Below are positions 1 through 64,000 of a stretch of 64,000 nt of DNA, one piece after another (positions within the stretch are counted from its first letter, which is position 1; every line of letters begins with the position of its first letter). Both the position numbers and the translations under genes were made by a program. This DNA is from Pseudovibrio exalbescens (GTDB lineage Bacteria; Pseudomonadota; Alphaproteobacteria; Rhizobiales; Stappiaceae): positions 992,001-1,056,000 of the forward strand of contig NZ_JAQZAJ010000001.1 in assembly GCF_028737195.1 (NCBI RefSeq). The letters are read 5' to 3'. The notes beneath the pieces were generated by a model, which saw only the letters and a program-made list of their open reading frames with translations, made no database searches and was not told the DNA's origin.

Positions 1-117
1 GCGCGCCAGATGGGTGCCAATGCGGTGATCGGCATCGACATTGACTACGAAACCGTGGGCAGCAACGGCTCCATGCTGATGGTGACGGCCACAGGGACCG
101 CGGTGCGCTACCGCTAA
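1..117 (+). CDS. YbjQ/UPF0145 family protein, C-terminal end (partial)
   Basis: The first 38 codons are open from base 1 and end in TAA at 115-117, so this is the 3' end of a gene that begins outside the window. The peptide contains [13 protein letters not shown] and ends with [11 protein letters not shown]. This matches the conserved C-terminal half of the YbjQ/UPF0145 family, small proteins of about 105 residues that assemble into oligomers and whose function is not known. Only the last third is visible, so the family call rests on this motif alone. Confidence 0.75.
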
Positions 118-221
118 AACGCGGGCCTAGACTTTTGTGCATCCAGGGACGGGTTGCGTTTTTCCTCCCGTTCCTGAAGGTTAGGGATCTGCGATTCCAG
201 AGGAAAAAGCGCCCTGACACC

Positions 222-1226
222 ATGACTGACACCGGAAAGACACCGCGCGATAATGTGGAGCAGCTGGCCGAAAAGCTGATTGGCGGACAGCGAGCGGCTC
301 TTGCGCGGGCCATTACTCTGGTGGAATCAAAGAACCCCGCTCATCGCCGGCAGGCCGAAACGCTGCTATCCAAGGTGATGGACCGCACCGGCGGGGCTTT
401 TCGCCTTGGCATTACTGGGGTTCCGGGCGTTGGAAAGTCCACCACGATCGACAGCTTTGCCTCCAATCTGACGGCGGCGGGCCACAAGGTGGCGGTGCTG
501 GCGGTAGACCCGACCTCCACCCGGACAGGTGGCTCGATCCTTGGCGACAAGACCCGCATGGCCCGGCTTGCGGTGGACCAAAACGCCTATATCCGGCCCT
601 CTCCTTCTGCTGGCACGCTGGGCGGCGTTGCGGCCAAGACGCGTGAGTCCATGCTTCTGTGCGAAGCTGCCGGGTTTGATGTGATCCTTGTGGAGACCGT
701 AGGCATCGGCCAGTCGGAAACCACCGTGGCACAGATGGTGGACTTCTTTCTTGTGTTGATGCTGCCCGGTGCGGGGGACGAGCTGCAGGGCATCAAGAAA
801 GGTGTTCTGGAAATTGCCGATATGATCGCCGTGAACAAGGCCGATGGCGACGGCGCGGTGCGGGCTCGCGCGGCGGCCTCGGAATACCGGGCGGCGCTGA
901 ACATTCTGGCTCCGCGCTCCAAGACTTGGTCACCGCCCGTGATGACCATTTCCGGCCTTGCCAACGAACGCCTTGATGAGATGTGGGCGCAGATCCTGAC
1001 TTACCGCGACCGGATGACGGCAACTGGAGAGTTTCAGCAAAAACGCGCCACCCAGCAAGTGGCGTGGATGTGGAGCCTTTTGCAGGAGCGGCTGATGGAA
1101 GCCCTGCGCACCAATGGGGATGTGAAGGCCTTGCTGCCGGACGTGGAAACGGCGGTGCGCGATGGCCGGATGCCTGCGACCCTTGCAGCCCGGCAACTGG
1201 CCGAGGCGTTCGGGATCAAGCTCTGA
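222..1226 (+). CDS. meaB: Methylmalonyl-CoA mutase-associated GTPase MeaB (ArgK family)
   Basis: A 334-residue G3E-type GTPase that, in this family, protects and reloads adenosylcobalamin in methylmalonyl-CoA mutase. Visible motifs are the Walker A GVPGVGKS at residues 66-73, the ETVGIGQSE switch region near residue 163 and an NKAD guanine-specificity motif near residue 204. The reading frame is open upstream to 135, but residues coded there do not look like the family. The ATG at 222 gives the usual N-terminus (MTDTGKTPRD) and has an AGAGGAAA purine run about 15 bases upstream. No mutase gene is present in the window. The next gene is more than 700 bases away, so it is probably transcribed alone. 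The name ArgK is an older misassignment for the same family. Confidence 0.93.
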   Translation: MTDTGKTPRDNVEQLAEKLIGGQRAALARAITLVESKNPAHRRQAETLLSKVMDRTGGAFRLGITGVPGVGKSTTIDSFASNLTAAGHKVAVLAVDPTSTRTGGSILGDKTRMARLAVDQNAYIRPSPSAGTLGGVAAKTRESMLLCEAAGFDVILVETVGIGQSETTVAQMVDFFLVLMLPGAGDELQGIKKGVLEIADMIAVNKADGDGAVRARAAASEYRAALNILAPRSKTWSPPVMTISGLANERLDEMWAQILTYRDRMTATGEFQQKRATQQVAWMWSLLQERLMEALRTNGDVKALLPDVETAVRDGRMPATLAARQLAEAFGIKL

Positions 1227-1266
1227 CGCAAGACAAGCGCCGGTAACACCCTCTGCCGTGCCGAAG

Positions 1267-1954
1267 ACATCCCGACCCCGTTGAATCAAGATGCTGTAGC
1301 CAGTGCCAACGGCACCCGAGATCTTGGCTGACATTCAGCTGGATCCCGGCTCGGAGGCCGGGATGACGGCGGGGTGTGAGGCGTAGGCTGAGGGATGACC
1401 GCAGAGGGTGGGATGCAGGCTGTGCGTTGACCGATGCCCTCACCTCGCGCTTACAGCGTCATCCCGGACCAGTTGAGCGAAGATGCTGTAGCCAGTGCCA
1501 ACAGCACCCGAGCTCGTGGCTGACATTCAGCTGGATCCCGGCTCGGAGGCCGGGATGACGGTGGGGTGTGAGGCGTAGGCTGTGGGGTGGCGCTGTGGGA
1601 TGACGGCAGAGTGTGGGGTGTAGGCAGTGGGATGACGGCAGCGTGTGGGGGGTGACCGATGCACTCACCTCGCGCTTACGACGTCATCCCGGACCAGTTG
1701 AGCGAAAAGCGAAACGCCGATCCGGGATCCAGCGAAAGGAGAGCGAGCCCGCACGCTAGAAACCATCCTGCAGTGCTGCGAGTTTAGTTGGCCAGAACGC
1801 TGGGCGTGTGGCTGACATTCAGCTGGATCCCGGCTCGGAGGCCGGGATGACGGCGGGGTGTAGAGTGGAGGCTGAGCGCTGCGGAAAGACAGTGTTGTAC
1901 CCGTTGGCCTAGCTGGGCCTCGGCTGGATCCCGGCTCGGAGGCCGGGATGACGG
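1267..1954. repeat. Intergenic repeat block with four copies of a 31-bp palindromic core
   Basis: The 790 bases between meaB and the next gene hold no credible gene. They contain four essentially identical 31-bp cores at 1339-1369, 1531-1561, 1823-1853 and 1924-1954, each with CCCGGCT..AGCCGGG-type dyad symmetry (CTGGATCCCGGCTCGGAGGC at its left end). Between them are two copies of an element reading GTCATCCCGGACCAGTTGAG at 1458 and 1683. The sequence around the core is also repeated: AGATGCTGTAGCCAGTGCCA occurs at 1289 and 1481, so copies 1 and 2 are offset by exactly 192 bp. A third, diverged unit follows. This resembles the dispersed palindromic (REP/RPE-like) elements common between alphaproteobacterial genes, here multiplied by local duplication. 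Several frames stay open through it by chance. Confidence 0.85.
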
Positions 1955-2017
1955 CAGAGTGTGGGGTGGAGGATGTGGGATGGCAGAGGTGGTGCAGGCA
2001 CAAGCGCTATGGAGTGA

Positions 2018-3031
2018 CTATTGTGGCGGTTGGTGGGTGCCGCCAGGGGATTGTGGTGAGGTTTGGCGGGCGATGCGGGTGGAGGTGTGCCGACGGGAAA
2101 ACAGAACGGCCAAGGAACCTGCGGTCATGATAACGCCGCCCAGAACGGTTTGCCCCGAAAACACAAAGATATCGATGAGCCCCAACTGGTAGAACAGGAA
2201 CTCAAGGCCAAGGGACATGAACGGCAGGGCCGCAATGCCCGCCAGATAGTTTTCGGTGCCTACACGATAGACTGCGCGCAAGGAAAGGAACTGGGAGGTT
2301 CCGCGCAACAGCGCACCGACCAGAATGGCGGCGATCCAGAGCGTTGGATCCAGCAGCAAGGACGGCGTACCGATCCACTCTGGTGCAGCGGGCAGCGCCT
2401 CTGAAAGAGTTGGCAGCGCGGACCCAAGGAGCGACAGAGCAATGGCTCCGCCAAGCATGCAGATGGACGCAGCAAACAGCATGACGCCGGTCAGTCCGGC
2501 GCGCTGACGCATGTCTTCTGTCTGGTTCATGGGGTGAAGTTCGGAGATCAGGGTTGCAAGGACCACACAAATCTCGGAAAGCACCATGTAAACCAGCGCA
2601 GGATTGGAAAACCCGCCTTCCAGCCCGGTGACCACGACCCAAAGACCGGCAAGAACAATGAGCTGACCCGGCAACTCGCGCAGGGTCGGCTGCCGGAACC
2701 CGCAGGCAAACAACACAGCCATGGAAAGAGGCACCACGATGATGCCGACAAAGCTGGCATTTGCGGCCGTGGTGTGAACGAGAGCTGCCGTAAAAAAAGC
2801 GGCTGTCAAAACACGCAGGACGCCAAAGCCCCAGGTGAAAGGGTCTTTCAGCGCTGACAGCCCGATCTGCCGCCACCCACCAAGAACCATGAGAATGAGA
2901 CCGCCCGCCATCATTTGCAGGAATGTGAAAAGCCATGGATCAAGACCGGTTTCGACAAGAATGGCGCGGGAGACGACCAGCAGAATGGACCAGCTGAACA
3001 GAGCCAGCAGGATGGGAGAGACGGCAGCCAT
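2018..3031 (-). CDS. EamA/DMT-type membrane transporter
   Basis: A 337-residue polytopic membrane protein with about ten hydrophobic segments arranged as two similar halves, as in the drug/metabolite transporter (EamA) superfamily of inner-membrane exporters. The substrate cannot be told from the sequence. The frame is open further upstream to 3211. The ATG at 3031 was chosen because AAAGAGGAA lies 8 bases before it and because the first membrane segment begins directly after it (MAAVSPILLALFSWSILLVV). The C-terminal tail after the last membrane segment is basic and Ser/Thr/Pro-rich. The gene is transcribed divergently from the TAT-exported beta-helix gene, sharing a 180-base upstream region with it. 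Confidence 0.8.
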   Translation of the reverse strand: MAAVSPILLALFSWSILLVVSRAILVETGLDPWLFTFLQMMAGGLILMVLGGWRQIGLSALKDPFTWGFGVLRVLTAAFFTAALVHTTAANASFVGIIVVPLSMAVLFACGFRQPTLRELPGQLIVLAGLWVVVTGLEGGFSNPALVYMVLSEICVVLATLISELHPMNQTEDMRQRAGLTGVMLFAASICMLGGAIALSLLGSALPTLSEALPAAPEWIGTPSLLLDPTLWIAAILVGALLRGTSQFLSLRAVYRVGTENYLAGIAALPFMSLGLEFLFYQLGLIDIFVFSGQTVLGGVIMTAGSLAVLFSRRHTSTRIARQTSPQSPGGTHQPPQ

Positions 3032-3211
3032 TGGGGAAGTTCCTCTTTTGTTCGTAAGGTGAGTACCGGATGCCAGCGGTGCTGTCCACCTCAAAAAAGG
3101 AATGCGCGCTTGGCAGATTGTCGAACACAGCCGCGTGTGACCTGATTTGGCACAAAAATTCCGGCACGAGTTTTGTTTGTAGCAACCCAATTGAACTTTG
3201 GGGCGTTGCAC

Positions 3212-4633
3212 ATGTCATTCTTGAACAAGACCACTGCGGTAAAAGGCGTTTCCAGACGCGGATTTCTGCGGCTAGGCGCGACTGGCGCGGTGGGCCTTGC
3301 GGCGTCAACTGCCCTGGCCCTGCCCTCCGGCAGTTTCCAAGTGGCGGACCTGCGCGGAACGCTGAATGCCTCGACACACGGTGTAAAGCCGCACCCTTCA
3401 AGCGATCAGAGCGATGCCTTGCAAAGTGCCATCAACAAGGCGGCAAAGGACGGCAAGGTGCTGTTTTTGCCTGCGGGCCGCTATGTTGTGCGCCAACTGA
3501 ACCTGCCCAGCAACACGGCGATTTGCGGCGTGCCAGGGCAAACCCAGCTGGTCTATCAAGGAACGGGCACGTTGCTTGCCGCCCATGGTGCCACCCGTGT
3601 TTCCCTTGAGGACCTTGTGCTGGATGGGGGCAAACGTCCCATTTCAGAACAGTATCGCGGCCTTGTTGACCTGACACGGGTGGATGAGCTGAGACTGCGC
3701 GGCCTGACGCTGTTGGGCAGCTCACGCTCGGCGATTTCCGCCATCAGCAGCAACGGCGAGATTTCCGGATGCTCCATTTCCGGAGCTGCCCATGCGGGTA
3801 TCTGGTCCATGGAAGCCAACGGCCTGTCCATTCTGGACAACGTGATCCATGACTGCGGCAATGGCGGTATTCTGGTGCACCGCTGGACCAAGGGACCGGA
3901 CGGCACGCATGTGCGCGGAAACCGGATCGACCGGATTGCAGCCCGTGACGGCGGCACCGGGCAAAACGGCAATGGCATCAACATCTTCCGGGCGGACAAC
4001 GTGATCGTGGCTGACAACAGCGTGAGTGATTGCGCCTTCAGCGCCATACGCGGGAACTCGGCTTCCAACTTGCACATACGCGGCAACACCTGCCTGCGCT
4101 CGGGCGAAGTGGCTGTATTCTCCGAGTTTGCGTTTGATGGGGCGATCATCACAAACAACATCATTGATGGAGCGGCACTGGGCATTTCCATCACCAATCT
4201 CGATCACGGCGGGCGCACCTGTGTATGCACGGGCAACATCATCCGAAATCTGGTGAACAAGGCACCCTACGAACCGGAAGGGCTGGATTTCGGCATTGGC
4301 ATTCAAGCTGAAGCAGACACCACCGTGACCGGTAACGTGATTGAAAATGCAGAGACAATCGGCATCGTGGTGGGCTGGGGGCCCTACATGCGCAATGTTA
4401 TTGCCTCGCAGAACATCATCCGCGAAACGCCCATGGGCATCGCCGTGAGTGTGGCACCGGGCGCGGGCGGCGCGGTGTTGACGCAAAACGTCTTTGATGG
4501 GGTTACCGAGGGCGGCATTGTGGCCCATGAGTGGACCAAACCGGTGAGCGGAGACCTGGCCCATGAAGGCGCGGAAGAATGGCCGCGCCTCCTGATCCGG
4601 GACAATCAGCTGATTGTAGGGCAGCGCGCCTAA
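3212..4633 (+). CDS. TAT-exported right-handed beta-helix repeat protein (TIGR03808-like)
   Basis: A 473-residue protein with a twin-arginine signal (SRRGFLRLGA followed by a hydrophobic stretch ending ALA at about residues 14-36), so it is probably exported folded to the periplasm. The rest is rich in short N-G and I-x-N-N turns (GNGGILV, NGINIFRADNVIVADNSV, GNIIRN), the signature of parallel beta-helix repeats. Length, TAT signal and helix together match the TIGR03808 family, which I know from Rhizobiales and whose role is unknown. The helix fold suggests polysaccharide binding or cleavage, but no catalytic residues can be named. An in-frame TTG at 3173 is possible. The ATG at 3212 was chosen because it places the twin-arginine motif normally, although its ribosome binding site is weak. 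The 3' end overlaps the convergent asparaginase gene by 4 bases. Confidence 0.8.
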   Translation: MSFLNKTTAVKGVSRRGFLRLGATGAVGLAASTALALPSGSFQVADLRGTLNASTHGVKPHPSSDQSDALQSAINKAAKDGKVLFLPAGRYVVRQLNLPSNTAICGVPGQTQLVYQGTGTLLAAHGATRVSLEDLVLDGGKRPISEQYRGLVDLTRVDELRLRGLTLLGSSRSAISAISSNGEISGCSISGAAHAGIWSMEANGLSILDNVIHDCGNGGILVHRWTKGPDGTHVRGNRIDRIAARDGGTGQNGNGINIFRADNVIVADNSVSDCAFSAIRGNSASNLHIRGNTCLRSGEVAVFSEFAFDGAIITNNIIDGAALGISITNLDHGGRTCVCTGNIIRNLVNKAPYEPEGLDFGIGIQAEADTTVTGNVIENAETIGIVVGWGPYMRNVIASQNIIRETPMGIAVSVAPGAGGAVLTQNVFDGVTEGGIVAHEWTKPVSGDLAHEGAEEWPRLLIRDNQLIVGQRA

Positions 4634-5652
4634 CCGCCGCGCAGCACGGCCTTGAAGTCTTCCACCGGGCGGACATCGCCGACGTGGATGTCGCGGCGGT
4701 TCTTCAGTGGCTGGCGCAGATAAGGCTCAAGTGCCTTTTCTTCGGCCTTGCTGGTGTCCAGCAGGCTTTCGATGACAGAAGCCATGATAACTTCCGCACC
4801 GCGTGTGGCACCATCGTCGCATTTCAGGGAGACGCCGTAACCCAGCTCTGGCAGAGCGGCACAGAAAACACCTTCCGCACCGGTCTTGACGAAAACGCGC
4901 CCCTGGAAGGCGTCCATCACATCGGTACAGAAGCGGTTCTTGCCAGCAACCATGTAAGGTTCGTTGACGCAGGCCTCATAAAGCGTTTCGGCGGCCTTTG
5001 CGCGCACAGGATCCATGCCCTCACCCGTTGCGAACTTGGCAAAGGCCATGGCCGTTTTGTCCAGATTAAGGGCATAGGTTGGAATGGAGCAGCCATCGGT
5101 GCCACAAACATCAGCCCCGATGATCTGACCGGTCAGGTTCTCCAGAACGGCGCGAATTTCCTGCTGCACCGGATGATCATAGTCGATGTAGTTTTCGGTG
5201 GAGAGCATGAGCGTGCGCGCCAACGCCAGGAAGCCTGCGTGCTTGCCCGAACAGTTGTTATGAAGGGCGCATGGCTCTTCGTCCTCAAGAATGAGGCGGG
5301 CTGCATCTTCCATGTGCTTTGGCCACTGAGGCCCGCACAGCAGCGCGTCTTCTGTCAGACCAGCCTTCATCAGCATGACGCGGGCCGTGTTGGCGTGAAC
5401 ATGCTCCCCGTTGTGAGAAGCGCAGGCCAGCGCCAGTTCCGCATCATCATAGTCCAGCGCTTCGGCAGCGCCGGATTCGACCAGCGGCAGAGCTTGAAGC
5501 GCCTTGATGGCGGAACGCGGGAAGACGGCCTGTGCGACATCTCCCACACCAAACACCAGCTTGCCGCTCGCATCCACCACAGCAAGCGACCCGCGATGGC
5601 GGCTCTCAACCAGCCCGCCGCGTGTAACCTCGACCAATACAGGATTGTCCAT
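4630..5652 (-). CDS. Asparaginase II (Rhizobium etli AnsA-like family)
   Basis: A 340-residue member of the Asparaginase_II family (PF06089), which hydrolyses L-asparagine to aspartate and ammonia and is unrelated to the E. coli AnsA/AnsB fold. Family features seen are FPRSAIKALQALPLVESGAA near residue 44, the CASHNGE segment, CSGKHAGFL (the SxxK-type motif of this serine-beta-lactamase-like fold) and CGTDGCSIPTYAL. A GTG at 5664 would add four residues. The ATG at 5652 is preceded by GAGAAGG at only 3 bases, so the start is uncertain by those four codons. The following gene upstream on the same strand is a PLP aminotransferase 66 bases away, and the two could form a small amino-acid catabolic unit. 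Confidence 0.88.
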   Translation of the reverse strand: MDNPVLVEVTRGGLVESRHRGSLAVVDASGKLVFGVGDVAQAVFPRSAIKALQALPLVESGAAEALDYDDAELALACASHNGEHVHANTARVMLMKAGLTEDALLCGPQWPKHMEDAARLILEDEEPCALHNNCSGKHAGFLALARTLMLSTENYIDYDHPVQQEIRAVLENLTGQIIGADVCGTDGCSIPTYALNLDKTAMAFAKFATGEGMDPVRAKAAETLYEACVNEPYMVAGKNRFCTDVMDAFQGRVFVKTGAEGVFCAALPELGYGVSLKCDDGATRGAEVIMASVIESLLDTSKAEEKALEPYLRQPLKNRRDIHVGDVRPVEDFKAVLRGG

Positions 5653-5718
5653 AGACCTTCTCACATTCAGTGTTGGTGCTTTGGCGCAAGGTGCAGACCC
5701 TTCGCCCGAAACAGGAAT

Positions 5719-6894
5719 TCAACCGCTGAGCCCCAAGCCCTTAAGCCACGCTGCCAGACGGTCTGTTGCCTCCTTCAATACACTGTCCTTTTTGCAAAAA
5801 CAAAAGCGGATGCAGTTGGTGGGGGCGTCAGACACATAAAATGCAGATAAAGGAACAGCAGCAACGCCCGCCTCTTCCACCATGCGCAGACAGATTTCTT
5901 CATCGGTCCCATTCAGGCCAAGAGGTGTGACATCCACGGTGACGAAATAGGTGCCGTCGCACGGCAGAACGGCAAAGCCCAGTTGCGCCAGCTCATTGGA
6001 AAGGAAATCTCGCTTGACGCGCAGATCACCTGCAAGGCCGTGATAGTAGCTGTCTTCCTTGGCAAGACCCAGCGCAACGGCCTTTTGAAGGTTGGGCGGC
6101 GTGGTGAAGGTGACAAACTGATGCGCCTTGGCAATGGGCTCCAGCAAGTTAGGGCTTGCAGTGATGTAACCGACCTTCCAGCCTGTGAGCGAGAAGGTCT
6201 TGCCCGCTGACCCGATGCGCACGCAGCGCTCGCGCATGCCATCGAACATCATCAGGGGCAGATGCCGGTGCCCCTCAAAGGTCAGATGCTCGTAGACCTC
6301 ATCACAAATGGCGTAGCAGTCGTTTGTACGACAGAGACGGGCGATGTCGCCAAGCTCGGCTTCAGTAAACACCTTGGCACAAGGGTTCATGGGATTGTTG
6401 ATGAGGACCGCTTTGGTGTTTTCGGTAAAGGCGGCCTCCAGTGCCTTCACATTCAGCTTCCAGTCTGGCGGAGTGACCCGCACCCGAACAGGCACGCCTC
6501 CGGCCCGCTGCACCAAAGGCAAATAACAATCATAAAGCGGCTCGATGAGAATGACTTCATCGCCCGGTTCAATGAGCGCGAAAATGGCGTCCGCCAGCGC
6601 TTCAGTTGCCCCAGAGGTGACCATGACCTCGCGCTGCCAGTCGACCTCAAGCCCATAAAACCGCTTGTTGGCCGCAGCAACGGCCTGACGCAACTCCGGC
6701 ACACCCAGCATGGGTGGATACTGGTTGGGCCCAGCCATGAGGGCGTCGGCCGCGCTTTGGCGAATGTCCTGCGGGCCATCCACATCCGGGAACCCCTGGC
6801 CAAGATTGATGGCCGCATGCTCCAAGGCAAGGCGGGACATCCGCTCGAAGATGGTCGTCTTGACGCCTGTAAATACCGGATTGGTCGGCTTCAT
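5719..6894 (-). CDS. Class I/II PLP-dependent aminotransferase
   Basis: A 391-residue fold-type I aminotransferase. Features are NLGQGFPD near the N-terminus, VTSGATEA (residues 92-99), NNPMNP (166-171), DEVYEHL with the PLP-ring aspartate D198, and GSAGKTFSLTGWKVGY with the Schiff-base lysine at K232. This layout fits the group of YbdL-like methionine, kynurenine and aspartate aminotransferases. The exact amino donor cannot be read from the sequence. The frame is open to 6996, but the ATG at 6894 has a GGGGAGGG Shine-Dalgarno a few bases upstream and gives the usual N-terminus. It lies just upstream of the asparaginase gene on the same strand. Confidence 0.87.
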   Translation of the reverse strand: MKPTNPVFTGVKTTIFERMSRLALEHAAINLGQGFPDVDGPQDIRQSAADALMAGPNQYPPMLGVPELRQAVAAANKRFYGLEVDWQREVMVTSGATEALADAIFALIEPGDEVILIEPLYDCYLPLVQRAGGVPVRVRVTPPDWKLNVKALEAAFTENTKAVLINNPMNPCAKVFTEAELGDIARLCRTNDCYAICDEVYEHLTFEGHRHLPLMMFDGMRERCVRIGSAGKTFSLTGWKVGYITASPNLLEPIAKAHQFVTFTTPPNLQKAVALGLAKEDSYYHGLAGDLRVKRDFLSNELAQLGFAVLPCDGTYFVTVDVTPLGLNGTDEEICLRMVEEAGVAAVPLSAFYVSDAPTNCIRFCFCKKDSVLKEATDRLAAWLKGLGLSG

Positions 6895-7456
6895 TTGCCC
6901 TCCCCCTGCCAAGTCTTGTTGCGCCTTTGAAGCTAGCGATTTCGCAGCGGTCTGCAAAGGCATATTTAAGGACAAGCACTTAGTCGTTTTGGGCACGTGT
7001 GATCAAGTGGCTTTTGGAAAAACTGAAGGGGCTGGTTCAAACCGCCTTTAGGGCAGCGGCGCAATGGTGGGCCGCCGTGAAAGAGGACCACCAAGCCTGA
7101 CTGTGCAAAGCCCTTGGCGTCCACAAGAGCAAGGCAGGCATGCAAATGGATGATGGCCTTTTGCAGGGAGTTCCCGTATAACGCAGCCCATATTGAAGAG
7201 TTCTGCGTCAATACTCAGGGCTACATGGTTTCCTTGGTCAAAGGTCCAGTGTCCCAGCCGTTTTCATGAGATCCATTTTTCATGGAAGCTTCACAGTACG
7301 CAGTTAAAGCATTGCACAACAGATCAGCTGATCGCAGATGCTGCTTAAGGCTCACACTCAACCGCACCTTTCATCCGTTTTTGATGCTGGGAAGGTGCCG
7401 TAGGAATTGCCTGACTTATTCCTACCCAACACGACTACTTGTAATGGAGGTGCTGT
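6895..7456. other. Intergenic region without a recognisable gene
   Basis: These 562 bases separate the divergent aminotransferase and SulP genes. Open frames here are short, start at non-ATG codons without a ribosome binding site, and encode peptides with no familiar pattern. I see no clear riboswitch, tRNA or repeat. It presumably carries the promoters of both flanking genes. The only element I can name is the GGAGGT at 7446-7451 that serves the TTG start at 7457. Confidence 0.6.
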
Positions 7457-9046
7457 TTGCACTCGTCCTCTGAAGTTCTTGCGTCTGCCAAAAATGGCAT
7501 GTCCGTGAACCTAATCAAAACTGAAGTTCTTGCCGGTCTTACTGTCGCCCTCGCGTTGGTGCCAGAGGCCGTTGCTTTCGCCTTTGTTGCCCAAGTTCAT
7601 CCGCTGGTGGGGTTGTACGCGGCCTTCATCGTGGGCATCATTACCGCCGTTTTCGGCGGCCGTCCGGGCATGATTTCCGGTGCGACCGGCGCTCTGGCCG
7701 TTGTGATGGTCTCCCTCGTGTCGCAGCACGGTGTTGAATACCTGTTCGCCGCTGTGGTCTTGATGGGTATCTTGCAGATCATCTTTGGCATCATGCGCTG
7801 GGGCAAGTTCATCCGCATGGTCCCGCATCCGGTGATGCTGGGCTTTGTGAATGGCCTTGCCATTGTGATTTTCATCGCACAGTTCTCCCAGTTCAAGGTG
7901 GAAGCCCCAACTGGCGGCGACCCTGTCTGGATGGAAGGGCTGCAGCTTTACATGATGCTGGGGCTGATTGGCCTGACCATGTTCGTGATCTGGGTAACGC
8001 CCAAGATCACCAGCGCGGTCCCTGCCCCGCTGGCTGGTATTCTGGTGGTTTCCGCTATTGTGATCGGTGCCGGGCTGGACGTTCGTACTGTGGGCGACAT
8101 GTCGTCCATCGCGGGCGGTCTGCCGCAGTTCCACATCCCGATGGTGCCGCTGACCCTTGAGACACTGGAAATCATCTTCCCCTATGCCCTCATTCTGGCG
8201 GCAATTGGCCTGATTGAAAGCCTTTTGACCCTAAACCTCGTTTCTGAAATGACGAACACCAAGGGTGGTGCGTCCAAGGAATGTCTGGCTCAGGGCGCAG
8301 CAAACGTGGTGACCGGCTTCTTTGGCGGCATGGGTGGCTGTGCAATGATCGGCCAGTCCATGATCAACGTGAAATCGGGTGCCCGCACCCGCATCGCAGG
8401 CATCATGGCCGCGTTGTTCCTGCTGGCGTTCATCCTGTTTGCCTCTCCGCTGATTGAGCAGATTCCGCTGGCTGCGCTGGTTGGTGTGATGTTCATGGTA
8501 GTTGTTGGTACGTTTGCGTGGAACACGTTCAAGATCCTCAACAAGATCCCACGCACCGACGCGGTGGTGATTGCCATTGTAACCGGTGTGACCGTTGCAG
8601 AAGATCTTGCGGTGGCAGTTGTTGTGGGCGTGATCATTTCCGCACTGGCTTATGCATGGAACGCCTCCAAGCGCATCAATGCGCGCGTATCCATGAACGA
8701 GAAAGGCCAGAAGGAGTACGTTCTTGAAGGGCCGCTGTTCTTCGGTTCAGCCGCTGGCTTTCAGGAGATCTTTACCCCAGAGCAGGATCCGGATGACGTG
8801 ATCGTGGACTTCATCAACTCGCGCGTTGTGGACCATTCCGGTTTGCAGGCCATCGACAGTATGGCGGCACGTTACATCCAACTGGGCAAGACGCTGCACC
8901 TGCGCCACCTGTCACCAGACTGCAAGCGCCTTCTGAGCAAGGCGGGCGACATGGTGGAACTCTCCGTGATGGAAGATCCACGGTACGGTGTGGCTGTTGA
9001 CTACGACCACAAGTTTGATGAGGAGCCCACGCCGCAAAAGGCGTGA
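7457..9046 (+). CDS. SulP family anion transporter with STAS domain
   Basis: A 529-residue inner-membrane protein with about ten or more hydrophobic segments from residue 20 to 400, followed by a cytoplasmic STAS domain (about 425-510). This is the SulP/SLC26 layout of sulfate, bicarbonate or dicarboxylate transporters. The early [24 protein letters not shown] segment and [15 protein letters not shown] are characteristic of the family. The substrate is not predictable. The start is a TTG at 7457, chosen because GGAGGT lies 5 bases before it. The next ATG (7499) has no ribosome binding site and falls just before the first membrane segment. A strong terminator follows the gene. Confidence 0.9.
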
Positions 9047-9073
9047 CGGCATCACACATTCTCATGAGGACAA

Positions 9074-9105
9074 GGGCGGCTTCTGGTGGAGAAGCCGCCC
9101 TTTTT
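9074..9105 (+). terminator. Rho-independent terminator after the SulP gene
   Basis: Inverted repeat GGGCGGCTTCT (9074-9084) and AGAAGCCGCCC (9090-9100) with a 5-base loop, followed by five T residues. It lies 28 bases after the SulP stop codon and reads in the plus direction. Confidence 0.92.
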
Positions 9106-9181
9106 CTTGGCTGGTGCGCGCCACTTCTGAGGGTATCAGGGGGATGGAGCTTCAGCGAAACGCACCATACCAATGAATGAA

Positions 9182-10120
9182 CTAGCCGTTGTCAGGACCT
9201 GCACCGTTGCGCGGCCCGCTGCCATCGCGTGGACCATCTCCGCGGCGACCATCACGATCACCCCATCCGCCACGCTTGTGCTGCTTCATGGCTTCGCGCA
9301 GATCGGTTTTGGTGAAGGAACCATCGCCGTCCTGATCGAACCGGTCGAACATGAACTGGGCGTGGGTCGTGAACTCTTCCAGTGTAACCGTCAGGCTGCC
9401 ATCGGCATCCATGCGCTGGAAGGAGCGCACCATCATTGGCTCTGACCACTCGGCCCAGATCGCCTTGAAGCCATCGAGATCCACATTGCCATCTGCAAAC
9501 ACGGTATCAGCATAGGCGCTCAGTTCAGCGGCGGAGAGTTTCTTGTCGCCATTCGTATCAATTGAGGCAAACTTGGCGCCCTTCATGAAACCACCGGGGC
9601 CATCCTGACCATGCCGACGCCCTTGGCGTGGGCCATCTCCATCTCGCGGACCATCGCCGCGCATTTCCTTGCCGCCTCTGCGGCCTTCACCACGTTCACC
9701 GTCCCACTTGGCCATGCGCTGTTGCATGCGCTCCATGCGGCTGGACATGCGCTCGGCTGTGTTGAGGAACTCTTCCTTGGTGATCTGACCATCACCATTG
9801 CCATCGAAACGCTGGAACATGCGCACCTGGGGTTGCTGGGCGCGGTTTGCAAAAGCAACCTTCCACTCTTCCAAGGTGATATCGCCTGAACCGGTTGTGT
9901 CGGCAGTGGTGAATTCTTCCTGAAGGGCCGCGTTCACTTCGTCCTTGGTGATGGTGTCATCGCCGTTTGCATCAAAGCGGTCGAACATCTGCATTGGACC
10001 AGATCCACGCTTGCCAAAGCCTGGGCCATCGCCACCTGGGAATGCATAAGCGGAGGACAGTGCAGTAGAGGCGACACACAATGCCAGAGTAGCGACAGCA
10101 AAAGACTTTACAGGTTTCAT
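9182..10120 (-). CDS. Secreted EF-hand calcium-binding protein
   Basis: A 312-residue protein with a Sec signal peptide (residues 1-26, cleavage after AYA) and six recognisable EF-hand loops: 50-61 (DANGDDTITKDE), 74-85, 106-117 (DGNGDGQITKEE), 188-199 (DTNGDKKLSAAE), 238-249 and 262-273. A further, degenerate loop may lie around 210. Loop positions 1, 3, 5 and 12 carry the usual acidic or Asn residues in most copies. The last loop ends in Asp instead of Glu. The middle (140-176) and the C-terminus (284-312) are low-complexity, rich in Gly, Asp, Arg and Pro. It is probably a periplasmic or secreted calcium buffer or sensor. It is transcribed divergently from the two-component pair at 10390, which may control it. 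Confidence 0.85.
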   Translation of the reverse strand: MKPVKSFAVATLALCVASTALSSAYAFPGGDGPGFGKRGSGPMQMFDRFDANGDDTITKDEVNAALQEEFTTADTTGSGDITLEEWKVAFANRAQQPQVRMFQRFDGNGDGQITKEEFLNTAERMSSRMERMQQRMAKWDGERGEGRRGGKEMRGDGPRDGDGPRQGRRHGQDGPGGFMKGAKFASIDTNGDKKLSAAELSAYADTVFADGNVDLDGFKAIWAEWSEPMMVRSFQRMDADGSLTVTLEEFTTHAQFMFDRFDQDGDGSFTKTDLREAMKQHKRGGWGDRDGRRGDGPRDGSGPRNGAGPDNG

Positions 10121-10389
10121 GGTGTTTCTCCTTTGAGGCCATGTGAAGCAGCGGGGGCGTCTGCTTCGATGACCTCAACCTAGGCTGCAATTGTCGCAGA
10201 AAAACACCGGGATTGAGGGGGAAGTGTACCAAGCTGTGATAAGCCCCGGGGTTCGATACAGTTTGTTACAGGTTTTCTCCGAGGCTCGTGTAAATTGAGT
10301 GTTATGAGAGGGTTGCAGCGCTGAATGCCAGACCCGCCCCCAAGGATCGTGCTGTACGTACACAAAGAGGAATTGGCCGAGAACGCATC

Positions 10390-11118
10390 ATGTCGAACCC
10401 AAGCTCACACATCTTGATCGTTGATGACCACCGCGACATTCGCGAGAGTCTGGCGCGCTACCTGACAAAGAACGGATTTCGCACCAGCACGGCGGAAAAC
10501 GCGGCGCAGGCACGGCAGGTTCTTAAAGCGGCTTCGATTGATCTTGTTGTGCTGGACGTGATGATGCCCGGTGAAGACGGTCTGTCGCTCTGCCGCCATC
10601 TGGTGGAAACCAATCAGGCCCCTGTCATTCTCCTGACCGCCATGGCCGAGGACACAGACCGTGTGGTGGGCCTTGAGATTGGCGCTGATGACTATGTAAC
10701 CAAGCCATTCAACCCGCGTGAGCTGTTGGCACGCATTCGCGCTGTGCTGCGGCGGATGTCCAACGTACCCAAGACCCGCGACCCGATTGAAACGGAAAAG
10801 CTACGGTTTGAAGGCTGGGAGCTGGATGTGAACCGGCGCGAGCTGACCGGGCCTGATGGCGTCATGGTGCCGCTCTCCACGGGCGAATACCAACTGCTGA
10901 TTGCTTTTTTGAAGCGGCCCAAGATGGTGCTTTCCCGCGACCAGCTTCTGGACCTCACCAGCGGACGCACACCAGCGGTGTTTGACCGCTCCATCGACAA
11001 TCAGGTCTCGCGCCTGCGCCGCAAGATCGAGGAAGACCCCAAGAACCCCGTTCTGATCAAGACTGTTTGGGGCGGCGGCTATACCTTTACTGCCGAGGTG
11101 ACGGAGCCCGCTGAATGA
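10390..11118 (+). CDS. OmpR-family response regulator
   Basis: A 242-residue DNA-binding response regulator. The receiver domain (about 7-120) has the acidic pair D12/D13, the phospho-acceptor D56 in VVLDVMMPGEDG, T83 and K105 in YVTKPF. A winged-helix effector domain follows (about 140-235) with STGEYQLLIAF and DNQVSRLRRKIEEDP. The start is an ATG at 10390. The gene overlaps the following histidine kinase by 4 bases (ATGA), so the two are translationally coupled and form a cognate pair. The signal is unknown. The divergent EF-hand gene makes divalent cations one candidate. Confidence 0.93.
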   Translation: MSNPSSHILIVDDHRDIRESLARYLTKNGFRTSTAENAAQARQVLKAASIDLVVLDVMMPGEDGLSLCRHLVETNQAPVILLTAMAEDTDRVVGLEIGADDYVTKPFNPRELLARIRAVLRRMSNVPKTRDPIETEKLRFEGWELDVNRRELTGPDGVMVPLSTGEYQLLIAFLKRPKMVLSRDQLLDLTSGRTPAVFDRSIDNQVSRLRRKIEEDPKNPVLIKTVWGGGYTFTAEVTEPAE

Positions 11119-12569
11119 GTTTGTTGAAGCGGCTTTATCCGCGGCGCATGGCGACCCAGCTGATCCTTTTGCTGTTGGTGGCCCTTTTGATCTCCCAGTC
11201 GGTGAGCTTTTACCTGTTCACCGATGAACGGCGCATGGCGATTATCGGCATGGCAAGAGACAACGCGCTGTGGCGCACCGCCAGCATCGTGCGCCTGATT
11301 GAGGATACACCGCGCACGGTGCATCCCGGCGTTTTGCGGGCCATCTCGAACAACAACACGCACTATGATCTGGGCCTTGCACCGCTGGTGACCGCCACAG
11401 GCGACAACCGGCTGGAACAAGCGCTGACGGGCTTTTTGAAACGCCGCCTGAAGGACGACCGAGATGTGCGCGTTTTCATCAACTATCGGGAAAGTGCCGA
11501 GGATGAACCGCCACTGTTCAAGGAACGTGAGACGCGAGACGAGACACGGCGCGGGCCGGACAGGCGCAGACCCGAGGGGAACTGGAACCCACACCACGCA
11601 CCGGACCGCATGCTGCGCCGGTTCGACGGGATTGAAGGCGCAACGCTCTACGCTTCCATTCGCCTGAACAATGGGGACTGGCTGAACTTCCAGAGCAACT
11701 TCAACCTGCCACCGCGCCCGCTGGTGCCGGTGCTGTTGCCGATCCTGATCATGGCGCTTTTTATCGTGGTGATCGTGTGGGCCTTTGTGTACCGGCTGAC
11801 ACGGCCGCTCCGGGCGCTTTCAGATTCAGCAGAACAGCTGGGCCGAGGTGCGGATGTTGATCCATTGCCGGAAAAGGGACCGCTTGAGGTGCGGCAGGTA
11901 ACCCGCGCCTTCAACGAGATGCAGGACCGGCTGACCCGGTTCGTCAAGGACCGCACGCGGATGTTGGCTGCAATCAGCCATGATCTGCGCACACCCATTA
12001 CCTCCTTGCGCATTCGCGCCGAGTTCGTTGAAGACGCGGAGGACAGGGAGCGGATGATTGAAACGCTTGACGAGATGCAAGCCATGACCGAGGCCACCCT
12101 CGCCTTCGCCCGCGATGAGGCCAAGGCGGAAGAAACCAAGCAGATGGACCTGAGCGGCCTGTTGGAAAGCATCTCCAATGACTATGAGGATATGGGCAAG
12201 GATGTGCAGTCGAAGGCAGATGAGCGCATTGTCATCACCTGCAGGCCCATTTCCCTGAAGCGCGCGTTCCGCAACATCATCGACAATGCGGTGCGCTATG
12301 GCACACATGCCCATGTGCATGTGTCGCGCGCACACGATCAGGCGGTTATCGAAGTGCGCGACGAAGGGCCCGGCATTCCAGAGCACAAGCTGAATGAGGT
12401 GTTTGAACCGTTTGTGCGCGTTGAAGAATCCCGCAGCGAAGAAACCGGCGGCATTGGTCTAGGCCTTGCGATCTGCCGGAGCATCATCCACGCTCACGGC
12501 GGCACCATCACGCTGAAAAACCGTGAGGATCGCAGCGGCTTGATCGTCACCGTTCGCTTGCCGCTCTAA
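11115..12569 (+). CDS. Membrane sensor histidine kinase
   Basis: A 484-residue EnvZ-type kinase. It has a membrane segment at about 14-36, a periplasmic sensor region (37-203) rich in charged residues, a second membrane segment at about 204-226, a HAMP linker (226-280), a HisKA dimerisation domain with phospho-acceptor H289 in AAISHDLRTPITSL, and an HATPase domain with the N box FRNIIDNAVRYG, DEGPGIP and GGIGLGLAICRSI. The 4-base overlap with the response regulator gene marks them as partners. The periplasmic stretch around 130-165 (ERETRDETRRGPDRRRP) is unusually rich in arginine and acidic residues. Confidence 0.93.
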   Translation: MSLLKRLYPRRMATQLILLLLVALLISQSVSFYLFTDERRMAIIGMARDNALWRTASIVRLIEDTPRTVHPGVLRAISNNNTHYDLGLAPLVTATGDNRLEQALTGFLKRRLKDDRDVRVFINYRESAEDEPPLFKERETRDETRRGPDRRRPEGNWNPHHAPDRMLRRFDGIEGATLYASIRLNNGDWLNFQSNFNLPPRPLVPVLLPILIMALFIVVIVWAFVYRLTRPLRALSDSAEQLGRGADVDPLPEKGPLEVRQVTRAFNEMQDRLTRFVKDRTRMLAAISHDLRTPITSLRIRAEFVEDAEDRERMIETLDEMQAMTEATLAFARDEAKAEETKQMDLSGLLESISNDYEDMGKDVQSKADERIVITCRPISLKRAFRNIIDNAVRYGTHAHVHVSRAHDQAVIEVRDEGPGIPEHKLNEVFEPFVRVEESRSEETGGIGLGLAICRSIIHAHGGTITLKNREDRSGLIVTVRLPL

Positions 12570-12600
12570 GCAGACAATCAAACTCAACTCGACCTTATCT

Positions 12601-12628
12601 AGAGCCTTAATCATGGCGTTAAGGCTCT
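12601..12628. terminator. Stem-loop after the two-component operon
   Basis: Perfect 10-base inverted repeat AGAGCCTTAA (12601-12610) and TTAAGGCTCT (12619-12628) with an 8-base loop, 31 bases after the kinase stop. No T-run follows directly, so it may be an mRNA-stabilising stem rather than a true intrinsic terminator. Confidence 0.5.
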
Positions 12629-12712
12629 GACAGGGCTGATTTTGTCTGCCCTCTCACAGCACTCACTTCAACACGTCGGTAGGTCACGCAACACCATACA
12701 AGGAGAGTTACG

Positions 12713-13348
12713 GTGACCAATCGCTATGCAATCGACACAACAGACGACCTGAGCAACTCCGTTGCCCAGTTGAAAGCCAACGACATCGTTGCCGTTGGCC
12801 GCTATCTATCCCTCAGCGACTGGAAACGGATACAACGCAATGAAGCAGTTGCGTTGACCCAGAACGGCATCCAGATCTTTACGGTTTATCAGGATGCGCA
12901 GAACGCACCGGGCGACTTCAGCGCTGCCTATGGGACCCAAAACGGCACAACAGCGCTACAACAGGCACAAGCCATTGGGCAACCTGCGGGCAGCGCCATC
13001 TATTTTGCGGTCGACTATGATGCAAGCCAAAACGACTACGACACCCGTATCAAACCCTACTTTGAAGCAGTCAGAACCGCATTGGCGGGGCGATACAAAC
13101 CCGGCGTTTATGGCAGTGGCTTGATCTGCCAGAATCTGCTCAATGACAGGCTCGTTGACTATTGCTGGCTGAGCGAGTCCAGTGGATATCGAGATCATCA
13201 AACCTTCCTCGACAGTGGCAACTGGAACCTGTCTCAGGAACCAGCCACCAACGCCTATGACAAGGACCTGATAAACCCGCAAAAGCCAGATTTTGGCGGC
13301 TTCCGTCATCTGGACACGCCATCACAACAAAATCAGGCAGCGGAATAG
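12713..13348 (+). CDS. DUF1906 (Rv2525c-like glycoside-hydrolase-like) protein
   Basis: A 211-residue protein resembling the DUF1906 domain, a TIM-barrel related to GH25-type lysozymes. It starts with the typical YAIDTTDDL strand, followed by VGRYLS, IYFAVDYDAS near residue 100 (acidic residues at the barrel's C-terminal edge), GVYGSG and YCWLSES. No signal peptide is visible. In this superfamily such proteins are thought to act on cell wall or polysaccharide, but catalysis has rarely been shown. The start is a GTG at 12713 with AAGGAGAG about 6 bases upstream. It sits alone between the two-component operon and malate synthase. Confidence 0.75.
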   Translation: MTNRYAIDTTDDLSNSVAQLKANDIVAVGRYLSLSDWKRIQRNEAVALTQNGIQIFTVYQDAQNAPGDFSAAYGTQNGTTALQQAQAIGQPAGSAIYFAVDYDASQNDYDTRIKPYFEAVRTALAGRYKPGVYGSGLICQNLLNDRLVDYCWLSESSGYRDHQTFLDSGNWNLSQEPATNAYDKDLINPQKPDFGGFRHLDTPSQQNQAAE

Positions 13349-13421
13349 CCAAAGGATTGGCTTGCGCTTTCTCGCGTGTGAGGTCCCGTGCCAAAGGACC
13401 GGCGCCGCACCGCCACGCAGT

Positions 13422-13447
13422 AAAAAGGCGCGGGAGATACCCGCGCC
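13422..13447 (-). terminator. Rho-independent terminator of malate synthase
   Basis: Stem GGCGCGGG (13427-13434) and CCCGCGCC (13440-13447) with a 5-base loop. Read on the minus strand the stem is followed by five T residues (AAAAA at 13422-13426 on the plus strand). It lies 34 bases beyond the malate synthase stop codon. Confidence 0.9.
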
Positions 13448-13481
13448 TCAACTCAGACGGTCCTTGGCCTCGTGAAAGCCG

Positions 13482-15662
13482 CTAGTGCAAAGCTGCCTTT
13501 GCCTTCACTTCCAGACGGCGGGCGTGGAGAACCGGTTCAGTGTAGCCGCTCGGCTGTTCACGCCCCTTCAGGACAAGATCACACGCTGCCTTGAAAGCGA
13601 TGGACGCCTCAAAGTCTGGTGCCATTGGCTTGTAAAGCGGATCGCCTGCATTCTGCTCGTCCACCACCTTGGCCATGCGCTTCATGGTTTCCATGACCTG
13701 CTCTTCGGTGCACACACCGTGGTGCAGCCAGTTGGCCATGTGCTGAGAGGAAATTCGCAGTGTCGCGCGGTCTTCCATGAGGCCGATGTGGTTGATGTCC
13801 GGCACCTTGGAACAGCCGACGCCCTGATCAACCCAACGCACCACATAGCCGAGGATGCCCTGCGCGTTGTTATCCAGCTCCTGCTGGATTTCCTCCGCAT
13901 TCCAGTTTGGCGAGACGGCAACAGGGATCGTGAGGATATCATCAAGCTTGGCCGCAGCGCGGTTGCGCAACTGCTCCTGAACACTGGCCACGGAAACCTT
14001 GTGGTAGTGCAGCGCGTGTAACGTGGCTGCGGTTGGCGACGGCACCCACGCGGTGTTCGCACCAGACTTTGGATGACCGATCTTCTGCTCCAGCATGGCC
14101 TGCATCAGATCCGGCATGGCCCACATGCCCTTGCCGATCTGCGCGTGACCTTCCAGACCGCAATGCAGCCCTACATCCACATTGTTGTTTTCGTAGGCGG
14201 CAATCCAGGTGGACTGCTTCATGTCGCCTTTGCGGATCATTGGACCGGCCTCCATGGAGGTGTGGATCTCATCCCCCGTGCGGTCCAGAAAGCCCGTATT
14301 GATGAAACATACACGGCTCTTTGCAGCGCGGATGCACTCCTTGAGGTTCACCGTGGTGCGGCGTTCCTCATCCATGATGCCCATCTTGATGGTGTCACGG
14401 TCGAAACCGAGAATGTCTTCAACGCGCTCGAACAACGTGTTGGCGAACGCCACTTCCTCGGGGCCATGCATCTTCGGCTTAACGATGTAGACGGAGTTGG
14501 CGCGGGCATTGGCGTGACGACCTTCAACCGCCCGGCCCTTGCCGATATCGTGGATCGCAATCATGGAGGTGACCAGCGCATCCATGATGCCCTCTGGAAT
14601 CTCATTGCCTTGCTTGTCCAGCACCGCCGGGTTTGTCATGAGGTGCCCCACGTTGCGAACCAACATGAGGGAACGGCCAGACAACACCAACTTGTCGCCC
14701 TGCGCGTCGGTGTATTCCCGGTCTGGGTTCAAGGCGCGGGTGAAGGTCTTGCCGCCCTTGGAGATTTCTTCCTTCAGGTCGCCCTTCATCAGGCCGAGCC
14801 AGTTGCGATAAGCCAGAACCTTGTCCTGTGCATCAACGGCGGCCGCTGAATCCTCGCAGTCCATGATGGTGGAGAGCGCAGATTCCAGAACCACATCGGC
14901 GATGCCTGCCGGATCTGAGGCCCCGATTGGCGATGACTTGTCGATGACCAGCTCAAGGTGGATGCCGTTCTTCTGCAACAGCACTTTTTGCGGCGCATCC
15001 GCCTCGCCCACGAAGCCGACGAACTGGAGCGGATCTTCCAGACCGGCGATGTCTTCATCCTTCAAGGTCAACGCCAAAGAGGAAGCGACAACAGAGACAT
15101 CGACCACATCCGCCCAGCTGCCATTGTCGAGTGGCACCGCTTCATCCAGATGCTTCTTGGCAAAAGCAACGACCTGAGCGCCGCGCTCGGGATCATAGCC
15201 GCCAGCCTCCGGGGCTGAGCCCATGGCATCGGTTCCGTAGAGCGCATCATAAAGAGAGCCCCACCGCGCATTGGCGGCATTCAAGGCATAGCGGGCATTG
15301 AGGATCGGCACCACAAGCTGCGGCCCTGCAAGGCGAGCGATTTCCGGGTCCACATTGGGCGTATCGACTTCAAAGTCCCAACTGCTGGGCACCAGATAGC
15401 CGATTTCTTCCAGAAACGCCTTGTAAGCACCGCCATCGACCGGACCGGGATTGGCCTTGTGCCAGGCATCGATCTTGGCTTGCAGCTCGTCGCGTTTTTC
15501 CAAAAGCGCCTTGTTCTGCGGGCCAAGGTCGGCCACAAGCTCGCTCAGGCCAATCCAGAAACTGTCTGAATCCACACCGGTTCCCGGAAGGGCTTCATTC
15601 TCAATGAAATCGTAGAGTTCTGTTGCAACCTGAAGGCCGGCAACTGTGGTGCGGTCCGTCAT
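13482..15662 (-). CDS. glcB: Malate synthase G
   Basis: A 726-residue enzyme that condenses glyoxylate and acetyl-CoA to malate in the glyoxylate shunt. Its length is that of the single-chain isoform G, not the shorter isoform A. Characteristic segments include [18 protein letters not shown] [68 protein letters not shown] and GKGMWAMPD. The frame is open to 15701. The ATG at 15662 has GAGGGGGA directly upstream and gives the normal N-terminus ([12 protein letters not shown]). No isocitrate lyase gene is in the window. A strong terminator follows. Confidence 0.96.
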
Positions 15663-15932
15663 GGTCCCCCTCAATACAGCTTTGTCACTAATATTTTTCA
15701 CGTAGACCCCACCTTACAATTTTCGGAGTCCTGTTCAATCAGTCGCTCCAATAAGAACCTTTTCCAAAACGGAAACAATAGGCCGAATTTATCAGTTTCG
15801 CAGATAAACCCGCGCGATTGAGAAAAAATCGTTTGCCTTATGGGGTGGTTGCGACCAGTGTTCGCGCAAAATAACAGGTATTACTACTTGGACCAGTCGG
15901 TCTACCAGAGGCTCACAGGAATTTCGCGGCTC

Positions 15933-16847
15933 ATGCCAGTATCGTCCGTTTACAATCGTCCGCTGTTACTTTTGTTTCTCACAACCATTTTCTGGGGCGG
16001 AAACACCATTGCTGGCAAACTTGCCGTTGGAAATGTCTCCCCTTTTGTGGTCGTGTTCATCCGCTGGCTGATCGTGAGCCTGATCATGTTGAGCCTTTAC
16101 TGGCGTGAGGTGGTGCGGCACTGGCACATCATGCGCCCGCAAATGCTGATGGTGGCGGCGATGTCCGCCTTTGGTTTTACCGGGTTCAATGCGCTGTTTT
16201 ATCTGGCGGCTCATGAAACAACAGCGCTCAACATCGGGATCATTCAGGGATCGCTGCCCATGATGGTGGCGATTGGTGCGTTTCTGGTTTACCGCAGCCG
16301 CCTGACGATGGCGCAGGTGGGCGGCATCCTGATTACCATGACGGGTGTGATTGCCGTTGCCAGCCACGGCAGTGTGGCGCGCCTTCTGGAGTTTCAGATC
16401 AATCCCGGCGACGCCTTGATGCTGATTGCCTGCCTTTTTTACTCCGGCTACACACTGGCTCTGCGCAATCGCCCAAAGGTGCCTGCGCTGCCGTTCTTTG
16501 CCGTTACGTCCACAGTTGCGGCGGTCGTTTCGGTGCCGCTGCTCCTGTGGGAGGGGATGGCGGGCGATGCACTCTGGCCGAACTTCAACGGTTGGCTGAT
16601 CTGCCTTTATATTGCGATCTTCCCAAGCTTCATCGCTCAGGTGTTTTTCATGCGCGGCGTTGAGCTGATAGGCCCCGGACGGGCTGGGATCTTCGTGAAT
16701 CTGGTGCCGATTTTCGGGGCCATTTTTGCAATCGTGATATTGGGTGAACCCTTCGAGTTTTATCACGCGCTCGCACTGGTGCTGGTGCTTGGCGGGATTT
16801 TCATCTCTGAACGTTCCAGTCAAAAAGCAGAGGCTGCCGCCCCTTAG
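15933..16847 (+). CDS. EamA/DMT-type membrane transporter
   Basis: A 304-residue inner-membrane protein with ten predicted membrane segments in two EamA repeats (FWGGNTIAGKLAVGNVSPFVVVFIRW in the first; GPGRAGIFVNLVPIFGAIFA in the second). It belongs to the drug/metabolite transporter superfamily of small-solute exporters. The substrate is unknown. The frame is open from 15840. The ATG at 15933 places the N-terminus just before the first membrane helix; its AGGA is about 13 bases upstream, so the start is likely but not certain. It is unrelated in sequence detail to the other EamA protein at 2018-3031. A sigma-54-type promoter for the next gene lies 9 bases beyond its stop. Confidence 0.82.
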   Translation: MPVSSVYNRPLLLLFLTTIFWGGNTIAGKLAVGNVSPFVVVFIRWLIVSLIMLSLYWREVVRHWHIMRPQMLMVAAMSAFGFTGFNALFYLAAHETTALNIGIIQGSLPMMVAIGAFLVYRSRLTMAQVGGILITMTGVIAVASHGSVARLLEFQINPGDALMLIACLFYSGYTLALRNRPKVPALPFFAVTSTVAAVVSVPLLLWEGMAGDALWPNFNGWLICLYIAIFPSFIAQVFFMRGVELIGPGRAGIFVNLVPIFGAIFAIVILGEPFEFYHALALVLVLGGIFISERSSQKAEAAAP

Positions 16848-16856
16848 GGGGCAATC

Positions 16857-16872
16857 TGGCACCATGGTTGCT
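16857..16872 (+). promoter_or_regulatory. Sigma-54 (-24/-12) promoter for the GT4 gene at 16903
   Basis: TGGCAC (16857-16862), 5 bases, TTGCT (16868-16872): a full match to the sigma-54 core consensus with exactly ten bases between the GG and the GC. The predicted transcript start is near 16883, about 20 bases before the start codon. Confidence 0.72.
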
Positions 16873-16902
16873 TGTTTTGCTTGAAATAGCAAAGAGGCAG
16901 AC

Positions 16903-18003
16903 ATGGCCGAGATCTGGCAGCTGGTCGATTCAAGTGGCATCGGCGGCATCGAAAAACATATGGTGGTGCTGACGCAAGCTTTGCGGGCGCAAGGGTATTC
17001 GGCGCGGATTGTGCTGCTAACGCCCCATGAGGACAACGCGTGGATCGCGCAAATTGAAGCAGCAGGTGTGCCCTATACGGTGCTGCCCGGAGGTATGGGC
17101 GGTTTGATGCAGGCCTTGCGCACGCAGCGGCCTGCCCTGCTTCATACCCACGGCTACAAGGCGGGCATTTTGGGCCGGGTTTCAGCTCGGCTTCTTGGCA
17201 TTTCGGTTGTTTCCACCTTTCATGCGGGCGAGACCGGCCCGTTCCCCGTTTCGCTTTATCAGCGGCTCGACGGCTGGAGCAGTTTTCTCTGCAAACGGAT
17301 CAGCGTAAGCAAGAAAATCGCGGGGAGCCTGCCGTTTTCGTCCACGGTCATCGACAATTTCATCAACCTGCCAGAGAGTGAACTCACCCGGCCCTACTCC
17401 CGCAGCGTTGCCTTTGTCGGACGCCTTTCCCATGAAAAGGGCCCGGACCTTTTTTGCGAGTTTGCTGCCACGCAAAATACGCCGGGCGTGAGCTGGCACC
17501 TTTATGGGGATGGCCCCATGCGGCCGGAGCTGGAAGCAAAATATGGGCACCTTGTTGGCTTCCACGGCATGGTCAGCGACTTGACCCCTGTTTGGCCTCA
17601 GCTTGGCTTGCTGATGATATCGTCGCGGGCAGAAGGATTGCCCCTGGTGGCGTTGGAAGCCATGGCCCACGGCATCCCTGTGCTTGGCGCGCGCGTGGGC
17701 GCGCTGCCTGAACTGATTGAAAATGGCGTGAATGGCTGGTTGTTTGATGCTGAGGATTTGCAGAAAGCCGCTGCGCAGTTTCAACAATGGGCAGAGGCCC
17801 CGGAGGCCGAGCTGGAGCGCCTGCGCCAAAACAGCCGTAGAACCATTGAGGAACGCTATTCTCCCGAGGGCAAGATGCCGGAGATTTTACAGGTCTATGA
17901 GGATGCCGGATTTTGTCTGGCGGCTAAGGCTCGGGAGGTGTCTCCCGGCATATCGAGACGAGGGTCCAGTCATCTTCCAGTTCAGGACCAAGCGCCTCGC
18001 TGA
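16903..18003 (+). CDS. Glycosyltransferase family 4 (EPS locus)
   Basis: A 366-residue GT-B fold glycosyltransferase of the GT4 type, expected to work at the cytoplasmic face of the inner membrane on a lipid-linked repeat unit. Seen are an N-terminal GIGGIEKHM loop, HTHGYKAG, VAFVGRLSHEKGPD at the start of the nucleotide-sugar-binding domain, and SSRAEGLPLVALEAMAHGIPVL with the conserved EGLP/E pair. AAAGAGGCAG precedes the ATG at 16903. The last 80 bases run into the convergent phosphatase gene. The final residues (about 343-366) look unlike the family and probably exist only because the stop codon lies late. A sigma-54 promoter sits directly upstream. Confidence 0.88.
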   Translation: MAEIWQLVDSSGIGGIEKHMVVLTQALRAQGYSARIVLLTPHEDNAWIAQIEAAGVPYTVLPGGMGGLMQALRTQRPALLHTHGYKAGILGRVSARLLGISVVSTFHAGETGPFPVSLYQRLDGWSSFLCKRISVSKKIAGSLPFSSTVIDNFINLPESELTRPYSRSVAFVGRLSHEKGPDLFCEFAATQNTPGVSWHLYGDGPMRPELEAKYGHLVGFHGMVSDLTPVWPQLGLLMISSRAEGLPLVALEAMAHGIPVLGARVGALPELIENGVNGWLFDAEDLQKAAAQFQQWAEAPEAELERLRQNSRRTIEERYSPEGKMPEILQVYEDAGFCLAAKAREVSPGISRRGSSHLPVQDQAPR

Positions 18004-19465
18004 TGCACCGCCTCAAGCTCTCTATGGGCGTTGGGCTCGCTGTTCCATCTGAAACGGTTTTCTGAAGTGCCGCTTCAAGCCATTCGGGCAGTTGATCTCC
18101 GCTGGCCAGCCCCGCAGGGTCGAGCCCATCAGTCATGAGAAAGAGACGCTCCCCGGGCTTCAGGAGATGCTCAACGCCCTCATACTCCTGATCTGCGGTA
18201 AGGCCAATCAATGGCCCTGAGATGGGAATTGGGTGCACACCTTCAGAGCTGGCAATGACCGGCTCCACGTGCCCGGCAGATGCCATGCGGATCAGGCCAT
18301 CGGGATAGCAATCAACCACTGCAAATGTGCAGAGCAGGCCAGAAAGGCCGATGTCTTCGTTCAGAATCCGGTTGACCTGCGTGATCAAGGCACCGCAACC
18401 GATCTGTGGATGCAAGGCATTGATCGTGCGCAGGATCGAGAGGAAGGCTACACTGCTGGCCTGCGCCACAATGCCATGCCCAACCATATCAACCAGAATG
18501 ATCCGCTGGCTGCCTTCCCTTTCATGAATGATGAGAGCGTCTCCCGAGCCGGTGTCGGTACTGGCCGTAAGCCGCTCCACCTTGAAGCCCTTGAGGCGAT
18601 GAACGATCTGGTGCTCTGCACGCAAATCGCGGGCTATGGCTTCGAAATGGCGCATCAATGCAGCCTGTTGGCGCAAAGTACGGCGAAAGGCGTGCCTTAC
18701 CAATCGGTTGAGCTGAACAGGTGATACAGGCTTGGTAATGACGCCCTCCACCCCGTGGTCCTCAAGCCGCATCTTGAGGTCTGGATCTCGGTCACCGGTG
18801 ATGACAAGAACCGGCGCTGGCAAGCGTTTGCTGTCCCGTTCCAAAAGGGAGATGATGCTCTCACCTGTTCCATCATCAAGGTGATAATCGGTGAGGATAA
18901 GATCGACAGGTGTTTCCGAGGCCTTTCGAAACGCCTCATCCAGAGACGTTGCGACAACGCTCTTGAAATTTGAGCCCAAGAAGGCGGCATAGGATTGAGC
19001 CAGCGTGGGATCATCATCCACGACCAGAACGGTAGGACGACGGTCCATAAGGTTGCGGCTGATGGTCAGAAGATTGGGTGTGCGGCGTTCCACATCGCCC
19101 ACCTGATAGGCGATGCCCTCCACCATATCCTTGATGAGCGCAAGTCCCCGGCCGCTCTCCATGGCCCATGGGTCTTCGCAGAGTGATGGGCTTGGACCGC
19201 TGGCAACCATGTCCGGATAAGGCGTTCCATCGTCTGCGATTGTCATGACCAGCGTTGCGCCCTGAAGGTCGATGGAAGCTTCGATTTGAACGGGCGGCTG
19301 GGCCGGATGCTTGACCAGGTTTGCGCCCCATTCTGACCAGACCAGTTGCAGGTCCTCTGAAACAGCATTTGGAATGGCCAGCGCCGACAAACGCTGCCGC
19401 AGGCGCTTGCGCAAGTTGGACACGCCGTCCAATGTGGCTGGGCTATGGGCCTTGAACAGGTTCAT
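17924..19465 (-). CDS. HATPase-REC-SpoIIE phosphatase fusion (partner-switching regulator)
   Basis: A 513-residue cytoplasmic protein with three signalling domains. Residues 1-138 form an anti-sigma-type HATPase: N box SEWGANLVKH, ADDG at 77-80 and GRGLALIKDM at 105. Residues 143-262 form a receiver domain with D150-D152, phospho-acceptor D193 in ILTDYHLDD, and K245. Residues 295-510 form a PPM/SpoIIE serine phosphatase with SGDAL (307), DMVGHG (326), MTDG (444) and EDDW (497). Such proteins dephosphorylate, and may also phosphorylate, STAS-domain antagonists. Pseudomonas HsbR is a known protein with the same modules in another order. A STAS protein is encoded at 40258 in the same EPS locus. 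The gene follows the GT2 gene by 12 bases, so the two are cotranscribed. Confidence 0.88.
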   Translation of the reverse strand: MNLFKAHSPATLDGVSNLRKRLRQRLSALAIPNAVSEDLQLVWSEWGANLVKHPAQPPVQIEASIDLQGATLVMTIADDGTPYPDMVASGPSPSLCEDPWAMESGRGLALIKDMVEGIAYQVGDVERRTPNLLTISRNLMDRRPTVLVVDDDPTLAQSYAAFLGSNFKSVVATSLDEAFRKASETPVDLILTDYHLDDGTGESIISLLERDSKRLPAPVLVITGDRDPDLKMRLEDHGVEGVITKPVSPVQLNRLVRHAFRRTLRQQAALMRHFEAIARDLRAEHQIVHRLKGFKVERLTASTDTGSGDALIIHEREGSQRIILVDMVGHGIVAQASSVAFLSILRTINALHPQIGCGALITQVNRILNEDIGLSGLLCTFAVVDCYPDGLIRMASAGHVEPVIASSEGVHPIPISGPLIGLTADQEYEGVEHLLKPGERLFLMTDGLDPAGLASGDQLPEWLEAALQKTVSDGTASPTPIESLRRCISEALGPELEDDWTLVSICRETPPEP

Positions 19466-19477
19466 TGAAGCCTCCCC

Positions 19478-20407
19478 TCAAGCGCTTTTGGAAACAAGCA
19501 AAGCCTTGGCGTCCGACAAAACGGCATGTAGCGTGCGCTTGTCCGGGTTCAGCATGGCGGCTTTGATATGGGTTCTCAAGGCAGCTGACGGGTTGCCTTC
19601 TTCCAGCTCCTTTTCAGCTGTGGCCACTAAAATGTTGGCGCGAGCCTTTTTCAAGGCCGCCTGCACGGCGGGGGATGCGTTGTCTTCGTAGCGTGCGATG
19701 ATTGTGTTCATGGCATCAATGCGTGCCTGCCGTTTTTGGGTCTCGCTTCCGGGACGCATCAGGTAGTCCATGGTCACCGTTCCACTGATGCCTACGGCGC
19801 CCTTTTCCGCCAGCTTCAACCAAAGGTCCCAATCTTCAGCGGATGGTAACGCTGTTGCAAATCCATTTGCGTATCGCAAAGCTTCTGTTTTTGCGACGAC
19901 TGAAGAGGTGCCGACGATGTTGGTCGACAGCAGCGCAGCCAGAGGGTCCTGAAGCAGTTGATAGTGTTCTTCAGGGCGCGCATTCAAATGGCCCTGCCAG
20001 AATTCGAAGCAGGTACCAAGGTCCTCCCCAGCCATGCCCACGTGGCGATAATCAGTGAAACTGAACAGTGCATTGGGCTGTTCAAAGTGCCAGCGCATCT
20101 GCTCTGCGAGCTTGCCGGGATACCAGATGTCGTCTGCATCCAAAAAGGCAACGTGGCTGTACCGGGCCTTGGAGATGGCAAGATTCCGCGCACTTGCAGG
20201 GCCTTTCGCTGGCCCTTGAAGGGCGACGAGCTCATCGCAGTCTACGGCAAGCCGGGAGAGCCACTCGCCTGTGCCATCTGTTGAACCGTCGTCGACCACG
20301 ATCAATTCAAGGGGCTGAAATGCCTGCTCGATAACACTGCGGATGGCTTCCTTCAGATACGGCAGACAATCTCTTGTCGGGATCACAACCGAACACCCCG
20401 GCTCCAT
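19478..20407 (-). CDS. Glycosyltransferase family 2 (EPS locus)
   Basis: A 309-residue GT-A fold enzyme. It has the N-terminal CSVVIPTRDCLPYLKEAIRS, the UDP-binding VVDDGSTDGT at about 37-46 and the metal-binding FLDADD near residue 95. It probably adds one sugar to the lipid-linked repeat unit on the cytoplasmic side. AGGAG lies 7 bases before the ATG at 20407. The C-terminal 80 residues are helical and charged (KKARANILVATAEKELEEG). It is first in a two-gene operon with the SpoIIE-type regulator, an unusual pairing of an EPS enzyme with a phosphatase, and is divergent from the main EPS operon. Confidence 0.88.
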   Translation of the reverse strand: MEPGCSVVIPTRDCLPYLKEAIRSVIEQAFQPLELIVVDDGSTDGTGEWLSRLAVDCDELVALQGPAKGPASARNLAISKARYSHVAFLDADDIWYPGKLAEQMRWHFEQPNALFSFTDYRHVGMAGEDLGTCFEFWQGHLNARPEEHYQLLQDPLAALLSTNIVGTSSVVAKTEALRYANGFATALPSAEDWDLWLKLAEKGAVGISGTVTMDYLMRPGSETQKRQARIDAMNTIIARYEDNASPAVQAALKKARANILVATAEKELEEGNPSAALRTHIKAAMLNPDKRTLHAVLSDAKALLVSKSA

Positions 20408-20448
20408 GGCACACTCCTGATTTTTTATCGAGCTCGAAAGCGATGGGT

Positions 20449-20464
20449 TGGCATCGAGCTTGCT
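20449..20464 (+). promoter_or_regulatory. Sigma-54 (-24/-12) promoter of the main EPS operon
   Basis: TTGGCAT (20448-20454), 5 bases, TTGCT (20460-20464): one mismatch to the TGGCAC-N5-TTGCW consensus and ten bases between GG and GC. The predicted start of transcription is near 20475, about 95 bases before the GTG at 20571. Confidence 0.68.
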
Positions 20465-20481
20465 GCTTCAAGGCAAGCTTT

Positions 20482-20497
20482 GCAGGTTCTGAGCCAA
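20482..20497 (-). promoter_or_regulatory. Possible weak sigma-54 promoter for the GT2/phosphatase operon
   Basis: On the minus strand the sequence reads TTGGCTC-N5-CTGC, with two mismatches to consensus but correct GG-N10-GC spacing. It would start a leftward transcript near 20471, facing the rightward promoter at 20449. The match is only suggestive. Confidence 0.35.
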
Positions 20498-20570
20498 TTC
20501 TAATCCCCGACATTACAGGGAGTTCGAGGCCAAGACCGCGCGAGATAACAACAAAAAAGGACGCGCCCTC

Positions 20571-21755
20571 GTGAAAACCATTGGATATGTGCTGGCTGAT
20601 TTTCCGGTTTTTTCCGAGACATTTGTTGGAAACGAAATCAGGGCCATGCAGGAACAGGGGCACCGGGTTGTGCCCATCGTGCTGCGCCGTACCGATGGCC
20701 CAGCGCAATCCGCCGACCTGAAACTGAAAGAGATTGCCCACTACCTGCCGGAGCACAGTGATTTTTCAGCGCTGAAAGCGCTGCCGTCCTTGTCCAGCTC
20801 CTTCCTTTCCGCGTTGCAATTCTGCCGCCAACAAACCGGCTTGCCGGTCTACTCGCTGCTGGGCAATGCTATGAAGATTGCAAGTATTGCCAGACAGGAA
20901 GGGATTGAGCACTTTCATGCGCATTTCGCCGGACCAGCTGCAGCCCATGCCATCGTCGCCGCGCGGTTGATGCGGGTAAGCTGCTCGTTCGTATGCCATG
21001 GACACGACGTCTACTCAGAAGCAATTGATCTGCCAGAGAAGCTTGAAGCTGCGGACTTTGTGGTCGCTGTTTGCAACGACATGGCAGAAGACCTGCACAC
21101 CTTGTGCCCGGAAGCGGAAATCTCCATCGTCCCTTGTGGGATAGATCCGACCCGTTTCCGCCCCCGCCTGAACGGCGGCGACAATGGCCGACTGCTTTTC
21201 ATCGGGCGATTGGTGGAGCAGAAAGGCATCGATGACCTTTTTACCGCGCTCCATGAAATGGGCGATGCCATGCCCCCCGTCGACATTGTGGGAGACGGCC
21301 CTTTGAAGCAAAGGCTCCAAGCGCAGGCGATCAAGTTTGAGCTGGAGAAGAAAGGGCTCGCGTTTTTGGGGCCCAAACCTGCGGAGTGGCTGACGGAAAA
21401 CGGACCTCACTACAAAGCTCTGGTCGCGCCCTTCAAGGTCGCTCCGGACAAATCCCGCGATTCCGGACCCCTTGTTGCCAAGGAAGCCATGGCCATGGCG
21501 CTTCCGGTGATCACCACTGACTTCATGGGCATGAAAGAGACGATTACTCCCGAGTGCGGCTACAAAGTGCCCCCCGGCAATCCCCAGGCATTGCAGGCAG
21601 CGCTGGAAGCGTTTCTCGCGCTTTCTCCAGAAAACCAAGAGGAAATGGGGGCGGCGGGGCGGCGCCGGGTTTGTGAGACCTTCACATTGCAAAACCAAGC
21701 CAGAGCGCTTTCCAACCTCGTGGAAGCGGCCATACCGCACCGAAAGGCCGCCTGA
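20571..21755 (+). CDS. Glycosyltransferase family 4, WcaL/AmsK-like (EPS locus)
   Basis: A 394-residue GT4 enzyme. The opening ADFPVFSETFVGNEI is typical of the WcaL/AmsK/ExoL-like exopolysaccharide glycosyltransferases. The middle has HFHAHFAGPAAAHA, CHGHDVY and PCGIDPTRF. The donor-binding half begins at LLFIGRLVEQKGIDDL and contains the acidic KEAMAMALPVITTD. The start is a GTG at 20571 with AAAAAAGGA about 10 bases upstream. It opens the long plus-strand EPS operon, driven by the sigma-54-type promoter at 20449, and is followed after 3 bases by the flippase gene. Confidence 0.88.
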   Translation: MKTIGYVLADFPVFSETFVGNEIRAMQEQGHRVVPIVLRRTDGPAQSADLKLKEIAHYLPEHSDFSALKALPSLSSSFLSALQFCRQQTGLPVYSLLGNAMKIASIARQEGIEHFHAHFAGPAAAHAIVAARLMRVSCSFVCHGHDVYSEAIDLPEKLEAADFVVAVCNDMAEDLHTLCPEAEISIVPCGIDPTRFRPRLNGGDNGRLLFIGRLVEQKGIDDLFTALHEMGDAMPPVDIVGDGPLKQRLQAQAIKFELEKKGLAFLGPKPAEWLTENGPHYKALVAPFKVAPDKSRDSGPLVAKEAMAMALPVITTDFMGMKETITPECGYKVPPGNPQALQAALEAFLALSPENQEEMGAAGRRRVCETFTLQNQARALSNLVEAAIPHRKAA

Positions 21756-21758
21756 CGC

Positions 21759-23174
21759 ATGAACCTGAAGAGCTTGCTCCATGCCTGGCCCTATGTGGCC
21801 AGCATTGTTCTGACCAAGGGCCTTGCGGTTATTACCATTCCCGTGCTGACCCGATACATGGCAGCGGAGGATGTGGGCTATCTGGATGTAGCCGCGTCCT
21901 TGCTGGAGTTCATTGGTCTGGTGTTTGCCATGGGGCTGGCGGACACGCTGTTTCGGTTCTCCGGCACCCAGCGCACGGAAGCTGAACGCAACCGAGAAGC
22001 TGCTGTGATTACCGGCAGCGCGTTGGTGCTGGCACTGTTCTTTGGCGTTCTGGTGCAGCTGTTCATGCCGCTGGTGATTGGCGCATGGGATCTGCCCATC
22101 AACGAATGGGCGCTGCGCTTGAGCATTTTGGGCGCCACTCTTGGCGGGCTCATCGAGCTGCCGCTGGCGTGGCTGCGGCTTGGTAACAAGCCCAAGCTCT
22201 TCCTGATTTTCACGGCCTCTCGCGGTGTGTTGCAAGCGCTGACCATGGTGGTCTTGCTGATGAACGGGTATGGCATTGACGCCATCCTGATCGCAAACGG
22301 CAGCATTGACGTTGTACTGGCGATGAGCTTGCTCGCGCTCCAAGTTTCGCGCACCGGCATTGGTTTCTCCCGCCAAGGTTTTGAGCGCACGGTGAAGTTC
22401 GGCTTGCCCTTGGTTGGAGGCGCGCTGGCCATGTTCGCGCTTGGCTCCTGCGACCGCTGGTTCCTCGTGACGGCCATTTCGCCGGAAACACTGGCTCACT
22501 ATTCAATTGCCGTTAAACTGTCGCTGGCCGCGCCGCTTCTGCTACAGCCCTTTGGCTTGTGGTGGTATGCAAAACGCATTGCGGTTCTGGAAGAAAGCAA
22601 CGGTCTTGCCCACTCCGCTGACGTGGTGCTGCTTGGCTACTGGGTGCTTGTGGTTGGGGCGCTGGGGACCGCCCTTGCAGCGCCGATTTTCATTGCGTGG
22701 CTGTTGCCCGCCTCATACCTGCCTGCCATTGCTTATGTGCCGTGGCTTGTACTGTGCTTTTCGCTGAATGAGCTCTGCTCTTTGCTCAATGTTGGAACGT
22801 ACCGCGCCCAGCATGGCTTTTATGTGCTCGGGGTGAATGCTGTTGGCGGGGCTGCAGCCGTTCTCGGCTATTGGCTGCTTGCGCCGTCCCATGGTGTTGC
22901 CGGTGCGATTTTTGCAACGCTGGTGGGCCATGGCCTGCGGCTTCTGCTGTTTCTAGGGTTGTTTCACCGGAAGGCCCCAATCCCCTATCGTCTGCCTCAG
23001 ATGGCCGTGTTTACGGGGCTTGCCGTCCTCGCGGTGGCGGGCCAGCCGCTCAGCGTTTCTTTGCTCTGGCAGTTTGCCTATGCCATCGCGGCGGGTCTGA
23101 TCATGCTGGCGGCAGGGTATGGCGTCATGTCCCGTCTGAAATCCCGTGGTGCATTGGCGCCGGTGGAGGCCTGA
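21759..23174 (+). CDS. Wzx-type polysaccharide flippase
   Basis: A 471-residue protein with about 12-14 membrane segments of the polysaccharide transporter (MOP) superfamily. It begins AWPYVASIVLTKGLAVITIPVLTRYM, the usual first two helices of Wzx proteins, and has RFSGTQRTEAERNREAA in the first cytoplasmic loop. Its role would be to flip undecaprenyl-linked repeat units across the inner membrane. The start codon is 3 bases after the preceding GT4 stop and the next gene begins 3 bases after its own stop, so translation is probably coupled. Confidence 0.87.
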   Translation: MNLKSLLHAWPYVASIVLTKGLAVITIPVLTRYMAAEDVGYLDVAASLLEFIGLVFAMGLADTLFRFSGTQRTEAERNREAAVITGSALVLALFFGVLVQLFMPLVIGAWDLPINEWALRLSILGATLGGLIELPLAWLRLGNKPKLFLIFTASRGVLQALTMVVLLMNGYGIDAILIANGSIDVVLAMSLLALQVSRTGIGFSRQGFERTVKFGLPLVGGALAMFALGSCDRWFLVTAISPETLAHYSIAVKLSLAAPLLLQPFGLWWYAKRIAVLEESNGLAHSADVVLLGYWVLVVGALGTALAAPIFIAWLLPASYLPAIAYVPWLVLCFSLNELCSLLNVGTYRAQHGFYVLGVNAVGGAAAVLGYWLLAPSHGVAGAIFATLVGHGLRLLLFLGLFHRKAPIPYRLPQMAVFTGLAVLAVAGQPLSVSLLWQFAYAIAAGLIMLAAGYGVMSRLKSRGALAPVEA

Positions 23175-23177
23175 GCC

Positions 23178-24689
23178 ATGACGGACCTGAGCCAACTGTC
23201 CACCAAGAACAAAGCCCACCACCATGTGCTTATTGCGGCTCTTGCCTCTTTAGGGGTGGGGCTGGCTATTCTCAATCCGCTGCACCCCCTGCTGATTGTC
23301 GTTGTGGCAATCCTGCCCATCGGGGCGGTGATTGCCTTCAAGAACCTGTTCTATCTTTGCCTTGGGTTCGTGGTGTTCTCGTTCTTCCGCATCCACGAAG
23401 TGTTTCCGTTTCTGATGCCGTTTCGCATTCCCATCCTGTTGGCGCTGCCAACTCTCGGGGTGCTGTGCTGGCAGCTTTTTTGCGCCAAGTCGCTGAAACC
23501 ATTCTGGAACAGAGATCTGACCGCGTTTGCCGTGTTCTTTGGCCTTGTCACGCTGGGTCTGGCGCTGGCCATGAACCGATCACTGGCGTTTTCCTATTAC
23601 ACCGCCACCTACATCAAGATCGGCATCATGGTGCTGGCGATTGCGTGGATCGTTCGAAAGCCTGAGGATTTTGCCACCGCTTGCCGGGTCTTTGTGATTG
23701 CAGGCATAGCGGTGGCGCTGGTGACAATCTCGCGCAAACTGCAGGGCATCGGCCTGGTGGAAGGGAGCCGTGTGACAATTGGCCGAGACTACGGTTCTGT
23801 CTTGGGTGACCCCAACGACCTGTCGCTGGTGCTGCTGTTCCCTTTGAGCTTTGCAACAGCGCTTGCCATCATTCGCCCCACAAAGCTGGACCGTCTTTTG
23901 GGCATTGTCGCCACCCTCTGCATTTGCTGGGCTATCGTTGCAACGCAAAGCCGTGGCGGGTTGCTTGGCATCGTTTCCGTGCTTGGCATCGGGGGAACCC
24001 GTGTGATCAAGAACAAGTTCGTTCTTGCGGGCATCGGTGCCGTTGGGCTGGCGGCCCTTATGGTGATGGCAGGCATTGCCGACCGGCAATCGGGCGGCGC
24101 TGCAGAGAGCGGCATTGATGAAAGTGCCATGGGCCGCATTTACGCATGGCAAGCGGCGGTGAACATGGCTCTGGCGCGCCCCTTGAATGGGGTTGGGCTA
24201 GATAACTTTGTTGCCAACTACTTCTACTTCACGCCGCACTGGACCGGCATGGCAAAGGCCGTGCACTCCACTTGGCTGGGCGTTTTGGGTGAAACGGGGT
24301 TTCCGGGTCTCATCGCGTTCGTAACCATGGTGGTGCTGATGGTGCTGACCAACCGGGAGTCGAGCCGAATTCTGGATGCTCACAACGCCCCGGCCAGCAC
24401 ACGCGCCACGGCGCTGGCACTCATTGGTGGGATTACCGGCTTTTGCATTTCCGGCACCTTCCTGACCCAAGGCTTTACCTGGCCGATCTACATCCTTCTG
24501 TCGCTCACCGTGGCCTTGTCCCGCTATGCCAAGGAGCTTGAACCCCCGGCAATTCAAGGAGCGTCGCCGGACGCGTCGCAAGTGGAAGATTCACCCTTTG
24601 CTCATAGGCTGAGAGCACGCAGCCCAAGATCCCGACCTCGCGTCAAAGTGCTGGAGGGAACCAACGATAACAACAGGATGGGGCGATGA
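23178..24689 (+). CDS. O-antigen ligase/Wzy-like polysaccharide polymerase
   Basis: A 503-residue membrane protein with roughly eleven hydrophobic segments and one large periplasmic loop (about 300-385) containing GRIYAWQAAVNMALARPLNG and the H-rich NYFYFTPHWTGMAKAVHSTWLGVLGETG. TQSRGGLLGI near residue 256 is the family hallmark (PF04932). Next to a Wzx gene this is most likely the Wzy polymerase that joins repeat units in the periplasm, rather than an LPS ligase. The C-terminal 50 residues are cytoplasmic and basic. The stop codon overlaps the start of the acyltransferase gene by 4 bases. Confidence 0.86.
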   Translation: MTDLSQLSTKNKAHHHVLIAALASLGVGLAILNPLHPLLIVVVAILPIGAVIAFKNLFYLCLGFVVFSFFRIHEVFPFLMPFRIPILLALPTLGVLCWQLFCAKSLKPFWNRDLTAFAVFFGLVTLGLALAMNRSLAFSYYTATYIKIGIMVLAIAWIVRKPEDFATACRVFVIAGIAVALVTISRKLQGIGLVEGSRVTIGRDYGSVLGDPNDLSLVLLFPLSFATALAIIRPTKLDRLLGIVATLCICWAIVATQSRGGLLGIVSVLGIGGTRVIKNKFVLAGIGAVGLAALMVMAGIADRQSGGAAESGIDESAMGRIYAWQAAVNMALARPLNGVGLDNFVANYFYFTPHWTGMAKAVHSTWLGVLGETGFPGLIAFVTMVVLMVLTNRESSRILDAHNAPASTRATALALIGGITGFCISGTFLTQGFTWPIYILLSLTVALSRYAKELEPPAIQGASPDASQVEDSPFAHRLRARSPRSRPRVKVLEGTNDNNRMGR

Positions 24690-25426
24690 CAGCAGTGAAC
24701 AAACTCAAAGGGTGGATCAAGCGTCAGGACACCCCAACCACCAAGTGGCTTTACAAGACCTTGAAGCAGGTACGCAGTGCGTCATTTCCGGTGATCCCTG
24801 GTTTTCACGGCGCGCTCTACACCATCAGCCGCGGGATCAAAGGGGTTTTCTTGAACCTTGTGCGCGTGTGTTGGACCACGCCCCTCTTTCAAAGCCAGCT
24901 CGAAAGACCTTGCAAACAGCTCTACATCTTTGGTGGCATGCCGTTGGTGATCGGCCCGCTGAAGATGGCGTTTGGTGATGATGTGCGCCTTTCCGGCCAA
25001 ACCACCTTCACTGGCCGGTCCGACGCTGAAAGCACGCCGGAACTCAAGGTGGGCAGCCACATAGATATCGGCTGGCAGTGCACTTTCGCGGTGGGAACGC
25101 GCATTGAACTTCAAGACAATGTGCGCCTTTCAGAACGGTGCTTCCTTGCTGGATATCCCGGCCACCCCTTGGATCCTGCGGACCGCGCTGCAGGCCTTCC
25201 TGCGACCCCTGATCAGGTGGGTGACATCATTGTGGAAGAAGGTGCCTGGCTGTGCTTTGGCACCATCGTGCTGGCCGGGGTACGCATCGGCGCGGGCTCC
25301 GTGGTCGCAGCAGGAAGCGTGGTGACCAAAGACATTCCTCCGGGCGTCTTGGCCGCAGGGTCCCCAGCCCGTGTGATCCGTCCGATCCACGCTGATGTGG
25401 AGGTGGCAAAATCCCATGCCCTCTGA
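24686..25426 (+). CDS. Hexapeptide-repeat (LbH) acyltransferase
   Basis: A 246-residue protein with a left-handed beta-helix in its C-terminal half: repeated I/V-G-x-x hexads such as IDIGWQCTFAVGTRIEL, VEEGAWLCFGTIVLAGVRIGAGSVVAAGSVV and DIPPGVLAAGSPARVI. The last is the typical end of WbbJ/CysE-like O-acetyltransferases. It probably decorates the EPS repeat unit with acetyl or a similar group. The N-terminal 80 residues are basic and hydrophobic and may bind the membrane. The gene overlaps the preceding polymerase gene by 4 bases and the following glycosyltransferase gene by 11. Confidence 0.85.
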   Translation: MTAVNKLKGWIKRQDTPTTKWLYKTLKQVRSASFPVIPGFHGALYTISRGIKGVFLNLVRVCWTTPLFQSQLERPCKQLYIFGGMPLVIGPLKMAFGDDVRLSGQTTFTGRSDAESTPELKVGSHIDIGWQCTFAVGTRIELQDNVRLSERCFLAGYPGHPLDPADRAAGLPATPDQVGDIIVEEGAWLCFGTIVLAGVRIGAGSVVAAGSVVTKDIPPGVLAAGSPARVIRPIHADVEVAKSHAL

Positions 25427-26549
25427 TCTCGTGGTCTTTGGTGAGGACTGGGGCCGACACCCTTCCTCCACCCAGCATCTGATTTCGCGCCTTTCTGACG
25501 ACTGGCAGGTGGTGTGGGTGAACTCCATTGGCCTGCGCCGTCCGCGCCTCAGCTTTCGAGACCTGAAACGGGTGACCGAGAAGCTGGGCAGCATTCTTTC
25601 TCGGCCCAAAAGGATGAACGGAACAGCCACCGCTTTGGTGCCTGCAAACATTCATGTTCACGCGCCAACAGCCATACCTTGGCCAGGCAGCAGGTTGGCT
25701 GCATGTGCCAACCGGCGTTTGCTTGCCCGTCAGGTCACCAGTTGGATGCGAGAAGACGGAGTGAAACGACCGATCCTCTGGACTTCCTTGCCGACCGCCG
25801 TTGTAGCTCTTGGCGAGTTTGAAGAACGGGCCGTGGTTTACTATTGCGGTGATGATTTCTCGTCGCTCGCAGGTGTCGACCATAAACCCGTCGCGGCCAT
25901 GGAGCGACAGCTTGTCAAAAAGGCTGACCTGATTGTTGCCGCAAGCCAGCACCTGGCGGACCGGTTTCCTGCTGAAAAGACGCTCTATCTGCCACACGGG
26001 GTGGACTATGATCTGTTCGCAAAACCGGCTGACAGGCCCAGTGACCTGCCGCAGACCGGCCCGATTGCGGGGTTTTATGGCTCCATTGCCGACTGGGTGG
26101 ACGTTGCCATGCTGTGCGAGGCCGCGATCCAATGTCCTGACTGGCATTTCGTCCTGATTGGGGCCGTTGAGACAGACATCTCCTTGCTGGAAAAACACGG
26201 CAACATCCACTTCTTGGGGCGTCGCCCCCATGACCTGCTGCCGGGCTATGTCCAACATTTTGATGCAGCGCTGTTACCCTTCAAAGACACCGAGCAGATC
26301 CGCAACTGCAATCCGCTGAAGCTGAGAGAATACCTTGCGGCGGGCACGCCAATCATCACCACGCGGTTTCCGGCGATGGAGCCTTATGCCCCTCTCCTGA
26401 CAGTCCTTGAGACCGGCGAACCGCTGGCCCATGCCCTGAACTTTGCCTTGAACGACAAACAGCGCAACAGCGTGCGCCGCGAGGTGGTTCGTCCGGAATC
26501 CTGGTCGAGCCGGGCGGCGCAGCTGGAAGCGGCTTTGAAGAGCTTATAG
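25416..26549 (+). CDS. GT-B type glycosyltransferase (EPS locus)
   Basis: A 377-residue glycosyltransferase resembling the rhizobial TuaH-like enzymes that begin with a short DLVVFGEDWGRHPSSTQHL strand. The donor half contains LPHGVDYDLF, AGFYGSIADWVD and LPFKDTEQIRNCNPLKLREYLAAGTPIITT, where PLKLREYLAAG is the usual nucleotide-sugar contact. The frame opens at 25395. The ATG at 25416 was chosen because GGAGGTG lies about 11 bases before it. It starts inside the acyltransferase gene, so it is part of the same operon. The sugar donor is unknown. Confidence 0.84.
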   Translation: MPSDLVVFGEDWGRHPSSTQHLISRLSDDWQVVWVNSIGLRRPRLSFRDLKRVTEKLGSILSRPKRMNGTATALVPANIHVHAPTAIPWPGSRLAACANRRLLARQVTSWMREDGVKRPILWTSLPTAVVALGEFEERAVVYYCGDDFSSLAGVDHKPVAAMERQLVKKADLIVAASQHLADRFPAEKTLYLPHGVDYDLFAKPADRPSDLPQTGPIAGFYGSIADWVDVAMLCEAAIQCPDWHFVLIGAVETDISLLEKHGNIHFLGRRPHDLLPGYVQHFDAALLPFKDTEQIRNCNPLKLREYLAAGTPIITTRFPAMEPYAPLLTVLETGEPLAHALNFALNDKQRNSVRREVVRPESWSSRAAQLEAALKSL

Positions 26550-26562
26550 GCGAGAGGTAGTC

Positions 26563-28959
26563 ATGCGATCAGCACTTGGGCATTTTCTGTTGCTTGCCAC
26601 CATTGGGTTGGCCGCGCTCTTGAGTGTATCTCTGCCCGCACAGGAGCTGACCCGAGGAAATCTACCGCTTGAAACGCCGCTGCCTTCGGACACCTTGAGC
26701 GGCAATGAACAATTGATTGTGCGAGGGCGGCTTGAGGGCGCACGTGAAGCGATGCTGATCGTCCGCATTGATGACAACGCCTCAACCGGATATGCCAGCC
26801 GATACAATCTGGAACAAACATTATTGCCCGGACCTTTTGAACTCAGCATTCCTCTACGCGGGATCAAGGCCACCGGCGGGCGTTTGATGGACCTTGCCCA
26901 GCTCACTGATGTCTTTGTGTTTTCACCCGACAGTTCCACCATTTTCAGCGAGGTGGAAGTCTCCATTTTCACACCCGCCCCTCTCCCGGAAGGGTCGGCT
27001 GGTTATAGCTTTGGCGAGACCGATGCGCCGGTTTTTCCGGGCTTTCAACGGGTTACACCGGAAAGCTCGATAATTGAGTCAGGCCGTCCCACAGCGGTGC
27101 GCAGGACAGGCTCCGATCCGCTGATTACCAACGGGATCAATGGAATGGAGCGTGTCGTTCTGCCGTGGCGTGAAGGAGATGAGGTTGATGTGCATTTATG
27201 GACTGAAGACATTGGTGAATGGGAACATTTGCCTCATCCGCTGGAACGGCGCATCAACATCAACGACCACACCGTGTTTTACAAAAGCCACAGCATCGAA
27301 GACTGGGTGCGTGAGCGCTATCTGGAAGGCAAACGGCGCGAGGTTCTGGGACAAGGTGATGCATGGACGGACCTGGCGCGCTACCGTGGAGGGTATCTGA
27401 AGGCGACCACCACCGCCACAAGCGAAGGCGTGCGCATTGACCTTGCTGGCGACAGCGCCGATGCGACCTACCTCTCCGCCGTTTTGCTCACACCCAAGGG
27501 GGATGACAGAGCGCTCAACATTGTGCTGGAAGAACGCGCCCGAATTGCGCGCGCGGCTTGGCCCGTGGTGCCATTGGGCCCCCGAGAGCCCGCAGATGCG
27601 GTTTTTAATCTGACCCAAGCAGTGAAGCCAATGGTGGCCGTGCCCTTGCGCATCGCCGCCGGAACAGGAGCGCGCCTGAGTGTAGACCTTGTGAGCGATG
27701 AGCGAAAAGACCTGCTTAGCGCTTCCCTGACGGGCGGCCCCCCGGAAGCAGCGCTGTTTCTTTGGGCGGCCCTTCGGACACTGGACAGGCCAGCAGCGAA
27801 CGCCAGCTCCTTGAGCGTTCAGGAAACACGCCTTCTGTCTGACGTGAGCGGCCTCACAGTTGCTCCAGAACGTCCCCGGCGTGTGGAAATTTGGGTTTCA
27901 GTGCCGCCCGACACGCCAAAGGGGACCTATCCCATGCAACTGGCGGTGACGAGCAGCTTTGGCAATGTGAGCCTTCCCATCAACCTTGAAGTTCTCGAGA
28001 GTACATTGCCGCCCTCAAGAGCCCCTGCCGGGTTTTACATGGATGAGGCACCACATCTAACCTGGGCCTGGCAGGACGGTGAGAAGCGCGTGGCTCAGCT
28101 GCAATGCGACATTGCTTTCGTCAATAAGCTGGGCCTCAGCCCGCTGGCACCAGGGCTGATTACACCCACACCAGATGAGGAACAGGCCTTTTTCCAAGAA
28201 CTGTCCGCAGCAAAGCCTTTCGCGCCCGCTGTGATGGCCTATACGCCCGCAAAGCGCCTGATTGAACAGGTTGGCATTGAAGCTGCCGCAGTGCAGCTTC
28301 AACGGATCACCCAAGAGGCAGAGGAGCGAGGGCTTTCCCCGATCTACTGGAGCGTGGCGGATGAACCTTCAAACCCGGACATGCAAGCCTATGACCTGCC
28401 GCATCTGGTTGACGTGTTCCGGGAAGTCGCCCCTGATGTAAAATTGGCGGCGCAACTGAACTCGGAAGAAGACCGTGCGTTGGCCCGGCTGTTCGACCTC
28501 GTCCTGATCAACGACGGCTATGGCCTGCAGCCCATGGATATCCGCTCCCTCCAGCGGGAGGGGCTCAAGGTCTGGCTTTACAACACGAGACAGCCTCGGA
28601 TGACGGCCGCTCTGGGTGTTCTGGTGACCGGGGCAGAGGCCTATGTTCAGTGGCACAGCCGCATGCCAACGGCGGACCCGTTCGACCCAACCGACGGCCG
28701 CGAGGGCGATGTGATGATGCTGTTGCCGAGTGCAGAGGTGTGCCCGAGTCAGCCCGATATCCATTCTGGCCTTCTGGACATGGCCGAGGGTGTGGTTGAC
28801 CAGCGCTGGCTGCTGCACTTTGGGCAACAAGAAGACGAAGAAGCGCAAGACCTTAAGTGGAAACTATGGAAAAACATCGAAACACTCTGGTGGGATCGAA
28901 ACAAATCGCCAAATACTTATGAAGAAGAAATTAAAAAAATAATTGATACACAAAAATAA
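26563..28959 (+). CDS. Secreted glycoside-hydrolase-like protein (DUF4091-type) in the EPS operon
   Basis: A 798-residue protein with a Sec signal peptide (about 1-27, ending LPAQ). The N-terminal 450 residues are beta-rich, with a discoin-like strand pattern. From about 455 to 480 there is an Ig-like segment (VEIWVSVPPDTPKGTYPMQL). Residues 500-780 look like a TIM barrel: FYMDEAPHLTWAW, then YWSVADEPSN with D600-E601, a typical position for a catalytic acid in DUF4091-like domains, then VWLYNTRQP and YVQWHSR. I infer a periplasmic enzyme that trims or modifies the polysaccharide, but no substrate can be named. It starts 13 bases after the glycosyltransferase gene. The last 30 codons and the following spacer are strikingly AT- and lysine-rich compared with the rest. 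Confidence 0.65.
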   Translation: MRSALGHFLLLATIGLAALLSVSLPAQELTRGNLPLETPLPSDTLSGNEQLIVRGRLEGAREAMLIVRIDDNASTGYASRYNLEQTLLPGPFELSIPLRGIKATGGRLMDLAQLTDVFVFSPDSSTIFSEVEVSIFTPAPLPEGSAGYSFGETDAPVFPGFQRVTPESSIIESGRPTAVRRTGSDPLITNGINGMERVVLPWREGDEVDVHLWTEDIGEWEHLPHPLERRININDHTVFYKSHSIEDWVRERYLEGKRREVLGQGDAWTDLARYRGGYLKATTTATSEGVRIDLAGDSADATYLSAVLLTPKGDDRALNIVLEERARIARAAWPVVPLGPREPADAVFNLTQAVKPMVAVPLRIAAGTGARLSVDLVSDERKDLLSASLTGGPPEAALFLWAALRTLDRPAANASSLSVQETRLLSDVSGLTVAPERPRRVEIWVSVPPDTPKGTYPMQLAVTSSFGNVSLPINLEVLESTLPPSRAPAGFYMDEAPHLTWAWQDGEKRVAQLQCDIAFVNKLGLSPLAPGLITPTPDEEQAFFQELSAAKPFAPAVMAYTPAKRLIEQVGIEAAAVQLQRITQEAEERGLSPIYWSVADEPSNPDMQAYDLPHLVDVFREVAPDVKLAAQLNSEEDRALARLFDLVLINDGYGLQPMDIRSLQREGLKVWLYNTRQPRMTAALGVLVTGAEAYVQWHSRMPTADPFDPTDGREGDVMMLLPSAEVCPSQPDIHSGLLDMAEGVVDQRWLLHFGQQEDEEAQDLKWKLWKNIETLWWDRNKSPNTYEEEIKKIIDTQK

Positions 28960-28997
28960 AACATAATATTAAACGCGGTTTATTGAGGCAAAAATCA

Positions 28998-29861
28998 ATG
29001 ATCAGGACAAAAGTCCTTATCGTTATACTCTGCTTGATGTTCGCTTCTTGCGTTCAAACGGATGATCTTGAGCTTTTGCCGGACTACCTCCAAGCACAGG
29101 GAAAGGCAGCCAGCGCACGTGCAGCTGGTGAAGGTGACGATGCGCTTTCCCAGACCAGCCGTGACGCTGAGAGACCGGACCCCAGTTCGGCGGACAGCGT
29201 GAGGGAACGCATGCTGGCAGAAGCGCGGGCGGGCATTGCAGTACCGTCACCGCAACAGCGGGAGGACGCAAACAGGCTCACCGCAGATGGGACCACGGCT
29301 CCGTACACGGGACAGCCTTCTGCAGAAGAGCTGTTTAGAGATTTCATGGCGCGCCGGCCTGTGCAAGCAGTTCCGAGCTATGCAGGAGACGCTAACGACA
29401 TAACCGGCAGCATCCGACCTCCTGAAACACCTCAAGCTTCCCGCGCTGACGTCTTTGGGCGGAGCGCTGCCACAGACCCAGCGCTCATCAACGCCCGCAT
29501 GCAGTTGCTTGCTGCAGCACGAGCCGCATTGAGCGCGGAAGATCCCGCTTCTCAAAGCGCACCCTCTCCCAAACTACGTCCGGGCGACACGCTTGTGTTT
29601 CAAGGCCTTGATGAGGTGACGCCGCTTTCGGAACAGGCGCGTAGTGATCTGGAACGGTTCTCTTATCTGGCGGCTGAGAACAATTGGTCCTTGATGCTGA
29701 CCGTTGGCTTGCCTGACCACGGCGAGGCTTTTGAACGCCTTCGCAAGGCTCGGGCGGTGAGCAAGCGTATCATTGCCAGCTTGCCGGACACAATTGAGGT
29801 TCGTGAGCGCGTGTCACCGGACCTTGAAGCAGGCGAAGCGCTGCTTGAGATCACCCCATGA
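28998..29861 (+). CDS. Outer-membrane or periplasmic lipoprotein of the EPS operon
   Basis: A 287-residue protein with a lipoprotein signal (MIRTKVLIVILCLMFASC; lipidated cysteine at 18). The middle (about 30-190) is low-complexity, rich in Ala, Ser, Asp, Arg and Pro, and looks disordered. The last 95 residues form a compact alpha/beta domain (DTLVFQGLDEVTPLSEQARSDL..KARAVSKRI) somewhat like the OmpA/MotB peptidoglycan-binding fold, but without its clear sequence signature. The ATG at 28998 has GAGG 9 bases upstream; a TTG at 28983 is less likely. Its place between the hydrolase-like gene and the co-polymerase gene suggests an envelope accessory for export. I do not recognise a named family. 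Confidence 0.68.
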   Translation: MIRTKVLIVILCLMFASCVQTDDLELLPDYLQAQGKAASARAAGEGDDALSQTSRDAERPDPSSADSVRERMLAEARAGIAVPSPQQREDANRLTADGTTAPYTGQPSAEELFRDFMARRPVQAVPSYAGDANDITGSIRPPETPQASRADVFGRSAATDPALINARMQLLAAARAALSAEDPASQSAPSPKLRPGDTLVFQGLDEVTPLSEQARSDLERFSYLAAENNWSLMLTVGLPDHGEAFERLRKARAVSKRIIASLPDTIEVRERVSPDLEAGEALLEITP

Positions 29862-29978
29862 GGTAACAGGACTGCCTCGGAAAAATGCTCATAAAAATTG
29901 AGCAATATCTGCGACAAACTATTGAGAAAACAAAAAGAAAGCAGCAGACGCAAGCGCCCATCCTCACGTAGAGTATTC

Positions 29979-31493
29979 ATGATGATAAATGGCAAAGGCA
30001 GATCAATCCGAGACTTTTTCCTGCTTGTGCTCGAAGCGGCATGGCGTCGGCGGTACATGATCTGCATTCCCATGCTTATCCTGCCTGCAATGGCATTTTT
30101 CGTCTCCGACTATGCACCGAAGCGCTACGCAGCGACGATGACTGTGCTTGTTCAGGAACCGGCCCGGCTGAACCCATTTCTGGAAGACCTTGCAATTGGC
30201 CCCAACCTGAAAGAGCGCATGCCCGCACTTGACGCGCTGCTGCACAGTGAACATGTGCTCGGACGTGTTCTGGAAGACGTAGGGGACATTACCCCCAGCA
30301 CACCTCAGCGAGAGCGGGAGTTGATGGTCCGCTCCCTTTCTACTTCGATCAATGCGCAACTGGTGGGCAACGACCTCGTGCAGCTCACCATCACGTCCAC
30401 CAATCCCAATGGACTGGCGGCAAAGCTGGAGGCTGTGGGAGAGCGCTTTCTTGAACGGCTGCTCTCACCAGAAAGGTCGGCCGTCGACAAGAGTGGTACC
30501 TTCCTGGCTGAACAGCTGGCAAAACAAGAAACCTTGCTGCGTGCAAAGGAAGACGAGCTGGCTGAATTCAAAACGCTGAACGCCGACAAGCTGCCTTCCG
30601 TTTACACAGCCAACGTCCAGCGCTTGGTGACCTTACGCTCCGAGCTTGACAGCAAAAGCGTTCAGCTGGCCTCCGCGGAAGCAGAGCTAAACCACCTGAA
30701 GAAACGACTTGCCAGTACGAACCCGGCTATGGGGCGACTGGAAGAGCGCATTGTTGCCCAGACCAGCCTGCTGGCCAACCTGAGGACACGCTACACCGAG
30801 AACCACTCAGACGTGCGGGCAGCACAAGAAACGCTGCGCCAGCTCACAGAGGAGCGCAAACTGCTTTTTGATGCCGCTTCCGACCTAACAGATGCGGACC
30901 TTGACCGGCTATGGAACATGGCCGCGGGACAAGAGCTGAACGCGGACCAGAAAACGGTGCCTCTGCTTGTTTCGCAGATGCAAGCATTGCAAACGGCGGA
31001 GAGCAAGCGCGAGGCGCTGTCCAAAGACGTGGCGCTTCTGAAGAATAACATAGCCGAAATGGAAGCAAGTGTTGCCGAGTTTGGGCCAATTGAAAAACAA
31101 ATGAACCGGCTTGAACGTGACATCGATCTGGCTCAGGAAACCTACAGCGAACTTTCCCGTCGCTATGAAATGGCTGAGGTGACGGGTGCGCTCGGCAAGT
31201 TTGAAGCCCCGGAGCGGGTGAAGATTGTTGATGCGGCTGAAGACCCCCAAGCCCCGATCACACCCGGTAAGGTGGTTTATGTAGCTGGCGGTATTTTCGC
31301 CGCGATCATGCTGGGGGTTGGCCTTGCTGTTGTGTTTGAAGTGCTGGACCCCACCTTGAGACGGCAAGATGAGTTTCTTGCAGCGACCAACAATCTACCC
31401 ATCATCGTGCGTATGCCCCGAATGGTAGACCCCGCCACCAAACCGCGACAGACCCGCAAGGGAAAGCGCAAACCGGATCAGGAAGCCGCCTAG
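29979..31493 (+). CDS. Wzz/GumC-like polysaccharide co-polymerase without kinase domain
   Basis: A 504-residue inner-membrane protein. It has a membrane segment at about 23-46, a Wzz domain after it (ATMTVLVQEPARLNPFL), a long periplasmic coiled-coil region (about 170-400; LAKQETLLRAKEDELAEFKTL), a GNVR-like helical segment (EKQMNRLERDIDLAQETYSEL) and a second membrane segment at about 433-457 preceded by the Pro-rich DPQAPITPGK. It sets chain length and links polymerase to exporter. No ATPase domain is fused, and a separate Wzc-like ATPase is encoded at 44212. The frame opens at 29898 from a TTG, but the ATG at 29979 fits the family better. The 117-base gap upstream shows no clear promoter. 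Confidence 0.87.
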   Translation: MMINGKGRSIRDFFLLVLEAAWRRRYMICIPMLILPAMAFFVSDYAPKRYAATMTVLVQEPARLNPFLEDLAIGPNLKERMPALDALLHSEHVLGRVLEDVGDITPSTPQRERELMVRSLSTSINAQLVGNDLVQLTITSTNPNGLAAKLEAVGERFLERLLSPERSAVDKSGTFLAEQLAKQETLLRAKEDELAEFKTLNADKLPSVYTANVQRLVTLRSELDSKSVQLASAEAELNHLKKRLASTNPAMGRLEERIVAQTSLLANLRTRYTENHSDVRAAQETLRQLTEERKLLFDAASDLTDADLDRLWNMAAGQELNADQKTVPLLVSQMQALQTAESKREALSKDVALLKNNIAEMEASVAEFGPIEKQMNRLERDIDLAQETYSELSRRYEMAEVTGALGKFEAPERVKIVDAAEDPQAPITPGKVVYVAGGIFAAIMLGVGLAVVFEVLDPTLRRQDEFLAATNNLPIIVRMPRMVDPATKPRQTRKGKRKPDQEAA

Positions 31494-31528
31494 CGCAAAC
31501 AACAGGCTGATGTGTCCGCAAGCCGCAC

Positions 31529-33136
31529 TCAGGATTTTGCCCCAGAAGAAGACTGGGCGTCGTCCTGCGCATTTTGAGCCACCTGATCTTCAAGTTCCCA
31601 TGCCTGCAGACGGCGGTAGATCGTGGAGGGGCTCACCTCCAACGCCGCAGCAGCCCTTGGAATGCTGCCATTGCAACGGTCGATGGCGTCTTCAATGGTC
31701 AGGCGAATGACTGTCTCCAGAGGCAAGATGCGTGAGGCATCACGGGACTCACTTTGGAAAGGCAAAGTCAGCGGGCTTTGTTGAGCAACCTCACCTTGCT
31801 GTCTCAACGGCGCATGAGCAGCACCGGCCTCATGACCGTAGGAAGGGGGGCTTACTCCGCTGTTCTCATCCCCATTGGCATGGAGACTTGGATGGGCTGG
31901 CGACTCAGCCACCCGATGCCCTGCGCTTGGTTGGGATTTTGGCAGGGACCGCACAGAGCCTTCTGCAATGTCGGGCGGCAGCATGTATCGCTCGAGCACA
32001 TCACCGTCATTGAGCACAACAGCGCTTCGCAACACATTTTGCAACTGCCTGATGTTACCGGGCCAGGAAAAGGCCATGAGCGCCTGTTCGGCTTCCGGGC
32101 TGAAGCGGGTGAACCGCTTGCCGTCTTCCTGCGCATAGGCGCCCAGAAAGTGACGCGCCATGAGGAGAATATCCATGCCGCGGTTCCTGAGGGGCGGCAG
32201 GTCAATGGGAACGACATGAAGGCGGTAGTAAAGATCTTCCCGAAACCGACCAGCGGCAACCTCGGCCACCGGATCACGGTTGGTCGCGCAGACAATTCGC
32301 ACATCCGCATCACGCAGGCGATCTTCCCCAACCCTTTGCACCTGCTTTTCCTGCAGGAAACGCAGCAGCTTGGACTGCAAGGACAGATCCATTTCACAGA
32401 CCTCATCCAGAAACAAGGTGCCCTTGTCCGCTGACAAAGCGGCTCCCTTGCGATCGGAAGTCGCGCCGGTGAAAGCCCCCTTGATGTGACCAAAGATCTC
32501 GCTTTCCAAAAGGTCCTTTGGTATCGCCGCACAGTTTATGGTGACCATTGGGCCTGTGCTGCGCTTGGAAAGCTGATGCACCGCCTCAGCGCACAGCTCC
32601 TTACCGGTTCCGCTTTCTCCGCGGATGAAAACGGAGGCATTTGTGGGCGCAACAGCACGAAGCATGCGGTAAACCGCCTGCATGGACTCGGATTTTCCGA
32701 TGATGTTGGACAGGCCCTGTTCCTGATCTGGCCCCTCCACCTTGCTACCCAGTTCGCTCAGCTCCCGCCGTTCCAGCGCATTGCGAATGGTGGTCCGCAG
32801 GCGATCCGCAGAAAACGGCTTCATGATGAAGTCGAACGCCCCTTCGCGCATGGCTTCAACAGCCAGATTTACCGAAGCCTGTCCGGTAATCACAACGACT
32901 TCCGAAGTCAGACCCTCGGCGCGAATGGCCTTGAGAACGTCTATGCCGTGCATGTCTGGCAGATTGACGTCGAGAACTATGACGTCCGGGACCGCAGCCT
33001 GTATCTCTTCCATCGCCTGCTGCCCGGTTTCAACACCGCGCACCCGAGCCTCCTCCTGCTTCAGGTAGGCCTTGTACGTTTGCAGCAAAGCATAGGTATC
33101 CTCGACAATGAGGATGTCCGCGGGTTGGTTTGACAT
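31529..33136 (-). CDS. NtrC-family sigma-54-dependent response regulator
   Basis: A 535-residue activator. The receiver domain (1-125) has D56 in VIVLDVNLP and K106 in IMKPF. The AAA+ domain (about 143-375) has Walker A GESGTGKE (173-180), the sigma-54-contacting loop GAFTGA (220-225), Walker B GTLFLDEV and the FREDLYYRL sensor segment. A 90-residue linker rich in Ser, Pro and His follows, then a FIS-type helix-turn-helix near 490-515 (IPRAAAALEVSPSTIYRRLQ). It should activate sigma-54 promoters when phosphorylated. The neighbouring hybrid kinase is the obvious partner, 61 bases upstream. Four sigma-54-type sites in the same locus are likely targets. It is last in the minus-strand EPS operon. 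Confidence 0.94.
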   Translation of the reverse strand: MSNQPADILIVEDTYALLQTYKAYLKQEEARVRGVETGQQAMEEIQAAVPDVIVLDVNLPDMHGIDVLKAIRAEGLTSEVVVITGQASVNLAVEAMREGAFDFIMKPFSADRLRTTIRNALERRELSELGSKVEGPDQEQGLSNIIGKSESMQAVYRMLRAVAPTNASVFIRGESGTGKELCAEAVHQLSKRSTGPMVTINCAAIPKDLLESEIFGHIKGAFTGATSDRKGAALSADKGTLFLDEVCEMDLSLQSKLLRFLQEKQVQRVGEDRLRDADVRIVCATNRDPVAEVAAGRFREDLYYRLHVVPIDLPPLRNRGMDILLMARHFLGAYAQEDGKRFTRFSPEAEQALMAFSWPGNIRQLQNVLRSAVVLNDGDVLERYMLPPDIAEGSVRSLPKSQPSAGHRVAESPAHPSLHANGDENSGVSPPSYGHEAGAAHAPLRQQGEVAQQSPLTLPFQSESRDASRILPLETVIRLTIEDAIDRCNGSIPRAAAALEVSPSTIYRRLQAWELEDQVAQNAQDDAQSSSGAKS

Positions 33137-33197
33137 CTAATCCTGCACAACAAGGTTGCATCTGGCAAAAATGCGCCAGCAAGTTCAGATGCCGACG

Positions 33198-36100
33198 TTA
33201 AGAAGAGGACGCAACCTCCGTCAATTCGAATTTAACGTAGGGTAATTTCTTGAGTTCTGAAACTGCAGTTCCTGCTGACTGTATAAATTCACTAGCCAAT
33301 TCTAAAAGAACTTCCTGATCCGGTTCATTTTCTACTTCGGATGCAATTTTTGCTGCCTCCAATGCGCCGAATTGGGACATGAGCCCTGAAAATCTATGGG
33401 CGGTCTTTCGTAGCTGCTCAATATCGCCAGTCTCAATGCACATGTTGAACTGGTCAAAAAGTTCTTCCGAGTTGGTAAAGAATGTACTCAGCAGGCTGGC
33501 AAAAACATCCTCACCGACAGCCTCGACGATATCATTCAAGGTCTGCTGATCAATGGTCGATGATTTCTTGCCGCTATTGGCCTCGCCAGTCCGGGTCTTC
33601 GAGGATTCGTAGCTTTTTTCTTCTTGCTTTTGGGCATGTACCATTAGAATTCCTTCCCCGGCGGGGGCCGCCAGATCGTCATCTTCAAGCAGAGCCTCCA
33701 GACGGCTGAGTTCCTTTTTCCAGCCATCGTCGGGCAGCGCAAAAATATCCGGTTGGACTTCCTCGTTTTCTGCGGTCGGCGGCAGAATGTTGGCGGGCAG
33801 CTCTGCCTTCTCGACATACTTTTCACTGTCTTGGTCTTCCCGCTTGGCAACGCTTTGACGCACCACTGCCAATACGCTGTCCAGCTCCTCCCAGCTTATG
33901 GGCTTGGTGAGGTAACCTGTCAGACCAGCTGCAAAAGCAGCTTCCTTGTCTGCTGCCATCGCCTGTGCTGACAGTGCATAGATTGGCGTTGCAGACATCG
34001 GCAGACCCATCTCCCGGATTTTCCGGGTCGCGGTCATGCCATCCATGTTGGGCATCTGCATGTCCATCAAAATAAGGTCAAAATCACGGCGTCCGACCGC
34101 CTCCAGCGCCTCTACTCCGTCCTGCGCGGTGGTTACAATGTGCCCGCGTTTTTCCAATGCGGTTTTGATGACCAGCTGACTTGCGGGCGTATCTTCGGCG
34201 ACCAATATCTTGAGGCGCACGGGCTCGGCAGGTTGTTCAAGGTCAAGCGTGCCCTGAATGCCCTTCCACTCAGGGTCATTTTCCGCCGCCTCACCTTCCA
34301 TGGCTTCCAGCTCGATTTCGAACCAGAACTGGGAGCCGAAACCGACAGTGCTCTCGAAGCCGATCTCACCTTTCATCAGGTTGACAAGTCGCTTGCAGAT
34401 GACGAGCCCAAGTCCGGCACCGGGCTCTGTCAGATCTCTATCCTGCCGCTTGCGCTCAAATGGCAAGAACAGCTGCTTTTGAACATCCAATGCAATCCCG
34501 GAACCGGTATCGTGGACCGTAAACCGCAAACGGCGCTTGCCTTCATGGATGCCAATGCCTTCAACAGCTAGGGTCACATGCCCTTGTTTGGTAAACTTGG
34601 CTGCGTTGCTCATGAAGTGGGTGAGCACCTGACCAATTCTCCCGGCATCTCCCTTGTAGATGCGCGGCAGATCAGCTGGCAGATTCAGGTCAACTTCCAC
34701 ATCCTTGTCGCCAACCGCATCTTCAGCAAGGCGCAAGCTCTTGTTCACGAGGCGCTGTAAATCGAACGGGCGATAGTTGAGCTTGATTTTGCCAGAGTCC
34801 AGATCGGAGAAGTCGATCGTGTCTGATATGAGACCCAACAGACGCTGACCAGACTGCTGTATTTCGGCGGTAAATCTGCGTTGATCAGATTTCAAGTCGC
34901 TGTCCGAAAGCAGGGAAGCGAACCCCATGATGGCGTTGAGGGGCGTGCGGATCTCATGGGAGATCATGGAGAGGAACTCGGATTTGGCACGGCTGGCCGT
35001 TTGGGCTTTCTCCGCCAGATCCTTAAGCTGTACGGCTTGCTTTTCCAAACGTTCATTGGCGCTTTGGATTTCCAGCGCGCGGCTCTTAGCCTCCGTAATG
35101 TCCGTGAAGACAGAAACCATCCCGCCAGTGCTTGTGCGTTGCGTTGAGAGTTGCATCCAGCGGCCATTGGCCGTGGGCTCCTGATGGCGGTAGTGAACCT
35201 GATCGGATGCCAAAGCGCTGCGGCGTTTTTTCATGCGCTCACTGATGAAAGCCTCCAAATCGTCGGGCTTTGGATATACGCGTGCTTCAACGGCAAGGCG
35301 GATCGTTTCTTCATAGGTCATGCCGCGGCGAATACGCTCGGCCTTGTCTCCGAACAGCTCGCGGAAGCGACGATTGCACAAGATAAGCCTGTCCGTCCGG
35401 TCGAACAGGACAAGGCACTCGTCCAGACTGTTCACCGCATCATCCAATATGCTGCGGGCGTGCTCGGCTTCCTTGGCCATTCTGGAGAGCTGATCTGCCT
35501 GTTGGCTCACGTGTTCTCGGGCGTGTTCCAGTTCGGCTTCCCGGCGTTTCATCTCTGTGATATCGGTGCGGATGCTAACGATCCCGCCATCTTCGGTGTG
35601 CTTGTCTGAAATCCGCACCCAGCGCCCATCGCTCAGCTTCATTTCATAGGTAGCGACCGGCTTGCGCCGCGACTGCTGACGATGCTCCAGCCACTGGGCC
35701 AAGCCCTGGCCTTGCAGGTCAAACTCGTTGTTTTCCGCACCGTATTTCAGGACATCCATGTAGGGGACACCTGCGCGCAACGCAGCTGCGGAGATCTTGT
35801 AGATATGGGTGAACTTCTGGTTCCAGAGCACAACACGGTCTTGTGCATCACATAACAGGAAGCCCTCGTTGATGTTCTCAACAGCATCGGAAAGGCGTTG
35901 ACGGGCGGAGCTGGCCTTCTCCTGCGCCTCAAGGGTTTTCCGAAGAAGCTTGTTGGTGTGCATCTCATAGTACACCAAGAAGCCCATGAGGCCCATGAGC
36001 GAGGCGATAGCCAATCCGCTGAACCAGACGAGTTTTTGCAGCATTTCGCTCATCTCGTTCTTGACGCGCAGACGCTGCTCGATATCCCAGCGAAGGCTTG

Positions 36101-36578
36101 CCAGCGTCACGTCCCGCAAGTTCTGAGGATAGGGGTTGAAGCGCTCTCTGATCTGCAGATAGGTGGCCAGATCGTCGGCCTGCAATTGCCGTACTGCGCC
36201 TTCAACGTCTATCAGTGTTTTTTCAAGACTTCCAACGACGCCCTGAAGACCCATTATTGACGTGATCTCCTGCTTCAGACGCCCGGTCTTGTAAAGCTCC
36301 ATGCGGCTCCAAAGCAGGTCGAAGCGCAGCAGCATGTCGGCCTGACTTATGCTGTCATTGCCCAACATGAAACCATCAAGGGCGTTCAAAAAACGAGCCA
36401 AATCCAGCTCGGTCTGAGCTGCGGTCCAGACGGCATTTTCCGTGACGGTGCGCGTGAGTTTCTGCTCCACTTGCTCATACTTGAAGGCCGTGTAGCCGGT
36501 TAGCCCTACCAGGCCGCAGAAGAGCAGAAACAAACTGATTACGACGATGCGCCCGCGCGCGGAAAAATGCTTCATCAT
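33198..36578 (-). CDS. Hybrid sensor histidine kinase with PAS, receiver and Hpt domains
   Basis: An 1126-residue inner-membrane kinase. It has a membrane segment at 11-31, a helical periplasmic sensor (32-184), a second membrane segment at 185-204, two PAS-like domains (about 226-345 and 376-500), a coiled coil, a HisKA domain with H541 in SMISHEIRTPLNAIMGF, an HATPase (NAAKF near 658, GSGIAL, GAGLGLVICKRLV), a receiver domain with D839 and K892, a linker rich in acidic residues, and an Hpt domain with H1061 in KTAHRFSGLMSQFGALE. Phosphate can pass H-D-H within one chain and then to a response regulator, most likely the NtrC-type protein next door. The start overlaps the stop of the SUOX-fold gene by 4 bases, which suggests that the two products work together in the periplasm. 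Confidence 0.92.
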   Translation of the reverse strand: MMKHFSARGRIVVISLFLLFCGLVGLTGYTAFKYEQVEQKLTRTVTENAVWTAAQTELDLARFLNALDGFMLGNDSISQADMLLRFDLLWSRMELYKTGRLKQEITSIMGLQGVVGSLEKTLIDVEGAVRQLQADDLATYLQIRERFNPYPQNLRDVTLASLRWDIEQRLRVKNEMSEMLQKLVWFSGLAIASLMGLMGFLVYYEMHTNKLLRKTLEAQEKASSARQRLSDAVENINEGFLLCDAQDRVVLWNQKFTHIYKISAAALRAGVPYMDVLKYGAENNEFDLQGQGLAQWLEHRQQSRRKPVATYEMKLSDGRWVRISDKHTEDGGIVSIRTDITEMKRREAELEHAREHVSQQADQLSRMAKEAEHARSILDDAVNSLDECLVLFDRTDRLILCNRRFRELFGDKAERIRRGMTYEETIRLAVEARVYPKPDDLEAFISERMKKRRSALASDQVHYRHQEPTANGRWMQLSTQRTSTGGMVSVFTDITEAKSRALEIQSANERLEKQAVQLKDLAEKAQTASRAKSEFLSMISHEIRTPLNAIMGFASLLSDSDLKSDQRRFTAEIQQSGQRLLGLISDTIDFSDLDSGKIKLNYRPFDLQRLVNKSLRLAEDAVGDKDVEVDLNLPADLPRIYKGDAGRIGQVLTHFMSNAAKFTKQGHVTLAVEGIGIHEGKRRLRFTVHDTGSGIALDVQKQLFLPFERKRQDRDLTEPGAGLGLVICKRLVNLMKGEIGFESTVGFGSQFWFEIELEAMEGEAAENDPEWKGIQGTLDLEQPAEPVRLKILVAEDTPASQLVIKTALEKRGHIVTTAQDGVEALEAVGRRDFDLILMDMQMPNMDGMTATRKIREMGLPMSATPIYALSAQAMAADKEAAFAAGLTGYLTKPISWEELDSVLAVVRQSVAKREDQDSEKYVEKAELPANILPPTAENEEVQPDIFALPDDGWKKELSRLEALLEDDDLAAPAGEGILMVHAQKQEEKSYESSKTRTGEANSGKKSSTIDQQTLNDIVEAVGEDVFASLLSTFFTNSEELFDQFNMCIETGDIEQLRKTAHRFSGLMSQFGALEAAKIASEVENEPDQEVLLELASEFIQSAGTAVSELKKLPYVKFELTEVASSS

Positions 36579-37087
36579 TTGACGTGGAGCTCCCTAACCT
36601 GCCAGATCCACTTGTGGTCCTCGGAGACTAAAGGGTGCTGATCTTTGGGGTAAACGACCCAGAGCGGGCCCTTGTCGCGAACGCTTAACGGCTTGCCGTT
36701 CATTTCCGCTGCGAGAATAACCGGATACTCTTTGAGTTCGGAAACATCCAACTCAACCCGGTAATCGTTGAGCGCCACTGCTTCCACCTTGGTGCCATTG
36801 GCCCCAACGCGTTCCAGGATATCGCTGATGCGCGTGCCATCGAACCGCTGTCTGCCGTCCGTCCAGGTGGTGTGGGTCAGAACGGTTTGAGAGCCGAGGG
36901 ACGCCAGTGCGTCACGGTCGAACTTGGCAACCGCCCCATCGGTTGTCTTGTCAATGTCGCCGCTCACCACAAGGATGACCGGACCGTTGGGCGCGCTCAG
37001 CTCTTCCGCGTCGCTGGAGAGCGCGAACAATGAGAGTGCGCAGGCAGCCACAGCACCAAAAACAATGTTCTTTTGCAGAGGAAGCAT
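36575..37087 (-). CDS. Periplasmic SUOX-fold (molybdopterin-binding-like) protein, cofactor cysteine absent
   Basis: A 170-residue protein with a Sec signal peptide (about 1-27, ending SDA). The mature part resembles a trimmed sulfite-oxidase-type fold (PF00174): FDGTRISDILERVG, ALNDYRVELDVSEL, LAAEMNGKPLSVRDKGPLWVVYP and WIWQVRELHV. The mature sequence contains no cysteine, so it lacks the thiolate that binds molybdenum in true sulfite oxidases. It is far smaller than an enzyme of that family. It is therefore probably a ligand-binding or sensing domain. It is coupled by a 4-base overlap to the hybrid kinase gene and lies 15 bases after the GT2-phosphoglycosyltransferase gene. Confidence 0.75.
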   Translation of the reverse strand: MLPLQKNIVFGAVAACALSLFALSSDAEELSAPNGPVILVVSGDIDKTTDGAVAKFDRDALASLGSQTVLTHTTWTDGRQRFDGTRISDILERVGANGTKVEAVALNDYRVELDVSELKEYPVILAAEMNGKPLSVRDKGPLWVVYPKDQHPLVSEDHKWIWQVRELHVK

Positions 37088-37102
37088 CGGCGGTTTCTCC
37101 TT

Positions 37103-38917
37103 TTACTGACCGCGACCCGTCACCATCACAACGAATGTTCGCAGGATGATGGAGAGGTCTGTCTTGAACCATTCCCAAGGGGTAACAAGCTGCATGGCGT
37201 AGGCGTGATCGTGCATGACCTTGGAGCGCACATCTTCAACATCCTCATCGTAGCCCTGCTCGACTTGAGCAAGGCCCGTAATGCCGGGGCGCAAACCATA
37301 GGTACGCTCGATGTAAAACGGGATTTGATCCTCAAGCCGTTCAAAGAACACAGGACGTTCCGGACGCGGGCCCACAACGGACATTTCACCTCTCAGCACA
37401 TTGAGGCACTGGGGCAGCTCGTCCAACCGAGACTTGCGCAGGAAACGGCCGATCCGTGTGACGCGAGGATCTCCTTTTGTTGCCCACTGCGCGCCGTGCT
37501 TTTCGGCGTCTGTGCGCATACTGCGGAACTTGGTCAGCAAGAACAGGTTGGTGCGGTCTGGCAGGCGCTCGCCAACACGGTACTGGCGATAGAAGATCGG
37601 GCCCGGGGAATCCAACTTGATGATTATCGCCAGAGGAACAAACAGGATCGCCATCACAACAAACGCTGCCACAGCGAGGGTGACGTCCATCACCCGTTTT
37701 CCCATTCTGGCAAGTGGATGAATGAAGTCAGGCACGCCAGTGTTGTCCGCCGCGCGGCGCCAAGGTTTGCGGGCTCCAAAAACATACTGACAGCAGCCGA
37801 GAAACGCCGCCACCTGACCGCCCAGCGCATAACCAACAGCAGAAAAGGGGCGCAGCAGTTTGGGAAGATCGCCGTCTGTTACCGCCTCATAGATATTGAC
37901 CGCCATCGCGACAAGAACGCCCGCCATTACCAGCTGAGCCAGCAGCGCGCCTTGCAGCGCAAGCACGGCACAGGAGAGCAGGAACGCAACCATCAGGATC
38001 GGCGTGAAGGCCCGCAGCCCCTTGCCTGACAGATAGATAAAAGCCAAGGCCGGTTTCTTGAGATCAGCAAGGCGCCAAAGCCAAATGGCCTGCTGCAGGT
38101 TTCCCGCGCCAATGCGCAGCCGGCGGCGCAAATCGGTCTCGCGGCTGGCGGCCTCTGTTTCTGTGGCAACTAGCGATAGATCGTAGATGGCGCGATAGCC
38201 ATCCTCGACGATCTGCATGGGGATGAGCACATCGTCGTTGATCGTGGATGGAGGAATGGCCCGCCAGGCGGAGCGGCGGATGGCATAAAATGCACCGTGA
38301 GCGCCGAAAGGAGCGGCCACGGAGGCCTCCGCCTCCTTCAACCAGCGTTGATAGGACCAGTAGGCATGTTCTCCGCTATCTTCGGTCTCCAGTTCATAGG
38401 TGGCGCAAACCACGCCGACATCGGGATCTGCAAACTCGTCCGCGACGCGCCAGAGCGCATCCGGTTCAACAACTGCAGAAACATCCGTCAGGACAATGAT
38501 GTCAGCCGTGCTTTCAGAAATGGCCTGATTGAGAACGGCGACTTTGCCGCGGTTGTAGTGCCATTCGCTGAGTGAGAGCGCAGCGGTTGAGAGGCCCTCG
38601 TCCTGAAGCTCTTTCAAGGTTCTCTTGGCAATGGGATATGTCTCATCGGTGCAGCCATCAAAAATGATCGAAACCTTGAGCTGGCCTGCTGGATAGTCCA
38701 GTTGAGCGCAGTTGCGCAGTTTTGCCGCAATGCCCGGCGCCTCGTTGTAAGCCGGGATGATCACCTCGATGCTTGGCGGCTGAGTGCGATCTACCTTCTG
38801 AAACTTTGGCTGGCGTGGTTCTGAACGTGACGCCATTTGCCGAAGAACAGCCGGATAAACCAGACCGTGATAGGCCATCAAAGCGCCGGAACCGAGGGCA
38901 ACGAGTTCTGCGGTCAA
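37103..38917 (-). CDS. GT2-phosphoglycosyltransferase fusion (EPS initiating enzyme)
   Basis: A 604-residue inner-membrane protein joining two enzymes. Residues about 50-290 are a GT2 glycosyltransferase (VIIPAYNEAPGIA, DGCTDETY, VLTDVSAVVEPDAL, then a QxxRW-like RRLRIGAGNLQQAIW). Membrane helices at about 300-385 follow. Residues about 405-604 are a polyprenyl-phosphate sugar phosphotransferase (PF02397): KRVMDVTLAV, FYRQYRVGE, LLTKFRSMRTDAEK, KSRLDELPQCLNVLRGEMSVVGPRPERP and LRPGITGLAQV. The second part would place the first sugar-phosphate on undecaprenyl phosphate. The frame opens at a TTG at 38968, but the TTG at 38917 has AAGGGG 7 bases upstream and overlaps the preceding stop by 4 bases, so it was chosen. 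Confidence 0.88.
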   Translation of the reverse strand: MTAELVALGSGALMAYHGLVYPAVLRQMASRSEPRQPKFQKVDRTQPPSIEVIIPAYNEAPGIAAKLRNCAQLDYPAGQLKVSIIFDGCTDETYPIAKRTLKELQDEGLSTAALSLSEWHYNRGKVAVLNQAISESTADIIVLTDVSAVVEPDALWRVADEFADPDVGVVCATYELETEDSGEHAYWSYQRWLKEAEASVAAPFGAHGAFYAIRRSAWRAIPPSTINDDVLIPMQIVEDGYRAIYDLSLVATETEAASRETDLRRRLRIGAGNLQQAIWLWRLADLKKPALAFIYLSGKGLRAFTPILMVAFLLSCAVLALQGALLAQLVMAGVLVAMAVNIYEAVTDGDLPKLLRPFSAVGYALGGQVAAFLGCCQYVFGARKPWRRAADNTGVPDFIHPLARMGKRVMDVTLAVAAFVVMAILFVPLAIIIKLDSPGPIFYRQYRVGERLPDRTNLFLLTKFRSMRTDAEKHGAQWATKGDPRVTRIGRFLRKSRLDELPQCLNVLRGEMSVVGPRPERPVFFERLEDQIPFYIERTYGLRPGITGLAQVEQGYDEDVEDVRSKVMHDHAYAMQLVTPWEWFKTDLSIILRTFVVMVTGRGQ

Positions 38918-39990
38918 AGCGGTACCCCTTGAGCTAGAGAGTCGTAAGCACTCAGCGTGTCGCGCCAATCAAAACGGCGGCGCACGAATTTTACAGGTGC
39001 ATCGGTTTGTGGCGCTTCTGACTGGATCAGGAGCGCTGTGGCGAGCGCACTTTCATCTTCCGGCGGCACAACCTGACTGGCCTCTGGACATACTGCATCC
39101 GGCAGGGCTCCTACTCGGGTCGCGACGACAGGAACGTTTGCGGCCTGAGCCTCAATAACTGTGAGCGGCAGCCCTTCCTCTCGGGATGGCACCGCCAACA
39201 CATCAAAAGCGGGCATCAAGGCATTCACTTCCGCCACATTGCCAAGGAAAGTCACGCGGTGATTGATCCCCAGCGCAGCGGCTTGCGCTTCAAGCGCTTC
39301 GCGCTCGGTGCCATCACCAGCAAGGGCCAGATGGAAGCTCTCGGGAAGATGGCTGATGGCATCAAGAAGCACATCAAACCCCTTGACCCTTTCAAGACGT
39401 CCGACGCCTCCAATGAGACGCGACCGCTCTGGCAAACCGAACTTTTCTCTGGCCGCACGTTTGTCCCCGGGACAGAAAACAGTCATGTCCACCCCATTTG
39501 GGATGACGTAGACCTTCTTCTTACCCGTGAGACGCTCTACTTCTTTCGCGACCGGGAGGCTGACAGCGGTAACGATGGGCCGAAGCAGCTGGAAAGCTGC
39601 CTTGGTCAAGAACAGTTGGCGGCCATCGCGTAGGTGCCAGGCATCATGCTCGACCTGCATGATGTGGGGCACGCGCACCAGACGGGCGGCCAGGCCCCCG
39701 TAAAGTAACGGACCGATATGATGTGTGAAAACTGCCGCCGGTTTGTCCCGCTTCAAGGCTCGGCGAAGTTTCCCGACAACCGACAAATCCCAACCGTTGT
39801 TCTTGTCGAAGTAAACAGGCTCAACACCGTAGCGCTGCGCAAGTGCAAGGCCCGCAGTGCCCGCTTCTGGCGCTCCTTCCAAGACGTAAACACGGGTGTG
39901 CGCAGGATTGGCTGCACATAAACGCATCACCAGCAGCTCGATGCCGCCGGGGGCAAGTTTTTGAATGATATGGATCGCTCTTATTGTCAT
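38914..39990 (-). CDS. Glycosyltransferase family 4 (EPS locus)
   Basis: A 358-residue GT-B enzyme. Seen are an N-terminal IIQKLAPGGIELLVMRL, HHIGPLLYGGLAARL, QVEHDAWHL, IPNGVDMTVF, GGVGRLERVKGFDVLL and PSREEGLPLTVIEAQAANVPVVAT. It would extend the lipid-linked repeat unit in the cytoplasm. It is the first gene of the five-gene minus-strand operon that ends with the NtrC-type regulator. A sigma-54-type promoter with an excellent match lies about 50 bases before its ATG. The following initiating-enzyme gene starts within its stop codon. Confidence 0.88.
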   Translation of the reverse strand: MTIRAIHIIQKLAPGGIELLVMRLCAANPAHTRVYVLEGAPEAGTAGLALAQRYGVEPVYFDKNNGWDLSVVGKLRRALKRDKPAAVFTHHIGPLLYGGLAARLVRVPHIMQVEHDAWHLRDGRQLFLTKAAFQLLRPIVTAVSLPVAKEVERLTGKKKVYVIPNGVDMTVFCPGDKRAAREKFGLPERSRLIGGVGRLERVKGFDVLLDAISHLPESFHLALAGDGTEREALEAQAAALGINHRVTFLGNVAEVNALMPAFDVLAVPSREEGLPLTVIEAQAANVPVVATRVGALPDAVCPEASQVVPPEDESALATALLIQSEAPQTDAPVKFVRRRFDWRDTLSAYDSLAQGVPL

Positions 39991-40037
39991 TCGTTGGGAT
40001 CCTGAGATGCGCTAGGACGCGGTTCCCCAACTACTTC

Positions 40038-40053
40038 GCAACGCTCGTGCCAA
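40038..40053 (-). promoter_or_regulatory. Sigma-54 (-24/-12) promoter of the minus-strand EPS/regulator operon
   Basis: On the minus strand it reads TTGGCAC, GAGCG, TTGC: a full match to the sigma-54 core with GG and GC exactly ten bases apart. The predicted transcript start is near 40027, 37 bases before the GT4 start codon at 39990. It lies back to back with the plus-strand element at 40175. Confidence 0.72.
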
Positions 40054-40174
40054 TCGAAACCCCCTCGAAAATGTGCGGGATTTGCGCCGCGCTATAGATC
40101 TTCGCTATTTGCAAAGAATGCCTCTAAAAATTGCCAGTGTCATAGCTAACGCCCCGAATTCCTGCGGTTTTCCC

Positions 40175-40190
40175 GGGCATGGGAATTGCT
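40175..40190 (+). promoter_or_regulatory. Sigma-54 (-24/-12) promoter of the STAS/exporter operon
   Basis: GGGCAT (40175-40180), 5 bases, TTGCT (40186-40190). The GG-N10-GC spacing is exact, with two mismatches in the -24 hexamer (GGGCAT for TGGCAC). The predicted start is near 40201, about 57 bases before the ATG at 40258. Confidence 0.58.
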
Positions 40191-40257
40191 AGATGATTGG
40201 CGTAGTGCCCCGCGTACACGGGACCATGGTCGGCAAATAACAACAAGGATCTGAATA

Positions 40258-40545
40258 ATGGCCGAAGTGATTTCCATGCCTAAAGATATGGATGCAGCCG
40301 AAATTGACCGCATGCGCGATACGCTCGACAGCCTCGCCAACAAGAAAACAGATGTGACACTGGATCTGGCCGAGACGACCTTCATCGATTCCTCTGGAAT
40401 CGGTGCGATTGTGTTTCTTTTCAAGCGGCTCAGCATGGCTGGCTGTGAGTTGAAACTTGTCCACGTTTCAGGTCAGCCTCTCAGGCTGTTGAAACACTTG
40501 AAACTGACCAACAGGATTACTGTGGAGGGTGATGCAGCCGCATGA
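40258..40545 (+). CDS. STAS-domain anti-sigma factor antagonist-like protein
   Basis: A 95-residue single-domain STAS protein of SpoIIAA type. The phosphorylation loop reads TFIDSSGIGAIVFLFKRL, with D44 and the probable phospho-acceptor S46. It ends LLKHLKLTNRITV, as is usual for the family. In partner-switching systems such a protein is phosphorylated by an HATPase kinase and dephosphorylated by a SpoIIE-type phosphatase. The fusion protein encoded at 17924-19465 has both domains and is the only candidate partner in the window. AAGGAT precedes the ATG. It is the first gene of an operon that continues with a lipoprotein and the exporter, so it probably controls EPS production. Confidence 0.88.
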   Translation: MAEVISMPKDMDAAEIDRMRDTLDSLANKKTDVTLDLAETTFIDSSGIGAIVFLFKRLSMAGCELKLVHVSGQPLRLLKHLKLTNRITVEGDAAA

Positions 40546-40919
40546 ACCGGACTCGGGTGTCATGGCCCATGGCGCTGCGATGGGCTGCGCTTATTCTCTT
40601 AGTCTCCATGACACCCGGTTGCACCTGGTGGCCCGATTCCGGCTCCGGTGGCGCTGCCGAACGCTTTACAACAGACCAGCGCTCTATCCGCTCCTATGAG
40701 ATCATCTTAACTGATCTGGAGCGCCGTGGCGCCGACCGCTGGGCGGCTGTGGACATGAAGCGTGCTCGGGCGCAACTGGTCAAAGCCAAGCAAGCTGCGG
40801 CTGGCGGCCTTGCCTATGATGCGGAAGAAGATCTTGCACTCCTGTGGTTCCAGCTTCAGATCATTGAAAAGAAACTGAACCGGCTTGAACAAGCTGGCCA
40901 CACGGCGGTGCGGTCATGA
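40542..40919 (+). CDS. Small lipoprotein of the EPS export operon
   Basis: A 125-residue protein with a lipoprotein signal peptide (hydrophobic ALRWAALILLVSMTPGC; lipidated cysteine at 27). The mature part is mostly helical and charged, with DLERRGADRWAAVDMKRARAQLVKAKQAAAGGLAYDAEEDLAL forming an amphipathic hairpin reminiscent of the DUF4398 lipoproteins. It overlaps the STAS gene and the exporter gene by 4 bases each. A likely role is as an outer-membrane partner of the adjacent exporter, which itself lacks a lipobox. The exact function is unknown. Confidence 0.78.
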   Translation: MNRTRVSWPMALRWAALILLVSMTPGCTWWPDSGSGGAAERFTTDQRSIRSYEIILTDLERRGADRWAAVDMKRARAQLVKAKQAAAGGLAYDAEEDLALLWFQLQIIEKKLNRLEQAGHTAVRS

Positions 40920-43900
40920 AAGTGCTTGTCCGCTGCGTCTCGGTCTTGCTTGTTCTGCTCTTTGCTTCAACGTTGAAGGCGCAAGACTTGCCAGACAATG
41001 CACCTTTGCAAGTTGGAGATCAGATAACAATCTTTCTTCCCGGCGAAGCCGGTTTTGATGAGCCGTTCACCATCCAGAACAACGGCACAATCAATCTGCC
41101 GGAAGTGGGAGAAGTGAGCATCACAGGCATGACCCTGCCTGAAGCACTGGAGGCCATACGTGGCACTCTCTCCCGTGCATATCGTCAGCTCGATCAGCTT
41201 TCCGTCTCACTGTTCAAACGCAATTTGATCGTCACCGTTCTTGGATACGTGTCCTCGCCCGGAGAATATGTTCTTGACGAAGATGCCAACGTGCAGATTG
41301 CGTTGGCAGCCGCTGGCGGCCTTCGTCAGGGGGCGCAGCTTGACAGCATCCAGCTGCGCCGGGGGAGCAACATCGAGCGGTTTGACTACAAGCGCTATCT
41401 GGACACGGGCGATCTGCGCTTGATCCCCCCTTTGCAAACGCAGGATGTGATTTTTGTCCCGGCCTCCCCGTTGATTGGCAATGTGCAGATCGACTTTGAT
41501 GGCCGCTGGCTTGCGGAAGCCGGAGACGCCGCAGATGAACAAACCTCCATCAAGGTGATGGGGGAAGTGAACAACCCGGCCAACTTCGCCCACAGGGACG
41601 GAGCGACCATTATTGACTACTTGATGCGGGCGGGCGGCGTGACCCGCTTTGCCAGTGTCGAGCAGATCCGGGTGATCAACGGTGACACCCCTGTGCTCTT
41701 CAACATGCAGCGCTATCTGGATACGGGAAACAGCACCTTTCTCGTCGACATCGCGCCCGGAGCGACCATCTATGTGCCACTGCAAAAGGACGAAATCCGC
41801 GCGGGGCAAAGCACGATCTACGTGATGGGAGAAGTGGCCAAACCCGGTGCCTACGAGGGCCGGGATGACGCGACTTTCATCGACATTCTGGCCAATGCCG
41901 GTGGTCCGACACGGTTTGCGGACACACGCAACATTCGCTTGATCCGGTCTGACGGCACGGTGGAGATGGTGGACCTTGTGGCATTTACTGAGCGCGGCGG
42001 TGTTGATTTGCCTGACGTTGCACCGGGAGATGCGCTGTTTGTTCCCGAGAAGACCGAGGTGGAGGACACTTCCTGGCTGAAGACCCCTCCAGAGCGTGCC
42101 ATTGAAATCATCGGAGCCGTGAACAGTCCCGGCCGGTACGAATGGGCCAATGAAATGAGCCTGTTCGACCTTGTTGCACAAGCAGGTGGCCCCACCGCCG
42201 ATGCGGACATCGCCAATATCCAAGTGGTCTCCAAGGACGGCGACTGGGCCAACTCCCAACGCTTTGACATGGAGGCGTTTCTAGAGCGCGGTGGCAGCTT
42301 TTCTGAAGTGCCGCGCCTTGATGCAGGCTCCATCATTCTGGTGCCGGACCGACGGACTGGCGAGCAGGAACTGAAAGGCCTCATGGTTCGGGTGATGGGC
42401 TATGTGAACACGCCCGGCGAAGTTGACCTTCCCCTTGGTGCCAACATTCAACAGGCCATAACCGCAGCTGGCGGGCTGCGCCAAGGGGCCCAACTTGACA
42501 AGATGCAGCTGCGCCGAGCCAACGACCTTCTGATCGTATTCAACTACAAAGAATACCTTGATACCGGCCGCCCTGATGCACTTCCGGACCTTGAAGAAGG
42601 GGACGAGGTTTTTGTGCCCTCCAGCCCGCTTACAGGCAATGTGGAGGTAGAGTTTGATGGCCGGACGCTCTCAGAACGAGGGGATGGCGGCGACATCAAT
42701 ACTGCGATCAAAGTGTTTGGTGAGGTCAACACACCCGGCAGCTTCTCGTTTGATGAGGAAGCCACAGTGGTAGACTACCTGATGCGAGCGGGCGGCATTA
42801 GCGGCTCCGCCAACATTCAGGATATACGGGTCCTCAGCGGCGGCGAGCCGGTGTTGTTTGATCTTCAACGCTATCTGGACACCGGCAATCTGGATGCCGT
42901 GCCAGCGCTGGCACCGGGGGCAACGGTGTTTGTGCCACCGATGGCTGAAAACACGCTCTCCGGAGACAGCTACGTTTATGTGATGGGCGAAGTTGCAGCG
43001 CCCGGTGCCTTCACCTATCGCCCGCGCACCTCGTTCATTGACCTTCTGGCCAACTCTGGTGGCCCGACCCGGTTTTCGGACACACGTCAGATCCGCCTCA
43101 TTCGCGCTGATGGCAGTGTTGAAATGATAGACCTTCAACGGTTTACAGAAGGCGACACGACAGTGCTGCCAGAAATCCGCGCAGGCGACGCGATTTTCGT
43201 GCCGGAAAAGGCTGAAACTCAGGAAATATCGTGGCTGAAGGTGCCGCCCGAACGGGCAATCGAAGTGATCGGTGCGGTCTACAAACCGGGTAGGTTTGAA
43301 TGGTCCCCCGAGATGACGCTTTTTGACATCATCGCGCAGGCAGGCGGACCAAACGCGCAGGCGGACCTTTCCGACTTGCAGATTGTCTATCGCCGTGACG
43401 GGAGAGCTCAAACTGTTCGGTTTGACGCCGACCGCTTCTTGAAGTTTGGCGGCAGCCTGTCTCAGGTGCCACAGCTTGAAGCCAGTTCCATTGTCGTCGT
43501 GCCCGAGCTGCCGCAGGACCCAACTGACAACAAATCTCAATGGGTGCGGCAGGCACCTGAAGATTCAATCTACATCATGGGTGCGGTGGGTGCGCCGGGC
43601 CGCTACGCTTTCAACGACCAGATGCACTTCCTCGACATCTTGAACGCAGCGGATGGCCCCCGCGTTTCGGCTGATTTGCGCAATGTGCGCGTAACACATC
43701 GCAGTGAACCCGGCGCGGTGGTCAGCAAGGTCAATCTCGCGCTCTATCTGGAAACAGGGGATGACAGCATTTTGCCCCACGTGCGCAATGGGGACCTGAT
43801 TTATGTGCCAGATCAAGACCGGCAGTGGCTGGAAATCCCGAAGGAGACCACTGTGCGGGTATTGGGCGCTGTCGGATCGCCGGGGCGCTATGAGTACACC

Positions 43901-44188
43901 AGTGACATGACCATACTGGACTTGCTGGCAGAAGCAGGGGGACCACAAACCGACGCTCTGGTCGAGAAGATCTTGATCGTGAATCTGTCTTGCTGCCGAG
44001 ATCAAGCCCGCCTGTTCAACCTTCTGGATTTTGCGAAAACAGGCAACATGAAGCAGCTGCCGGTGGTGCGGCCCGGTGATACCATCTTCGTACCGGACGT
44101 TTCCCGGAGCAACTGGCGGCAGGTCTTTGACAAGTTTCAGGATATCGTCTCTGCACTCAGTGTGTTTGCGCTGTTTAGCGGCCTCTAG
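40916..44188 (+). CDS. Wza-like polysaccharide export protein with ten SLBB repeats
   Basis: A 1090-residue outer-membrane or periplasmic export protein. It has a Sec signal peptide (1-22, no lipobox), a Poly_export domain (about 27-103) and then ten SLBB domains beginning near residues 106, 212, 300, 395, 490, 597, 686, 781, 884 and 979, each marked by a V-x-G-x-V-x-x-P-G strand and an AGG turn. Wza of E. coli has about 380 residues with two SLBB domains in its export part. Domains 1-4 and 5-8 are copies of each other at a constant offset of 385-386 residues (GYVSSPG at 110 and GYVNTPG at 495; both followed by AAGGLRQGAQLD). The C-terminus is a short hydrophobic helix (FALFSGL). It probably forms a long export conduit across the periplasm. 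Confidence 0.9.
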   Translation: MKVLVRCVSVLLVLLFASTLKAQDLPDNAPLQVGDQITIFLPGEAGFDEPFTIQNNGTINLPEVGEVSITGMTLPEALEAIRGTLSRAYRQLDQLSVSLFKRNLIVTVLGYVSSPGEYVLDEDANVQIALAAAGGLRQGAQLDSIQLRRGSNIERFDYKRYLDTGDLRLIPPLQTQDVIFVPASPLIGNVQIDFDGRWLAEAGDAADEQTSIKVMGEVNNPANFAHRDGATIIDYLMRAGGVTRFASVEQIRVINGDTPVLFNMQRYLDTGNSTFLVDIAPGATIYVPLQKDEIRAGQSTIYVMGEVAKPGAYEGRDDATFIDILANAGGPTRFADTRNIRLIRSDGTVEMVDLVAFTERGGVDLPDVAPGDALFVPEKTEVEDTSWLKTPPERAIEIIGAVNSPGRYEWANEMSLFDLVAQAGGPTADADIANIQVVSKDGDWANSQRFDMEAFLERGGSFSEVPRLDAGSIILVPDRRTGEQELKGLMVRVMGYVNTPGEVDLPLGANIQQAITAAGGLRQGAQLDKMQLRRANDLLIVFNYKEYLDTGRPDALPDLEEGDEVFVPSSPLTGNVEVEFDGRTLSERGDGGDINTAIKVFGEVNTPGSFSFDEEATVVDYLMRAGGISGSANIQDIRVLSGGEPVLFDLQRYLDTGNLDAVPALAPGATVFVPPMAENTLSGDSYVYVMGEVAAPGAFTYRPRTSFIDLLANSGGPTRFSDTRQIRLIRADGSVEMIDLQRFTEGDTTVLPEIRAGDAIFVPEKAETQEISWLKVPPERAIEVIGAVYKPGRFEWSPEMTLFDIIAQAGGPNAQADLSDLQIVYRRDGRAQTVRFDADRFLKFGGSLSQVPQLEASSIVVVPELPQDPTDNKSQWVRQAPEDSIYIMGAVGAPGRYAFNDQMHFLDILNAADGPRVSADLRNVRVTHRSEPGAVVSKVNLALYLETGDDSILPHVRNGDLIYVPDQDRQWLEIPKETTVRVLGAVGSPGRYEYTSDMTILDLLAEAGGPQTDALVEKILIVNLSCCRDQARLFNLLDFAKTGNMKQLPVVRPGDTIFVPDVSRSNWRQVFDKFQDIVSALSVFALFSGL

Positions 44189-44211
44189 CGACAGGCAGGA
44201 GGACAGCTCCC

Positions 44212-44913
44212 ATGGATATGTTTGACCCTTCAACCCTTGAGATCGAGCGGATCTACGCCTCCAGCTTGGGGCTTGGTTTACGGACCATCGGAGTTACAGC
44301 TACGACTTGGGACAGCGGGACCACAAGCCTTGCCAAGTCCCTCGCCTCACGTTCTGCCCTTGCAGAACAAAAAACACTTTACGTGGATCTCACAACACCC
44401 GTTCGAGCGGAAGGCGATCCAAGTGAGGGGGAGTGGCAGCCGCATCTTTCCGGCCCCGGTCAGGCCATTCAAACCGGCGGGGATGAACCCTATGACCGGC
44501 TGATCCTGCACGCTGACTTGAAGGATGCAATGGCAGTGCGAGACCGCGACCGGCTCAAGATTGCCTTTAACAGCGACCTGATCCGATACCGCGCCATTGT
44601 GGTGGACCTGCCCCCTATCCCCCGCTCCAATCCGGCAGCGCTTCCATCCAACATCGGCGCGGCCTCCTGCGAGGGGATCGTGCTGATCGGCCTCGTTGGG
44701 GCTGTTACAGAGGAAACCCTGAGCCAAAGCTACGAAGCCATCCGTGCCACCGGAACCCAATTGCTAGGCATGGTACTGAACGACCGCGATGCGCCGACTT
44801 TAGGTCAAGAAATGGCGCGCGAGGCCCTGAGGTTCCGCCGTGTCTTCCCATGGCTTGCCAATGGGCTTGCAAGCAAGGCCTTGAAGTCGAAGCTTTTGAA
44901 CTCCCGTCCATAA
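44212..44913 (+). CDS. Wzc/CpsD-like ATPase with degenerate P-loop
   Basis: A 233-residue MinD/BY-kinase-type protein of the kind that works with Wzz-like co-polymerases. The fold pattern is visible: GVTATTWDSGTTSLAKSLA at 27-45 in place of the Walker A, KTLYVDL (A' aspartate D59), and the Walker B RAIVVDLPPI near 127-135. The Walker A lysine is replaced by threonine (GTT where GKS/T is expected) and the preceding GEG is lost. There is no tyrosine cluster at the C-terminus. It is therefore probably not an active tyrosine kinase but a structural partner of the co-polymerase at 29979 or the exporter. GGAGGA precedes the ATG. It is last in the export operon. Confidence 0.78.
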   Translation: MDMFDPSTLEIERIYASSLGLGLRTIGVTATTWDSGTTSLAKSLASRSALAEQKTLYVDLTTPVRAEGDPSEGEWQPHLSGPGQAIQTGGDEPYDRLILHADLKDAMAVRDRDRLKIAFNSDLIRYRAIVVDLPPIPRSNPAALPSNIGAASCEGIVLIGLVGAVTEETLSQSYEAIRATGTQLLGMVLNDRDAPTLGQEMAREALRFRRVFPWLANGLASKALKSKLLNSRP

Positions 44914-44958
44914 CCCGCCCGCGTCTCTTGCGAACCCACGGCGACACCAGATAGACTG

Positions 44959-45897
44959 GTGCGCATCACAGCCAGCCTTCGCCAGCTATTAACACGCGCC
45001 AGACGACCGGGATCCCTGATGCGAGGGTATGCAGACGCTTCGAAACACCAAAAAGACGATGAGCGGTTCAACCCAGAAGCCGCCAGCCTTCCCTATCGGT
45101 TTACTGAGCTGGTGGAGCGCTCTGCGCCGGGTGCCCGACCGCTTCTTGAGAAGCGGCTGATTGTTCCCTACAGCGGCATAGCCGCAATGGCAGAGCTTCG
45201 CGACTACGACAGCCTTGAGCGCAACTGTTCTGCATGGATCCAGCCACTTCTTCAACATTTTATGGAGGAGCGCGGGGCTACAACGGTAAAGATTGCAGCC
45301 TCTCAAGCGCTCAAAAGCTTGGCGCAAAGCCTGCTCAACCGCATGGTCGTGAACTACCTCTTGACCGGCCGTGCTCCACGCGTTGGCGAACTGCGCTTCC
45401 TTCCAAGAGGCAAAGCGCCGTGGATAGAGCTGTTTCTGGATCCTCGTATTATGCCTGAGGAAGTGGACTTTGACCCGGACAAAGGACCATCAGAACTGTT
45501 TCAGCTCTCCATCACGATCGAGAACATCGTGAACGTCCTCCACGCAGCGCTTGGACGTCGCAAGACGCCGAAGCCCGTGTTCTTCTCAAGTGTTGCACTC
45601 GCCATCTTAAGCCCCCTCATGGTCGCCCGCCGCCATGGCGCGCATCCGCAAGAGGTTGCCTCCCTGATGCGGCGATTGCTGCCCGCACTTGGAAAAGACA
45701 TCAACTCAGGCGTTGTGTGGCGACAACGGGTACTCGATGGGCGAACTGAGTACGCCCCTCGGCGCAAGGCCTGTTGTCTCAAGTATGCGCTACCAGACAA
45801 GCCCCATTTGTGCTCCACCTGTTCGCGCAGACCAGAGACACTGTTCTTTGAGAAGGTTCCAGTGCTCGGCGGCCATGACACCGCCGACGGTCGCTAG
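44959..45897 (+). CDS. FhuF-like siderophore-iron reductase
   Basis: A 312-residue protein whose C-terminus carries the [2Fe-2S] signature of the FhuF family: RRKACCLKYALPD..LCSTCSRRP, with cysteines 272, 273, 285 and 288 (CC-x11-C-x2-C). Members reduce ferric iron bound to siderophores in the cytoplasm. The upstream part matches the family only loosely. The start is a GTG at 44959 with no clear ribosome binding site; an ATG at 45019 would remove the first 20 residues. No siderophore or TonB gene is in the neighbourhood. It follows the export operon by 45 bases in the same direction, so read-through is possible. Confidence 0.7.
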   Translation: MRITASLRQLLTRARRPGSLMRGYADASKHQKDDERFNPEAASLPYRFTELVERSAPGARPLLEKRLIVPYSGIAAMAELRDYDSLERNCSAWIQPLLQHFMEERGATTVKIAASQALKSLAQSLLNRMVVNYLLTGRAPRVGELRFLPRGKAPWIELFLDPRIMPEEVDFDPDKGPSELFQLSITIENIVNVLHAALGRRKTPKPVFFSSVALAILSPLMVARRHGAHPQEVASLMRRLLPALGKDINSGVVWRQRVLDGRTEYAPRRKACCLKYALPDKPHLCSTCSRRPETLFFEKVPVLGGHDTADGR

Positions 45898-45907
45898 CCG
45901 GTCTCTA

Positions 45908-47380
45908 TCAAGAGGCCAGTTTTGTCGCGGTTTGGCGGCCCAAGTCCGGCAGAGTGACAATGCGATTACCGCGGAGGTCGCTTGCGCAAATGATGAAACC
46001 GCGCTCTTCCATATGGGTCAGAAGCCAGCGGGCTCGCCCCGGAGACCTGGTGCCATAGGCCTTGGCGATTTCCAGATCTGCCGGGCATGGTTGCTCGGCA
46101 AGCGCGGCTTTCGCCAACAGCAAATAGACGCCGCGCATTTCTTCAGGCAACTGCGAGGCGACAATCTCCACCTGCCCCCAGTCGCCCTCTGCAACTTCCT
46201 TCTTATCCACGCCAGCGCGCGCCACAGAGAGCAGACGACGGAACCTTGGCAGGTCTGGGCACTTGATCCGCTCAATTCGGCAACGCACTTGAAAGTCCTG
46301 ATAGAGCTGCGATACCGGCTGGAACGCTGCATCGGGATCTTCCAACATGCTGGCCAGAATTTCTTCCAGTTGAGCGTTCTTTTCCTCAAGGTTGAAGAGG
46401 TCTTCCGGGTCGGTTTCCGGCTCAGCCTGTGCTGCCTGAATTTGCGCGGCGGCAGTGCGCGAGAGCTGCTGCATCACATCCTTTGCAGAAGGAGCAGCAA
46501 TGCGGTTCGAATGCAGGACCGGGTCATTTTCAGAAGCCGTAAAAATAAGTTCGGCGGCATTGTCGGTCTGCTGTTCCGGCAGCGGCATGAGCTTGGTGGA
46601 ACCATTTCGGCCCGAAGTGACCACCTCGCCAATTTTAGCCCGTTCCGGACGGCGAGAAATTGCCGGCCCCAAGGCGATAAAGTGACCACGGTCCAGGTTT
46701 CGGAATTGCTCTGCCTGACGGCGCTCCATACCGAGCAGGTCTGAAGCGCGCTGCATGTCGATATCAAGGAAGGTACGGCCCATGAAGAAATTTGTTGCTT
46801 CCGCAGCAACATTCTTCGCCAGCTTTGCCAAGCGCTGGGTCGCAATTACCCCGGCAAGGCCGCGTTTACGGCCACGGCACATGAGGTTGGTCATTGCCGT
46901 CAGAGACAGGCGGCGCGCTTCTTCGCCGTAATCCCCGGCGCCGCTTGGTGCAAACAGCTGCGCTTCATCCACGACCACCAGGACCGGGTACCAATAGTTG
47001 CGGTCGATATCAAACAAGCCATTCAGAAACGCAGCCGCCGCTTTCAACTGCTTGTCCGGTTCCAGCTCTTCCATATTCAGGATGACAGAAATGCGGTGTT
47101 GGCGCACACGGGCAGCGATCATGGTCAGTTCCCGCTCGCTCATGGTGGCGTCAATAACCACGTGGCCGAAGTGGTCCGCCAGCATCACGAAGTCACCTTC
47201 CGGGTCGATGACGACCTGCTGAACCCACGGCGCACTCTGCTCCATCAACCGTCGCAGCAGATGTGACTTTCCTGAGCCAGAGTTACCCTGAACCAGAAGG
47301 CGCGTCGCCAGTAATTCTTCCAGATCGATTGTTGAAGAAGTGCCGTTTGGCTTAGTCCCCATTTCGATCGTAACTGTCAT
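45908..47380 (-). CDS. HerA-like (DUF87/DUF853) ATP-binding protein
   Basis: A 490-residue P-loop ATPase of the HerA/FtsK superfamily. Walker A is GNSGSGKSH near residue 32, Walker B VLVVVDEAQLF near 137, with LMCRGRKRGLAGVIATQR as sensor region and the FLDIDMQRASDLLG segment. The C-terminal third (about 320-490) is acidic and helical and ends in a winged-helix-like tail. In archaea and some bacteria HerA works with the nuclease NurA in end resection; no nuclease gene is adjacent. AGAGAAGGT precedes the ATG at 47380. The gene converges on the FhuF-like gene with 10 bases between them. Confidence 0.82.
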   Translation of the reverse strand: MTVTIEMGTKPNGTSSTIDLEELLATRLLVQGNSGSGKSHLLRRLMEQSAPWVQQVVIDPEGDFVMLADHFGHVVIDATMSERELTMIAARVRQHRISVILNMEELEPDKQLKAAAAFLNGLFDIDRNYWYPVLVVVDEAQLFAPSGAGDYGEEARRLSLTAMTNLMCRGRKRGLAGVIATQRLAKLAKNVAAEATNFFMGRTFLDIDMQRASDLLGMERRQAEQFRNLDRGHFIALGPAISRRPERAKIGEVVTSGRNGSTKLMPLPEQQTDNAAELIFTASENDPVLHSNRIAAPSAKDVMQQLSRTAAAQIQAAQAEPETDPEDLFNLEEKNAQLEEILASMLEDPDAAFQPVSQLYQDFQVRCRIERIKCPDLPRFRRLLSVARAGVDKKEVAEGDWGQVEIVASQLPEEMRGVYLLLAKAALAEQPCPADLEIAKAYGTRSPGRARWLLTHMEERGFIICASDLRGNRIVTLPDLGRQTATKLAS

Positions 47381-47811
47381 GTACCTTCTCTTTCAGCAGC
47401 GCGTTGGAACCGGCAATGATAGCGTGCCGTCTCCGGCCAAACAGGATTTCCTGAGCGGCGCGGCACAGCAAGAGCCGTCCGTACCATTGCGTTGCCACGG
47501 GAGCTCAACTTCAAAACCTTGGAATCTGCGCTTGGGTGCGCTCGCAGCCTTTATGCCAGCAAACGGCACGATTCGAGGAGGGGAGATTAATCCACCTGTT
47601 GATGACAGCTCAAACCTGCCCACATACCCACAGGAGATGGTGCCATGCCTCATTGTTCACCGGTGAGATACCATCATTGGATAAACTTCCGCTAGGTGAC
47701 GCTTTCGTCATGAAATCAACATGAGAGCTGCGCAATATCAAAACTCGACGTTTGACCTATTCATGAAAATGGCAGTTGCCCCTGCCACTTGTTTTTGGCC
47801 TAAATGAACGT
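47381..47811. other. Intergenic region without a recognisable gene
   Basis: These 431 bases separate the divergent HerA-like and hemolysin III genes. Short frames cross it but none has a good start or resembles a known protein. I see no repeat or RNA gene. It should contain both promoters, but no motif is convincing by eye. Confidence 0.55.
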
Positions 47812-48498
47812 ATGACCAGATCAGATCTTATACCGGTTGCTCCCCGACATACTCCGAGAACAGAGACCAGAGGCGAACTCATTGCCGATGGTATCATTCA
47901 TGTGTTGGGCATTGCACTAGGAGCCGCAGCAACAACGGCATTCATCATTTTGCTCTGGTCCTATGAAGACCCGGCGCGAAAGATCAGCATCTTCATTTAT
48001 GCTGGTTGCCTCATGACCATGTTGATCTGCTCGGCTACCTACAACATTTTGGCCAAGGACAATCGTATCGGCATTCTCAGACGCTTGGATCACTCGGCGA
48101 TTTTCCTCATGATTGCCGGCACTTACACGCCGCTCTGCCTGATGGTTCTGGGAGGCTGGACAGGCACCATTCTGCTCGCCGTGGTTTGGTCGGGTGCTGT
48201 TGCGGGCGCCACCATCAAGATCTTTCACATGCACCGATTTGAGCGGCTCACCGTTCCGATCTATCTCGCGCTCGGATGGGCGGCAATTTTCGCTATTGTC
48301 CCGCTGTATCAGCAAGCTTCAACTGCAGGGTTCGTGTTTCTGGTCGTCGGCGGCGGCCTATATACTGTCGGCACGTTATTCTACGTCTGGAAGACCCTGC
48401 CCTATCAGAACGCCATCTGGCATGGTTTCGTTCTTAGCGCCGCCATATGCCATTTTGTATCAATCCTGATTGATACGGTCGTGCCGGTTCTGGCCTAG
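47812..48498 (+). CDS. Hemolysin III/TrhA family membrane protein
   Basis: A 228-residue inner-membrane protein with seven hydrophobic segments of the PAQR/hemolysin III superfamily. Family marks are ELIADGIIHVLGIALG in the first helix, RRLDHSAIFLMIAGTYTPL in the middle and NAIWHGFVLSAAICHFVSI near the end, giving the conserved S-H-H-H set of a metal-dependent hydrolase-like site. Bacterial members affect membrane lipid homeostasis; haemolysis is a historical name. The frame opens at 47776. The ATG at 47812 was chosen as the usual family start. It stands alone. Confidence 0.88.
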   Translation: MTRSDLIPVAPRHTPRTETRGELIADGIIHVLGIALGAAATTAFIILLWSYEDPARKISIFIYAGCLMTMLICSATYNILAKDNRIGILRRLDHSAIFLMIAGTYTPLCLMVLGGWTGTILLAVVWSGAVAGATIKIFHMHRFERLTVPIYLALGWAAIFAIVPLYQQASTAGFVFLVVGGGLYTVGTLFYVWKTLPYQNAIWHGFVLSAAICHFVSILIDTVVPVLA

Positions 48499-48651
48499 GC
48501 AACTTGCAATAAGTTCACCGGCTTATTGAAATTCTCTCACCCAAAGACAGCATTGCGCCTTTGGCAGGGCTTCCGCTACAACTGAGTGCTCCAACCAAAA
48601 ACTGGGAGCAGACCCAATCTCTCCCATTTCGCTTCCGGAGCCACTCCCCGC

Positions 48652-49707
48652 ATGACTGCTTCAACACCAAAGATCTTTGACGGCCATAACGATACGCTTT
48701 TGAAACTCGTCATGCATCGCGGTACCAAGAAAGAGCGCAGCTTTTTTGAGCGCGTGGACTACGATCATATTGATCTGCCGCGCGCAAAAGAAGGCAACCT
48801 GTGTGGCGGCTTCTTCGCCCTGTGGGTACCTTCGCAGCGCGACCTCAAAGCCGATATGGGCACAGCCCACGATGATCCCTCAAACTTCTCCAGTGTGCCG
48901 CAAGAGAGCGCTCTGGCCTATACCGGCCAACTGATTTCGCAGGCCGTCCAAATCGAACGCGCAGCCAAAGGAGAGGTCATCCTATGCCGCTCCACCCGCG
49001 AAATCCGTGAGACTGCCGCGCAAGACAAGTTTGCAATCCTGCTTCACATGGAAGGTGCGGAAGCAATTGATCCGGATTTTGCGGCGCTGGATATGCTCTA
49101 TGAGGCCGGGCTGCGGTCCATAGGACCGGTTTGGAGCCGTCAGAACATCTTTGCAGACGGTGTCCCAATGCGTTTCAACTCTTCGCCTGATACGGGCTCT
49201 GGCCTCACTGAAAAGGGACGGGAGCTGGTCAGGCGCTGCAATCACATGGGCGTGATGCTGGACATGTCTCACATTACCGAAAAAGGGTTTTGGGACGTGG
49301 CTGCCTTAAGCACAAAGCCGCTTGTCGCCACCCATTCCAACGTCCACGCCATCTGCCCACATGCCCGCAACTTGACGGATAAGCAACTCGCAGCGATTGC
49401 CGAGAGCAAGGGCGTAGTCGGGATAAACTTCGCCGTTAGTTTCCTGCGCGAAGATGGCAGCTGGAGTGCAGACACACCGCTGGACCTTGTTGTGCGACAC
49501 GCCGCCTATCTTGTTGAGAAGCTAGGTGAAGATGGGGTCGCGCTCGGCTCCGACTTTGATGGCTGCCGCGTGCCGAAAGATCTGAAAGATGCCAGTGGCC
49601 TGCCCTGCCTCATTGAAGCCTTGCGAACGGCAGGTTTTGGGGAAGAACTCATCGAGAAGATCGCGCACAAGAACTGGTGGAGTGTGTTGGAGCGGACCGG
49701 CATTTAG
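48652..49707 (+). CDS. Membrane dipeptidase (renal dipeptidase family, M19)
   Basis: A 351-residue zinc amidohydrolase that cleaves dipeptides, including some with a D-residue. Features are the metal-binding FDGHNDTL near the N-terminus, LLHMEGAEAI, the SxxH-type LDMSHITEKGFWDVA and ATHSNVHAICPHARNLTD, and GSDFDGCRVP with the active-site Asp. No signal peptide is visible, as is common in bacterial members. The frame opens at 48586; the ATG at 48652 has CGGAG about 12 bases upstream and fits the family start. It converges with the oligopeptide transporter operon across a shared terminator, and could process peptides that the transporter imports. Confidence 0.92.
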   Translation: MTASTPKIFDGHNDTLLKLVMHRGTKKERSFFERVDYDHIDLPRAKEGNLCGGFFALWVPSQRDLKADMGTAHDDPSNFSSVPQESALAYTGQLISQAVQIERAAKGEVILCRSTREIRETAAQDKFAILLHMEGAEAIDPDFAALDMLYEAGLRSIGPVWSRQNIFADGVPMRFNSSPDTGSGLTEKGRELVRRCNHMGVMLDMSHITEKGFWDVAALSTKPLVATHSNVHAICPHARNLTDKQLAAIAESKGVVGINFAVSFLREDGSWSADTPLDLVVRHAAYLVEKLGEDGVALGSDFDGCRVPKDLKDASGLPCLIEALRTAGFGEELIEKIAHKNWWSVLERTGI

Positions 49708-49737
49708 GCGCAGACCAAGCAGCGTTCTCACCAAACG

Positions 49738-49765
49738 AAAAACCCGGCACAAGGCCGGGTTTTTA
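49738..49765. terminator. Bidirectional terminator between dipeptidase and peptide transporter genes
   Basis: Stem ACCCGGC (49742-49748) and GCCGGGT (49754-49760) with a 5-base loop, preceded by an A-run and followed by a T-run, so it can work on both strands. It lies between two convergent transcription units. Confidence 0.88.
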
Positions 49766-49784
49766 TTCACTATTGCATCAGATC

Positions 49785-51407
49785 TCAAGCAACAACAGGC
49801 TCGTCATGCTTGAGAACGGCAGCCTCGACCAGTTCCTTGGTATAGGCCTCCTGCGGATTGCTGAAGATCTCAGCGGCAGAGCCCTGCTCCACAACAACAC
49901 CCTTCTTCATCACCATGACGGTGTCCGACATGGCACGCACAACAGCCAAATCGTGAGAAATGAAGAGGTATGTCAGGTTGTGTTCGTCCTGGAACTTGCG
50001 GAGCAGTTCGACAACCTGCTTCTGGATTGTGCGGTCCAGCGCGGAGGTTGGCTCATCCAGCACCACAAGTTTTGGCTTCAACACCATGGTACGCGCGATG
50101 GCGATACGCTGACGCTGTCCACCCGAGAACTCGTGCGGATAGCGGTTGCGCATGCTTGGGTCCATGGACACTTCTTCCAGGGCCTGACAGGCGTAGCGGT
50201 CACGCTCAGCAGCGGAAAGGTGCGGTTCATGAACCAACAAGCCTTCCGTGATGATCTGGCCTACCGTCAGACGCGGGCTCAATGAACCAAACGGATCCTG
50301 GAAGATAAGCTGCATTTCCTTGCGCAGCGGACGCATTGCACGCCGCGTTGCCCCGGAAATGTCCTTGCCCATATAGACCACGCGGCCCTTTGAAGGCAGC
50401 AACTGCAGCACGGCACGACCAAGCGTGGATTTGCCTGAACCGGACTCGCCCACGATGCCTAGGGTCTGACCTTCACGCACCTTCAAAGAGATGTCGTTTA
50501 CGGCCCGTAGAACGTGTTTTGGCATCAAGAAACCGTTTTCGGTCTCAAACTCCACACGAACGTCGGTCGCATCCAGCACCAAAGGCTTTGTGTCCGGCAC
50601 AAGATCTTTGCGCCCTGTTGGCTCAGCATCCAACAACATGCGCGTATACTCATGCTGTGGGTTGCCAAAGATCTCTTTGGTGTTGCCTTCTTCAACCACT
50701 TCACCCCGGCGCATCACGTAAACGCGGTCAGAGATCCGTTCCACGATGCCCAGATCGTGGGTGATGAAGACGACAGCCATGCCGAGACGCTTCTGCAGAT
50801 CGGCCATCAGGTCAAGGATTTGAGCCTGAGTGGTCACATCCAGTGCGGTGGTTGGTTCGTCCGCAATGAGAATGTCTGGGTCGTTTGCCAGTGCCATTGC
50901 GATCATCACGCGTTGGCGCTGCCCACCGGACATTTCATAGGGATAAGCCTTCACCTTACGTGCAGGCTCAGGAATGCCAACCAGCTCGAGAAGCTCGACG
51001 GCTCGCTTGCGAGCGCTCGCCCATGTATATTCACCGTGCTCGACCATTGGCTCGCACAACTGACGCTCAATGGTGTAGAGCGGGTCAAGCGATGTCATTG
51101 GCTCCTGGAAGATCATTGTGATCTTCGCGCCACGGATCTTGTTGAGCTTGCGAGAAGACAACCCAAGAATGTTGTTGCCTTCATACTTCACGCTGCCTGA
51201 GGTCCGGCCATTTGACGCGAGCAGGCCCATGGCCGCCATCATCGTCTGGCTTTTACCAGAGCCGGACTCGCCCACGATCGCAACGGTCTCGCCCTTGTCG
51301 ACGTGGATGTTGATGCCTTTAACGGCATTAACGGTGCCGGTGTTGGTCTCGAAATCGACTTTGAGGTTCTCGATTTCAAGAACAGTGTTTTCGTTTACTG
51401 TACTCAT
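49785..51407 (-). CDS. Oligopeptide ABC transporter, fused double ATPase (YejF-like)
   Basis: A 540-residue protein with two complete ABC ATPase domains, as in YejF, equivalent to separate OppD and OppF. The first (about 8-260) has Walker A GESGSGKS, signature MSGGQRQRV and Walker [13 protein letters not shown]. The second (about 285-530) has [18 protein letters not shown] and [12 protein letters not shown]. It energises peptide uptake at the inner membrane. AGAGGG lies 5 bases before the ATG. It follows permease genes by 9 and 11 bases in a four-gene operon. Confidence 0.93.
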
Positions 51408-51416
51408 CCAGCCCTC

Positions 51417-52544
51417 TTATCGATCTTTCGGATCCAACGCATCGCGCAGACCATCACCGATGAAGTTCAGCGCAAACAGCGTGGAAGTGAGGAACAGGGA
51501 TGGGAAGATCAGCATCCAAGGCGCACCCTGAAGATTACGCGCACCTTCTGAGATCAAAACACCCCAGCTGGTCATTGGCTCCTGAACGCCCAGTCCCAAG
51601 AAGGACAGGAAGCTTTCCAGAAGGATTACCTTTGGTACCAGAAGTGTCATGTAGACAACAACAGGGCCAAGGGTGTTCGGGATGATGTGACGCTTCAAGA
51701 TACCGCCACTCTCAACGCCCATTGCTTCCGCAGCCTGAACGTATTCCTGACGTTTGATGGAAAGCGTCTGACCGCGCACAATACGCGCCATATCCAGCCA
51801 TTCCACCGCACCCACGGCTATAAACATCAAGACGAAATTTCGCCCAAAGAACACCACGAGCATGATCACGAAGAAGATGAACGGCAGTGAGTAGAGGATA
51901 TCTACCACGCGCATCATGATCAGATCGACCTTGCCGCCGAAGTAACCGGAAACGGTACCGTAGATCACACCAATGGAAATCGCGACCAAGGTTGCGAGCA
52001 AACCAATTGTCAGAGATACACGGCCAGCAATCAGAGTCCGGGTGAGCATGTCACGACCGTTCGCATCCGTACCGAAGTAGAAATGCATGTACTGAACGTC
52101 AGCAGTTACAGTAGCGCTCTTGCGATCCTCAGAGTAGTTGATGATCTGAGTATTTTCGAAGATGTCAGAACGATCGAAGCGACGGGTATTGCGCTCATCA
52201 ATTTCACGACGAGAAGTGACTTCGGCTTCCACCTTGCCATCAACAACCTGATAGCTCTCTACATTCAGTCGTGCGCGCTTGGCGACAGACATGAATGCAG
52301 GTTCAATCTGGTCCTGTCGCGGGTAGGCTTCCAGGCTGGCTGGCACCTTGACGTAGTCACGGTAAACCGCGTCGTACTCGTGCGGAGCCAACATAGGACC
52401 AATGATGGACAAGATCGTGATGAAGATCAGAACAACGATCGAAGTTACCGCAGCGCGGTTGGCCTTCAATCGGTCCTTCGCATCGTCCCAAAGGGAACGC
52501 CCTAGCTCTGGCGTTTCTTTATTATTAGTAGAGGTAACACTCAT
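51417..52544 (-). CDS. Oligopeptide ABC transporter permease (OppC/YejE-like)
   Basis: A 375-residue permease. After a cytoplasmic N-terminus and a first membrane segment (about 36-55), a large insertion (about 60-160) faces the periplasm. The conserved FGTDANGRDMLTRTLIAGRVSLTIG of OppC proteins follows, then five more membrane segments with the EAA loop VQAAEAMGVESGGILKRHIIPNTLGP. The insertion makes it longer than typical OppC (about 300) and resembles YejE. It pairs with the permease at 52556. Confidence 0.92.
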   Translation of the reverse strand: MSVTSTNNKETPELGRSLWDDAKDRLKANRAAVTSIVVLIFITILSIIGPMLAPHEYDAVYRDYVKVPASLEAYPRQDQIEPAFMSVAKRARLNVESYQVVDGKVEAEVTSRREIDERNTRRFDRSDIFENTQIINYSEDRKSATVTADVQYMHFYFGTDANGRDMLTRTLIAGRVSLTIGLLATLVAISIGVIYGTVSGYFGGKVDLIMMRVVDILYSLPFIFFVIMLVVFFGRNFVLMFIAVGAVEWLDMARIVRGQTLSIKRQEYVQAAEAMGVESGGILKRHIIPNTLGPVVVYMTLLVPKVILLESFLSFLGLGVQEPMTSWGVLISEGARNLQGAPWMLIFPSLFLTSTLFALNFIGDGLRDALDPKDR

Positions 52545-52555
52545 TTGCGGGAACC

Positions 52556-53479
52556 TCAGTCGAAGCGAACGCGCGGATCAAGCACTGCATAGAGCAGATC
52601 CACGATCAAGTTGAAGAGGATAACGAAACAAGCCACAACAACTACGGTACCCATGACGAGGGTGTAGTCGCGGTTCAAAGCGCCTTGTACGAAATAGCGG
52701 CCGATGCCCGGGATACCGAAAATGGTCTCGATCACAACGGAACCAGTCAGGAGCGCTGCAGCTGCAGGGCCGAGATAGGTTACCACCGGCAGGATCGCGC
52801 CGCGGAGTGCGTGGACCACGACAATGGTGTATCCAGACAAGCCATAGGCACGGGCAGTGCGTACGTGGTTTGAACGCAGGGCTTCAATCATTGAGCCGCG
52901 TGTCAGACGTGCAACAATCGCGATCTGTGGCAGCGCCAATGTCACCACCGGCAGGATCTTGTTCACGAAGGCTCCACCGCCCCAACCGCCGACCGGCAGC
53001 CAGCCCCAGTAGACGCCGAGAACCAGCGTCAGGCAGGGCGCGACCACGAAGTTCGGAATGGTCACACCGAACGTCGCAGCAGTCATGACGGAGTAGTCAA
53101 CGCCTTTGTTCTGCCGAAGGGCAGCAATGACGCCGAAAAAACCACCAATTACAAGAGCAAGGGTGAGCGCACCAAGACCCAACTGCATAGAAATAGGCAG
53201 GCTTTGCGCAAAAAGTTCATTGATAGAAAAATCTCGGAAGAAGAAGCTCGGCCCGAAATCGCCGGACAATACACTCTTCAAATAGATGAGGTACTGCTCC
53301 CAGAGAGACTTATCCAAATTGTAAATCTTGTTCAGATTTTCCATTACCTTAGCTTCGAGCGGACGCTCCAGATCGAAGGGACCACCTGGCGCGATGCGCA
53401 TGAGGAAGAAGGAAATGGTAATAATCAGAAACAAGGTCGGTATTGCGCTGAGCAGACGGCCCAGAACATAACGCAGCAT
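52556..53479 (-). CDS. Oligopeptide ABC transporter permease (OppB/YejB-like)
   Basis: A 307-residue permease with six membrane segments and the normal OppB length. It begins MLRYVLGRLLSAIPTLFLI, has FGPSFFFRDFSINELFAQSLPIS in the first periplasmic loop, the EAA loop HVRTARAYGLSGYTIVVVHALR and ends LLYAVLDPRVRFD. It forms the membrane channel together with the OppC-like protein encoded next. The gene follows the binding-protein gene after a 104-base spacer that contains a strong stem-loop. Confidence 0.93.
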   Translation of the reverse strand: MLRYVLGRLLSAIPTLFLIITISFFLMRIAPGGPFDLERPLEAKVMENLNKIYNLDKSLWEQYLIYLKSVLSGDFGPSFFFRDFSINELFAQSLPISMQLGLGALTLALVIGGFFGVIAALRQNKGVDYSVMTAATFGVTIPNFVVAPCLTLVLGVYWGWLPVGGWGGGAFVNKILPVVTLALPQIAIVARLTRGSMIEALRSNHVRTARAYGLSGYTIVVVHALRGAILPVVTYLGPAAAALLTGSVVIETIFGIPGIGRYFVQGALNRDYTLVMGTVVVVACFVILFNLIVDLLYAVLDPRVRFD

Positions 53480-53529
53480 GGCCCTGTATCTCCAATTGTT
53501 TATAGTTTTGTTCAGTGCCTGATAACAAA

Positions 53530-53565
53530 GGAACCGGCCACAGTGGGTGCCACCATGGCCGGTCC
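53530..53565 (-). terminator. Intercistronic stem-loop between binding-protein and permease genes
   Basis: GGAACCGGCCA (53530-53540) pairs with TGGCCGGTCC (53556-53565), with a smaller inner helix. On the minus strand the stem is followed by TTTG, not a true T-run. It probably acts as a partial terminator or protects the upstream mRNA, giving more binding protein than permease. Confidence 0.65.
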
Positions 53566-53583
53566 TACTGAACTTACTTTACG

Positions 53584-55170
53584 TTATTCAGCAATAGAGA
53601 TGAAGCGGCTTGGGTGGATGTCCAGCAGGTTATCCTCGAAGCCACTTACGCTGTCCGCTACGATGTTCTTGGAACCGTAGAACATGAGCGGGATGAATGG
53701 CAGGTCACGCATGAAGAGCGTTTCTGCCTGCTTCAGAACTTCAGCGCGCTTTTCAAGATCCAGAGTCACTGCTGCCTCATCCATGAGAGCATCGAATTCT
53801 GGGTTTTCGTAGCGAGCGTAGTTGAAGCCAACGTTGTCACTCTCAACCATGAACAGGAAGTTCTGTGGGTCAGAGTAGTCACCAATCCAGCCAGCACGTG
53901 CCACATCGAAGTCACCACGGTCACGCAGGTGCGCATAGTGGGTCTTGGTGTCAGTGTTGAGCAGGGTTACTTCAACACCGAGAGGCTTCCACATGTCAGC
54001 AATCGCAACTGCTGTGTTCTTGTGGTTTTCAGAGGTGTTGTAGCGGATTTCGATCTCGAGTGGGTTAGCTTCGCTATAGCCCTTCTCTTCTAGGATCTTC
54101 ATTGCCAGTTCTTCACGGTCCAAGAGGTCCATGTCGGCCCACTCAGCCAGTGCTGGCTCACCGTAGTTTGCAATTCCTGGAGGAACGAAGGAGTACGCAG
54201 CAACCATGGTGTCGCCCCAGATTTCCTCTGCGAGGAACTCACGGTCGATTGCCATGGAAAGAGCCTGACGTACTTCAGGGTCTTTGGTTGCTTCAGACTC
54301 ATGGTTCACAGCGTAGTAGTATGTGCCGAGGTATGGCGCTACGTGGAACTGGTCACCAAAGGTTTCCTTGATGAAGTCGATCTGCTCGAGCGGAACGTCG
54401 TTGTTGGTGTGCAGTTCGCCAGCCTGGAAGCGACGCAGAGCAGCGCCACGATCTTCGGTTGGGTAGAACTTGACCTTGTCGACCTTCACGTTATCAGCGT
54501 CGTGGAAGTGTTCGTTCTTCACAACGGTGATGGAGTCGTTTGGTGTGAAGTCTGCAAGAACAAAGGCACCATTGGTTACAATGTTTTCTGGCTTCACAAA
54601 GTCACTGCCGAACTTCTCGACGGTTGCAGGGTGGACTGGAAGACCAGTCTGGTGACCCAGCAGATCAATGAAGTAAGGCGTCGCTGCTTGCAGCTTGATT
54701 TCGAGTGTCGCGTCGTCGAGCGCCTTAACACCCAGCTCTTCAGGAGCCAGCTCGCCGGTGTTTACCTTCTCTGCATTGAAGATTGGGTAAAGGACGTTCG
54801 CGTACTTCGCGCCAGTCTCTGGGGTCATGATGCGACGCAGAGAGTATTCAAAGTCGCCTGCAACAACTGGATCGCCGTTGGACCACTTTGCGTCTGGGCG
54901 CATTTTGAAAGTGTAGACCAGACCATCTTCGGAAACAGTCCAGCTTTCAGCTGCGCCCGGGATGATTTCGCCTTCTGCAGAATATGCTACGAGGCCTTCG
55001 TACATATCGCGCAGAATGTGTGCTTCATAGGTGGTGGAGGTTTTGTGCTGGTCCAGAGTTTCTGGATCAGCTGAATTGCCGCGGTGATAGACAACTTCAG
55101 CGGCTGCTGTCAGCGACGTGGCTGCAACCAACGCTGCTGCGAGAGCTGTCATGCGCATGGACTTGATCAT
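53584..55170 (-). CDS. Oligopeptide ABC transporter substrate-binding protein (OppA-like)
   Basis: A 528-residue periplasmic binding protein of solute-binding family 5. It has a Sec signal peptide (about 1-24, ending TAAAE), GNSADPETLDQHKTSTTYEAHILRDMYEGL near the start, the family motif YTFKMRPDAKWSNGDPV, VRQALSMAIDRE and YSDPQNFLF. The signal is a type I signal without lipobox. AAGGAGAGGGGAG precedes the ATG at 55170; an ATG four codons later is also possible. It opens the four-gene operon and is likely its most expressed gene. Confidence 0.93.
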   Translation of the reverse strand: MIKSMRMTALAAALVAATSLTAAAEVVYHRGNSADPETLDQHKTSTTYEAHILRDMYEGLVAYSAEGEIIPGAAESWTVSEDGLVYTFKMRPDAKWSNGDPVVAGDFEYSLRRIMTPETGAKYANVLYPIFNAEKVNTGELAPEELGVKALDDATLEIKLQAATPYFIDLLGHQTGLPVHPATVEKFGSDFVKPENIVTNGAFVLADFTPNDSITVVKNEHFHDADNVKVDKVKFYPTEDRGAALRRFQAGELHTNNDVPLEQIDFIKETFGDQFHVAPYLGTYYYAVNHESEATKDPEVRQALSMAIDREFLAEEIWGDTMVAAYSFVPPGIANYGEPALAEWADMDLLDREELAMKILEEKGYSEANPLEIEIRYNTSENHKNTAVAIADMWKPLGVEVTLLNTDTKTHYAHLRDRGDFDVARAGWIGDYSDPQNFLFMVESDNVGFNYARYENPEFDALMDEAAVTLDLEKRAEVLKQAETLFMRDLPFIPLMFYGSKNIVADSVSGFEDNLLDIHPSRFISIAE

Positions 55171-55577
55171 TAAGATCTCCCCTCTCCTTAATTCTAACTA
55201 TTTGCCCCTTTGTTACCCGGGCAGCGGCGCCAAGATTCCACTGTTGGCCCGCCTTGGCAAGAGACAACAAGGGCTTTTATTTAGATTTGGAACGCCTTCG
55301 ATTGAAAACATTTCAAAATTCGACACCTAAAAGGCGTCTTTGTTTCCCTTTTCCACACGCGCAAGGGAGGAATAACCCCTACACCCCATGTAGATCGCAG
55401 AAAAGTTCTTCAGATTCCAGCACCGCGAATCCGAGCGACGAGCCCACTAATTTACCGGTGTTTTTCCGCGATATTGTATCCTCAATCGCTTTCTTTGGCC
55501 CGGCAATGTGATAGATGAAGCCTGCGAAACCTATATACACTGTCCATGCAAAATACATAAAGCCGGGGTTTTAACAT
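55171..55577. other. Divergent regulatory region between oppA-like and uup genes
   Basis: A 407-base spacer that carries the promoters of both flanking genes. Open frames here have no ribosome binding site and no similarity I recognise. The only clear element is the Shine-Dalgarno of the binding-protein gene at about 55178-55190 on the minus strand. Confidence 0.55.
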
Positions 55578-57383
55578 ATGGCGCCTCCTCTCCTGCATAT
55601 CCGCGACATCCACCTGACCTTCGGGTCAACGCCTCTGCTGACGGGTGCAGAGTTGCAGGTGGGCGAAGGTGACCGGATCTGTCTGGTTGGGCGCAATGGC
55701 TCCGGCAAGTCCACTCTCCTGAAGATCGCAGCCGGCTTAGTAGAACCAGACAAGGGCGAAACCTTTTTGCAGCCCGGCACAACAGTGCGCTATCTTCCTC
55801 AAGAACCTGATCTAACAGGCTTTTCAACCAGTCTTGAGTATGCGGAGGCTGGCCTTGCACCAGGTGATGATCACTACCGCGCACAGTACCTTTTAGAGGT
55901 TTTGGGTTTGACCGGCCGGGAAGACCCAGCCACACTTTCGGGTGGAGAGGCCAAGCGAGCAGCAATTGCCCGAGCCTTGGCACCAGAGCCTGATATCCTG
56001 CTTCTGGATGAGCCTACCAACCACCTTGATCTCCCAGTAATCGAGTGGTTGGAAACTGAATTGCGGCAGATGAAGTCCGCAATCGTACTTATCTCACACG
56101 ACCGACGTTTTCTGGAAAACCTGTCGCGAGCGACAGTCTGGATAGATCGCGGGCTCTCCAGACGCCAGGAAGAAGGCTTCTCCAAGTTTGAAGAGTGGCG
56201 TGACAAGGTTTTTGAAGAAGAAGAACGGGATCAACAGCGCCTCGACCTGAAGATCAAGCAGGAAGAGCACTGGATGACTTATGGCGTGACCGCACGTCGC
56301 AAACGGAACATGCGCCGCGTTCGTGAGCTGGCCGATCTTCGTCAAAAGAAGCGCGACTACAAAGGTCCGCAAAGCGGCGTCAAGATGGCGGCGACGGAAG
56401 GGGAAGTCTCGGGCAAGCTGGTTTCTGAAGCGAAGTCGATCAACAAGGCTTTCGAGGCCCGCCCTATTGTAAAAGACTTTTCAACACGCATTCAAAGAGG
56501 GGATCGTGTTGGCTTTGTCGGCCCAAACGGGGCGGGAAAAACAACTCTCTTGAAAATGCTGGTGGGCGATCTGGAGCCGGACAGTGGTAGCGTCCGTCTT
56601 GGCGCAAACCTTCAGATGATTACGCTGGACCAAAAGCGGGAAAAGCTTGACCCAAATGACACGCTGGCCAGCGCCATGACCGGTGGGCGTGGGGATACCG
56701 TCATCATTGGCGACACTTCCAAACATGTCATGAGTTACATGAAGGACTTCTTGTTCAAACCGGAACAAGCGCGTACGCCGGTGCGCGTGCTTTCGGGCGG
56801 GGAGCGCGGTCGCCTGTTGCTGGCCCGCGCCCTGGCGATGCCGTCCAATGTGATGGTACTCGATGAGCCAACAAACGATCTGGATCTGGAAACGCTTGAC
56901 CTCCTGCAAGAGCTGATCGCCGACTATCAGGGAACCGTTTTTCTTGTCAGCCACGATCGCGACTTCCTCGATCGCATCTGCACCTCCGTCATCACCATGG
57001 AAGGGGATGGCAAGTGGCAAGAGTATGCTGGCGGCTACTCGGACATGATCGCCCAACGGGGAGCGGGCGTTGACGCCAAGAAGGTGCAGAAGTCTGAAAA
57101 ACCCAAGAAGGACAAGGCGGAAAAGCCGAAGGAAGAGAAGGCAAACAGCAAGAAGAGTTCCCTCACCTTCACCCAGCAACACCGTCTAAAAGCCCTTCCA
57201 GACGAAATTGACTCGCTGCAGCAGAAGATTGCCAAGCTTCAAAAGGAGCTTGAAGACCCCAACCTTTTCACTGGAAACCCTGAGCGCTTCCACAAAGTGA
57301 CCGAGGCCGTCGGCAAGGCCCACGAACAGCTGGAAACCTTGGAAGAGGAATGGCTTGAGCTGGAAATGCTTGCGGAAGAGTAG
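55578..57383 (+). CDS. uup: ABC-F family ATPase Uup
   Basis: A 601-residue soluble protein with two ABC ATPase domains and no membrane part, as in the ABC-F family. The first has Walker A GRNGSGKST near residue 38, signature LSGGEAKR and LLLDEPTNHLDL. The second has GPNGAGKTT near 315, LSGGERGRLLLARAL and VLDEPTNDLDL. Between them lies the charged linker. The C-terminal 90 residues are a lysine- and glutamate-rich coiled coil (KKVQKSEKPKKDKAEKPKEE), which binds nucleic acid in Uup. Uup proteins act on translating ribosomes and affect transposon precise excision in E. coli. Confidence 0.9.
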   Translation: MAPPLLHIRDIHLTFGSTPLLTGAELQVGEGDRICLVGRNGSGKSTLLKIAAGLVEPDKGETFLQPGTTVRYLPQEPDLTGFSTSLEYAEAGLAPGDDHYRAQYLLEVLGLTGREDPATLSGGEAKRAAIARALAPEPDILLLDEPTNHLDLPVIEWLETELRQMKSAIVLISHDRRFLENLSRATVWIDRGLSRRQEEGFSKFEEWRDKVFEEEERDQQRLDLKIKQEEHWMTYGVTARRKRNMRRVRELADLRQKKRDYKGPQSGVKMAATEGEVSGKLVSEAKSINKAFEARPIVKDFSTRIQRGDRVGFVGPNGAGKTTLLKMLVGDLEPDSGSVRLGANLQMITLDQKREKLDPNDTLASAMTGGRGDTVIIGDTSKHVMSYMKDFLFKPEQARTPVRVLSGGERGRLLLARALAMPSNVMVLDEPTNDLDLETLDLLQELIADYQGTVFLVSHDRDFLDRICTSVITMEGDGKWQEYAGGYSDMIAQRGAGVDAKKVQKSEKPKKDKAEKPKEEKANSKKSSLTFTQQHRLKALPDEIDSLQQKIAKLQKELEDPNLFTGNPERFHKVTEAVGKAHEQLETLEEEWLELEMLAEE

Positions 57384-57421
57384 AGCGCAAGCGCCCCAAA
57401 CTATCCTTCCTTTTTCGTGAT

Positions 57422-57446
57422 TGAGGACCTTGGATGGTCCTCATTT
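57422..57446 (+). terminator. Probable terminator after uup
   Basis: Stem TGAGGACC (57422-57429) and GGTCCTCA (57436-57443) with a 6-base loop, followed by only three T residues. It lies 39 bases after the uup stop. Confidence 0.5.
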
Positions 57447-57518
57447 CGGTTTGAGGTCGATGCAATTGGGCATTTGCGTGCTTTCTGTTCCCATCACATT
57501 TGATGAAAGGAACTCCCA

Positions 57519-58085
57519 ATGCCAAAACTTCGCTACATCATCCTCGGCACAACTACCTTGATCATTGGCGGGCTGGTCACGCTAAGCCTGACCGGCACCT
57601 CCGCCATCTCCGAGGAGATTGACGCCAGCCAAGCCTCATCCCTAGCCCTTGTGGGTGACAGCATCGCCGTGGCGATTACCACCAAGGACGATGACCACAA
57701 GAGCGTTGAGGTTCACACCAACGATTACAAATGGTGCGACCTGAGCGCGAAACTCTCCTCAGAAGGGGATCGGGTTGTGGTGCGAATGGAACGGTCGGCC
57801 TGGTCTCGCTTCGGATGGTGTGACCCGGAAGCGGAAATCGCCATTCCATCCGCATTTAATCTGGACGTGGAGCTGGATGCCATTGCCGCTAACCTGACCG
57901 GCTCCTATGAAGCTGTCCGGATCAAAGCCGACAGGGGTGTTTTGCGCTTCAATGGGACCGCCAGTACCTTTGATTTGGTTGCAGATGCTGCAGTGGTTTA
58001 CCTGAATTTCCTCAGCCACATGGCGCTAGGTTCGGTAAACATTGACGTGGACAAGATTGTCTCCAGCATCAGCTACCCGGACTAA
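57519..58085 (+). CDS. Exported protein of unknown function, DUF4097-like beta fold
   Basis: A 188-residue protein with an N-terminal hydrophobic segment (about 6-28) that can be a signal peptide or anchor. The rest is made of alternating hydrophobic beta strands (VAITTKDDDHKSVEV, LDVELDAIAANLTGSYEAVRI, RGVLRFNGTASTFDLVADAA), resembling the repetitive beta-solenoid of DUF4097 adhesin-like domains. Two cysteines (around residues 74 and 101, in WCDLS and WCDPE) could form a disulfide. No function can be assigned. AAAGGA lies about 8 bases before the ATG. Its 3' end overlaps the convergent AraC-type gene by 4 bases. Confidence 0.65.
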   Translation: MPKLRYIILGTTTLIIGGLVTLSLTGTSAISEEIDASQASSLALVGDSIAVAITTKDDDHKSVEVHTNDYKWCDLSAKLSSEGDRVVVRMERSAWSRFGWCDPEAEIAIPSAFNLDVELDAIAANLTGSYEAVRIKADRGVLRFNGTASTFDLVADAAVVYLNFLSHMALGSVNIDVDKIVSSISYPD

Positions 58086-59110
58086 GCATCAACTTTGCGG
58101 GAATGGGCTCGATAAGCTGAAGGGCTCATTCCTGTTACGCGCTGAAATTCCTTGTTAAAGTTCGATTTGGTGGTGAAACCGACATCGAACATGATCTGGG
58201 TTATCGTTGCCTTGGTTTCTTGAAGCAGCTTGCAGGCTTCACGCACACGATACCCATTTACGAATTGCGGTACATTTTGCTGCTCCAAGGCATTGACCGC
58301 CTCTGAGATCTGCCTACTTGGAAGGCGGGATGCCTTGCTCAGCATTTCGAGGGAAAGGTTCTCTTTCCTGTAGAGCCTTTCACTCTCCATAAGCGCCTTC
58401 AACCGCTCAAGAGCTGAAACCAGCTCAGGGTCAGTGCGTGGCAAAGCAGCACTGCTTGAAGCATCGCTCGCATGCACGGATCGGGTGGTTACATATAGAT
58501 ACAGCGCAACGAGAGAGCAGAGCATCGTGAGCGTTGCAGCGGTTACGAGTGTAGGCGCGTTCCGCCCTCCTGAAACCGCAAAATCTATGGCCACTGCCGT
58601 GTCCACAAACGCTGACACAACAAACAAAACACCTGCGCTCAAAAACGCCAGTTTGGCTGGCATAACCATATGAAATGGCTGATTTTCTGCCCAACTAAGA
58701 TCACCGTGCCTGGCTTCCTGAACCAACGATACACCGAAGCTTAGATAAGTGAGCGCGATGATGATGTCTGGCCCGACACCCCACCCCACCAGATAGGTGG
58801 CATACATTGCGAGTGCGAGCGCAACAATCAACGCCGAAACCCCGGCCAGCAGACGCACGCTCACCGGCTTCATGAGATCTTGCAGTGAGGCCCATGTGAG
58901 TGGAGGAAGAGTAATGGCAACGAGAGCCAGTGTCAGTGGAGGCAAAGCGCTGATGCCCCAATTGATACCCGCCAGAACTGACTGGGCGCAATAGAACAGG
59001 AGCGTTACCAGAAACAGCGAACTGAAGTGGCGCCCCCCTGCCCCCCAGAGACGCAACAGCACGAGCCCAAGAAAAATCGCCGTCAGAAAAGGAAGTGGAA
59101 TGCTTGGCAA
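58082..59110 (-). CDS. Membrane-anchored AraC-family transcriptional regulator
   Basis: A 342-residue regulator. The N-terminal 215 residues hold about seven hydrophobic segments (LPFLTAIFLGLVLLRLW, ALIVALALAMYATYLV, LTMLCSLVALYLYV). A linker and a C-terminal AraC helix-turn-helix pair follow (about 245-340): LSLEMLSKASRLPSRQISEAV and ITQIMFDVGFTTKSNFNKEF with TGMSPSAYR. Such proteins combine a membrane sensor with DNA binding. The frame opens at 59161 from a TTG. A TTG at 59110 has GGAGG 8 bases upstream and begins directly before the first membrane segment, so it was chosen. Confidence 0.82.
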   Translation of the reverse strand: MPSIPLPFLTAIFLGLVLLRLWGAGGRHFSSLFLVTLLFYCAQSVLAGINWGISALPPLTLALVAITLPPLTWASLQDLMKPVSVRLLAGVSALIVALALAMYATYLVGWGVGPDIIIALTYLSFGVSLVQEARHGDLSWAENQPFHMVMPAKLAFLSAGVLFVVSAFVDTAVAIDFAVSGGRNAPTLVTAATLTMLCSLVALYLYVTTRSVHASDASSSAALPRTDPELVSALERLKALMESERLYRKENLSLEMLSKASRLPSRQISEAVNALEQQNVPQFVNGYRVREACKLLQETKATITQIMFDVGFTTKSNFNKEFQRVTGMSPSAYRAHSRKVDA

Positions 59111-59198
59111 AGTATGGCCTCCGGATCCCGCAAAAAGTAACCGTCCCCCAACAAGAGGCAAGCGCTATCAGCGGTTGATGCACAGGCTCCTGACAAGC

Positions 59199-59897
59199 TT
59201 ACCCGATCACCAGCGCCTTTTCATCTTCCGACAACACCTTCCACTCACCGGGTTTGAGGTCGCCAAGCGTAAGATTGCCAATTCGAGAACGGTGCAGGTC
59301 GGTGACATGATTGCCCGTTGCGGCAAACATGCGGCGAACCTGATGGTAGCGGCCTTCGTGAAGCACAAGGGTTGCCGTGTGTTCACCAGTAATTGTCAAC
59401 TCGGCTTGCTTAAGTGGCTTGTCCTCCCCCTCAAGCATCATGGTGCCACTGGCGAAAAGAGTCGCTTCGGTGCCGGATAAAGGACGGTCGAGCGTAACCT
59501 CATAGAACTTGGGCGTTTCAGTTTTGGGTGAGATCACCTTGTGCAGATATTGGCCATCATCAGTGAGCAGAAGAAGGCCAGAGGTTTCCTTGTCGAGACG
59601 ACCGATGGTGGAGATCGCAGGCTTTCTAAGTTTGAAGCGATCTGGAAACAGGTCATAGACCAGTTTGCCCGGGTCCTTCTTCGAACAGGTTACACCCAAA
59701 GGTTTATTGAGGAGCAAGACTGATCCTTGGGCAGGATCAAGCGGCTCATCGTCAAACAGGATCTCTTCGTGAGGCAGCTGGCTGTCCGCCTTGATCGGGG
59801 CGCCTTGCATATCTGTCACCCAGCCATTGCGGATAGCCTGCTGCATTTCCTTGCGCGAGCCATAGCCAAGATTTGCCAGCACCTTGACCAGTCTCAT
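59199..59897 (-). CDS. rsuA: 16S rRNA pseudouridine synthase (RsuA family)
   Basis: A 232-residue enzyme with an N-terminal S4 RNA-binding domain (MRLVKVLANLGYGSRKEMQQA) and a catalytic domain with GRLDKETSGLLLLT, which contains the catalytic aspartate, and HEGRYHQVRRMFAATGN. Length and domain order fit RsuA, which makes pseudouridine at position 516 of 16S rRNA; the related RluB/E/F enzymes cannot be fully excluded. The start overlaps the stop of the rsmC-like gene by 4 bases, so the two are coupled and both modify the small subunit. Confidence 0.85.
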   Translation of the reverse strand: MRLVKVLANLGYGSRKEMQQAIRNGWVTDMQGAPIKADSQLPHEEILFDDEPLDPAQGSVLLLNKPLGVTCSKKDPGKLVYDLFPDRFKLRKPAISTIGRLDKETSGLLLLTDDGQYLHKVISPKTETPKFYEVTLDRPLSGTEATLFASGTMMLEGEDKPLKQAELTITGEHTATLVLHEGRYHQVRRMFAATGNHVTDLHRSRIGNLTLGDLKPGEWKVLSEDEKALVIG

Positions 59898-60925
59898 CGG
59901 CGTGCCTTTTTGGCTTGGATAACCTTATACCCCTGCTCATCCGCGATGATCTCGAAGCTCTCAAAATAGCGGTCAAGCGTGCTTTCATAAGGCAGATGGC
60001 GGTTTGCCACCATGTAAAGTGATCCGCCCGGCTTCAACCCCTTAGAGGCAGCGACGATAAACGCTTGCCCAAGGTCTGTACGGTCTGCCTTACCAGTGTG
60101 GAACGGTGGGTTCATCACCACAAAATCGTAGGAATGTTTCAATCCTCTGGTAACGTCAGCCCAGTGAAACTCAACCGGGATTTTCGGCTCGAGACGGCCG
60201 ATATTGCCAGCTGCAAGATCAAGCGCGCGCTTTTCAGCCTCGTAAAGATCAAGTGCGGCCACACTTGAACATCGCTGCAAGATTTCGGTCGAGAGATAGC
60301 CATAGCCCGCGCCAAGATCTGCCACACGCCCCTTCAGACCTTCAGGGAGCTTGGAGACAAGCAGCTTTGAGGCCGGATCAATGTGATCCCAAGAGAAAAT
60401 GCCCGGACGGCTGGTGAACCTTCCATCTTCAATCTCCCGCGGCATGTCGAGCTGAAGCCAATCATTGAGAAGACCGCCATCAAGCGTATCCCGGGAAACG
60501 GCGGCCCAGAACACACGGCACTTGTGCTTGGAAAGCTTGCCATCCAGTCCTGCCAGTTTATTAAGATCCGCTTCGCAGGACTTGGCACCTTCGGTGTTTG
60601 ACACGCACGCAACAACAAAGCCACCATCACGAGTCGTGTTGACCGCATGGGCCAAAAGGGCGCGAGCCTCCTGTTTCTGCCGGGGTGGGAGCACGAGAGT
60701 TATCTCAGCTGCGTCAACTGGCGCTTCCACCAGCTCCAGCCCAGCGCGGGACAGAATGTCGGCATCTGGCGCGAAGGACTGTTGGCACACCAGCGCGCTT
60801 CCAAACACCTCCTTCAGTTTTGGCGAAAACCTTGCCCTGAGAAACAGCACCTTGCCGCCCTCAGGCACATCCAAGCTGTCGTATTCAAAGGGTAGAAGAA
60901 GCGTTTCAAGTGCAGGATCAAGCAT
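59894..60925 (-). CDS. rsmC: 16S rRNA (guanine) methyltransferase, RsmC-like
   Basis: A 343-residue SAM-dependent methyltransferase with an N-terminal half of the RsmC type (FPLLPFEY-like LLLPFEYDSLDVP, VLPPRQKQEARALLAHA) and a C-terminal MTS domain: motif I VADLGAGYGYLS, the acidic ALDLYEAEKRAL and the catalytic NPPFHTG near residue 264. E. coli RsmC methylates G1207 of 16S rRNA. The frame is open to 60967. The ATG at 60925 was chosen because it gives the usual start (MLDPALETLLLPFEY); its ribosome binding site is weak. Confidence 0.84.
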   Translation of the reverse strand: MLDPALETLLLPFEYDSLDVPEGGKVLFLRARFSPKLKEVFGSALVCQQSFAPDADILSRAGLELVEAPVDAAEITLVLPPRQKQEARALLAHAVNTTRDGGFVVACVSNTEGAKSCEADLNKLAGLDGKLSKHKCRVFWAAVSRDTLDGGLLNDWLQLDMPREIEDGRFTSRPGIFSWDHIDPASKLLVSKLPEGLKGRVADLGAGYGYLSTEILQRCSSVAALDLYEAEKRALDLAAGNIGRLEPKIPVEFHWADVTRGLKHSYDFVVMNPPFHTGKADRTDLGQAFIVAASKGLKPGGSLYMVANRHLPYESTLDRYFESFEIIADEQGYKVIQAKKARR

Positions 60926-60954
60926 AGACGTCAAGCTCTTAAGAAGGGAGAGCG

Positions 60955-60979
60955 AAAAGGCCAGCACGGTGCTGGCCTT
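60955..60979 (-). terminator. Rho-independent terminator of prfC
   Basis: Stem AAGGCCAGC (60957-60965) and GCTGGCCTT (60971-60979) with a 5-base loop. On the minus strand it is followed by a short T-run (AAAA at 60955-60958 on the plus strand). It lies 7 bases after the prfC stop. Confidence 0.88.
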
Positions 60980-60985
60980 GTTGCA

Positions 60986-62605
60986 TTAGTCGGCGGTGTA
61001 AACGATCTCACGCGTTTCTCGGAACCGGATATCTGGGTTCTTCTCACCCACATAGGTCACTTCCCACGCGTTCTTGAAAAGATAAACAGGCTTGTCATCG
61101 CGGTCGAGTGCCACGTGCGCACGGTTGGTTTCAAGGAACTTGTCGAGCTTCTGGCGGTCATCGGCCTCTGCCCAACGCGCGGTATTGTACATGACCGGCT
61201 CGAAGCCGATTTCCGTTTGGTATTCCTGCTTCAAGCGATCCACCACAACGTCGAGCTGAAGCACACCAACCACACCTACAATCCAGTTGGTGCCGATAGA
61301 AGGCTTGAAGATCTGCACAAGGCCTTCTTCTGCAAGGTCTTCAAGGCCGCGTCGCATTTGCTTAACGCGCATGGTGTCAGTCAGGCGAACACGGCGCAGG
61401 ATCTCAGGCGCGAATGCGGGTAGCCCTGTGACGTGGATCTCCTCGCCCTCAGACAACGTGTCACCTACACGCAACTGGCCGTGGTTTGGCACCCCGATCA
61501 CATCGCCCGGGAATGCGGTTTCTGCAATCTCTCGTTCTTCCGCGAAAAAGAAGATTGGCGCTGAAACCGTAATCGGCTTGCCAGCACGGACGTGTTTGAG
61601 CTTCATGCCGCGCTTGAACGTTCCAGAACAAAGACGCACAAACGCAATACGGTCCCGGTGCTTGGGGTCCATATTGGCCTGCACCTTGAAGACGAAGCCT
61701 GTTACCTTGCCTTCTTCCGGTGTGATGGTACGGCCACCCGTTGCTGGCTGAGCGTGCGGCGGCGGCGCATAGTCTGCAATGAAGTCCAGCACCTGGTCGA
61801 TGCCGTAGTCACGAAGAGCTGAGCCAAAGAACACCGGTGTCAGGTGGCCCTCAAGGAAGGAATCCTTGTCAAACTCTGAGTAGCCTGCACCGCCAAGTTC
61901 CACATTCTCTTCAAGATCATCGCGAATGTTGTCAAACAACTCGCCAATCAGTTCAGGGTCTTCAAGACCTTCCACCGGTTTGATGGTGTCCAGTGGGCCA
62001 CCACGGCCTTCCGTTGAGGTGAAATAGCGGTTGCCGATGTGATCGTAGACACCGAAAAAGTCCGAGCCCATGCCCACGGGCCAGCTCATTGGCGTCACAT
62101 CAAGGGCCAGTGCCTCTTGAATCTCGTCGAGAATTTCGAGCGGATGGCGGCCTTCGCGGTCAATCTTGTTGACGAAAGTGATGATGGGAATGTCGCGCAG
62201 GCGGCAAACCTCAAACAACTTACGGGTCTGACTCTCAATACCCTTCGCGGCGTCGATTACCATGATGGCCGCATCAACAGCTGTAAGCGTGCGGTAGGTA
62301 TCCTCCGAGAAGTCTTCATGGCCCGGCGTATCGAGAAGATTGAAGATGATGTCGTTTCGCTCGAACGTCATCACAGAACTTGAAACCGAGATGCCACGTT
62401 CCTGTTCGATCTTCATCCAGTCAGACCGAGCACGGCGACGTTCACCACGAGCACGAACTTGACCGGCAGCACGAATGGCACCGCCACCAAGCAGCAGCTT
62501 TTCCGTAAGCGTTGTCTTACCCGCATCCGGGTGAGAGATGATTGCGAAGGTGCGGCGCTTCTCGTATGGCAGCAGATTTTTCGCGCCAGCAGGTGCTACG
62601 CTCAT
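60986..62605 (-). CDS. prfC: Peptide chain release factor 3
   Basis: A 539-residue translational GTPase that recycles release factors RF1 and RF2 from the ribosome. It has the G1 motif SHPDAGKTT (about 25-33), ERGISVSSSVMTFE with the G2 threonine region, G3 DTPGHEDFSEDTYRT, and G4 FVNKIDREGR. The following domains carry the RF3-specific FKVQANMDPKHRDRIAF and GVVGVLQLDVVVDRL. The start ATG at 62605 has AAGGAGG (GGAGGCC) a few bases upstream. It stands alone with its own terminator. Confidence 0.95.
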   Translation of the reverse strand: MSVAPAGAKNLLPYEKRRTFAIISHPDAGKTTLTEKLLLGGGAIRAAGQVRARGERRRARSDWMKIEQERGISVSSSVMTFERNDIIFNLLDTPGHEDFSEDTYRTLTAVDAAIMVIDAAKGIESQTRKLFEVCRLRDIPIITFVNKIDREGRHPLEILDEIQEALALDVTPMSWPVGMGSDFFGVYDHIGNRYFTSTEGRGGPLDTIKPVEGLEDPELIGELFDNIRDDLEENVELGGAGYSEFDKDSFLEGHLTPVFFGSALRDYGIDQVLDFIADYAPPPHAQPATGGRTITPEEGKVTGFVFKVQANMDPKHRDRIAFVRLCSGTFKRGMKLKHVRAGKPITVSAPIFFFAEEREIAETAFPGDVIGVPNHGQLRVGDTLSEGEEIHVTGLPAFAPEILRRVRLTDTMRVKQMRRGLEDLAEEGLVQIFKPSIGTNWIVGVVGVLQLDVVVDRLKQEYQTEIGFEPVMYNTARWAEADDRQKLDKFLETNRAHVALDRDDKPVYLFKNAWEVTYVGEKNPDIRFRETREIVYTAD

Positions 62606-62851
62606 ATGGCCTCCTTAAGCAGGCTACAGTCCTGCTGGATATCAAGGCAGGTCTCGGCCGCCCAAGGCGGCGCGCGCCATCCGCGCGTCAAACCTGCAGA
62701 AACTTTTGTTGAAGGCCTCTTACAGAATGTGGCTTGTTCACGCCAGCCCTTGTCTGGATTTTTTCATTATCTTTGCACCGGCATACCCAACAGCCATAGG
62801 CACCTGATGACTGATCGCTGCGCACCAATTGTTTATGTATTGGCGGGCCCC

Positions 62852-63007
62852 TCAGCCCACCAGAGAAAAGAACTGACGCCGCATCCATGACAGAGCGCCC
62901 AACGCCGCCTGCGAGCGGGCCTGTCGCCCCTTCATGACAAGGGTGCCAATATGCTGACTATAAGTCGCTCTCTGCGATGTTTCGTGTGTGTTCAGACCTG
63001 TTTGCAT
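62852..63007 (-). CDS. Small basic protein of unknown function
   Basis: A possible 51-residue protein (MQTGLNTHETSQRATYSQH..). It was kept because AAGGAA lies 7 bases before its ATG at 63007 and because it is divergent from the LysR gene, where small genes often occur. The second half is basic (KGRQARSQAALGALSWMRRQ). It matches no family I recognise. The frame could also be open by chance. Confidence 0.4.
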   Translation of the reverse strand: MQTGLNTHETSQRATYSQHIGTLVMKGRQARSQAALGALSWMRRQFFSLVG

Positions 63008-63107
63008 CGTGATGTTCCTTCTGTTCGACATCACTACAAATATTTCCTAGACGCACCTTCGACAAACGCTTAATTTTGACGCTTCGGATCAAATTTTTTG
63101 AGGCGAT

Positions 63108-64000
63108 ATGGTCGACCGGCTTCCTCCACTAAACAGCTTCAAGGTTTTCGAATGTGTCGCCAGGCACATGAGCTTTTCAAAAGCTGCCGCAGAAATGAAC
63201 CTCACCGCTTCAGCCATTAGCTACCAAGTGAAAACACTCGAAGAGCAGCTGGGGGTTCAACTGTTTGAGCGGTTCAACCGGGCGATTGATCTGACACCTG
63301 CGGGCCGCCAGCTCCTGCCCGGTGTGGAAGCTGGACTGGAGCAGTTTCGTGAGGCGGTTGCCCGGATTACGGGAAAGGGGCAGGACTCCATTCTCGTGGT
63401 CTCAACCGGCCCTGCCATCGCCGCCAAGATTTTAGCACCGCGAATTTACCGCTTCATGGACGCCTACCCGGAAATCGAGTTGCGCCTTTCAGCTAGCCTT
63501 GCGCTGGTCGATTTCAATCGGGATGAAGTAGACCTTGGCATGCGCTTCGGCCCCGGGCCCTATCCAAAGCTGCATTCGGAAGCCTTGGCGCGAGAGATCG
63601 TTTTCCCGCTATGTGCCAAACGGTTGGCTGAGCGCCTGCAACATCCCAGAGATCTAGAACAAGCGCCGCTTCTGCATGATCTTGCGATGGAGAACATTGC
63701 CGGGACCCCACGTTGGCCGGACTGGCTTGCGGCGGCGGGTCTGCCCAAAGCCGACTGGTGGAGGCGTGGCACACAGTTCAGCCATGCAGATCACGCACAA
63801 AACGCGGCTCTGGAGGGTGCGGGTGTCCTGCTCGGCAGGAGCATCCTTGCCGCGGGAGACATGCGCCTCGGCTTGCTGCATCGCCCGTTCGAACTCTCCT
63901 TGGAGATCCCTGCACAATACTGGCTGGTAGGGCTGGAACCGACCTATCAAAAGGACAAAGCACGAAAGTTCCGCGATTGGCTTCATGCCGAAATGGCAGA
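63108..64000 (+). CDS. LysR-family regulator, GcvA-like (3' end outside window)
   Basis: A frame open from the ATG at 63108 to the end of the window (297 codons), without stop, so the 3' end is missing but probably only a few residues. The N-terminus is a LysR winged helix with FSKAAAEMNLTASAISYQVKTLEEQLG (about 23-50), where the AISYQVK recognition helix is typical of the GcvA/AmpR group. The effector domain (90-297) has VDLGMRFGPGPYP and ends near DWLHAEMA. TGAGG precedes the start. It is divergent from the small gene at 62852 and probably controls a target outside the window. Confidence 0.9.
   Translation, partial: MVDRLPPLNSFKVFECVARHMSFSKAAAEMNLTASAISYQVKTLEEQLGVQLFERFNRAIDLTPAGRQLLPGVEAGLEQFREAVARITGKGQDSILVVSTGPAIAAKILAPRIYRFMDAYPEIELRLSASLALVDFNRDEVDLGMRFGPGPYPKLHSEALAREIVFPLCAKRLAERLQHPRDLEQAPLLHDLAMENIAGTPRWPDWLAAAGLPKADWWRRGTQFSHADHAQNAALEGAGVLLGRSILAAGDMRLGLLHRPFELSLEIPAQYWLVGLEPTYQKDKARKFRDWLHAEMA

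What the first reader, a model, noticed from the sequence alone, without database searches (positions are those of the whole stretch)
16857..40190. An exopolysaccharide locus with repeated sigma-54 promoters and its own sigma-54 activator
Four sigma-54-type elements with exact GG-N10-GC spacing sit directly before EPS transcription units: 16857 (+), 20449 (+), 40038 (-) and 40175 (+). Two of them match the TGGCAC-N5-TTGC core completely. An NtrC-type response regulator with an intact GAFTGA loop is encoded inside the locus. All-sigma-54 control of Wzx/Wzy-type EPS synthesis is unusual for alphaproteobacteria as far as I know. It would make EPS a switch-like, ATP-dependent output of one phosphorelay.
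Basis: partly seen in the sequence, partly recalled or inferred. Interest (0 to 1): 0.75.

Follow-up and report, generated by a model that had tools for sequence, protein, structure and literature searches.

The report
Syp-like sigma-54 exopolysaccharide control locus
An alphaproteobacterium of the Pseudovibrio group carries an exopolysaccharide gene cluster with sigma-54-type promoter sequences before its gene groups and its own phosphorelay activator, laid out much like the symbiosis-biofilm (syp) switch of Vibrio fischeri, and part of its predicted enhancer DNA lies inside a gene.

Summary
In detail: all four sigma-54 sites are at the stated coordinates. By motif counts they are not above chance in the window (104 found, 103.76 in shuffles). 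Position and conservation make them convincing: in 11 loci, a GG-N10-GC site with at most one mismatch lies upstream of 25 of 35 unit-first genes (GT2 left out) against 6 of 119 others.

The activator is LuxO/SypG-type (575.8 bits to LuxO, next family 391.3, LuxO cut-off 800 not reached). LuxO-type palindromes lie between two divergent promoters and inside a glycosyltransferase gene; the in-gene one is the top window of 2427 in a motif-blind synonymous-conservation scan, though both have two mismatches to the published motif here. A SypE-like kinase-REC-PP2C protein and a STAS protein complete a syp-type module, and a weak fifth site faces the second.

Best reading: a syp-like, sigma-54-driven, probably self-amplifying EPS switch, a new variant of a known kind (Vibrio syp/scv; Elstera and Terasakiella already in print). 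Binding, promoter and enhancer function are inferred; nothing was measured.

The parts
16857..16871 (+). P1: sigma-54 -24/-12 element TGGCACCATGGTTGC before GT4_A (ATG 16903)
   Evidence: site with at most 1 mismatch before GT4_A in 4 of 9 loci
16903..18003 (+). GT4_A, group 1 glycosyltransferase
   Evidence: Pfam
17924..19465 (-). SypE-like protein: HATPase_c_2 (RsbW-type kinase) - REC - SpoIIE/PP2C
   Evidence: Pfam; sequence; alignment of 4
19478..20407 (-). GT2, family 2 glycosyltransferase; carries an enhancer-like element in its coding sequence
   Evidence: Pfam
19855..19897 (.). in-gene UAS-like block (palindrome 19865-19881 ATTTGCGTATCGCAAAG plus flanking TTGC half-sites), 590 bp from the P2 -12 element
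   Evidence: UAS pairs with at most 1 mismatch inside GT2 in 3 of 3 loci of one other genus; none inside GT2 in G250 (up to 3 mismatches) or G363 (up to 1)
20449..20463 (+). P2: sigma-54 element TGGCATCGAGCTTGC before GT4_B
   Evidence: 7 of 8 loci
20482..20496 (-). P2': candidate fifth sigma-54 element TGGCTCAGAACCTGC before GT2-SypE, facing P2 across an 18-bp gap
   Evidence: 4 of 4 Pseudovibrio-group loci; not at that place in G250 or G507; GT2 0 of 9 at 1 mismatch or less
20571..31493 (+). P2 unit: GT4_B, Wzx (21759), Wzy_C (23178), hexapeptide transferase (24686), GT4_C (25395), GH123-like protein (26563), unknown (28983), Wzz/GNVR (29898)
   Evidence: Pfam; fold
31529..33136 (-). SypG/LuxO-type sigma-54 response regulator with GAFTGA
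33198..36578 (-). hybrid histidine kinase PAS-HisKA-HATPase-REC-Hpt
36575..37087 (-). Oxidored_molyb domain protein
37103..38968 (-). GT2-like domain fused to a bacterial sugar transferase (initiating enzyme)
38914..39990 (-). GT4_D, first gene of the P3 unit that ends with the regulator
40038..40052 (-). P3: sigma-54 element TGGCACGAGCGTTGC
   Evidence: 7 of 8 loci
40100..40116 (.). UAS-like palindrome CTTCGCTATTTGCAAAG between P3 and P4 (2 mismatches to TTGCAWWWTGCAA)
   Evidence: spacing to both promoters constant within 2 bp in 4 genomes
40175..40189 (+). P4: sigma-54 element GGGCATGGGAATTGC before STAS
   Evidence: 7 of 10 loci have a site with at most 1 mismatch, this one has 2
40258..40545 (+). 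STAS-domain protein, SypA-like
40542..45897 (+). rest of P4 unit: 125-aa protein, SLBB/Poly_export (40916-44188), 233-aa and 312-aa proteins

Best explanation
This is a syp-like exopolysaccharide locus. A signal reaches the hybrid kinase (two hydrophobic stretches suggest a membrane anchor), and phosphate passes through its REC and Hpt domains to the LuxO/SypG-type regulator. The regulator binds TTGC-type palindromes, one between P3 and P4 and a cluster inside the GT2 gene. It loops to sigma-54 polymerase held at P1-P4 and fires the biosynthesis, export and STAS units together. Because P3 leads into the unit holding the kinase and the regulator, the switch is predicted to amplify itself. The SypE-like kinase/phosphatase would set the phosphorylation of the STAS protein and so gate EPS after transcription, as SypE and SypA do in V. 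fischeri. Shown here: the anatomy, conserved -24/-12 elements, and conserved palindromes at near-constant spacing. Inferred: unit limits, phosphotransfer, DNA binding, promoter activity and the SypE-STAS step.
For: Domains. One RpoN match. The locus is syntenic in 3 of 15 same-genus genomes; two have the contig lengths of P. exalbescens and P. flavus. In the aligned promoters P2, P3 and P4 keep GG-N10-GC in 4 of 4 and P1 in 3 of 4.

UAS-to-promoter spacing is 70/70/72/72 bp (P3) and 81/81/81/82 bp (P4). The in-gene UAS is the top synonymous-conservation window of 2427 overlapping windows: 6 of 8 wobble sites kept, background 419 of 4390.

Outside the family: G250, G507 and G929 have sigma-54 sites before GT4_B, GT4_D and STAS, with 2, 3 and 2 UAS between the latter two. 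UAS with at most 1 mismatch: 17 in 8 loci against 2.03 simulated. Unit-first genes 25 of 35, others 6 of 119.

The activator's best of 120 NCBIfam families is LuxO, and the published LuxO UAS is TTGCAWWWTGCAA, overlapping SypG sites (PMC10162802, passages). I drew the palindrome from the alignment before reading that.
Against: In the window's own locus no UAS reaches 1 mismatch; both have 2. No convincing UAS for P1 here. P1 has no site in G019, G507, G363, G955 and G929 (GT4_A 4 of 9). G363 keeps the genes, but among unit starts only STAS has a site and UAS; one more 1-mismatch site overlaps the Wzz start. G1010 has SypE and STAS but no match to the regulator or EPS genes and no UAS in 36 kb. 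Six of 119 other genes have a site, one of them really P2 in a locus without GT4_B there. The loci are related, so counts are not independent. A second LuxO-type activator exists in the genome. No expression data.
Confidence: 0.82

Rival explanations
1. The sites are chance matches and EPS is driven by ordinary promoters.
For: Site counts in the window equal shuffles. Of the 20 exact TGGCACN5TTGC sites that one search listed (a capped list), 17 overlap an ORF of the mechanical call, P1 among them.
Against: Conservation at orthologous unit starts across genera and families with diverged flanks; near-constant UAS spacing.
Confidence: 0.04
2. The locus is sigma-54 controlled, but mainly by another activator of this genome (for example the second LuxO-type regulator on contig 22), with the encoded one acting elsewhere.
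For: 7 strong Sigma54_activat matches in the genome; the contig-22 one is also LuxO-type (492.6 bits) with a similar C-terminal helix by eye, so both might read TTGC palindromes.
Against: A relative of the encoded regulator lies in the locus in G016, G018, G019, G250, G363, G507, G929, G955 and G193, though not in G1010; in the window it ends the P3 unit. The contig-22 regulator has no match to the EPS proteins used as queries within its 20-kb stretch.
Confidence: 0.1
3. It is an XrtA/PEP-CTERM type EPS cluster under PrsK-PrsR-RpoN control.
For: The Wzz-like protein best matches TIGR03007 (202.9 bits); the sugar transferase matches TIGR03013 (214.6 bits) second to TIGR03025 (240.0); PrsR is a Fis-type response regulator tied to RpoN (PMC9850573, passages).
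Against: All below cut-off; the regulator scores 380.0 to TIGR02915 (cut-off 502.6) against 575.8 to LuxO. STAS and SypE-like proteins are not part of that system (recalled).
Confidence: 0.03
4. The conserved block at 20482-20496 is not a promoter but another element (leader, operator); GT2-SypE is transcribed otherwise.
For: Its -24 reads TGGCTY and its -12 is poor; it is not found at that place in G250 (only a 3-mismatch match at another distance) or G507; GT2 has 0 of 9 sites at 1 mismatch or less.
Against: GG-N10-GC kept in 4 of 4 Pseudovibrio-group loci with 18-20 bp between the facing GC steps.
Confidence: 0.45

Closest known systems
Vibrio fischeri syp locus (SypA/E/F/G, RscS)
   Same: STAS protein; serine kinase-REC-PP2C protein; hybrid kinase; sigma-54 response regulator; syp operons with sigma-54 promoters activated by SypG (PMC3610818 and PMC10162802, passages; that there are four syp promoters, and the Hpt of SypF and RscS, are recalled)
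   Different: Alphaproteobacterial; strands and gene order differ (V. fischeri order recalled); regulator and kinase sit in a sigma-54 unit; enhancer-like block inside a glycosyltransferase gene; candidate fifth promoter facing P2; GH123-like gene in the main unit. No gene-by-gene comparison with V. fischeri was made.
scv locus of Vibrio parahaemolyticus and relatives (PMC8941931)
   Same: Syp-like locus under a sigma-54-dependent regulator (ScvE); alphaproteobacterial members Elstera and Terasakiella are mentioned
   Different: Pseudovibrio has no mention in the main text; the passages I read do not treat promoters or enhancers of the alphaproteobacterial members
LuxO quorum-sensing activator
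   Same: Best NCBIfam and PDB sequence match of the regulator; same UAS class
   Different: Below the LuxO equivalog cut-off; sits in an EPS locus; Hpt fused in the kinase rather than a separate LuxU (LuxU recalled)
R. capsulatus partner-switching system (PMC3999984, search listing only)
   Same: Partner-switching proteins in an alphaproteobacterium
   Different: Separate proteins and not in an EPS locus (recalled)

Membership tests
syp/scv-type EPS locus | Single-domain STAS protein (SypA) | tested here: met
   PF01740 E 2.9e-14; best PDB match an anti-sigma-B factor antagonist
syp/scv-type EPS locus | Kinase-REC-PP2C protein (SypE) | tested here: met
   HATPase_c_2 9-122, REC 146-256, SpoIIE 317-507
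syp/scv-type EPS locus | Hybrid sensor kinase with Hpt (SypF/RscS) | tested here: met
   HisKA, HATPase_c, REC, Hpt in one protein
syp/scv-type EPS locus | Sigma-54 response regulator SypG | tested here: met
   as a LuxO/SypG-type protein; no SypG-named model was among the families listed
syp/scv-type EPS locus | Sigma-54 promoters at operon starts with a SypG/LuxO-class UAS | tested here: met
   weakest in the window itself, where both UAS have 2 mismatches and P1 has no clear UAS
syp/scv-type EPS locus | Orthology of the biosynthetic genes with V. fischeri sypB-sypR | not tested
syp/scv-type EPS locus | SypE controls STAS phosphorylation; biofilm phenotype | not testable with these tools
   needs genetics
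LuxO (NF041946 equivalog) | Score above curated cut-off 800 | tested here: not met
   575.8 bits, best of 120 families
NtrC (TIGR01818) | Score above curated cut-off 558.6 | tested here: not met
   373.3 bits; another activator of this genome scores 721.2
PrsR / XrtA EPS (TIGR02915, TIGR03007) | Scores above cut-offs 502.6 and 278.85 | tested here: not met
   380.0 and 202.9 bits
Sigma-54 promoter | GG-N10-GC with -24/-12 consensus | tested here: met
   P2' only with 2-3 mismatches
Sigma-54 promoter | RpoN- and activator-dependent transcript start about 12 bases downstream | not testable with these tools
   no expression data

The most novel reading that the evidence does not exclude
In Pseudovibrio the second and fifth sigma-54 elements (20449-20463 + and 20482-20496 -) form an interlocked face-to-face pair with predicted starts about 5 bp apart (20475 and 20470). 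Open complexes could then not form on both at once, so at any moment a cell would fire either the Wzx/Wzy synthesis unit or the GT2-SypE unit, both from the enhancer inside the GT2 gene that one of them transcribes. Reading through GT2 would disturb the enhancer that drives P2, giving a built-in competition between making polymer and resetting its STAS gate.
Probability: 0.3. Interest if true: 0.7.

Novelty: new variant of a known kind. Interest (0 to 1): 0.55.

Why it matters
It suggests that the sigma-54/SypG switch known from the squid symbiont's biofilm exists, with its enhancer code and its kinase-phosphatase-STAS arm, in Pseudovibrio-group and some other alphaproteobacteria. The same activator type and enhancer motif also occur near a different, synthase-type EPS operon in a related genus. 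LuxO/SypG-type regulators might then be EPS regulators at root, with Vibrio quorum sensing one branch, which a tree and mutants could test. The in-gene enhancer would be a clear case of synonymous codon choice held by regulation.

Tried and rejected
Motif counting within the window: no excess, so dropped as evidence. A UAS for P1: in the window none with up to 2 mismatches nearby; G016 has one with 2 mismatches 395 bp upstream and G250 one with 2 mismatches 65 bp upstream, too weak to use. TTGCAWWWTGCAA in the own genome: 23 places with one mismatch against 4 control places, none in this window; I looked at 15 of the 23 and saw no clear EPS target, by ORFs and sigma-54 sites only. Naming relatives: the first genome-contig scan with P0002 gave nothing; the allowed second one with alignment A1 named two Pseudovibrio species.

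Papers, listings only: face-to-face sigma-54 promoters (2 papers, none on the point by title or abstract start); in-gene enhancers (12 of 42 listed; PMC4591121 reports conserved intragenic sigma-54 binding in E. coli, which is near but not the same thing). PrsR/XrtA, NtrC and LuxO-proper filings were tested and not met.

SypE-like proteins in wider draws: 3 of 385 class genomes, 3 of 398 phylum genomes, 5 of 397 order genomes, own genome included each time; queries and thresholds differed and the draws overlap. One search left out matches above E 1e-10, places better matched by another query, matches beginning after residue 60 and those too near an end; GT2 (0 of 9) is in neither total, and with it the unit-first count is 25 of 44. 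One search dropped one gene of 24 (no orthologue in two genomes), and its GT4_B row for G016 is a paralogue, so that gene's windows are unreliable.
Full report
What was checked. The encoded activator has receiver, Sigma54_activat and HTH_8 domains and a GAFTGA loop, and the genome has one RpoN match. Counting alone does not support the sites: 104 matches with up to two mismatches against 103.76 in shuffles. Genome-wide there are 39 exact TGGCAYN5TTGC sites against 16 of the backwards pattern, and 3 of the 39 fall between 16857 and 40190, all before unit starts. In the three syntenic relatives the counts are 28 (control 10), 38 (16) and 33 (10), with 3, 3 and 2 in the locus (positions compared).

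Anatomy. From left to right: GT4_A (16903, +); a SypE-like HATPase-REC-PP2C protein (17924-19465, -) with GT2 (19478-20407, -); a long forward unit GT4_B-Wzx-Wzy-hexapeptide transferase-GT4_C-GH123-like-unknown-Wzz (20571-31493); a reverse unit GT4_D-sugar transferase-molybdopterin domain-hybrid kinase-regulator (39990 down to 31529); and a forward unit STAS-125 aa-SLBB export-233 aa-312 aa (40258-45897). Unit limits are inferred from strand and gaps. Each of the five units has a GG-N10-GC element before it: P1 16857, P2 20449, P2' 20482-20496 (-), P3 40038-40052 (-), P4 40175. P2' and P4 have two mismatches.

The regulator. Its best NCBIfam match is LuxO with 575.8 bits; the next is 391.3. 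It stays under the LuxO cut-off of 800, so I call it LuxO/SypG-type, not LuxO. The best solved relative is LuxO 5ep0, 430 bits; the first that is not LuxO has 294.1. As a control, the six other strong activators of the genome were scanned: three pass the cut-off of another family (NtrC, FlbD, NtrX), and one, on contig 22, is also LuxO-type (492.6 bits, under the cut-off).

Footprints. Of 87 family genomes, 50 have a relative of the regulator at E 1e-100 or less. I fetched about 20 kb to either side for 20 of them (one cut short by its contig); only G016, G018 and G019 carry the locus, near-complete: G019 lacks the molybdopterin gene, and G016 lacks that and GT4_B at its place. G018 and G019 have the contig lengths of Pseudovibrio exalbescens DSM 16456 and P. 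flavus RKSG542. Aligning the intergenic regions of these four shows P2, P3 and P4 as islands of conservation in diverged DNA. P1 is found in 3 of 4 (not G019); MAFFT misaligned it in G016, where it lies 44 bp before GT4_A. P2' keeps GG-N10-GC in 4 of 4 with 2-3 mismatches.

Enhancers. The alignment showed a conserved palindrome like CTTTGCAA-N-TTGCAAAG between P3 and P4, at 70/70/72/72 and 81/81/81/82 bp. The same motif lies inside the GT2 gene, 582-590 bp from P2, in 4 of 4. I then read that the LuxO UAS of Vibrionaceae is TTGCAWWWTGCAA and overlaps SypG sites (PMC10162802, passages); the palindrome fits. A scan that did not look for motifs, synonymous conservation over 23 genes of the four genomes, put codons 172-184 of GT2 first among 2427 overlapping windows (6 of 8 wobble positions kept; background 419 of 4390), which is this element. 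In the window's own sequence both palindromes have two mismatches to the published UAS, so none reaches one mismatch.

Other families. SypE-like searches brought in more loci. G250: sigma-54 sites before GT4_A, GT4_B, GT4_D, STAS and the kinase, two UAS between STAS and GT4_D; no P2' at its place (one 3-mismatch minus-strand match lies farther off) and no UAS inside GT2. G507: P2, P3, P4, three UAS between P3 and P4, two inside GT2; no P1, no P2'. I then fetched G955, G929 and G1010 as a test, without writing the predictions down first. G929 shows P2, P3, P4, two UAS between the latter and two inside GT2; G955 shows P2 and two UAS inside GT2 and is cut off by its contig at the regulator; G1010 has SypE and STAS but no match to the regulator or the EPS genes and no UAS. 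G507, G929 and G955 are one genus by the tool's labels, so they do not count as three independent cases. G193 has a site before STAS, and two UAS before a site at 17825. G363 has a site and an exact UAS before STAS, a 1-mismatch site over the Wzz start, and none at its other unit starts. Over 11 loci, sites with at most one mismatch precede 25 of 35 unit-first genes (GT4_A 4/9, GT4_B 7/8, GT4_D 7/8, STAS 7/10) and 6 of 119 others; GT2 is 0 of 9 and in neither total. UAS with one mismatch or less: 17 in 8 loci, 2.03 expected from Markov simulations; the window's own locus has 0.

How it probably works. Phosphate goes from the hybrid kinase to the regulator; the regulator sits on the palindromes and loops to sigma-54 polymerase at P1-P4, with self-amplification through P3. 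The SypE-STAS arm is inferred from V. fischeri, where SypE promotes phosphorylation of SypA and inhibits biofilm downstream of syp transcription (PMC3610818, passages).

Comparison. The nearest known systems are Vibrio syp and scv. Syp-like loci in Alphaproteobacteria are in print for Elstera and Terasakiella (PMC8941931, passages). I found no paper on this locus in Pseudovibrio, within limits: Pseudovibrio, SypG, SypE, symbiosis polysaccharide; 30 of 50 papers listed, none holding Pseudovibrio; with exopolysaccharide, biofilm, LuxO; 15 of 187 listed, none holding it; with RpoN, exopolysaccharide, biofilm formation; 15 of 391 listed, one holding it once, a Janthinobacterium genome; 4 papers. 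Only listings were seen in these. So the kind is known; the host group, the in-gene enhancer and the possible facing promoter pair are the parts I take as new.

Noticed in passing
window 26563-28959: A 798-aa protein without a Pfam or NCBIfam match is modelled (mean pLDDT 79.4) with similarity to GH123 beta-N-acetylgalactosaminidases (Foldseek E 2.4e-16, TM 0.40 by query and 0.58 by target); D600-E601 are invariant in 6 homologues. It may point to an N-acetylhexosamine in the polymer and an encoded trimming enzyme.
   Followed up: partly
L102, L103 (G065); L104-L109 (G046, G034, G051): In another genus of the family a LuxO/SypG-type regulator and a hybrid kinase lie by a PilZ-HlyD/GT2/MBOAT operon (Pfam for G065 only). 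A sigma-54 site with at most 1 mismatch lies at the like position in 4 of 4 (gene start beside it seen in G065 and G034 only); a UAS with at most 1 mismatch near it in 2 of 4.
   Followed up: partly
L078-L101 (12 genomes of two other genera): A relative of the regulator stands near EamA and malate synthase G, as here, but no match to the EPS proteins of this locus was found within the fetched flanks (one flank only 6 kb). The regulator may have lost, or pre-date, its polysaccharide cluster.
   Followed up: partly
window 36575-37087: A molybdopterin-domain protein (PF00174) lies in the P3 unit here and in G018, and near the G193 module (41% identity), but was not found in G016 or G019.
   Followed up: no
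own genome, contig 22 about 316057 (L004, L169): A second LuxO-type sigma-54 activator (492.6 bits), with no match to the EPS proteins used as queries in its 20-kb stretch.
   Followed up: partly
own genome: TTGCAWWWTGCAA with one mismatch occurs at 23 places against 4 for the backwards control, two of them 167 bp apart on contig 22 (4674 and 4841).
   Followed up: partly
L173 about 5063 (G955) and L175 about 11960 (G929): Exact UAS also lie inside the GH123-like gene in two loci of another family; none with up to 2 mismatches lies in that gene in the window or its three syntenic relatives.
   Followed up: no
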